Below are positions 1 to 25,639 of a stretch of 25,639 nucleotides of DNA, in pieces (within the stretch, counting starts at the first letter, position 1; each line of letters begins with the position of its first letter). Made by a program: the position numbers and the translations under genes. The stretch is from positions 1 through 25,639 of the IMG/VR virus record IMGVR_UViG_3300032116_001186. One strand, written 5' to 3'. Source of the stretch: a virus. Below the pieces are notes generated by a model that was not told where the DNA came from, made no database searches, and was given only the letters and a program-made list of their open reading frames with translations.

Positions 1-1406
1 TGACGGGTTCGGGTGTCAACACAAATTTCATTGAACCCGTTCGCCAAGGTATTTTTCAAAATGTGGTGGCGGGAACATCGATCACCGATTTGGAAAAATA
101 TTTGACAACGTACATTTTGGGAAATCCCAATGTGGACGGTTTGTTGTCCCGTTATGTGAAACAAGTTAGTCGGGACGCGTTGAACCAATACGACGGCCAA
201 GTCAACGCCAAGATCGCGGAGGAATTCGGATTGGACGCGTTTCGATACGTCGGTTCGTTGATCGACGATTCACGTCCCCAATGTCGTCGTTGGGTCAACA
301 TGCGGGTGATCCAAAAATCCGAGTTGAACAACGAGTTGAATTGGGCCACATCAAACGGGACGGGAATGATCCCAGGAACGAACGCGGAAAATTTCGCGGT
401 GTTTCGTGGCGGTTACAATTGCAGACATTCGGCGATCCCGTTCAAATTGACCAAATCACAACGCGAACAATTGGGAATGGAGGCGGAAAAAACCGAGGAA
501 AAACAAACAACCAAGGTTGACGATCAAATCGCAGAGGTAAAAAAGGACAATAAAACGACCCAAAAGGAATTCGACCAAGCGGTGGCCAAAAAACAATTGA
601 ATGACGAATATTTCATTTCGTCCCAATCGCCACAAATCAACAAAGCGTTTTTTGATTTGATCGCCGACCAAGACGGGGCCGCGGAAATCGCCGCAGAGTT
701 CAACACGATTTCGGGTTTGGTTTCCGCAACCGAGGCAACCAACCCACAATCCAAATCCAAATTGTTCGACAACAAACCCAAGATCAACAAATACAATGTT
801 TTCAAATTGGGAAAGGGTGTCGGCGGCGCGTGTGGAATTGACAACAAATGTTGTTTGGTCAAAGTAGGGAAAGGACAAACAATCATTGGTCGTTCATACG
901 ACGACGAATTCAAGATCGCCACCGAAAAAATGGAGGAATGGCACAAAAAAAATGTTCCCAATGGTCGCATTGGAACCAATTCAAAAGGTCAAAAAGTTTA
1001 CGCGGACGAACAAGGTTACACGATCGCGGCAATTGATAAAAATGGGAAACCCCGATTTTTCACCATGTCGTCATTGTCGGAGGCCATGGACAAAAATGTC
1101 GCCCCAACCGTGACCCATGAATTCGCCCATTTGATCCACAACAAAGTGGATCCGAAATCATTCGCGGGAATGGGTGATCGTGTAAAAATCAAAGATTTGG
1201 CCGCCCAATTGGGTGTCAAATTAAGCGACGCCCCAACCACATACGGATCAACCAATTGGTCCGAGTTTTGGACCGAATCATGGACCGCTTACACATACGC
1301 CCCAAAATGGTTTGAAACGGAACACAACGCCGCGTTCAAGTTATTCGAAAAATTATTGGACGAATATCAAATCGACCCGAAAACAATCAAACAATTCACA
1401 AAATGA
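1..1406 (+). CDS. Phage head morphogenesis (SPP1 gp7 / Mu F-like) protein fused to a C-terminal HExxH metallopeptidase-like domain, 5'-partial
   Basis: The reading frame is open from the left edge (first full codon at 3), so the gene starts outside the window; the GTG at 63 is internal. Counting residues from that GTG, about 40-130 resemble the C-terminal part of phage minor head/morphogenesis proteins: a helical lead-in, then DDSRPQCRRW and GGYNCRHSAIPF, the Cys/His pattern typical of that family. A charged linker follows (about 135-175). At 351-359 there is THEFAHLIH, an HExxH zinc-protease signature (H352, E353, H356), with WSEFWTESWTAY at 399-410 offering a possible third ligand (E401 or E405). 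The family acts in capsid assembly next to the portal. The protease part could act in head maturation, in virion processing or on a host target; the sequence does not say which. It overlaps the next gene by ATGA. Confidence 0.8.
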   Translation, partial: TGSGVNTNFIEPVRQGIFQNVVAGTSITDLEKYLTTYILGNPNVDGLLSRYVKQVSRDALNQYDGQVNAKIAEEFGLDAFRYVGSLIDDSRPQCRRWVNMRVIQKSELNNELNWATSNGTGMIPGTNAENFAVFRGGYNCRHSAIPFKLTKSQREQLGMEAEKTEEKQTTKVDDQIAEVKKDNKTTQKEFDQAVAKKQLNDEYFISSQSPQINKAFFDLIADQDGAAEIAAEFNTISGLVSATEATNPQSKSKLFDNKPKINKYNVFKLGKGVGGACGIDNKCCLVKVGKGQTIIGRSYDDEFKIATEKMEEWHKKNVPNGRIGTNSKGQKVYADEQGYTIAAIDKNGKPRFFTMSSLSEAMDKNVAPTVTHEFAHLIHNKVDPKSFAGMGDRVKIKDLAAQLGVKLSDAPTTYGSTNWSEFWTESWTAYTYAPKWFETEHNAAFKLFEKLLDEYQIDPKTIKQFTK

Positions 1407-1594
1407 CAATTGAAAAAATGACCGAATTGGCGGAAATGACAAACATGGCCGCCATGAATGACGACATTGAAACATTGAAAAAAATCAAATCGATCATTGA
1501 CAACGACAACACCGAGGAATTCAAATCAAACATGGGTGACGAATGGTTTTATTCGTCATTGACGTCCGCGCAAATCAACGCGTTGGAATCATGA
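1403..1594 (+). CDS. Small acidic helical protein, unknown function
   Basis: The predicted protein has 63 residues. Its ATG overlaps the stop of the head morphogenesis gene (ATGA), so it is probably translated by coupling. It is acidic and predicted mostly helical, starting MTIEKMTELAEMTNMAAMNDD, with a middle KKIKSIIDND stretch and no Cys or membrane segment. I do not recognise it. Its position between minor head protein and scaffold suggests a head-module accessory factor, but this is inference only. The last codons overlap the -33-like box of the promoter that serves the next gene. Confidence 0.6.
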   Translation: MTIEKMTELAEMTNMAAMNDDIETLKKIKSIIDNDNTEEFKSNMGDEWFYSSLTSAQINALES

Positions 1595-1610
1595 ATTTGA
1601 CGTATATTTG
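1583..1610 (+). promoter_or_regulatory. Bacteroidota-type promoter (TTG-N17-TATATTTG)
   Basis: TTG at 1583-1585 and TATATTTG at 1603-1610 match the Bacteroidota -33/-7 arrangement (TTG ... TAnnTTTG). The core TTTGACGTATATTTG at 1596-1610 is repeated exactly at 9247-9261 and nearly so at 20909-20923. The downstream ATG is at 1627, giving a short leader ending in AACAAACAA. It lies over the 3' end of the preceding gene. Confidence 0.7.
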
Positions 1611-1626
1611 TGAAAACAACAAACAA

Positions 1627-1923
1627 ATGGAAAAAATCCGAATTCAAAACATCAAAACGGGCCAGGTGTCCGAAATTACAAAAACGGCGTGGGACCTATT
1701 AAAAAAAGGCGGACGATCAAAAGTTTTTGACGTGATCCCAACCCAAAATGAACCCGTGAAATTTGTCGTTCCCGTAGAGGAAACAACAATTGTTGAAACG
1801 ATCGTTGAATCACCAATCGCGGACGAACCACAAACGGAATTTGTTGACATTGATCAACCAACCGCCGAGGAAACAAACGAGGAATCCGCACCCAAAAAAC
1901 GCGGTCCAAAATCTAACAAATAA
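1627..1923 (+). CDS. Small protein with acidic Thr/Glu/Pro-rich middle and basic C-terminus, unknown function
   Basis: I chose ATG 1627, 16 bases after the promoter box, over an upstream in-frame codon that precedes the promoter; this gives 98 residues. About 1-45 look folded (KIRIQNIKTGQVSEI, then AWDLLKKGGRSKVFDVI). About 46-85 are low-complexity and acidic (VVPVEETTIVETIVESP). The tail KKRGPKSNK is strongly basic. The fold resembles small head-accessory proteins found beside scaffolds, but I do not recognise a family. The tail phrase PIADEP recurs as PIADQP in the protein at 5223. Confidence 0.65.
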   Translation: MEKIRIQNIKTGQVSEITKTAWDLLKKGGRSKVFDVIPTQNEPVKFVVPVEETTIVETIVESPIADEPQTEFVDIDQPTAEETNEESAPKKRGPKSNK

Positions 1924-1937
1924 AAAAACAACGACCC

Positions 1938-2780
1938 ATGTCAAAGATTGAAACATTTTTGAAAAAAATCGGTGTCCCAGGTGACGCGATTTCAAAATTG
2001 ACCGCCGAGGACGACACAACACCAATCGAGGAAATCGCCACATCATTCAAGGCCGTCCAACGTGACGTGTTGAAAAATGATCCCGAATTCATTCAACCCA
2101 TAAAGGACGAAATCCGCGGATCCGAATTGTCCAAGATCGAACACAAATTGAAAAAAACGTTCAATTTACCGTCCGAGGAAATAAAGGACAAAAAGTTCGA
2201 CGAAATCATTTCGATCGCATACGACCGCGCGTCCAAGGCAACCGCCCAAGGCGCGGAGGAAATCCAAAAAAAGTTGATCGAATTGTCCAATGAAAACAAA
2301 CGATTGTTGGAGGACGTGATCCCCGCCAAAGAAAACGAGGCCAAAAACCAAATCAAAACATTCAAACGTGAATCGATCATTTCCCAAGCGATCGCCAAAC
2401 GTCAATTGATTGTTTCGGCGGACGTGGTGAACCCCGCGGTTCGTTCATTTTTGGACAACAATTTCAACGTTGACGTTGACGACAATGGTCAATTGGTGGT
2501 CAAGACAAAAAATAATTTGAACCCATTGAACCAGGACGGGACGAAAATCGTTACCTTTGACGAAATATTGGATTCGCATTTGGCCCAATTGGGGGTGATC
2601 AAACAATCAAATGGATCACCGAACAATCCACCAATGAATCCAAAAGGAACGCCGCCCAACCCCGCATACAACGGAGGCAACGACGGACCGAAATATCAAT
2701 TGGCGGGTCTTAAAAAGGCCCAACAAAACGCCGAGGAATTGACCAAAATGAAAACATTCGGTCAAGGATCCGCAGAATAA
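1938..2780 (+). CDS. Probable capsid scaffolding protein
   Basis: The protein has 280 residues and lies directly upstream of the probable major capsid gene, where tailed phages usually carry the scaffold. It is highly charged and helical, with a likely coiled coil at about 95-140 (EEIQKKLIELSNENKRLLED). The C-terminal part is Pro/Gly/Asn-rich (about 228-250, NGSPNNPPMNPKGTPPNP), followed by a short helical tail (KKAQQNAEELTKMKTFG). That plan, a coiled-coil core and a short C-terminal capsid-binding helix, is usual for scaffolds. In the family, scaffold directs coat assembly inside the procapsid and then leaves. No protease motif is visible here. The identification rests on position and composition, not on a conserved motif. 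Confidence 0.65.
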   Translation: MSKIETFLKKIGVPGDAISKLTAEDDTTPIEEIATSFKAVQRDVLKNDPEFIQPIKDEIRGSELSKIEHKLKKTFNLPSEEIKDKKFDEIISIAYDRASKATAQGAEEIQKKLIELSNENKRLLEDVIPAKENEAKNQIKTFKRESIISQAIAKRQLIVSADVVNPAVRSFLDNNFNVDVDDNGQLVVKTKNNLNPLNQDGTKIVTFDEILDSHLAQLGVIKQSNGSPNNPPMNPKGTPPNPAYNGGNDGPKYQLAGLKKAQQNAEELTKMKTFGQGSAE

Positions 2781-2954
2781 AAAACGGGCCGTCGGGCCAA
2801 AACGAAATCCACGGGTTCGCCAAACCAAAATGGCAAACAACGGGGAACCGACCCATTTCGGAATGATCACATTTTTGTGTGGTTGTGACGTCATGGGTTT
2901 CGTGTTTTAGGACCCCACCAAAATCAAAAAAGTTAAACCAAAAAAAAAAACATC
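2781..2954 (+). other. 174-base 5' untranslated/intergenic region before the capsid gene
   Basis: No gene is visible. It contains nested inverted repeats: ACCCAT (2851-2856) with ATGGGT (2893-2898), enclosing TCACA (2867-2871) with TGTGA (2884-2888). The 8-base palindrome TGACGTCA lies at 2886-2893. A weak promoter candidate is TTG 2883-2885, 17 bases, then TGTTTTAG 2903-2910. The last bases before ATG are a long A-run rather than a Shine-Dalgarno site. The capsid mRNA may therefore start here or carry a structured leader. Confidence 0.45.
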
Positions 2955-3977
2955 ATGGCATTTACACAAGGTCTTTGTCAAAAATTACAAGCGGATTTGA
3001 ATTCCGTGGCGGGAATGAACGCCCCCGCATTGAAACGCGATCGCGTTGGTTATTTGGACGCGTTAATGTCCGAGGAAAACCGAATGGGATTTGAAGCGAT
3101 TCCAATCCCAACGAACGGAAAAAATCGCACCGTTCAAGTGAATTACATTCAACGCGGAACCGATTCGGACGTGAATTTGACATGTTCAAATTCATGTGAC
3201 ACCGAACAAGAAATCGCGCCGTTTGAAACCAACGTGTCAATCACGAATTGTTTGGAAACCAAAGGAATGAAATTTTCCGAGGATCAAATGAGAAAATTGT
3301 GTGAGGCGGATTCGGTTTATGTATCGAACGTGATCATGTCACAAATGAACGCAATCAACACCGCATTGAACAAACAATTGTTGGCGGAACAAGCGTCAAA
3401 TTTTGGAAAGTTCGCAGACGGAACAACCCAAAAATCAATCAAATTGTTCGAAGCAACAACAAACGCCCCCCGTGCGATCGCGTCGGCCCAAATCCGTCAC
3501 GAATACGATTTGGTTGGTGCGAGTGGTGCGCCAATGATCATTGGCGGCGGGAATTTCGATTTGTACGCAAAAACACAACAAATCGCATGTTGTAACGCCA
3601 ACACGGGAACCGATTTGTCACGTTGGACCGATTACATGTATTTCAACGACCGTTTCGCGGAAAGCGTAATTGGTGCGGGTGAATTCGTGGTTTTGGCCCC
3701 GAACGCGGTTCAATTGTTGACATGGAACAAATACGTTGGCGATTACGCAAAAAGAAACGACGTTTTCGAACACGGAACGATCACCGATCCATTCACGGGT
3801 TTGACATACGATTTGAAAGTTCATTACGACGATTGTGCCGACGAATGGTCGATCAAATTGTTGTTGAATTGGGAATTGTTTTTCATTCCAGGACAAGCGT
3901 TCAAATCGTCGGATCCAAATTTTGGCGTGAATTACACGTTCAATTTCAAAGATTGTTCAACAATCGTTGGTTGTTAA
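2955..3977 (+). CDS. Probable major capsid protein
   Basis: The protein has 340 residues and follows the scaffold-like gene. It has no signal peptide or membrane segment and a mixed alpha/beta pattern. Near the N-terminus, GYLDALMSEENRMGFEAIPI resembles the start of a coat protein; later come a long helix (SEDQMRKLCEADSVYVSNVI) and late beta-rich segments (FTGLTYDLKVHYDDCADEW). Ten or more Cys residues are present, many in the N-terminal and C-terminal thirds, which is high for a coat protein. Its own A-rich leader upstream and a hairpin immediately downstream fit a highly expressed unit. HK97-fold identity is inferred from position and size, not shown by a motif. Confidence 0.7.
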   Translation: MAFTQGLCQKLQADLNSVAGMNAPALKRDRVGYLDALMSEENRMGFEAIPIPTNGKNRTVQVNYIQRGTDSDVNLTCSNSCDTEQEIAPFETNVSITNCLETKGMKFSEDQMRKLCEADSVYVSNVIMSQMNAINTALNKQLLAEQASNFGKFADGTTQKSIKLFEATTNAPRAIASAQIRHEYDLVGASGAPMIIGGGNFDLYAKTQQIACCNANTGTDLSRWTDYMYFNDRFAESVIGAGEFVVLAPNAVQLLTWNKYVGDYAKRNDVFEHGTITDPFTGLTYDLKVHYDDCADEWSIKLLLNWELFFIPGQAFKSSDPNFGVNYTFNFKDCSTIVGC

Positions 3978-3984
3978 AAAAAAC

Positions 3985-4011
3985 ACCACCCCGATCAATG
4001 ATTGGGGTGGT
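3985..4011. terminator. Hairpin after capsid gene (possible bidirectional or minus-strand terminator)
   Basis: ACCACCCCGATC (3985-3996) pairs with GATTGGGGTGGT (4000-4011) around a 3-base loop, with one G-T wobble. On the + strand the hairpin is followed only by TTCAATTCAATT. On the minus strand it is followed by a run of eight T (the A-run at 3976-3983), so it is the better intrinsic terminator in that direction. On the + strand it may end or protect the capsid mRNA. Confidence 0.7.
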
Positions 4012-4049
4012 TCAATTCAATTAAGTTAAACAAAAAAAATCAAAAAAAT

Positions 4050-4592
4050 ATGGCATTGTGTCCAAGTACATGCGCCCCCGATCTTCCCGAAAGTTATTCG
4101 GGCGGGTGTGGCGTTTCCACACGAAACGGTGGAATTTCAAAATTGGCGTTCGTGAAATGTGATTACACGTTCACCGACATTTCGGATCGAACCGAATGGA
4201 TCGCGGCGATCGCGTCGAAAAATGTTGTTTTGACGGGTTTGATTTTGGGTCAAAAACCCAAGGGATCATTCACAAAAAAACGAATTTCGTCATGTGGTCC
4301 CGAAGCGATCGTGGGCGGTGAAAAATCCGTGACGTTCCAAGATTACAATTCAAATCCCGAAGATTGTATGGACATCGATTTTTGGAACAAGATCCAACAA
4401 AACGCGACCAATTATCAATTTGGTTACTACACATGTGACGGGTATTTTTACGGATTGATCGAATCGTTCCAAATTGAAGTCGATCAAGTGATCGAGGACA
4501 ACAACACGGGGTCAATCTTTTTTGACGGAACCGTGACATGGAACACGACCACAATTCCGTGTGGCGTTGCGGTGAATTTGGACGGAATTTAA
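4050..4592 (+). CDS. Phage structural protein, candidate major tail (tube) protein
   Basis: ATG 4050 follows an A-rich leader; an upstream in-frame ATG at 4002 lies inside the hairpin and is unlikely. The protein has 180 residues. The N-terminus is Cys-rich (CPSTCAPDLPESYSGGCG). The body is beta-rich, with VTFQDYNSNPEDCMDIDFWN and a C-terminal strand-rich SIFFDGTVTWNTTTIPCG. The order of a question-like strand, a Phe-Trp-Asn helix and a late FDGTVTW strand reminds me of tail-tube proteins of Bacteroidota phages, but this is from memory and not proof. It lies between two terminator-like hairpins, consistent with a separately and strongly expressed virion protein. Confidence 0.55.
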   Translation: MALCPSTCAPDLPESYSGGCGVSTRNGGISKLAFVKCDYTFTDISDRTEWIAAIASKNVVLTGLILGQKPKGSFTKKRISSCGPEAIVGGEKSVTFQDYNSNPEDCMDIDFWNKIQQNATNYQFGYYTCDGYFYGLIESFQIEVDQVIEDNNTGSIFFDGTVTWNTTTIPCGVAVNLDGI

Positions 4593-4615
4593 TTCGTCCA
4601 AATCTTTGTTCATTG

Positions 4616-4662
4616 AAAACCCCGTGGTGTTTGTTCGCCATGGGGTTTTTTTTATTATTTTT
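4616..4662 (+). terminator. Strong intrinsic terminator
   Basis: AAAACCCCGTGG (4616-4627) pairs with CCATGGGGTTTT (4638-4649), with one G-T wobble and a 10-base loop. A T-rich tract follows to 4662. This is the clearest forward terminator in the window and ends the transcript of the 4050 gene. Confidence 0.88.
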
Positions 4663-4683
4663 GAAAACATAAACCAAAAAAAA

Positions 4684-5226
4684 ATGGCCGAAATCATTTC
4701 ACAAATCGACCCAAAAACGGGTGAATCCGTGTTTGTTGATCGTGCAACGGGCGAAATCGTTGTTGTTGAAACATTCCAAATCAAAGGATCCGACGTCGTT
4801 GACGCGGGATCGGGCGAAATTGTTTTCACAGTTCAAAAGGACGGGGAATTGGTTGACGCCAAGGGCCAACCCGCCCGTGTGACCATTGATCCAAAATCGG
4901 GTGAAATATTGGTCAACGGTTCGCCATACGGAAAAACAACCGACGGTGGTGGTGGTGGAACGGATCCCGTTGATCCAAAGGATCCAAACGGTGGTGGTGG
5001 ATCAAACGGTGGTGGTGGATCAAATGTCAATGACACGGCCAACGCGTTTTCAAAAACCAAAATTGACCGAAATGGAATCCCCGCGGGGAACGTTGTTCCA
5101 TTGATCCAAATGGACAACCGAGGTCGTCAAATCAATTTCACCCAGGCCGTCGCAAAATCCGCCCAAATTACATTGGGCAAAGGTGGCGCGGGATTGGGAA
5201 CGGATTTCAAAAAACGAAACAAATGA
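4684..5226 (+). CDS. Repetitive Gly-rich-linker protein, probable virion-associated
   Basis: ATG 4684 follows AACCAAAAAAAA; the upstream in-frame ATG at 4606 lies in the terminator, so I reject it. The protein has 180 residues. The N-terminal part holds four short repeats of the type D-x-x-T/S-G-E-I/S-V/L (DPKTGESVFV, DRATGEIVVV, DAGSGEIVFTV, DPKSGEILV), suggesting stacked beta hairpins. About 88-113 is a flexible linker with two NGGGGS units and a TDPVDPKDP stretch. The C-terminal domain (about 115-180) is basic, ending GTDFKKRNK. I do not recognise a family. The two-domain plan joined by a flexible linker fits a capsid-anchored or tail-anchored decoration protein. Confidence 0.6.
   Translation: MAEIISQIDPKTGESVFVDRATGEIVVVETFQIKGSDVVDAGSGEIVFTVQKDGELVDAKGQPARVTIDPKSGEILVNGSPYGKTTDGGGGGTDPVDPKDPNGGGGSNGGGGSNVNDTANAFSKTKIDRNGIPAGNVVPLIQMDNRGRQINFTQAVAKSAQITLGKGGAGLGTDFKKRNK
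4986..5021 (+). repeat. Tandem 18-base repeat (two copies)
   Basis: The unit AAACGGTGGTGGTGGATC occurs at 4986-5003 and again, identically, at 5004-5021. It encodes Asn-Gly-Gly-Gly-Gly-Ser twice within the linker of the 4684 protein, a likely site for copy-number change by slippage. Confidence 0.95.
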
Positions 5227-5654
5227 TTTTCCACCAACAACAATTGAACAATGTGGATCCAATGGTGAAATTTGCCGTTGAATTGATCCACAAACGTGTC
5301 GCGCCATTTGACGTTTTCGTTGTGGCGTCGGATCGTGAATCAACCGATCGGATCGAACGAATGGAGGTTGTCGCCAAGGGACAATTTACCAAACCGTCAT
5401 GGATCAAATCAACATCAAAATCCAACGGTGTGATTTTTTTTGTGACATCGACCAATTTCCGCAGAAAATCCAACAAAATGATTTCCGAGGCCATGGAGGC
5501 CACCAAAAAGGAAATCGAGGGGTTGACATTGGAATCGGTTGATCATGCAAAATTCACGGCGTTTTTTGTCGCCATGAAAGCCAAAAAAGAAAAAACCGAG
5601 GAACCGATCGCGGATCAACCCGCAGAGGAACCAACAATTGAATCCCAGGAATGA
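5223..5654 (+). CDS. Unknown protein with charged C-terminal tail
   Basis: The protein has 143 residues; its ATG overlaps the preceding stop (ATGA). About 1-110 look folded, with alternating strands (FDVFVVASDRES, GVIFFVTSTNFRRKS) and helices (MISEAMEATKKEIEGL). The last 30 residues are Lys- then Glu/Pro-rich (KKEKTEEPIADQPAEEP). No catalytic motif is evident. It sits between a probable virion protein and the endolysin gene, so it may be virion-related, but I do not recognise it. Confidence 0.6.
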   Translation: MIFHQQQLNNVDPMVKFAVELIHKRVAPFDVFVVASDRESTDRIERMEVVAKGQFTKPSWIKSTSKSNGVIFFVTSTNFRRKSNKMISEAMEATKKEIEGLTLESVDHAKFTAFFVAMKAKKEKTEEPIADQPAEEPTIESQE

Positions 5655-6160
5655 AAAAACCATTCAAATATTTGGTCATTCATTGCACCGCAACACATGA
5701 GGGGAAAAATATTTCACCCGAAACAATTGTTCGTTGGCATACGGCCCCACAACCAAATGGTCGTGGTTGGTCGCGTGTTGGATATTCGGACATGATTTTG
5801 TTGGACGGATCCCGTCACAAATTTGTGGAACACAATGGTGATCGATTCATTGACAACAATGAAATCACGAATGGCGTCAAAGGGATCAATTCAATCGCCC
5901 GTCATGTTGTTTATGTCGGAGGATTGGATCCAAAATCGTCCAAGGCCAAAAACACATTGACCGAGGTTCAAAAACAAACATTGATTGGAATCATTCATGA
6001 AGTGTTGGCGTATCAACCCGACGTGATCATTGGAGGCCACAATCAATTCGACAATAAAGCGTGTCCGTCATTTTGGGTTCCGAAATTTTTGGAATCAATT
6101 GGCGTTCCCGAAAAAAATATTTACAAAAACGACCCGTTTGGATATGGCCGCATGTTTTGA
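5651..6160 (+). CDS. Endolysin, N-acetylmuramoyl-L-alanine amidase (Amidase_2 / T7 lysozyme type)
   Basis: The protein has 169 residues, close to the size of T7 lysozyme, and is a single catalytic domain without a cell-wall binding module or signal peptide. It cleaves the amide bond between N-acetylmuramic acid and L-Ala of peptidoglycan. Visible family features are VIHCTAT with H11 as zinc ligand, GRGWSRVGYSD with Y45, and GGHNQFDNKACPSF with H130 and C138 as zinc ligands and K136 as the likely catalytic Lys. With no export signal it should need the holin encoded about 1 kb downstream. The ATG overlaps the previous stop. Confidence 0.93.
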   Translation: MKKPFKYLVIHCTATHEGKNISPETIVRWHTAPQPNGRGWSRVGYSDMILLDGSRHKFVEHNGDRFIDNNEITNGVKGINSIARHVVYVGGLDPKSSKAKNTLTEVQKQTLIGIIHEVLAYQPDVIIGGHNQFDNKACPSFWVPKFLESIGVPEKNIYKNDPFGYGRMF

Positions 6161-7085
6161 AAATTTCATTGGGATCCGTTGTGTTTCCCAAACCGCCCCA
6201 AAATCGGGGTTGTTCATTGACGATTTGGAGGGAATCAATTTAAGATTCGCCGCAGACGTGGCGGATTCGGGTTTTTCGTCGGGCGTCCAATTGGTTGAAT
6301 CGAAAATTCGATTCGCCACCCAATTGGTGTTGAACGACATCGCCCGTTTCACCATTCCATTTTTTCGAATGAATTCAATCGTTGACGAATTGGTTGTCGG
6401 CGAATGGAAAAACACATTTTTGACACCCGATCCAAGCGATCGAGGCGTTCGGATCACAACCCGCGAATCGCGATTGTTGCGCGTCCGTGTTCAATCCGTT
6501 CAAATTCGGATCATGGAACCAAATTTCATTGGCCAAATCAAAATTGTGGACGGGACCCAGGTGGCCACGTTTGATTTTGAAACCGACGCGAATGGAAACG
6601 CCGAGGTGTTCCCGAATTATTTGTCGCAGACGGCGGAAATTTACGTTGTCCAAGACAACACCGCGATCAATCCAAACAACACCATGGTCAAAGGTGGTTG
6701 TTCATGTTCGTCAAAAAAATCGGAATTCATGATCGCCAACGGTTGGAATGGTGTCACAACCACGACAACGTCGTTTGGTTTGGTTGTCCAAGCCAACGCG
6801 GAATGTTCAACCGACGAAATCGGTTGTGTGTTGGCCCAAAAAATTCGTTTCGCGGTTTTGTATCGTGCGGGAATTGAAATAATAAAGGAGGCGATCACAA
6901 CCGATCGTTTGAATTCGGTGACGTTGTTGGATTCCGACAAATGTGAATTTTTGTTGACCGAATTCAACAACCAATACAAACAACAATTTGAAACCGTCGT
7001 CCAAACATTGCCCGAATTGTTTTCACGAATCGACGACATTTGTGTCGTGTGCAATCAATCGCGGTATGTTTACGGAACGCCATAA
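6144..7085 (+). CDS. Bacteroidota-phage structural-type protein, unknown role
   Basis: I chose ATG 6144, overlapping the end of the amidase gene by 17 bases; the protein has 313 residues. The start FIGIRCVSQTAPKSGLFIDDLEGINL resembles a conserved N-terminal motif (glycine-leucine-[FY]-I-[ND]-D-L-x-G-I) that I remember from Bacteroidota phage and prophage proteins of unknown structure. Further in, beta-rich stretches (IGQIKIVDGTQVATFDFETD) precede GGCSCSSKKSEF, then a helical C-terminal part ending with two CxxC-like Cys (DICVVCNQS). It has no transmembrane segment. It is likely a virion or tail component, from context only. Confidence 0.65.
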   Translation: MAACFENFIGIRCVSQTAPKSGLFIDDLEGINLRFAADVADSGFSSGVQLVESKIRFATQLVLNDIARFTIPFFRMNSIVDELVVGEWKNTFLTPDPSDRGVRITTRESRLLRVRVQSVQIRIMEPNFIGQIKIVDGTQVATFDFETDANGNAEVFPNYLSQTAEIYVVQDNTAINPNNTMVKGGCSCSSKKSEFMIANGWNGVTTTTTSFGLVVQANAECSTDEIGCVLAQKIRFAVLYRAGIEIIKEAITTDRLNSVTLLDSDKCEFLLTEFNNQYKQQFETVVQTLPELFSRIDDICVVCNQSRYVYGTP

Positions 7086-7097
7086 AACAACAAGATC

Positions 7098-7181
7098 ATG
7101 AAATGTAATTGCAACAAGCCAAGCCGACCCGCGTCGCGTCCCGTTTCACGTCCAACGTCGAAACCACGTCCAAGGTATTGA
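7098..7181 (+). CDS. 27-residue Arg/Pro/Ser-rich mini-protein (candidate)
   Basis: ATG 7098 to TGA 7179-7181 encodes a 27-residue peptide starting MKCNCNKPSRPASRP and continuing with S-R-P and S-K-P repeats to the C-terminus. It has a CxC at the start, like the 9277 protein (MNCGC). Codons follow the window's habit of avoiding CT. It lies in the gap before the holin, on a frame different from the rival TTG-started extension of the holin. It may be a real peptide, or only a leader. No family is recognised. Confidence 0.4.
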   Translation: MKCNCNKPSRPASRPVSRPTSKPRPRY

Positions 7182-7201
7182 ACAACAAAACAAAATCGAT
7201 C

Positions 7202-7720
7202 ATGTCGTCGTATCAACCACACACACCCAGGATTCAAACGGAATTGTTCGAAATATTCGAATCGGTGTGTTCGTTAAAATTAAAAATGAAAACATTGTTT
7301 TTTTCCGTTGTCGGAGGATTCACCATTGGAGGATTGTCCGCATTGATCGACGATTGGATTTTTTCCCCGTCGGTGTCTTATTTCGCGTTGATCGGTTTGA
7401 TTTGTGCGGATCATGTCACGGGCGTTTCGTTGGCGTGGCGTCACAATAAATTCGAAACCAAAAAAGCGTTGCGAATTTTTTGGACGATATTGTCCCACAC
7501 GGGTTTGTTAATGTTTGCCACCAATTTGTCCAAAGGATCCGCCGCGTTGTTTTGGTTGAATGAGGGCGTTTTTGTTCCATTGGTGATTGTCAATTTGTTG
7601 TCATTGATCAAAAATTTGTCATTGTTGGGTTGGATCAAACGAGGATTGGCGGATTTCTTTTATCGCAAAATTGACGCCTACAAAAACCAATACATTGAAA
7701 AAAATGAAATCCCGAATTGA
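7202..7720 (+). CDS. Holin (phage_holin_4-like)
   Basis: Using ATG 7202 the protein has 172 residues; a second ATG at 7286 (MKTLFFSV) is a possible internal start. Four hydrophobic segments are visible: TLFFSVVGGFTIGGLSALI, then YFALIGLICADHVTGVSLAW, FWTILSHTGLLMFATNL and FVPLVIVNLLSLIKNLSLLGW. The DHVTGVSLAWRHNKFETKKALR loop and the ending LLGWIKRGL are typical of the phage_holin_4 type. The holin permeabilises the inner membrane and lets the amidase reach the wall. It belongs to the same lysis cassette as the amidase and the spanin-like gene, which overlaps its end by 17 bases. Confidence 0.8.
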   Translation: MSSYQPHTPRIQTELFEIFESVCSLKLKMKTLFFSVVGGFTIGGLSALIDDWIFSPSVSYFALIGLICADHVTGVSLAWRHNKFETKKALRIFWTILSHTGLLMFATNLSKGSAALFWLNEGVFVPLVIVNLLSLIKNLSLLGWIKRGLADFFYRKIDAYKNQYIEKNEIPN

Positions 7721-8150
7721 ATGGATCACATTGGTGATCATGATCATGGTCATGTCGTCGTGTATCACGGCGGAACGTTGTCATGATCGGTTCCCATGTC
7801 CAACACGGACCGAGGTGAAAACCGTGATCCGTGACACGACAATCGTGACCAACCGAACATCATTCGACACGATCGTCCGTTGGTCGTCCCGTGACACCAT
7901 TTTCGTCAAAGATCAAAAAACCAAGATCGAAACCAAAATTTTGTGGTTGCCAGGCGATTCAATATTTGTTGAATCAACATGTCCACCCGACACCGTTCGC
8001 GTGGAAAAAATCATTCAAACGTCCGTGACCACCGTAGAACCCGAACCGTCGAAAATTTTACCATGGAAATCATGGATTTGGGCCGTGTTGGGGATCGCCG
8101 CATTGGTGGCCGCGGGATATTTTGTCAAATCAATCAAACCAACCAAATGA
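7704..8150 (+). CDS. Putative unimolecular spanin (lipoprotein with C-terminal transmembrane segment)
   Basis: I chose ATG 7704 (MKSRIEW), overlapping the holin by 17 bases; the protein has 148 residues. Residues 8-17 form a hydrophobic core followed by MSSC, a lipobox with the acylated Cys at 20, so the N-terminus should be a lipoprotein. The ectodomain is Thr/Val-rich and looks beta-structured (VKTVIRDTTIVTNRT, IETKILWLPGD). A transmembrane segment lies near the C-terminus (about 118-140, WIWAVLGIAALVAAGYFV), followed by a basic tail. Lipid anchor at one end and TM at the other is the plan of single-gene spanins such as T1 gp11, which fuse the inner and outer membranes at lysis. The gene position after the holin supports this. 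Confidence 0.7.
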   Translation: MKSRIEWITLVIMIMVMSSCITAERCHDRFPCPTRTEVKTVIRDTTIVTNRTSFDTIVRWSSRDTIFVKDQKTKIETKILWLPGDSIFVESTCPPDTVRVEKIIQTSVTTVEPEPSKILPWKSWIWAVLGIAALVAAGYFVKSIKPTK

Positions 8151-8590
8151 CACCCGACGAATTCAAATCAAAAATCGACAAAGCGGTTCGCGACGTTTCG
8201 TCCCGACAATCCGAATTTTTGTTTTTGGGGGCCAAGTTGTTGGAGGGCGAAATGAAACAACGCATTTTCAACGACGGGATCGGATCCAATGGATCCAAAA
8301 TTGGAAAATACAAATCCAAATCATGGATCACCAAACGATCGGAAAGCGGACGACAAACCAACACCGTCGATTTGGAATTCACGGGTGATTTGAGGAATTC
8401 AATCAAACCCGTGAAATCGGGACCATTTGACGTTTTTTTGGTTGTTGTGAACGATCGGGATTTCGTAAAGGCAAAAGGCCAGGAGGACCGCAGAAAAAAG
8501 GAAATATTCACCCCAACGTCGTCCGAACGTGAATCCGTCGAAAAATATGTGGCGGATTTGTTCATGGAGGATTTTTTGAAAAACATTTGA
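8147..8590 (+). CDS. Tail-completion / head-tail connector protein (HK97 gp10 / gpG-like)
   Basis: The protein has 147 residues, with its ATG overlapping the spanin stop (ATGA). It starts with a helical stretch (EFKSKIDKAVRDVSSRQSEF) and holds VDLEFTGDLRNSI near the middle, the L-x-x-T-G-x-L-x-x-S-I signature typical of phage virion morphogenesis and tail-completion proteins. It has no membrane segment. Such proteins help join tail to head. It is followed by a candidate tail terminator, which matches the usual order of completion genes. Confidence 0.72.
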   Translation: MTPDEFKSKIDKAVRDVSSRQSEFLFLGAKLLEGEMKQRIFNDGIGSNGSKIGKYKSKSWITKRSESGRQTNTVDLEFTGDLRNSIKPVKSGPFDVFLVVVNDRDFVKAKGQEDRRKKEIFTPTSSERESVEKYVADLFMEDFLKNI

Positions 8591-8592
8591 CC

Positions 8593-9159
8593 ATGTTGAA
8601 CATTGTGAAAATATTGGCGGATTCAATACACCAATGGATCCCCGAAATGAAAAAATCGGTGTATTTGGCCGCGATCGACGACGACGGTCGTGTGTTGATC
8701 AAAAACCCAAACGAAAACGAATATCAATTCGCGGGGGTTCATGATCACGACGATTTGTATTTTTATATCCGTTTTCGAAATGACGGTCGGATCCAATTTT
8801 CCGAATCACCGTCCAACAAAAGGTTCACCGCGTTCCAACAATTTTTTCGTATCAAATACCAATTGACCGTTGTCGCATGTGTTCGCGGTGTCGAACCCCA
8901 TTGTTTGGAGGAACGTTTGAGATTTGCGATCATGACGGCGTCATTGCCGTCCACGTCCATTTTCACCAATGTGTTCGTTGAACCGATTGAATCATGGTTG
9001 GATCCGATCGCGGTGGTCAAAAGGGAATCCCCAAACAAAAACAAACCATTCGACAAAAAATTGACGTTTGTGGCGTTTGATTTTGATTTGGTTGGTGATC
9101 GCGACATGACGTTGGAGGAATATTGTGACACCATAAACATCGGAGGAAATTGTCCATGA
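8593..9159 (+). CDS. Unknown, candidate tail terminator/neck protein
   Basis: ATG 8593 gives 188 residues; a TTG two codons earlier is possible but less likely. The N-terminus is a helix (MLNIVKILADSIHQWIPEM), followed by beta-rich segments (SVYLAAIDDDGRVLIKN, LYFYIRFRNDGRIQF) and EERLRFAIMTASLPSTSIF. The compact alpha/beta plan and the site right after the tail-completion gene are compatible with a tail terminator. No recognised motif confirms that. It is coupled by ATGA to a 31-residue mini-gene. Confidence 0.55.
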   Translation: MLNIVKILADSIHQWIPEMKKSVYLAAIDDDGRVLIKNPNENEYQFAGVHDHDDLYFYIRFRNDGRIQFSESPSNKRFTAFQQFFRIKYQLTVVACVRGVEPHCLEERLRFAIMTASLPSTSIFTNVFVEPIESWLDPIAVVKRESPNKNKPFDKKLTFVAFDFDLVGDRDMTLEEYCDTINIGGNCP

Positions 9160-9251
9160 TCCAACGGATCAAATATTGGTTTCAATGGATCGCAGAGGTT
9201 CAACAAGCGGTGAACGAAATCCGATCCAAATCGCCATTCGGAAAATTTTGA
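9156..9251 (+). CDS. 31-residue mini-protein, unknown
   Basis: ATG 9156 overlaps the previous stop (ATGA) and the frame ends at TGA 9249-9251. The peptide begins MIQRIKYWFQWIAEVQQAVN and reads as an amphipathic helix with aromatic residues (YWFQW). Its stop lies inside the promoter TTTTGACGTATATTTG. It could be a coupled small protein or a translated spacer; no function is visible. Confidence 0.5.
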   Translation: MIQRIKYWFQWIAEVQQAVNEIRSKSPFGKF

Positions 9252-9261
9252 CGTATATTTG
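9247..9261 (+). promoter_or_regulatory. Promoter motif TTTGACGTATATTTG
   Basis: The same 15-base core as at 1596-1610 occurs here, with TATATTTG at 9254-9261. I see no clear TTG box at the usual distance further upstream; the TTG at 9248-9250 is within the core. The next gene starts 16 bases downstream at 9277. Confidence 0.6.
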
Positions 9262-9276
9262 AAAAAACATTGAACA

Positions 9277-9585
9277 ATGAATTGTGGTTGTGTCAAACAT
9301 TTAGGTTGTTTCGTTCCAAACGACACCATTGATTTCGGATTGGTCGCCCCATGTGACGCGACAATCACGTTTGAAATCTTCAATTCCAACGGATCGTTCC
9401 AAACGATTGACGTGGAATTTTTTGAGGGCGACGCGTTGACGTTGCCGTTCACATTCAACGAAAACGCGGACACCGTGATCAAAATTCGGGTTCCCGAATG
9501 TGCGGCGGTCCCAGGTTGGGGATATTTTACCACCAACGACGGGGCGTGTTCATGGTCGGTTTCGGGAATGATCCCACATTGTTAA
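9277..9585 (+). CDS. Small Cys-rich beta protein, probable virion-associated, unknown
   Basis: The protein has 102 residues. It starts MNCGCVKHLGCFVPNDTIDFG and ends SVSGMIPHC, with seven Cys. The interior is beta-like (ATITFEIFNSNGSFQTIDVEF, TVIKIRVPECAAVPG), suggesting a small beta sandwich. It has its own promoter-like motif 16 bases upstream. The position among late genes suggests a structural or decoration protein, but I do not recognise it. Confidence 0.6.
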   Translation: MNCGCVKHLGCFVPNDTIDFGLVAPCDATITFEIFNSNGSFQTIDVEFFEGDALTLPFTFNENADTVIKIRVPECAAVPGWGYFTTNDGACSWSVSGMIPHC

Positions 9586-9604
9586 TTTCAAAACCCATAT
9601 AAAA

Positions 9605-10027
9605 ATGAACAACAACAAAATCGTCAATTCGATCAACACGACATTTTTGGTCGGGATCGGAATCATGATCGGATTCATGGTCGCCAATTTGATCACAATC
9701 CCCACACAATTCACCATGGTTTCATGGGCCGCGATCGTTGCGATCACCGCCGCCATGGTTTCAATCTTCATTGATTTCGTAATTCAACCAGGCCACATTT
9801 TTGGTTTTTGGTCGCGTTTCCTCGATTCAATGAAAAATCCCAAAAACCCATTTCGCGCCATGGCCAAACCATTGGGCGGTTGTTTGTATTGTATGAACGT
9901 TTGGGTGACGTTTGGGACGTTTATTTTGACCAAACAAGGGATTGGAATGTCGTGGTGGTATTTGATCCCCACGGCGGCAATTTCCCACGTCGTTTTGGCG
10001 ATCATGGAACGCAAGGTGAACGCATAA
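9605..10027 (+). CDS. Polytopic membrane protein with G-G-C-L-Y-C-M-N-V-W motif
   Basis: The protein has 140 residues and about four hydrophobic segments: TTFLVGIGIMIGFMVANL, AAIVAITAAMVSIFIDFVI, VWVTFGTFIL and LIPTAAISHVVLAIM. Between them lies KPLGGCLYCMNVWVTF; a CxxC followed by W next to a membrane segment reminds me of the DUF1360-like small membrane proteins in phage genomes. The function is unknown. The leader is short and A-rich (ATATAAAA). It is the last gene before the terminator zone that closes the late module. Confidence 0.65.
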   Translation: MNNNKIVNSINTTFLVGIGIMIGFMVANLITIPTQFTMVSWAAIVAITAAMVSIFIDFVIQPGHIFGFWSRFLDSMKNPKNPFRAMAKPLGGCLYCMNVWVTFGTFILTKQGIGMSWWYLIPTAAISHVVLAIMERKVNA

Positions 10028-10083
10028 AGAAAAACCCCGATTGGGTGTTTGGTTGAATAAATTAGTTTAAGTTAAAGCAAAAC

Positions 10084-10114
10084 AACGGGGGCCAACGGGT
10101 TCCCGTTTATTTTT
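10084..10114 (+). terminator. Intrinsic terminator
   Basis: AACGGG (10084-10089, and again 10094-10099) can pair with CCCGTT (10102-10107); the sequence then continues into TATTTTT (10108-10114). It closes the late transcript. Confidence 0.7.
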
Positions 10115-10156
10115 CCCAAGATCAACAAACAATTGTTGAAAATAATTCAATGAAAA

Positions 10157-10187
10157 TTTGTTGGAACCGATTTTTTGTGTAATTTAG
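10157..10187 (+). promoter_or_regulatory. Promoter TTTG-N19-TAATTTAG
   Basis: TTTG at 10157-10160 and TAATTTAG at 10180-10187, 19 bases apart, resemble the Bacteroidota -33/-7 pattern. It drives the first early gene. A start at ATG 10192 would leave almost no leader, whereas ATG 10213 leaves a leader containing AACAACAACAAC. Confidence 0.6.
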
Positions 10188-10212
10188 CCACATGAATCAA
10201 AACAACAACAAC

Positions 10213-10380
10213 ATGGAAACAACAATGACGGGACCGCAAAAGGTCATTTTCAAATTCACGGTAAAATTTCACATCGAACACGGAATGACCGAGGAACAAG
10301 CGATCCAAAAAGGATTGGACAAGGTCGCAGACATGAAAAAAATGTCACACCGTTTTCGCCACGAACGTTTTCAATCTTAA
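10213..10380 (+). CDS. Small early protein, unknown
   Basis: I prefer ATG 10213 (55 residues), preceded by CAAAACAACAACAAC, like other starts here; ATG 10192 would add only MNQNNNN. The protein begins METTMTGPQKVIFKFTVKFH, followed by TEEQAIQKGLDKVADMKKM and a basic tail (SHRFRHERF). It looks like one helical domain with a beta lead-in. The family is not recognised. It is followed by a GC-rich hairpin. Confidence 0.55.
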   Translation: METTMTGPQKVIFKFTVKFHIEHGMTEEQAIQKGLDKVADMKKMSHRFRHERFQS

Positions 10381-10390
10381 AAAATAATAA

Positions 10391-10412
10391 GGGCGGGGAT
10401 CACACCCCGCCC
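10391..10412 (-). terminator. Perfect GC-rich hairpin, terminator-like on the minus strand
   Basis: GGGCGGGG (10391-10398) pairs perfectly with CCCCGCCC (10405-10412) around a 6-base loop. Reading the minus strand, the hairpin is followed by a T-rich tract (TTATTATTTTTT, the complement of 10379-10390). On the + strand no T-run follows, so it is a better terminator against antisense transcription, or it stabilises an mRNA end. Confidence 0.6.
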
Positions 10413-10427
10413 ACAATACACAACAAC

Positions 10428-10598
10428 ATGAAAGTCACATTTTTTTTCATTCAAAACATCAATGGAAAATTTGAAAAATCCATTGAAACCGCAACCATTC
10501 AAGACAAATTTCGCGGCGGAATTTTGGTTGTGAGTGACCGTTTTCCAAATGGGAAATGTATCGCGTCCGAAAACATCATTGAAACCATTGAATCATGA
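10428..10598 (+). CDS. Small early protein, unknown
   Basis: ATG 10428 follows CACAACAAC and the frame ends at TGA 10596-10598, encoding 56 residues. It begins MKVTFFFIQNINGKFEKSIE and later has GGILVVSDRFPNGKCI; the pattern is a small alternating-strand protein. The stop overlaps the next ATG (ATGA), supporting a real coupled gene. No function is recognised. Confidence 0.55.
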   Translation: MKVTFFFIQNINGKFEKSIETATIQDKFRGGILVVSDRFPNGKCIASENIIETIES

Positions 10599-10852
10599 AG
10601 ATCGCAGAAAAACACAACGTCACATTCGAAACGAATGGACAAAGGTCAACAATCACGGCAAACAATCGCGCCATGGCGATCGAAGCGTTTGAAACATTTG
10701 TTCGCGCCATGAATTTGATCGCGTTCGATCCCGATCCGTCGGGGTATCGTTACGCCCACAACGACGATTTGACAATCCGTTGTTGGATTGATCCACAATC
10801 GATTGTTGAAGATTCGACCAACAAAATTTGTTTGAATCAAAAATCCGCATAA
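10595..10852 (+). CDS. Small early protein, unknown
   Basis: The protein has 85 residues, with ATGA overlap to the preceding gene. It has a beta-alpha-beta look (HNVTFETNGQRSTITANN, then AMAIEAFETFVRAM, then DDLTIRCWIDPQSI). There is no catalytic motif. Its 3' end carries the -33 box of the next gene's promoter. Confidence 0.55.
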   Translation: MKIAEKHNVTFETNGQRSTITANNRAMAIEAFETFVRAMNLIAFDPDPSGYRYAHNDDLTIRCWIDPQSIVEDSTNKICLNQKSA

Positions 10853-10857
10853 ATTAG
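10827..10857 (+). promoter_or_regulatory. Promoter TTTG-N19-TAAATTAG
   Basis: TTTG 10827-10830 and TAAATTAG 10850-10857, 19 bases apart. A small dyad TTTGAATCAAA lies at 10831-10841. It serves the gene at 10879, whose leader contains AACAACAACAAA. The element shares TAAATT-G with the promoter before the Bet-like gene. Confidence 0.65.
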
Positions 10858-10878
10858 CAAAACCAAAACAACAACAAA

Positions 10879-11175
10879 ATGAAAGTAGAAACCACCCGTT
10901 TCAACGGGGTCCACGTTATCGAATTGGATTCGGTACGTTCCGCCAAATACGACGACAATGTCGAACGTCACGGCGATCATTCACACACATGTTTCATTTG
11001 CGGGAAACCGACGGGATCCCGATCGTTTGTCCATTACACAACCGACGGATTTTTGATCCCCGCAGACATGGACGCGGACGATTTGGAATTTTTCGACATG
11101 GAATCCCAAGGTTGTTTTCCGATCGGTTCGGATTGTGCGAAAAAAATCGATTCAAAATTCATTGTCACATATTAA
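10879..11175 (+). CDS. Zinc-ribbon-like small protein
   Basis: The protein has 98 residues. Near the middle HTCFICGKPTG gives a CxxC pair, and GCFPIGSDCAKKI near the end supplies two more Cys, a four-Cys arrangement typical of small zinc-binding phage proteins. The intervening segment is GFLIPADMDADDLEFFDM. It has its own promoter and (CAA)n leader. Zinc binding is inferred from spacing; no target is known. Confidence 0.65.
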   Translation: MKVETTRFNGVHVIELDSVRSAKYDDNVERHGDHSHTCFICGKPTGSRSFVHYTTDGFLIPADMDADDLEFFDMESQGCFPIGSDCAKKIDSKFIVTY

Positions 11176-11187
11176 ATCAAAATAAAA

Positions 11188-11490
11188 ATGTCAAACAACA
11201 ACAACCCCCAGGCAACACCACAATTTGAAATGGTGGCCCGTTATGCAACCCCAAACCAACCCAATGAAGCGATCCAAATCGTTCGGTTTCATTTATTGCA
11301 AATGAACGCCCGTCGATTTGCAACGATCGAGGAATCGGGATTTGAGTTTTGGACCAAGGACAACCGCGTGTTTGTGATCCAACGCGACGGTGATTTTTTC
11401 CGATTGTTCACATCGATCGATTTCGATACATTGGACACGGCGTTGGACGCCATTGACAAATTTTTCCGAATCCCAAAAGTTGATTTTTGA
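11188..11490 (+). CDS. Small early protein, unknown
   Basis: The protein has 100 residues. After an Asn-rich start (MSNNNNPQ), it holds an alpha/beta domain (AIQIVRFHLLQMNARRF, FWTKDNRVFVIQRDGDFFRL, TALDAIDKFFRI). No known motif is visible. It lies directly upstream of the methyltransferase-like gene, 2 bases from its ATG, so the two are probably coupled. Confidence 0.55.
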   Translation: MSNNNNPQATPQFEMVARYATPNQPNEAIQIVRFHLLQMNARRFATIEESGFEFWTKDNRVFVIQRDGDFFRLFTSIDFDTLDTALDAIDKFFRIPKVDF

Positions 11491-11492
11491 TC

Positions 11493-12185
11493 ATGCAAAT
11501 TTCCGAAATCAAAATTTTGGTGGCGTGTGAGGAATCGGACGAAGTCCGTGGACGTTTCGAATCATTGGGATTTGACGCGTGGTCATGCGACATTCAACCA
11601 AACCGAAACCCAAACGCCAAACATTTCCAATTGGACGTGTTGGAGGTGATCACAATGGGGTGGGACGCCATGATCGCGTTCCCCCCATGTACACATTTGG
11701 CCGCGTCGGGATCGCAATGGTTCGCAGAAAAACAAAAGGACGGACGCCAACAACAAGCGATCGAATTTTTCATGGCCATGATCAACGCCCCGATCAATCA
11801 AATCGCCGTTGAAAATCCCATTGGGATCATGTCGTCACAATATCGCCAACCCGATCAAATCATTCAACCGTATTTTTTCGGGGATCCGTTCACGAAAACA
11901 ACATGTTTGTGGCTGAAAAATTTTCCGTTGTTGTATCACAACGACGCCCCCAATTTGTTCGACGACGTTGTCACCCATACGTCCAAGGGTGAATTCATTG
12001 AAATCGTGGACAAACGGACGGGGAAAATTAAGAAAATGCCAAAGTGGTACAACGACGCGTTCAATGGCCCCAAGGCGTTGCGATCACAAACAAGATCCAA
12101 GACATTCCCAGGAATCGCCGAGGCCATGGCCAAACAATGGTCCGAATCAATCATTCAATTCAAAAGTAAAAATGGAACAAAATAA
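11493..12185 (+). CDS. Orphan cytosine-C5 methyltransferase-like protein (phage type)
   Basis: ATG 11493 gives 230 residues. Visible elements are KILVACEESDEVRGRF then GFDAWSCDIQPN near the N-terminus (cofactor-side motif, atypical), IAFPPCTHLAASGSQW at 62-77 with the catalytic-type Pro-Pro-Cys (C66), and IAVENPIG at 104-111, equivalent to the ENV motif of C5 methyltransferases. It lacks a recognisable target-recognition domain and is shorter than typical Dcm-type enzymes. I recall this as a recurring phage protein with the same sequence pattern. No restriction partner lies next to it. It may modify phage DNA; activity and target are unproven. Confidence 0.75.
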   Translation: MQISEIKILVACEESDEVRGRFESLGFDAWSCDIQPNRNPNAKHFQLDVLEVITMGWDAMIAFPPCTHLAASGSQWFAEKQKDGRQQQAIEFFMAMINAPINQIAVENPIGIMSSQYRQPDQIIQPYFFGDPFTKTTCLWLKNFPLLYHNDAPNLFDDVVTHTSKGEFIEIVDKRTGKIKKMPKWYNDAFNGPKALRSQTRSKTFPGIAEAMAKQWSESIIQFKSKNGTK

Positions 12186-12510
12186 AAAGCCAAGCGGGAA
12201 CCACAATGTGATCCCCGCCCGACCCAATGTTCAACGAAAAACGCCGAACAACAACAACGAGGTCAAAGATACAAACGAAATCACAATGTTGTCGTGGATT
12301 TTTGATCGGTTTTGTGATTTGGAAATTTCGTTCATGATCCACCACATGAACAAGGAAAACGCGTTCGGGATCAAAATCGACCGCCAATCCATTCAATTCA
12401 TGGAGGTGGACGCGGTTCGTGAATTCATTGACAACATCAACGTCGGTTCAATCGGACAATCCGTCGTTGCGTGTATATTATCAAAATTGTCCAACAATCA
12501 AAACCCATAA
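12172..12510 (+). CDS. Unknown protein with disordered Asn/Pro-rich N-terminus
   Basis: ATG 12172 overlaps the methyltransferase gene by 14 bases; the protein has 112 residues. The first 40 residues are disordered and basic (NKKPSGNHNVIPARPNVQR). The rest reads as a helical domain (MLSWIFDRFCDLEISFMIHH, then AFGIKIDRQSIQFMEVDAV and NINVGSIGQSVVACILSKL). No family is recognised. Confidence 0.55.
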   Translation: MEQNKKPSGNHNVIPARPNVQRKTPNNNNEVKDTNEITMLSWIFDRFCDLEISFMIHHMNKENAFGIKIDRQSIQFMEVDAVREFIDNINVGSIGQSVVACILSKLSNNQNP

Positions 12511-12514
12511 AACA

Positions 12515-12997
12515 ATGGAACAAAATTTCCTCCAAATGGTGAACGCGGAAACATCATTGACCAAAACCCGCGCGGAACAATTCACACAAATGATCATTGA
12601 AGCAAACAACGACGGACGCGTTGACACGTTGACCGCGTTGGCCCGATTGGAATTCATGTCCCAGGTGATCGACAACGCCATTTCCAAATTGCGCGAAACG
12701 GCCACGGACGATTTGTATTTGTACGGATCCGAGGCCAAAACGGGCGTCAAAATTTTGGGCGTCACGTTCAAACATAAAGAAACCGCGGTCAAATACGATT
12801 TTTCGAAAACGGCCAAATGGAACGAATTGAAAGCAATCGAGGACACCGCCGCAGACAATCGCAAACAATTGGAGGCCCAATTGAAAACGTTGAACAAATC
12901 AACCGTGAACGTGGATCCCGAAACGGGTGAAATGGTGGAATTCAACCCGCCAATGAAAACATCAAAAACCACGGTTGAAATCACATTGTCGAAATAA
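12515..12997 (+). CDS. Unknown helical protein next to the recombination gene
   Basis: ATG 12515 follows ATAAAAC; the protein has 160 residues. It is helical through the middle (RVDTLTALARLEFMSQVID, NAISKLRETATDDLYLYG), then has VKILGVTFKHKETAVKYDFS and a Lys/Glu-rich coiled region (DTAADNRKQLEAQLKTLNK), ending in beta-like PETGEMVEFNPPM. I remember similar proteins beside recombination genes in Bacteroidota phages, with unknown function. Its position suggests a role in recombination or replication. Confidence 0.6.
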   Translation: MEQNFLQMVNAETSLTKTRAEQFTQMIIEANNDGRVDTLTALARLEFMSQVIDNAISKLRETATDDLYLYGSEAKTGVKILGVTFKHKETAVKYDFSKTAKWNELKAIEDTAADNRKQLEAQLKTLNKSTVNVDPETGEMVEFNPPMKTSKTTVEITLSK

Positions 12998-13010
12998 TTG
13001 TCAACAAAAA

Positions 13011-13041
13011 TTGTTTGAATGATCATTCGAACGTAAATTCG
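13011..13041 (+). promoter_or_regulatory. Promoter TTG-N20-TAAATTCG before the Bet-like gene
   Basis: TTG 13011-13013 and TAAATTCG 13034-13041 are 20 bases apart; TTTG 13014-13017 gives an alternative 16-base spacing. The leader to ATG 13065 contains AACAACAACAAA. The spacer contains the dyad at 13013-13032, so it may be repressed by a bound protein. Confidence 0.6.
13013..13032 (+). promoter_or_regulatory. Operator-like 20-base palindrome
   Basis: GTTTGAATGATCATTCGAAC is its own reverse complement apart from one mismatched pair, with a perfect 12-base core GAATGATCATTC. It occupies the promoter spacer, between the -33 and -7 boxes. This is the layout expected of a dimeric repressor site; no repressor is known here. 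Confidence 0.6.
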
Positions 13042-13064
13042 CAGAAACCCAAAACAACAACAAA

Positions 13065-14066
13065 ATGAACGAGATTCAAAAAAACCAAGTCCACACGATT
13101 GACGTGGGCAAACTACAAACGTATTTGAACGCCATGGGAATGGCGAACAATTTGACCAAAGGCGAATTTGAACAATTCGTTGAAATCGCCCAAGGGTTCG
13201 GATTGAATCCATTTAAGCGTGAAATTTACGCGAACAAATACGGGAACCAATTTTCCGTGATTGTCGGTTATGAAACCTACATCAAACGCGCGGAACGTTC
13301 GGGATTGTTGTCGGGTTGGTCGGTGAAAACCGACGGATCCGTCAATTTCCAAAAACCAAAGGAATCGACATTGAGGGCGGAAATCACGATCCACCGTCGT
13401 GATTTTCAACACCCATTCATTCATGAGGTTTATTTTTCCGAATATTACGGAACCACCAAGGACGGAACGTTGAACAAATTTTGGGGATCCAAACCCATGA
13501 CCATGATCAAAAAAGTCGCCATGGCCCAGGGTTTCCGATTGTGTTTTTCGGACGAGTTGGGCGGTATGCCATACACCGCGGAGGAATTGAACACCATGGA
13601 CGTGGATCATGTGACGGTTGAAGATCCGAAACCAAACGGATCCAAAAAACAACCCGCGACCGAGGTGGCCCAAATCGAACCACCAAAACCGCAGACATTC
13701 GCGGACGAAATCAATCGATTGAAATCATTGTTGGAATCGATCGCCGCGGCGACAACCGTGGACGATTTGGTGATCGTTTGGAAAAACAATTCCGATTTGC
13801 ATGGAAACCCCGATTTCAAACAATCATTGACCAACAAACGCAAACGTTTGGAATCACCACCCGCAGAGGATCCAAAACCCGAATTGAAATCAACCGAGGA
13901 AATGATCACATTGATCAACGATTGTTCAACCGAATCCGAGGTGTTGGAATTGACAATGGACGAACAACGTCGTGACGTATTGGACGCCGCGATTGAACGC
14001 GTTGTCAAGATCCAAAGCGGTGAACAAATGGAAATGTTTGACGATCAAAATGGAGGCGACAAATGA
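13065..14066 (+). CDS. bet: Bet/RecT-family single-strand annealing protein
   Basis: The protein has 333 residues. The N-terminal two-thirds match the Red-beta/Bet type: FVEIAQGFGLNPFKREIYA, a stretch through VIVGYETYIKRAERSGL, then HEVYFSEYYGT, PMTMIKKVAMAQGFRLCFS and ELGGMPYTAEELN. These proteins bind single-stranded DNA and anneal complementary strands in phage recombination. The C-terminal third is acidic and variable, with low-complexity stretches (PPAEDPKPELKSTEEM). No exonuclease partner is visible. Its own promoter with an operator-like dyad lies upstream, and SSB about 2 kb downstream fits a replication/recombination module. Confidence 0.88.
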   Translation: MNEIQKNQVHTIDVGKLQTYLNAMGMANNLTKGEFEQFVEIAQGFGLNPFKREIYANKYGNQFSVIVGYETYIKRAERSGLLSGWSVKTDGSVNFQKPKESTLRAEITIHRRDFQHPFIHEVYFSEYYGTTKDGTLNKFWGSKPMTMIKKVAMAQGFRLCFSDELGGMPYTAEELNTMDVDHVTVEDPKPNGSKKQPATEVAQIEPPKPQTFADEINRLKSLLESIAAATTVDDLVIVWKNNSDLHGNPDFKQSLTNKRKRLESPPAEDPKPELKSTEEMITLINDCSTESEVLELTMDEQRRDVLDAAIERVVKIQSGEQMEMFDDQNGGDK

Positions 14067-14458
14067 AACGAGTGACCGAAAACCGAATCCAACGGATCAA
14101 ATCAAACATCAAATCCCGTTTCGGATCCATTCGTCATTTTTGCGTGTTGGCGCGGTTCAATTATTGGACCGCCACCAACGCGTTCAATGGTCGATTGTCA
14201 AATGATCACATGTTGGACGTATTGTCGGACATTGAACGGTTGATCCAAACGACACCCGTTCCGCCATGTTCGGAATGTATCAACACCCAGGAACGCGAAT
14301 TTGTTCGTGTCGCGTTGATTACACGTTGGAAATCAATTCAAAAGTTCGTGGACAACAACCCCGATTTTTCAATGACCTTTGTTCACAATGTCATTTCGGG
14401 GAAACGCAAGATCCGCGACAACCGATTCAACCAATTGATTGAAACCGTGAAATCATGA
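14063..14458 (+). CDS. Small basic protein with HTH-like C-terminus, unknown
   Basis: The protein has 131 residues; ATGA overlap with the Bet gene. The N-terminus is basic (MKRVTENRIQRIKSNIKSR). A CxxC (PPCSECIN) lies near the middle. The C-terminal 34 residues (DFSMTFVHNVISGKRKIRD, then FNQLIETVKS) look like the recognition-helix part of an XRE-type helix-turn-helix. DNA binding, possibly regulatory, is an inference. Confidence 0.6.
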   Translation: MKRVTENRIQRIKSNIKSRFGSIRHFCVLARFNYWTATNAFNGRLSNDHMLDVLSDIERLIQTTPVPPCSECINTQEREFVRVALITRWKSIQKFVDNNPDFSMTFVHNVISGKRKIRDNRFNQLIETVKS

Positions 14459-15264
14459 ACGACAACAACATCAAAAAAAATTCAAGGGATCGCCAACCCG
14501 CGTTTCAATTTTACGCGGGTGATTGGTTGACGGATCCGTCGTTGCGAATGTGTTCATTTGAAACGCGGGGCGTTTGGATTGATTTGTTGTGTGTCATGTT
14601 TTTGTCCGACGAAATCGGTGTGTTGAAGATCGGGAACCAAATTTTGGACGAAAACGGTGTCCGAAAATTGGTCGGAATGTCGCCGAAAAAATTCAAAAAA
14701 GTGTGGAATGAATTGACAAATTTCGGAATATTAAAGTGTGACGAAAACGGTCGGTTTTTTTCCAAACGAATGGTCGGTGACGAACGGATTCGCCAGGTTC
14801 GACGGGAGGTTGGCAAATTAGGAGGCAACCCGAAATTGACAAAATCGGTTGGTCGTTTGGTTAAGCAAAAGGACAACCAAAATCCAACCCCTACATTTTC
14901 ATCTTCAATTTCAATTTCAAATAATACAAACAACGGTGTTGTTTGTGTGTCGGACCATGAATTGGTTGATCATGGACATGTTCATTTTTTGATTGATCAT
15001 GTGGCGAAAAATTTCCCAAATGTCGCAAAAATCAAAAACCAATTGACAAACGATCAATGTGAAAAATTGGAGGCGGAATTTTCCCGCGCGGACATCATTG
15101 AAGTTTTGGAGGCCATGGAAAACCATTCCAACGTGTCGAAAAAATACATGTCGGTTTCTTTAACTTTGAAAAATTGGATAAAAATTCGAAAACAAAATGG
15201 AAAACAACAACAACAAAATGGTCGTTCGAAACCCGATTTCGACGATACAATTCGCAAGTTTTAA
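14455..15264 (+). CDS. Replication-initiation-type protein (DUF1376/YdaU-like N-terminus)
   Basis: The protein has 269 residues; ATGA overlap with the preceding gene. QPAFQFYAGDWLTDPSLRMC followed by SFETRGVWIDLLCVMFLSDE is the start typical of phage DUF1376/YdaU-like replication proteins, with a winged-helix look. About 130-165 is a low-complexity Lys/Gln/Asn/Ser linker. The C-terminal domain (about 170-250) has VSDHELVDHGHVHFLIDHV and a helix EKLEAEFSRADIIEVLEAM, like helicase-loader or primosome helper proteins. It probably recruits the host replicative helicase, but the helicase itself is not in the window. Confidence 0.65.
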   Translation: MNDNNIKKNSRDRQPAFQFYAGDWLTDPSLRMCSFETRGVWIDLLCVMFLSDEIGVLKIGNQILDENGVRKLVGMSPKKFKKVWNELTNFGILKCDENGRFFSKRMVGDERIRQVRREVGKLGGNPKLTKSVGRLVKQKDNQNPTPTFSSSISISNNTNNGVVCVSDHELVDHGHVHFLIDHVAKNFPNVAKIKNQLTNDQCEKLEAEFSRADIIEVLEAMENHSNVSKKYMSVSLTLKNWIKIRKQNGKQQQQNGRSKPDFDDTIRKF

Positions 15265-16069
15265 GGGCCGCGAAATCGCAGAGGCCGCAACCCAGGACAC
15301 ACCGATCCGTGAATTGACCGACGACGAACCGATCCGTCAATCATTGCGATATGTGTTCGCGTTGATCGGATTGAAAGCCGAAAACCTACCAACGGACATT
15401 CAAAAAATGGTTTTGTTGGAATTCATTCAAACCGAGTTGAAAACATTCACACCCGCCGAAATCAAATTGGCGTTCAAAATGGCGGTCGCGGGGGAATTGA
15501 ATGTGGAAATTTCACATTTTCAAAATTTCAACGCCATGTATTTGTCCAACGTCATGAACGCATACAAAGAAAAACGCGGGGCGGCGTTGATCGAAATGAA
15601 CAACAAGTTGAAAGCGTTGGAACCAAAAAAGGAACCAACCGAGGCGGAACGGATCGCGTCGTTTTGGGATTACGTCGAAAACTACATTGGACCACGTTGG
15701 GATCAATTCGTCAAAACCAAACGGATCGATTGGGTCCATGTGTTCGGATCCGATCATTTGTTTTTGACGTTGGAAAAAATGGAATTGATCAATTTGTCGG
15801 TCCCACAAAAAAATGAAATCATGGCGATCGCCGAATCCCAGGTCAAACAACGTTTGGAATCCGAACGTCCCGAATCCCGTGATCGCGCCCGTGAAATTCG
15901 ACAATTGCGTGACGCGTTGGCCGAGGGAATGACCCCGCAATCATTACAAACCCAAATCGTGACCCGCGCCCGTCAAATCGCGGTGGAACAATTGTTCCAA
16001 ACCATGTTGGATTCCAACATTGATTTTCACCAAACCATTCAATCAATCAAATCAAACGGATATGAGTAA
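15218..16069 (+). CDS. Unknown replication-module protein
   Basis: I prefer ATG 15218 (MVVRNPIS), which carries the leader AACAACAACAAA; ATG 15197 would add MENNNNK. The protein has 283 residues and overlaps the end of the DUF1376-like gene by 47 bases. It contains VEISHFQNFNAMYLSNVMNAYKEKR, a phrase I recall from Bacteroidota phage proteins that follow replication initiators, then a long helical, charged C-terminal part (ESRDRAREIRQLRDALAEG). A role in replication is inferred from neighbours; no enzyme motif is seen. Confidence 0.6.
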   Translation: MVVRNPISTIQFASFKGREIAEAATQDTPIRELTDDEPIRQSLRYVFALIGLKAENLPTDIQKMVLLEFIQTELKTFTPAEIKLAFKMAVAGELNVEISHFQNFNAMYLSNVMNAYKEKRGAALIEMNNKLKALEPKKEPTEAERIASFWDYVENYIGPRWDQFVKTKRIDWVHVFGSDHLFLTLEKMELINLSVPQKNEIMAIAESQVKQRLESERPESRDRAREIRQLRDALAEGMTPQSLQTQIVTRARQIAVEQLFQTMLDSNIDFHQTIQSIKSNGYE

Positions 16070-16313
16070 ACAAATAAATTTTGGCAACGCGACATTGTTT
16101 TTGTTGCGTCGTGAATACATTTCGGAATGTCGGATCGAACCCGCCATTGACGAAAATGGAACCCAACAATTGGACAAAAATGGCGAACCAATGGATCGCG
16201 CCGTCCACCCCATGAATTGGTCGTTCGAAATGTGGTTGGACAACAACAATTTGACCGTCGAACAACAATCGATCATTCAACCAAACAAACCGTTTTCAAT
16301 AATTAAACCATAA
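16062..16313 (+). CDS. Small early protein, unknown
   Basis: ATG 16062 overlaps the previous gene by 8 bases; the protein has 83 residues. It reads MSKQINFGNATLFLLRREY, then a hydrophilic loop (DENGTQQLDKNGEPMDR) and MNWSFEMWLDNNNLTVEQQS. No motif is recognised. It lies upstream of ssb by 13 bases and is probably co-transcribed with it. Confidence 0.5.
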   Translation: MSKQINFGNATLFLLRREYISECRIEPAIDENGTQQLDKNGEPMDRAVHPMNWSFEMWLDNNNLTVEQQSIIQPNKPFSIIKP

Positions 16314-16326
16314 ACCAAACAACACC

Positions 16327-16728
16327 ATGAACAAAATCATTGTGATCGGACGCGTTGGACGCGATCCCGAAACCCGAACATTCGGTCAAGGAACAAACGT
16401 CACGAATTTTTCGTTGGCCGTGACCGAGAAATGGACCCGCAACGGACAAAAGGAGGAAAAAACCACATGGTTCAACATTTCCCATTTTGGAAAGGGTGGG
16501 GAATTTTCCGCCCAATACGTTCGCAAAGGACAAAAAATCGCCGTTGACGGGAAATTGGAAATCCGTGAATGGACGGATTCGAATGGAATGATCCGCAAGG
16601 ATCCCCAAATCGTGGCGGAAAACGTTGAAATTTTGGCGGATCCAAACCGATCCGAATCAAACCCCCAGGTTCAACCACAAAATCAAACCACGGGTCCAAA
16701 TGAGGACGGTGACGATTTGCCGTTTTAA
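16327..16728 (+). CDS. ssb: Single-stranded DNA-binding protein
   Basis: The protein has 133 residues: an OB-fold of bacterial SSB type (NKIIVIGRVGRDPETRTF, then NFSLAVTEKW, TTWFNISHFGKGGEF and YVRKGQKIAVDGKLEIREW), a Gln/Asn-rich linker and the acidic tip DDLPF, which in SSBs binds partner proteins. It protects single-stranded DNA during replication and recombination, and probably works with the Bet-like protein. Its leader is ACCAAACAACACC. Confidence 0.96.
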   Translation: MNKIIVIGRVGRDPETRTFGQGTNVTNFSLAVTEKWTRNGQKEEKTTWFNISHFGKGGEFSAQYVRKGQKIAVDGKLEIREWTDSNGMIRKDPQIVAENVEILADPNRSESNPQVQPQNQTTGPNEDGDDLPF

Positions 16729-16769
16729 CACATCAACAAAAAAATGTTGAAAACCAATTGAACAAATGT

Positions 16770-16805
16770 TGGGACGAATGTCGATTTTGAACGATATTCG
16801 TCCCA
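16770..16805 (+). promoter_or_regulatory. Long inverted repeat between ssb and next gene (operator, or terminator-like hairpin)
   Basis: TGGGACGAAT (16770-16779) and ATTCGTCCCA (16796-16805) are perfect complements. Four more pairs inside, one a G-T wobble, extend the stem to 14 base pairs around an 8-base loop ATTTTGAA. No T-run follows (ACAACAACAAC). A weak promoter (TTG 16769-16771, 21 bases, GATATTCG 16793-16800) overlaps it, so an operator is plausible. Confidence 0.6.
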
Positions 16806-16823
16806 CAACAACAACAACAACAA

Positions 16824-17297
16824 ATGAAAAAAGTCGATCCAAACGAAAAACACACGTTTCACATTCAATTGAAACAATTCGTCCCCACAATCCATTGGGA
16901 CGACACGTTCAAACAATACACCCAAGGGTGTCAAACCAAAACCAAATATGGGGTCATTGAATTCCATGGGACCGAATCGGAATTGGACGCGTATTTGGCC
17001 GCCATGCCAACCGACGAATCACAATTCAAATTGATCGGTGTCACCAATCAATCCGACGTTTTGATCGAGGCCCAGGACATGGGGGACGGAAATGTTTCCG
17101 TTCGTGTGTTCGAAAATGAATTGGGTGACGGTCAATTCAAATTCACCACCAAAAACACATTGTCCGAAATGTTCATGGAACACGACGACAACGATCGAAT
17201 GGAGGCCAATTTTGAACGCGGAACATTTTTCCGAACATGGATCCGTCGAACCGATTTTGAATCAATCACCAAAATGAAATTTCACAATGAAAAATGA
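16824..17297 (+). CDS. Unknown early protein
   Basis: The protein has 157 residues and follows the leader ACAACAACAACAACAACAA. It has an alpha/beta pattern, with FHIQLKQFVPTIHWDDTF, TESELDAYLAAMPTDESQF, VTNQSDVLIEAQDMGDG and SVRVFENELGDGQFKFTTKN. No motif or family is recognised. The next gene overlaps its end by 11 bases. Confidence 0.55.
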   Translation: MKKVDPNEKHTFHIQLKQFVPTIHWDDTFKQYTQGCQTKTKYGVIEFHGTESELDAYLAAMPTDESQFKLIGVTNQSDVLIEAQDMGDGNVSVRVFENELGDGQFKFTTKNTLSEMFMEHDDNDRMEANFERGTFFRTWIRRTDFESITKMKFHNEK

Positions 17298-17547
17298 ACA
17301 ATTGAACATCATGGAAAAAATCGCCATGATTTGGACGTTGCCGTTGGCGATCGTCATTTCCGCCGCGTTGATCGCCGTTTCGATCACCGTGTATTTGTTG
17401 CGCGTCGTTTTCGTTTATTCGGGAACCGCGGGATCCGCCATTTGGATCGTCAACAAGATCCGCGAAACATGGAACGCGAAACAATGGGCCAATTTGCGAC
17501 GTCGTGATCAACAAACCGCAGAGTTGGACAAAATCGTGAATTCATGA
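17287..17547 (+). CDS. Small single- or two-span membrane protein
   Basis: The protein has 86 residues. The segment IWTLPLAIVISAALIAVSITV is hydrophobic, and YLLRVVFVYSGTAGSAIWIV may be a second membrane or interfacial segment. The C-terminal region (NAKQWANLRRRDQQTAEL) is charged and helical. It overlaps both neighbours. It could be a membrane-active early protein, but no function is recognised. Confidence 0.55.
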   Translation: MKNEQLNIMEKIAMIWTLPLAIVISAALIAVSITVYLLRVVFVYSGTAGSAIWIVNKIRETWNAKQWANLRRRDQQTAELDKIVNS

Positions 17548-17720
17548 GGAACCGCAATTTTGACGACGGCGTCGCCATGTGTGAACGCCAAATTCAACAA
17601 TTGAAAAAACAACGCCAAACAATTGATCGCATGATCGACAATTGGGAAAAAAGAAAACAATCATTGATCGAAAAACAACAACAACAAAATGATCAAAACA
17701 TTCGAGGAACACACCGTTGA
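17544..17720 (+). CDS. 58-residue coiled-coil-like protein, unknown
   Basis: ATG 17544 overlaps the previous stop (ATGA) and the frame runs to TGA 17718-17720, overlapping the next gene by 32 bases. The peptide starts MRNRNFDDGVAMCERQIQQL; the middle (KKQRQTIDRMIDNWEKRKQS) is charged and helical with coiled-coil heptad character. The Gln run in its end is the CAA leader of the next gene read in another frame, so the last part may be incidental. Confidence 0.5.
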   Translation: MRNRNFDDGVAMCERQIQQLKKQRQTIDRMIDNWEKRKQSLIEKQQQQNDQNIRGTHR

Positions 17721-18087
17721 ATTGTCACCCGACGAACAAAAATTCGTTGGCGTGATCGTGCAGAGGTTCAACACCAAAAAAGGAAAACAACACATCGTCA
17801 CCGCCGACGCGATCATTGACGGATTGAAAACCCATTTCGGGGTCGAATTCAAGGAATCGCGGGTCCGAAAAATGATCCAATACATTCGATTGAACAATTT
17901 GGTTGTCGGATTGATCGCAACGTCGAAAGGATATTTTGTCGCGGATTCAATCGAGGAAATCGAGGATTGGATCGATTCATTGAAATCACGGGAAAACGCG
18001 ATCCGATCCATTCGCGAAATGGCGGAACGTCAAATCGAAATCATGAAGATCGCCAACCAACCCGTTCAAACCACATTTGAATTTTGA
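17689..18087 (+). CDS. Winged-helix-like DNA-binding protein, early
   Basis: The protein has 132 residues, with the leader AACAACAACAAA. HIVTADAIIDGLKTHFGVEF then SRVRKMIQYIRLNNLVVGL followed by SKGYFVADSIEEIEDWI reads as a winged helix with a Gly-Tyr wing; the C-terminal helix has RENAIRSIREMAERQ. Similar proteins occur in phage replication modules. DNA binding is inferred from pattern only. Confidence 0.6.
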   Translation: MIKTFEEHTVELSPDEQKFVGVIVQRFNTKKGKQHIVTADAIIDGLKTHFGVEFKESRVRKMIQYIRLNNLVVGLIATSKGYFVADSIEEIEDWIDSLKSRENAIRSIREMAERQIEIMKIANQPVQTTFEF

Positions 18088-18088
18088 C

Positions 18089-18271
18089 ATGGCCCAGGAA
18101 ATCAAAACACACATCAACGCAATGTTGGACGACATGATCGCAGACGCCGCGAACAACGATCAAATTTCATTAACCGAATTCGAATTGACGATCGAGGTTG
18201 TGGAATCAACAAGATCCGAGGCCATGGACATGATCGATTTGTTTGAATCGTTTTTCAAAGATATTTTGTAA
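18089..18271 (+). CDS. Small acidic helical protein, unknown
   Basis: ATG 18089 gives 60 residues; it lies one base after the preceding stop. It begins MAQEIKTHINAMLDDMIADA and contains SLTEFELTIEVVESTRSEA and MDMIDLFESFFKDIL, a strongly acidic helical protein. The 3' end carries the -33 box of the next promoter. No function is recognised. Confidence 0.5.
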   Translation: MAQEIKTHINAMLDDMIADAANNDQISLTEFELTIEVVESTRSEAMDMIDLFESFFKDIL

Positions 18272-18276
18272 ATTTG
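18242..18276 (+). promoter_or_regulatory. Promoter TTTG-N23-TAAATTTG, close to the start codon
   Basis: TTTG 18242-18245 and TAAATTTG 18269-18276 are 23 bases apart, longer than usual; a secondary TATTTTG at 18262-18268 could act instead. The ATG at 18282 lies only 5 bases after the box, so the transcript could be leaderless or nearly so. Confidence 0.55.
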
Positions 18277-18281
18277 AAAAC

Positions 18282-18665
18282 ATGAACCGATCAATTCGCC
18301 GCGCCGCGGGGCGTGAACAAACAAAGATCCACACCGAATTTTGGACGGTGGTCAATTCGTTTTCCAAATATGTGGGGAACGATTTTCCACGTCCCGAATT
18401 GGCGGATCATTTGATCACCAAACGCCACAACGACGTTTGGAATCGATTTTGTGATCATTGGTCACAAACCAACAACCATTTGATCAAACCCGATCGAATG
18501 GCGTTTTTCAATTTTGTCACGGGGAACGACGCAACAACAACAACGACGGACCATTTTGGCAATGGTCAAAACATCGCGCCAAATGACAAAGAAAAAAACG
18601 GGGTTGAAACCGAACCCGAAATCGGTCAAATCAAAATCGAAGCCGACCCAGGATCCGACGATTGA
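18282..18665 (+). CDS. Unknown protein preceding terminase
   Basis: ATG 18282 lies directly after the promoter; the protein has 127 residues. The N-terminus is basic and helical (MNRSIRRAAGREQTKIH), followed by a folded-looking part (FPRPELADHLITKRHNDVWN, then FCDHWSQTNNHLIKPDRM). The C-terminal 45 residues are disordered and acidic (GVETEPEIGQIKIEADPG); the terminase small subunit gene begins inside this tail in another frame. No family is recognised. Confidence 0.55.
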   Translation: MNRSIRRAAGREQTKIHTEFWTVVNSFSKYVGNDFPRPELADHLITKRHNDVWNRFCDHWSQTNNHLIKPDRMAFFNFVTGNDATTTTTDHFGNGQNIAPNDKEKNGVETEPEIGQIKIEADPGSDD

Positions 18666-19119
18666 ACGTCGGGCCAAGGCCGAACGAATTTGTGAATTGT
18701 ATGAATCGGGCGACGTCACGATCGAATCGTGTTGTGGCGAAAACGGGATCACCGTTCGAACGTTTTGGAATTGGGCGAATACCGATTCCGAAATTTCCGA
18801 CCGTTACAAAAAAGCAAAGGACAAACACGGACGGATCGGAAAGGAATCAATCCGTGAAAAGGCGTTGGACGGGTTGACCCGATTGTTGACGGGATATTGG
18901 ATCGAGGAATCGGAAACGGAGGAATTGTTTTCCAAAACGGGACAATTGGCGGGTCGCAGAGTAAAGAAAAAAAACCGATTCATTGGACCCAACGCCACGG
19001 CGGTGATCTTTGCGTTGAAAAATACCGATCCATTGAATTGGGCGGACAACATGACGATCGACGTGGTTGGTGACGAACAAATTTTCAAAATTGGCGAACA
19101 AACAATCAAATTTTCATAA
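18562..19119 (+). CDS. terS: Terminase small subunit
   Basis: ATG 18562 gives 185 residues, ATG 18583 gives 178; either overlaps the preceding gene by 83-104 bases. The N-terminus is strongly basic (KKKTGLKPNPKSVKSKSK). A helix-turn-helix follows, ERICELYESGDVTIESCC with GITVRTFWNWANTD, the DNA-binding pattern of TerS proteins, then helical KESIREKALDGLTRLLTGY and a basic RRVKKKNRFIGPN. TerS binds the packaging site on phage DNA and delivers it to TerL. The large subunit follows after two small genes, which supports the call. Confidence 0.82.
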   Translation: MVKTSRQMTKKKTGLKPNPKSVKSKSKPTQDPTIERRAKAERICELYESGDVTIESCCGENGITVRTFWNWANTDSEISDRYKKAKDKHGRIGKESIREKALDGLTRLLTGYWIEESETEELFSKTGQLAGRRVKKKNRFIGPNATAVIFALKNTDPLNWADNMTIDVVGDEQIFKIGEQTIKFS

Positions 19120-19332
19120 ATGACACGGGAACAATTTGACGAATTCGTGGGCGATTTGATCCACAAACACCGCGGGATCGAACCCGCCATGGAATTCGTG
19201 ACCAACAAGATCCAACAAATGACAAACGGATTTTCGTATTTGAATGGACAATCGTTTGACGATCCAACCGAATCATTGGGATTTTGGACGGACGTGTGGG
19301 ACGAATTGAATTATCGAATCGATTTGAATTGA
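19120..19332 (+). CDS. 70-residue helical protein between terminase genes
   Basis: ATG 19120 overlaps the terS stop region by coupling. The protein reads MTREQFDEFVGDLIHKHRG, then AMEFVTNKIQQM, FSYLNGQSFDDP and WTDVWDELNYRID. It shares layout with the next protein (see the paralogue note), hinting at a duplication. The role is unknown; a terminase-associated factor is possible by position. Confidence 0.55.
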   Translation: MTREQFDEFVGDLIHKHRGIEPAMEFVTNKIQQMTNGFSYLNGQSFDDPTESLGFWTDVWDELNYRIDLN

Positions 19333-19346
19333 TAAACAACAACACA

Positions 19347-19637
19347 ATGGAGGAATTCACACAAATGACAACGGCCACATGTTTGGCCACGGTTTCGGAA
19401 TCCGAAATCCAAATGATCATTCAATCGGTGATCGACGACACGGGATCCGTGGATCGGGCCGAAAAATGGATTGAACGTAAAATCACCCAGGTCCACCACG
19501 ACATCATGACCGAGGGGTTGAACGAATTCACAACCCAACAACGGGACGAATGGTTGTTGGTCCAACGGTATTTCAAAACGCGACGAAACGAAATCATTCG
19601 ATCGCAGACAACACCGAACAAATTTTGGCCCCATTGA
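19347..19637 (+). CDS. 96-residue helical protein between terminase genes
   Basis: ATG 19347 has the leader AACAACAACACA. The protein runs through VSESEIQMIIQSVIDDTG, RAEKWIERKITQVHHDI and FTTQQRDEWLLVQRYFK to a basic tail (TRRNEIIRSQ). It aligns with the preceding protein at spaced positions (I....G...A..(W/F)(I/V)..KI.Q, then a Trp and an Arg-rich helix). It ends 3 bases before terL. The function is unknown. Confidence 0.55.
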   Translation: MEEFTQMTTATCLATVSESEIQMIIQSVIDDTGSVDRAEKWIERKITQVHHDIMTEGLNEFTTQQRDEWLLVQRYFKTRRNEIIRSQTTPNKFWPH

Positions 19638-19640
19638 TCC

Positions 19641-20906
19641 ATGATCAAATTCGAACCCCACCCGAAACAATTGGAATTCATGGAGGCCGTGTTTTCGGGG
19701 AAATATGAATCGTTGTTGTATGGTGGCGCGGCGGGTGGTGGGAAATCATTCGTGTCATTGGCCACATTGATTTTGTTGGCCAAGGTGTTCCCCAATTCGA
19801 AATCCCATGTGATCCGTGAATCGTTGCCGTCATTGAAGCGAACAACGATCCCCACGTTTTTCAAGTTATGCCCGAAAACATTCATTCGGTCGTATCACCA
19901 AACGGATCACATTGTCACATTCACCAACGGTTCGACATTGGAATTTTTCCCCGAAAATTTCAACATGGACAAAGATTTGACCCGATTCGACGGATTGGAA
20001 ACCAATTTTTTTTTGATTGAGGAAGCCCAGGAAGTGCAAAAAAAAACGTTTGAAAAATGCAAATTGAGGGTGGGACGTCACATCATTCCGAACCAACCGC
20101 CCCGATTGATCATGTTGACATGTAACCCGTCGCAGACATGGACCAAAACCGAATTCCATGAACCCGCCATGTCGGGAACATTGCCGTCGTCGTATTTTTA
20201 CAAAAGGGCGTTAATGATCGACAATCCAACATTGCCACCCGAATATTTGGCGGCCATGGAAAATTTGGACGACGTGACCCGCGCCGTGTTCGTCAATGGG
20301 GATTGGGACGTGGTTGACGTGGATCGCCCGTTCGCGTATGCGTTCAACAAATTCAAAACCGTCCGTCCCGCAGAGGTCAACCCAAAGGAACCGATCATTT
20401 TGTCGTTCGATTTCAACGTGGACCCGATCACATGTATCGCGGGACAATCGTTCGACGGCAAAATCCGAATCATTCGTGAATTCCGTTTGAGGAATTCGGA
20501 CGTGTTCCAATTGTGCGAAACGATCCGAACGGTGTTTGGGGATCAATTGTTCATTGTCACGGGTGACGCGTCGGGGGCGAACCGTTCCGCCATGACCAAA
20601 GGGGCGTTGAATTACTACATGATCATTCGCGACGAATTGGGGATCCCCAAATCCGCGTTCAAGGTTCCAAGCGTGAACCCGTCAATCAAAAATTCGCGCG
20701 TGTTGTTGAATTCCATGTTGGAAAAACACACCGATTTGATCATTGATCCGTCGTGTCAATTTTTGATCCATGATTTGCAGAACGTCGAAACCACACCCAA
20801 CGGTGACATTGACAAAGGTCGCGACGCGTCGTTGACCCATTTGTTGGATTGTTTCCGATATTATTTGTGGACGTTCCACAACGATTTCATTCGTTGGAGG
20901 AATTGA
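19641..20906 (+). CDS. terL: Terminase large subunit (packaging ATPase and nuclease)
   Basis: The protein has 421 residues and is the DNA-packaging motor that cuts the genome. Walker A is GGAAGGGKS at 28-36 (K35). The Walker B-like segment is FFLIEEAQ at 123-130 (E127/E128), and a coupling motif LTCNPS lies at about 159-164. The nuclease domain shows acidic residues at D257 (LSFDFNVDP), D309 (VTGDASG) and D403 (LTHLLDCFRYY), as in the RNase H-like fold of terminases. Length and motif order are normal for a one-piece TerL. Its gene follows terS and two small genes, and it ends just before a promoter that opens the tail operon. Confidence 0.95.
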   Translation: MIKFEPHPKQLEFMEAVFSGKYESLLYGGAAGGGKSFVSLATLILLAKVFPNSKSHVIRESLPSLKRTTIPTFFKLCPKTFIRSYHQTDHIVTFTNGSTLEFFPENFNMDKDLTRFDGLETNFFLIEEAQEVQKKTFEKCKLRVGRHIIPNQPPRLIMLTCNPSQTWTKTEFHEPAMSGTLPSSYFYKRALMIDNPTLPPEYLAAMENLDDVTRAVFVNGDWDVVDVDRPFAYAFNKFKTVRPAEVNPKEPIILSFDFNVDPITCIAGQSFDGKIRIIREFRLRNSDVFQLCETIRTVFGDQLFIVTGDASGANRSAMTKGALNYYMIIRDELGIPKSAFKVPSVNPSIKNSRVLLNSMLEKHTDLIIDPSCQFLIHDLQNVETTPNGDIDKGRDASLTHLLDCFRYYLWTFHNDFIRWRN

Positions 20907-20923
20907 TTTTTGACGTACTTTTG
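20894..20923 (+). promoter_or_regulatory. Promoter TTG-N19-TACTTTTG, close to the start codon
   Basis: TTG 20894-20896 and TACTTTTG 20916-20923 are 19 bases apart; the core TTTGACGTACTTTTG (20909-20923) is a near copy of those at 1596 and 9247. ATG 20928 is 4 bases after the box, so the first gene of the tail operon may be leaderless. Confidence 0.65.
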
Positions 20924-20927
20924 AAAC

Positions 20928-21065
20928 ATGTCGAAAAAATTGGATCGTTGCGTGGCCCAGGTTATGCGATCGGGGAAATCCGAATCGTCCGCGTTCGCCA
21001 TTTGCAACGCGTCAATCAACGCCGCAAGGAAAGCAAACAAACCCAAAAAAACATCAACAAAATGA
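20928..21065 (+). CDS. 45-residue Lys-rich mini-protein
   Basis: ATG 20928 to TGA 21063-21065; its stop overlaps the next ATG (ATGA). The peptide starts MSKKLDRCVAQVMRSGKSES and contains SAFAICNASINAARKANKP, a pattern I recall from small phage peptides with K-x-x-R-C and AxCxAS. The C-terminus is very basic (KPKKTSTK). It is likely the first product of the tail operon. The role is unknown. Confidence 0.6.
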   Translation: MSKKLDRCVAQVMRSGKSESSAFAICNASINAARKANKPKKTSTK

Positions 21066-21694
21066 ATTGGTTCAAACGAAAACCGACAACACAACCACCG
21101 CCCGTTGACAATCATGTGACGGGATCAAAAATTCCATTGGTGAAAATATTCACCGAACCCGACGGAACCGATTGGTTCGAATATCAAAACCCCATGACGA
21201 TCCCCGCGAAACGTGCGATCGCCGCAGAGGTGGCGACCCGATTCGCCGAAATGAACATGACCAACGATCAATTGAAAACGTTGATCGAATCCATGAAGCG
21301 ATCCGCCAACACGGGAAACATTGTCGAAATGTTCCATGTATTGACCGAAATGGAATTCCGATTGGAATTCATTGGTGAGGAACAAACCATGGTCGAATTG
21401 GCCGCGTGTTATTTCGTGATCGACGGGGAAAACGAAACCGAGTTTTCCGACGTGTGGAAACAAATCAAATTGGATCGAATCAAATCAAACCCCCAGGTGT
21501 TCGATTTTTTTGTCCAACGGGCGTTCGCACACACAACAAAATATTCCGAAATGTCACCAACCGATATTCACGAATATTTGAGAGCAAACGCCCCCGCAAA
21601 CGAACGATTTCGTCAAATTTTGCAACGATTGAAATCGGGCGATACATTGACGAAATCCAATATGTCAACCAAATCATTTGTGAAAACCGCGTGA
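21062..21694 (+). CDS. Probable tail assembly chaperone (G-like)
   Basis: ATG 21062 overlaps the previous stop; an upstream in-frame extension would run through the promoter and is rejected. The protein has 210 residues with an N-terminal flexible part (TTQPPPVDNHVTGSK), then helical and strand segments (AAEVATRFAEMNMTNDQLKT, VDGENETEFSDVWK-like stretch, FVQRAFAHTTKYSEMS). It lies directly upstream of the tape measure gene, where G-type chaperones lie in siphoviruses. The product of the following small gene could be a T-type extension (see below). The name rests on position. Confidence 0.6.
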   Translation: MNWFKRKPTTQPPPVDNHVTGSKIPLVKIFTEPDGTDWFEYQNPMTIPAKRAIAAEVATRFAEMNMTNDQLKTLIESMKRSANTGNIVEMFHVLTEMEFRLEFIGEEQTMVELAACYFVIDGENETEFSDVWKQIKLDRIKSNPQVFDFFVQRAFAHTTKYSEMSPTDIHEYLRANAPANERFRQILQRLKSGDTLTKSNMSTKSFVKTA

Positions 21695-21804
21695 CCGAAA
21701 TGAAAGCGTTGGAATCGTTGTCAATTGACGAATATTATCAAACGATCAACACGTTTTTCAAGATTGTCGACGAAAGGAATGAAGCAATGGAAAAAAACAA
21801 ATAA
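21691..21804 (+). CDS. Small -1-frame gene after the chaperone (T-like), candidate
   Basis: GTG 21691 overlaps the chaperone stop (GTGA); ATG 21700 is an alternative. It encodes 37 residues (MTEMKALESLSIDEYYQTIN, then FFKIVDERNEAMEKNK), helical and charged. It is in the -1 frame of the chaperone gene, and this frame is open upstream, where DEIQYVNQIICENR also looks protein-like. It may be a coupled mini-gene or the C-terminal part of a frameshift product. It ends 9 bases before the tape measure gene. Confidence 0.5.
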   Translation: MTEMKALESLSIDEYYQTINTFFKIVDERNEAMEKNK

Positions 21805-21813
21805 AAAAACGCC

Positions 21814-24800
21814 ATGGCCGAGGTCAAAAACATTTTGTTCAAATTACAAGCCGACACGTCACAAATGCGTCGGGAATTGGACGCCATAAAGTCGGGGATC
21901 ACCAATGTGGGAACCGCAACCAAACAAACGGAATCCGCGGTTTCGGGTTTGAAAAAAACATTGGCGGGGGCCGCCGCCGCGTTTGGTGGGATTTCGATCG
22001 CCGCGTCCGCCATTGATTTCGGAAAGGGTGCGATCCAAGCGGTCGCAGATTACGAAAATGTCCAAATTTCATTGGAAACATTTTTGGGATCCGCAGAACA
22101 AGCGAAACAAGTGTTCGCGGATTTGGAACAATTTTCAATCAAAACCCCATTCACCCCCGAACAAGTGAACCAAGCGGGGAAAGCGTTGTTGGCGTTTGGT
22201 GAACCCGTTGAATCATTACAAACCACATTGGGACGAATCGGTGACGTTGCGTCCGCCACGGGAAAGGATTTCAATGAATTGGCGGTGATATACGGAAAGG
22301 CCAGGGTTCAAGGGACATTGTTCGCGGAGGACATCAACCAATTGACCGAGGCGGGTGTCCCGATCATTGGGGAATTCGCCAAACAATTGGGTGTCACCGA
22401 GGGCCAAGTCAAAAAATTAGGATCGGAGGGTCGGATTTCATTCGCCAATTTGGAGGAGGGTTTCAAATCATTGACGTCGGAGGGCGGACGATTTTTTGGA
22501 TTGACCGATAAGTTGTCACAATCAACGTCGGGTCGATTGTCCACATTGGAGGGGAATTGGACCGAATTGAAACGAACGATCGGTGAGGGTTTGTTGCCCG
22601 TGTTCGAATTGTTCGTCAATGGGGCGTCCCGTTTGATCCAAGTGTTGGGATCCATTCCAAAGTTCATTGAAGATAATCGACGGACGTTGTTGTTGTTGGC
22701 GGGTGTTGTTGCGTTTTATGTTGGCCAACGAAAGGCGGCGATCCAGGCGGAAATACTTTATGAGGCCCGTTTCAAAATATTGTTGGTCCGCGAACAATTG
22801 GGTTTGGCGTTGACCAAAGCCAAGGCGTTTTTCACACGGGCCGCCGCAACCGCGACCAATGTTTTGACGGGTGCAACGTCGGCCCAAGCGGTCGCCACAA
22901 ATGTCGCCACGGGTGCGACCCGCGCGTTCAACACCGCGTTGAAAGCGAATCCGATCGGGTTTATCATTGGCGCGATCACCACATTGTTGGCGTTGTTTTC
23001 CGATTACATTTTCGGGGTTGACGACGCCGCCGCAGAAACCAAAAAATTGTCCATTGAACAACAAGCCATGGCGGATTTCACCGACCAAATGAACAAATCG
23101 GTCGCAGAGGAACAACGCGAATTGGATCAATTGTTTGGGGCGTTAAAGAAAACCAACGCGGGATCCGCGGAACGTTCGAAATTGATCAATGAAATCAATT
23201 CGAAATATGGGATCACCTTGAAAAATATTTCCGACGAAAAAAAGTTCGTCGAACAATTGGACATTGCGTATCAAAATTTGGTCAATTCGATCAAAGCCAA
23301 GGCCGCCGCCGAAGCGGGTCAAAAAGTGATCACCGATTTGTTGTCCAAACAAATCCAAGCGCAAACGTTTATTGAAAATTCAATTGTTGAATTGGGTCGA
23401 TACGTTGCGGAAAACCCGATCGTGTTGACGGCGGATCCGTCCAAGTTGGTCGGAGGAAACAAGGTTGTCGCGGAATCATTGAAAAATTTGTCCGCGGAAC
23501 AATTGAAAGCGGTCCAAGCGATCGCAAAAGAAACCGAAAACGCCGCCAAGGCCACCGAGGAATGGATCGAAACGGGGAACGCGGCCCAGGGTGAAACATT
23601 GTACAATCAACAATCCGCAGACATTCGCCGAGTTCGGGAGGAAACCGAGGGGGCGAACGGTGCGATCAATCGATTGAATGAAACCGTTGGAAACGCCGCG
23701 AATCAATTCGAAGCCAACAACCCGTTTTTGGTTTTGAATGAGGAACAACAAAAATTGATTGACGAATCGGGACAATCGGGATTCCAATATTTTTTGGGGA
23801 TCGTGGGTCAAACCGACGACGCGATCAACAAGGTCCAACAAACCGTCACCAATTTCACCAAGGCCGCAAAGGAACCGATCAAATTGGGCGGAATCGATCC
23901 AAAGGAGGCGGAAAAAATTCGCGACGCGATCGCCAAATTGAAATTGTCATTGGATCGTGAATTGGCCAAACAAAAAATCGAATTGAATTTCCAACCCACC
24001 GTTTTGGCAAACCCCAAGACATTGGAGGAACGAATCGCACAAATCCGAGGGTTGGCCCAAAAGGAACGCGAAATTTGGGAAAACGAAATTGAAAACCGAA
24101 TTGAAGATTCACGAAAGGAGGGGACATATACGACCGAAATCGCGGCCCAATTTGCCACGATCAAACAAAACGGTTTGACATTGATCGAAAACGAAACCGA
24201 GGACAAAATCACCGATTTGAAAGTTGAAGCCGAGAAAAAACGCCAACAAACATTGGCCGCGATTGCAGAGGTTGAAGCCGAAAAACGGATCACATTGGAG
24301 GAACAAAACACCCGCAAATTGGAGGCGGAACGATCCAAATTGATCAATCAATTGGGTGAAGCCAGGGGAACCGAGGAACAAAATCGGATCCGTCAACAAT
24401 TGAACGCGAATTTGGCGTTGATCCAACAATCATTGGATCGTGAAAGGGAGGCCAAGATCGCCGCCATTGAAGCCGAACGCGACGCCGAATTGAACAATGT
24501 GGAATTGACCGCAGAGGAACGACAATTGATTGTCAAAAAAGCGGATTTGGATATTTTGAAAACCAAACAAGAGTATCACGACCGATCGATCGAATTGTTG
24601 GAGGACGAAACCGAAAAAACAAAAAAGGAAGCCGAGGAAAGGAAAAAAGCGATCCAACAAGGAATCGAGGACGTTTTGAAAGCGACGTTGGATTTGGCCA
24701 ACGCGGTGATCAACGCCCAAATTCAACAAACCGAAACCGCCATTTCGGCCCAACAAAAACGTGTGGACGCCGCCGCGGAAATTGCAGAGAAAGGAAACGC

Positions 24801-25371
24801 GGAATTGTTGCAAATCGAGGAGGAACGATTGCAAAAGTTGAACGAACAAAAAGCCAAATTTGTCCGCGCCCAACAAGCGTTGGCGGCGATCGAGTTGGTG
24901 GCGAATTCCGCCGTGGCAATTTCAAAGGCCGCCGCCGAGGGTGGGGCCGCCGCACCGTTCACCATTGCCGCGACATTGATCGCATTGGCCGCGGGATTAG
25001 TTGCCGCCCGCGCCCAAGCCAGGGCCGCCGCGGGATCATTCGCAGAGGGTGGATATACGGGGGACGGTGGAAAATACCAACCCGCGGGTGTGGTTCACAA
25101 AGGCGAATTTGTGATCACAAAAGAAAAAACCCGTCAATGGCGTCCCGTATTGGAGGCGATCCACGCGGGTCGTGATCCAATGTTGACCAAAGGAATCAAC
25201 GAACGGATCGTGGCCGTGAACAACAAGGCCATGGAATCAAAATTGGAAAGGATTGAAACGGCGATCCGTGATCAAAAAGGATTGGCGTTGTCAATTGACG
25301 AACGTGGGATCCATGGGATTGTTTCCCGTTTGGATTACAAAAACCAACGAATCCGAAACAAAGCGAAATGA
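21814..25371 (+). CDS. Tail tape measure protein
   Basis: The protein has 1185 residues, the longest gene here, and sets tail length. The N-terminal part (KLQADTSQMRRELDAIKSG) is coiled, followed by SAEQAKQVFADLEQFSIKTP and the typical tape-measure stretch with FAEDINQLTEAGVPIIGEFA. Hydrophobic segments lie near 290-305 (LLLLAGVVAFYVGQ) and 375-400 (NPIGFIIGAITTLLALFSDY). Long coiled coils follow at about 720-1010. The end has an Ala-rich stretch (ALAAGLVAARAQARAAAG) and GGYTGDGGKYQPAGVVHKGEF, a common end motif of this family in Bacteroidota phages. A siphovirus-type tail is supported. Its stop overlaps the ATG of the next gene. Confidence 0.92.
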   Translation: MAEVKNILFKLQADTSQMRRELDAIKSGITNVGTATKQTESAVSGLKKTLAGAAAAFGGISIAASAIDFGKGAIQAVADYENVQISLETFLGSAEQAKQVFADLEQFSIKTPFTPEQVNQAGKALLAFGEPVESLQTTLGRIGDVASATGKDFNELAVIYGKARVQGTLFAEDINQLTEAGVPIIGEFAKQLGVTEGQVKKLGSEGRISFANLEEGFKSLTSEGGRFFGLTDKLSQSTSGRLSTLEGNWTELKRTIGEGLLPVFELFVNGASRLIQVLGSIPKFIEDNRRTLLLLAGVVAFYVGQRKAAIQAEILYEARFKILLVREQLGLALTKAKAFFTRAAATATNVLTGATSAQAVATNVATGATRAFNTALKANPIGFIIGAITTLLALFSDYIFGVDDAAAETKKLSIEQQAMADFTDQMNKSVAEEQRELDQLFGALKKTNAGSAERSKLINEINSKYGITLKNISDEKKFVEQLDIAYQNLVNSIKAKAAAEAGQKVITDLLSKQIQAQTFIENSIVELGRYVAENPIVLTADPSKLVGGNKVVAESLKNLSAEQLKAVQAIAKETENAAKATEEWIETGNAAQGETLYNQQSADIRRVREETEGANGAINRLNETVGNAANQFEANNPFLVLNEEQQKLIDESGQSGFQYFLGIVGQTDDAINKVQQTVTNFTKAAKEPIKLGGIDPKEAEKIRDAIAKLKLSLDRELAKQKIELNFQPTVLANPKTLEERIAQIRGLAQKEREIWENEIENRIEDSRKEGTYTTEIAAQFATIKQNGLTLIENETEDKITDLKVEAEKKRQQTLAAIAEVEAEKRITLEEQNTRKLEAERSKLINQLGEARGTEEQNRIRQQLNANLALIQQSLDREREAKIAAIEAERDAELNNVELTAEERQLIVKKADLDILKTKQEYHDRSIELLEDETEKTKKEAEERKKAIQQGIEDVLKATLDLANAVINAQIQQTETAISAQQKRVDAAAEIAEKGNAELLQIEEERLQKLNEQKAKFVRAQQALAAIELVANSAVAISKAAAEGGAAAPFTIAATLIALAAGLVAARAQARAAAGSFAEGGYTGDGGKYQPAGVVHKGEFVITKEKTRQWRPVLEAIHAGRDPMLTKGINERIVAVNNKAMESKLERIETAIRDQKGLALSIDERGIHGIVSRLDYKNQRIRNKAK

Positions 25372-25639
25372 ACACATCAATCAAAATAAAGTTGAACGGC
25401 GTGTGGATCACGGGACGGATCGACGGGACATCGTCGTTTGAGGTCACGTTGCGACGATCCGACGCCAATGGTCAAACGGCCAAATCGTTTTCGTCCGAGT
25501 TGACATTTTACGACGACGGGTATCAAATTTTGAAAACCGCATTGATCGACGATCCGAATGGGTTCGCCAACGAGGTCCCGATCGAGGTGTGGGACGATTG
25601 TTGTGGGACCGCCCAATTCGTTGGGGTGATCAAAGGGGA
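25368..25639 (+). CDS. Tail protein after the tape measure (distal tail-like), 3'-partial
   Basis: ATG 25368 overlaps the tape-measure stop (ATGA), and the frame stays open to the window's right edge, giving 90 residues. It is beta-rich (NTSIKIKLNGVWITGRIDG, then SFEVTLRRSDANGQTAKS and LTFYDDGYQILKTALID) with a CC near VWDDCCGTAQF. The position directly after the tape measure matches distal tail or baseplate proteins in siphoviruses, but the truncated sequence shows no decisive motif. Confidence 0.6.
   Translation, partial: MNTSIKIKLNGVWITGRIDGTSSFEVTLRRSDANGQTAKSFSSELTFYDDGYQILKTALIDDPNGFANEVPIEVWDDCCGTAQFVGVIKG

Follow-up and report, generated by a model that had tools for sequence, protein, structure and literature searches.

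Near-total loss of the CT dinucleotide in a tailed-phage clade, with an A..T geometry suggestive of Type I-like restriction-site avoidance

Why would a phage genome give up one dinucleotide almost completely? The question was raised by a 25,639-nt stretch of viral DNA (hereafter the window) that represents part of a tailed-phage genome and for which the original prediction put about 33 CT on the + strand, where base composition called for more than a thousand. Counting returned exactly 33 CT against 1301 expected (ratio 0.025), far from expectation, and TC was as plentiful as claimed (1589, ratio 1.22). AGCT, said to be unseen, had a count of 0, and the two CT assigned to the tape-measure gene lay precisely where they had been placed (Table 1). 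AG was reduced to 535 occurrences (0.28 of expectation). TA, at 0.18, was depleted more than AG, and GC stood at 0.66, neither loss having been part of the original prediction; TT and AA were enriched (1.71 and 1.42). In the 2003 bp between called genes, a span that depends on gene calls made by a simple longest-ORF script, 2 CT were present against 95 expected, 35 AG against 144 and 38 TA against 167. When only avoidable positions in the window were considered, AG was at 0.125 and CT at 0.030 of expectation, and the depletion was graded rather than absolute. An assembly artefact seems an unlikely cause, because a public contig (IMGVR 3300031951_008164; 25,494 bp) is 100% identical to the window across 12,334 bp, though perhaps built from the same reads, and because a relative about 92% identical to the window (G012) carries the same CT depletion.

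The effect on coding sequence matched what had been described. Leu was encoded by TTG in 487 of 524 codons and by CTN in 10, NCT accounted for 8 of the 1863 Ser, Pro, Thr and Ala codons, and a codon-final C stood ahead of a codon starting with T in 13 cases. Most of the AG in coding sequence (329/498) fell at Lys, Glu or Gln codons followed by G, where no synonym can remove it.

The recognizable genes of the window are listed in Table 1. Minus-strand ORFs of 200–330 aa occur in the ORF lists. Where relatives yielded the probable major capsid protein, its identity was 71–95%. The DNA methyltransferase-like gene is identical in the near-identical public contig and had no match among 18 relatives compared, several of which are fragments. 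A phage-encoded cause of the avoidance was considered and rejected, since none of 43 queried proteins occurred in all seven longer avoiders yet was missing from the non-avoider G011, a relative that carries a real inverted gene block.

Table 1. Positions of genes, residual motifs and overall composition in the window.
Feature	Coordinates	Strand	Basis or remark
Whole window, tailed-phage genome fragment	1..25639		CT 33/1301 expected, AG 0.28, TA 0.18, GC 0.66
Probable major capsid protein	2955..3977	+	name inferred, without profile match
Remaining BCA-N7-TS site	3435..3446	+	one of six; others start at 6895, 18484, 21465, 21669, 24576
Amidase endolysin	5651..6160	+	phrog_822, 4e-38
Holin, true start uncertain	7109..7720	+	PF05105, 23.5 bits vs cut-off 22.2
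DNA methyltransferase-like gene	11487..12185	+	phrog_757, 2e-58
RecT/Bet-like annealing protein	13065..14066	+	
Replisome organizer-like protein	14455..15264	+	phrog_13246, 1e-10
Single-strand DNA-binding protein	16327..16728	+	
Terminase small subunit, true start uncertain	18514..19119	+	phrog_309, 3e-14
Terminase large subunit, query for clade search	19641..20906	+	phrog_979, 7e-25
Tail tape-measure protein, 1185 aa	21814..25371	+	phrog_9959, 4e-69
Sole two CT of the tape-measure gene	22756 and 23217 (22756..23218)	+	count

The clade largely shares the CT loss. A CT ratio below 0.3 was found in 43 of 62 terminase-relative loci, and strand-averaged CT was 0.15 in the window's twin contig versus at least 0.72 in all 68 other phage contigs (78 loci minus 9 under 5 kb and minus L200, the twin itself). 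Avoidable CT and AG fell together (Spearman 0.85 in 59 sequences, namely the window plus loci of at least 9 kb, overlapping loci included), and the two were nearly equal in several relatives (CT/AG 0.053/0.070 in G003 and 0.084/0.095 in G008; also G006). The idea that both strands behave alike holds for several relatives, G003 and G008 among them, and only partially for the window, with its lower CT than AG at avoidable positions.

The bases around the dinucleotides revealed a geometry. In the window's group (group A: the window, G012 and L166, about 90–92% identical), avoidable AG was at 0.193 of expectation with no T at distances d=8,9 and at 0.029 and 0.025 with one and two; that is, AG is avoided about sevenfold harder when a T lies 8–9 bases 3′ of its A. 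The corresponding values were 0.120, 0.125 and 0.178 at the control distances d=13,14 in the same group, and 0.96, 0.97 and 1.07 in non-avoiding relatives. The flanks that worsened AG avoidance most were T at +9, +8 and +7 in group A (z −9, −8 and −7), and T at +9 (z −13), T at +8 (z −11) and G at −4 (z −11) in group D; in group A, C at −3 had the strongest single context effect, a favourable one (z +11), ahead of any T. For TA, A..T distances of 8–10 were among the strongest on both sides, at positions unremarkable in non-avoiders. Because AG avoidance depends about sevenfold on a T 8–9 bases away, we infer that AG acts as half of a bipartite site. Only some of the CT loss would follow from this geometry, and the window's additional strand bias against CT, relative to AG, does not follow from it. 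The partner effect was weaker elsewhere (AG without/with T: 0.111/0.057 in group C, 0.326/0.212 in F and 0.317/0.215 in G) and almost nil for CT in groups F and G, and the depletion of AG correlated only moderately with its T interaction (Spearman 0.46, 55 clade loci). Eight other phages pooled had A..T at 0.94–0.96 at d=8–10, and individual other phage contigs dipped to 0.84; the dip is thus not exclusive to the clade. A first hint of the geometry had been a variable-spacing AG...CT palindrome, with G009 entered twice (also as L190); the later scan entered this one contig once.

The clearest gapped motif was BCA-N7-TS, which occurred 6 times in the window against 166 expected, with no depletion at spacings N6 (215/187) or N8 (185/162). 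Its complement SA-N7-TGV gave 7/175, so the loss is equal in both orientations. The ratio for BCA-N7-TS was 0.03–0.04 in five of the window's group, 0.22–0.32 in the next group and 0.93–1.02 in four non-avoiders. BCA-N7-TG and BCA-N7-TC were low regardless of the next base, TCA-N7-TCG (9/34) being partly retained; BCA-N7-TA (0.97) and BCA-N7-TT (1.09) were spared, ACA-N7-TC was at 0.71, and ACA-N7-TA was depleted as well (1/23). Gapped pairs were scanned in the 55 clade loci of at least 10 kb out of 98 fetched, from 42 public contigs, 13 of which contribute two loci each; related contigs are non-independent. At gaps 4–9, 54 significant depletions were detected in 27 of the 55 loci, all 54 with A..T at 7–10; the other 28 loci had no significant gapped depletion, and at gaps 10–21 none of the 55 did. 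Gapped A..T depletion was found in 0 of 43 other phage contigs (those of at least 10 kb among 77 fetched via the methyltransferase-like gene, some near-identical) and in 0 of 65 GTDB loci (from a set of 80). Shuffles that preserved the proteins and all dinucleotides yielded a mean of 0.8 and a maximum of 3 gapped hits versus 11 in the real sequence. In groups A and D, dinucleotide pairs at p<1e-8 peaked at gaps 6–8 and clustered again at gap 2.

The avoidance pressure acts on double-stranded DNA, as had been proposed: CT and AG covary, intergenic DNA is hit and the gapped motif is lost equally in both orientations. It is also strong enough to change protein sequence. Among the causes originally put forward for such a pressure, restriction is supported, modification-linked mutation is not, and the sevenfold T dependence makes it unlikely that a nuclease recognizes the dinucleotide alone.

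Longer motifs had also been emptied. CCGG was at 0/109 in the window (Markov expectation) and 0/153 in G012, and was present 33 times in L169 (77% identity); GATC was at 0/185 in G003 and CTAG at 0/70 in G011. A palindrome loss that is near-complete and switches between lineages is what characterizes Type II restriction-site avoidance, and palindrome avoidance in its ordinary form was seen in other phages examined. GATG was at 0/107 on the + strand of the window and CATC merely reduced (34/154), while both were at zero in L172 (0/38 and 0/43). In G009, CTGGC was at 0/30 versus 85/105 for GCCAG, a pattern fitting Type III strand-biased avoidance. The absence of CCGG and GATG went beyond the original prediction.

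As a whole, these observations make it probable, in our judgement, that the agent is a host Type I-like restriction and that the CT/AG, TA and GC losses are half-site shadows of mass avoidance of bipartite sites. A phage lineage, perhaps of Bacteroidota, would evade host restriction by removing target sites, and would have purged, beyond short palindromes, a very large set of bipartite sites with an A on each strand about 8–9 bases apart. Such A..A spacing (read as A..T) is the one used by adenine-methylating restriction systems of Type I or the related Type IIG/IIB. If many interchangeable specificities shared half-sites with AG/CT, TA, GCA or BCA, dropping the half-site itself could be the cheapest escape, which would give near-total CT loss, strong AG and TA loss and mild GC loss. 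A bipartite site with a spacer of about 5–8 bases is what BCA-N7-TS displays at N7 only, and the opposite-strand adenines lie with 7–9 bp between them (d 8–10), some hits at d=7 being one short. Over the bases adjoining the motif, the 6–8 or so specified bases of a Type I site were not found, and only many sites taken together would fit. Since BCA-N7-TS fixes far fewer bases than any one Type I site does, either numerous enzymes or one of unusually loose specificity would have to be involved. Whether the restriction regime was so diverse or loosely specific that the clade gave up the half-site dinucleotides (CT/AG, TA) and rewrote its proteins is, to us, an evenly balanced matter.

Four other readings rank below Type I-like avoidance. 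It is unlikely that bare CT/AG in double-stranded DNA is read by one nuclease, of host or phage origin, or by one damaging agent, each site carrying a small additive cost. This would suit the graded depletion and the avoidance that persists without a partner base (AG still 0.29 in group A and 0.107 in group B without T at d=7–11; CT still 0.046 in group A without A), but it is opposed by how strongly groups A, D and B depend on a T 7–10 bases away and by the variation of the affected tri- and tetranucleotides by lineage; moreover, the 535 AG left would have the minus strand still cut hundreds of times, and the 43 queried proteins include none with the required distribution. Selection on mRNA, with genes on the + strand and with cleavage or stability signalled by CU and GAUG, is more doubtful again. 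It would explain why the window avoids CT more than AG where both are avoidable, and GATG (0/130) more than CATC (27/53). However, avoidance affected both strands and not the transcript strand only: CT and AG were about equal in G003, G008 and G006, GATG and CATC were both zero in L172, BCA-N7-TS was equally depleted on both strands, and palindromes were at zero count. Very improbable is the avoidance of CRISPR PAMs, in which PAM-like short motifs are purged as potential target starts; the motifs are indeed short, roughly symmetric in double-stranded DNA and lineage-specific, but PAM avoidance predicts neither the T partner 8–9 bases away nor a bipartite motif exact at N7. Least probable of all is an unselected mutational bias, in which deamination or repair turns CT into TT and AG into AA. 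TT and AA are indeed enriched, 17 of 33 CT found unshared in the comparison with G012 have TT as partner, and AA is the commonest partner of unshared AG. However, NCT codons were replaced by A-, C- and G-ending synonyms with Ala, Thr, Pro and Ser still common, 12 of 31 aligned window CT are common to G012 at 8.4% divergence, C/T differences number 9/1848 before T versus 148/3089 before G, and a dinucleotide bias cannot drive motifs of gapped or palindromic form to zero or close to it.

The host, which may be a bacteroidete, was sought through terminase relatives, and none was found. The GTDB scan returned only distant relatives, with identity no higher than 39% (the best 80 kept from 459); of the 11 best, 10 were Bacteroidota, and most of the remainder were Firmicutes. 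PF01420 scored above cut-off in 5 of 8 genomes with distant terminase relatives (of 80 loci), a result that does not single out a host, and no host hsdR, hsdM or hsdS was tied to the phage. The phage collection gave 352 matching records, every one below 60% identity and at most 28% among the 40 matches listed. Titles and abstract openings in the literature, preprints being outside coverage, yielded no dinucleotide-level or Type I-geometry avoidance in phages, and published cases of phage site avoidance concern orthodox Type II enzymes almost exclusively, to judge from the cited portion of PMC6286503. Type I-like avoidance, if true, would be without precedent in the literature searched, as a mass purge of Type I-geometry sites from phage genomes. 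It may indicate hosts whose specificity subunits form a very large combinatorial set or, alternatively, a new system of low specificity that reads some four bases, as in BCA-N7-TS. Bipartite avoidance on this scale, with dinucleotides emptied and amino acids displaced, would gauge the strength of restriction in nature. Avoided motifs may reveal the restriction specificities of uncultured hosts from phage sequence alone; therefore, the question of which defences shape environmental phages would be open to direct testing. Any phage genome can be screened with the A..T distance profile, which is simple and needs no annotation.

Among known systems, phage T7 and EcoP15I reportedly exemplify strand-biased site avoidance against Type III enzymes. 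The window resembles this in its GATG, absent from one strand yet partly tolerated on the opposite one, as does G009 with CTGGC and GCCAG. It differs in showing a reduction of GATG and CATC alike, L172 lacks both entirely, and a Type III site would be longer than CT. Kupczok and Bollback 2014 (PMC4246573), in the part cited, described PAM depletion in phages and attributed it to selection; short motifs are likewise lost there under host immunity, whereas a partner-base geometry would be unexpected. Rusinov et al. 2018 (PMC6286503), in the passages drawn on here, reported avoidance of orthodox Type II sites in phages, none for Type I or IIG and very rarely for Type III, with earlier specific Type III examples mentioned. 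The lineage-specific absence of CCGG, GATC and CTAG in the clade is of that kind; here, however, a bipartite signal dominates, its A and T separated by about one turn of the helix, with dinucleotides emptied and proteins altered. The closest geometry is that of the Sau1 family of Type I systems with interchangeable target-recognition domains, for which the consulted sections of PMC5399793 give spacers of 5–7, methylated adenines 7–9 bp apart and half-sites including AGG, CAG, GAG, TAG, GTA and TTAA. Spacer and adenine distance match the avoided gap and the A..T distance, and AG and TA occur in those half-sites; single Sau1 sites, in contrast, fix about 6–8 bases where the avoided BCA-N7-TS fixes fewer than 4.

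Relative to base composition, CT occurs 33 times in the whole window, whose virus record comprises 25,639 bases, against 1301 predicted, AG 535 times against 1888 and TA 339 times against 1866, and GC is slightly low (observed/expected ratio, 0.66). The near-total loss of CT in the original prediction was therefore confirmed; the depletion of TA had been missed. CT is never forced by the protein and is almost absent from the window genes (31 observed/1002 expected, synonymous null; TA, 303/1379; AG, 498/1686). Coding AG is forced when a Lys, Glu or Gln codon is followed by one starting with G, and 329 of the 498 coding AG lie at such places, where most remaining AG had been predicted. The 2003 bp of intergenic DNA showed the same depletion (CT 2/95, AG 35/144, TA 38/167), indicating that codon use is insufficient as the sole explanation. 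In addition, GATG is absent from the + strand of the window and CATC is left at about one-fifth of its Markov expectation; both are absent from the clade relative L172.

Every window gene to which a name could be given (terminase, tape measure, amidase, holin, RecT/Bet, SSB and replisome organizer) lies on the + strand. A second public contig is 100% identical to the window across 12.3 kb, and the relative G012, which is 33.6 kb long and has a terminal repeat of 127 bp, was aligned to 24,077 window bases at 83–93% identity per segment. A terminase scan gathered 62 related loci, of which 43 had CT ratios below 0.3 and the remaining 19 spanned 0.49 to 1.02. Strand-averaged CT was at least 0.72 in all of 68 other phage contigs, retrieved via the methyltransferase-like gene of the window; on the same scale, the window's twin gave 0.15. 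The non-avoiding relative G011 shares most window genes with the replication block inverted: the block is on the minus strand in G011 (L154/L155) and on the + strand in the avoiders where it was found. The methyltransferase-like gene is placed where the G012 alignment breaks, and was without a match in 18 relatives compared, yet contains only one CT.

Window coordinates relating to the methyltransferase-like gene
Feature	Start	End
DNA methyltransferase-like gene (phrog_757)	11487	12185
Break in the G012 alignment	11498	12172
CT within the gene	11913	

The avoidance pattern supports selection acting on double-stranded DNA. At avoidable sites (those removable by synonymous change), the CT/AG ratios were 0.030/0.125 (window), 0.023/0.127 (G012), 0.053/0.070 (G003) and 0.084/0.095 (G008); G006 gave 0.20/0.25 and the non-avoider G011 1.09/1.00, and AG was lower than CT in G010 (0.73/0.27) and G016 (0.70/0.26). 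Avoidable CT and AG ratios were correlated among 59 sequences (Spearman 0.85), which supports the originally proposed pressure on double-stranded DNA. The accompanying claim that the two strands behave alike held for G003 and G008, with their near-equal ratios, but only partly for the window itself.

This pressure extends to protein sequence. Lys, Glu or Gln followed by Ala, Asp, Glu, Gly or Val had observed/expected ratios of 0.68 (window), 0.47 (G003) and 0.95 (G011). In aligned orthologues, such pairs present only in the avoider numbered 107 against 199 present only in G011 (window) and 106 against 317 (G003); the corresponding counts were 222 against 214 for G009 and 124 against 109 for G010. 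Tyr, whose codons need TA, was window-only at 23 positions and G011-only at 81. When the window was compared with G012, one had C and the other T at 9 of 1848 sites before T and at 148 of 3089 before G, and 12 of 31 aligned CT were common to both. A CT-to-TT mutation bias is not supported, because Ala, Thr, Pro and Ser persist despite the loss of their NCT codons.

A spacing test showed that AG and CT avoid each other at specific gaps. Scanning of gapped dinucleotide pairs detected many depletions in avoiders at gaps 5–9 (in the window, CA-N7-TG 15/130 and AG-N6-TC 2/37), and none above gap 3 in pooled G011, L193 and L194. At p<1e-8, matches in groups A (the window, G012 and L166) and D, another set of relatives, lay at gaps 2–9, mostly 6–8 and 2, with only one beyond; those in eight pooled other phages and in non-avoiders lay at gap 2 only. 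Among all base pairs at distances 5–16, the most depleted was A..T at a distance (d) of 8 bases in the window, G012 and G009, and at d=7 in group D; at d=8 its ratio was 1.00 in non-avoiders and 0.94 in the eight pooled phages. Across the clade (55 loci from 42 contigs, p<1e-7), 27 loci carried 54 matches at gaps 4–9, all 54 with A..T at 7–10, and 28 had no significant gapped match of their own; gaps 10–21 gave no match in the 55 loci. At this cut-off, 43 other phage contigs yielded one match at gaps 4–9, without A..T, and 65 GTDB loci none. The window had 11 gapped matches against a mean of 0.8 (maximum 3) in 40 shuffles preserving proteins and all dinucleotide counts, a contrast that is understated because 91% of bases stay unchanged. 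A..T ratios in single other phage contigs went down to 0.84; L211, L213 and L276 (0.84, 0.87 and 0.89 at distance 8–9, with no significant single gapped pair) perhaps represent weaker Type I-like avoidance in other phages.

The avoidable AG ratio was split by the number of T at d=8,9 (none/one/two), giving 0.193/0.029/0.025 in group A, 0.096/0.019/0.023 in group B, 0.111/0.057/0.039 in group C and 0.357/0.112/0.098 in group D; in groups F and G it dropped from 0.32–0.33 without T to 0.20–0.23 with T. Control distances 13,14 gave 0.120/0.125/0.178 (group A) and 0.231/0.275/0.314 (group D). In group A, the worst neighbours of AG were T at +9, +8 and +7, and the strongest favourable one was C at -3; in group D, the worst were T at +9 and +8 plus G at -4; for TA, A..T distances of 8–10 were prominent on both sides, plus G at +2. 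No such T position was prominent in the context profile of non-avoiders. In the window, the probability of T at +7 to +10 of AG was 0.09–0.14, against 0.19–0.23 for all A. With no partner at d=7–11, ratios were still 0.29 (AG) and 0.046 (CT) in group A and 0.50 and 0.27 in group D. Partner geometry thus leaves part of the CT/AG loss unexplained, and partner counts do not account for the window's excess of CT loss over AG loss.

The sharpest motif was BCA-N7-TS, with 6/166 in the window at N7, 215/187 at N6 and 185/162 at N8; its complement form gave 7/175. In group A, TA and TT as the second half after BCA were both spared (0.97 and 1.09), ACA-N7-TC stood at 0.71, ACA-N7-TA was depleted too (1/23) and TCA-N7-TCG was partly retained (9/34). 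The BCA-N7-TS ratio was 0.03–0.04 in five members of the window's group, 0.22–0.32 in the group of G001, L003, L005/L172, L178, L179 and L169, 0.51–0.90 in 15 others, 0.95–1.04 in G004, L170, L173 and L183, and 0.93–1.02 in four non-avoiders; given this gradation, avoidance of CT can be separated from that of BCA-N7-TS. Counts of GCA with T at d=8 were 0/33 in the window and 5/93 in group A, and the GC loss fits a GCA half-site. Since a single Type I enzyme would need a longer site than BCA-N7-TS, we infer that many combinable specificities may be involved.

Which motifs of ordinary Type II character are wholly missing varies between lineages: CCGG in the window (0/109), G012 (0/153) and G009 (0/119), GATC in G003 (0/185) and G004 (0/117), and CTAG in G011 (0/70). 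In L169, which matches part of the window at 77% identity, 6.2 kb contain 33 CCGG and 35 GATG, and CT is still low (0.08). In G009 (L152/L153), CTGGC is absent from the + strand (0/30) with GCCAG close to expectation (85/105), and ATC is almost gone (9/143) with GAT normal (419/422). Group G (L159, L186 and L036) largely spares CT, avoids GAG/CTC and CCC/GGG, and wholly lacks CC-N1-GG (0/44) and CC-N2-GG (0/42). TA can be lost without CT, as in the capsid relative L183 (TA 0.20, yet CT 0.74 and AG 0.72), where BCA-N7-TS is not avoided (1.04). TA is also depleted in two other phage contigs, L231 and L247 (about 0.31–0.32).

Among the best 80 of 459 distant terminase relatives in GTDB, 10 of the 11 top matches were Bacteroidota, from which no host was identified. 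Type I specificity domains were present in five of eight tested GTDB genomes with distant terminase relatives, which provides context and does not thereby identify the host. In phage genomes, Rusinov et al. (2018, PMC6286503) reported that Type I and Type IIG sites are not avoided and that Type III sites very rarely are. A literature search of titles and abstract openings found no paper on comparable dinucleotide loss or on avoidance with Type I geometry. According to one report, Type I sites have 7–9 bp between the methylated adenines (d of 8–10) and spacers of 5–7 (PMC5399793). This adenine spacing is close to the A..T distance avoided in the clade (PMC5399793).
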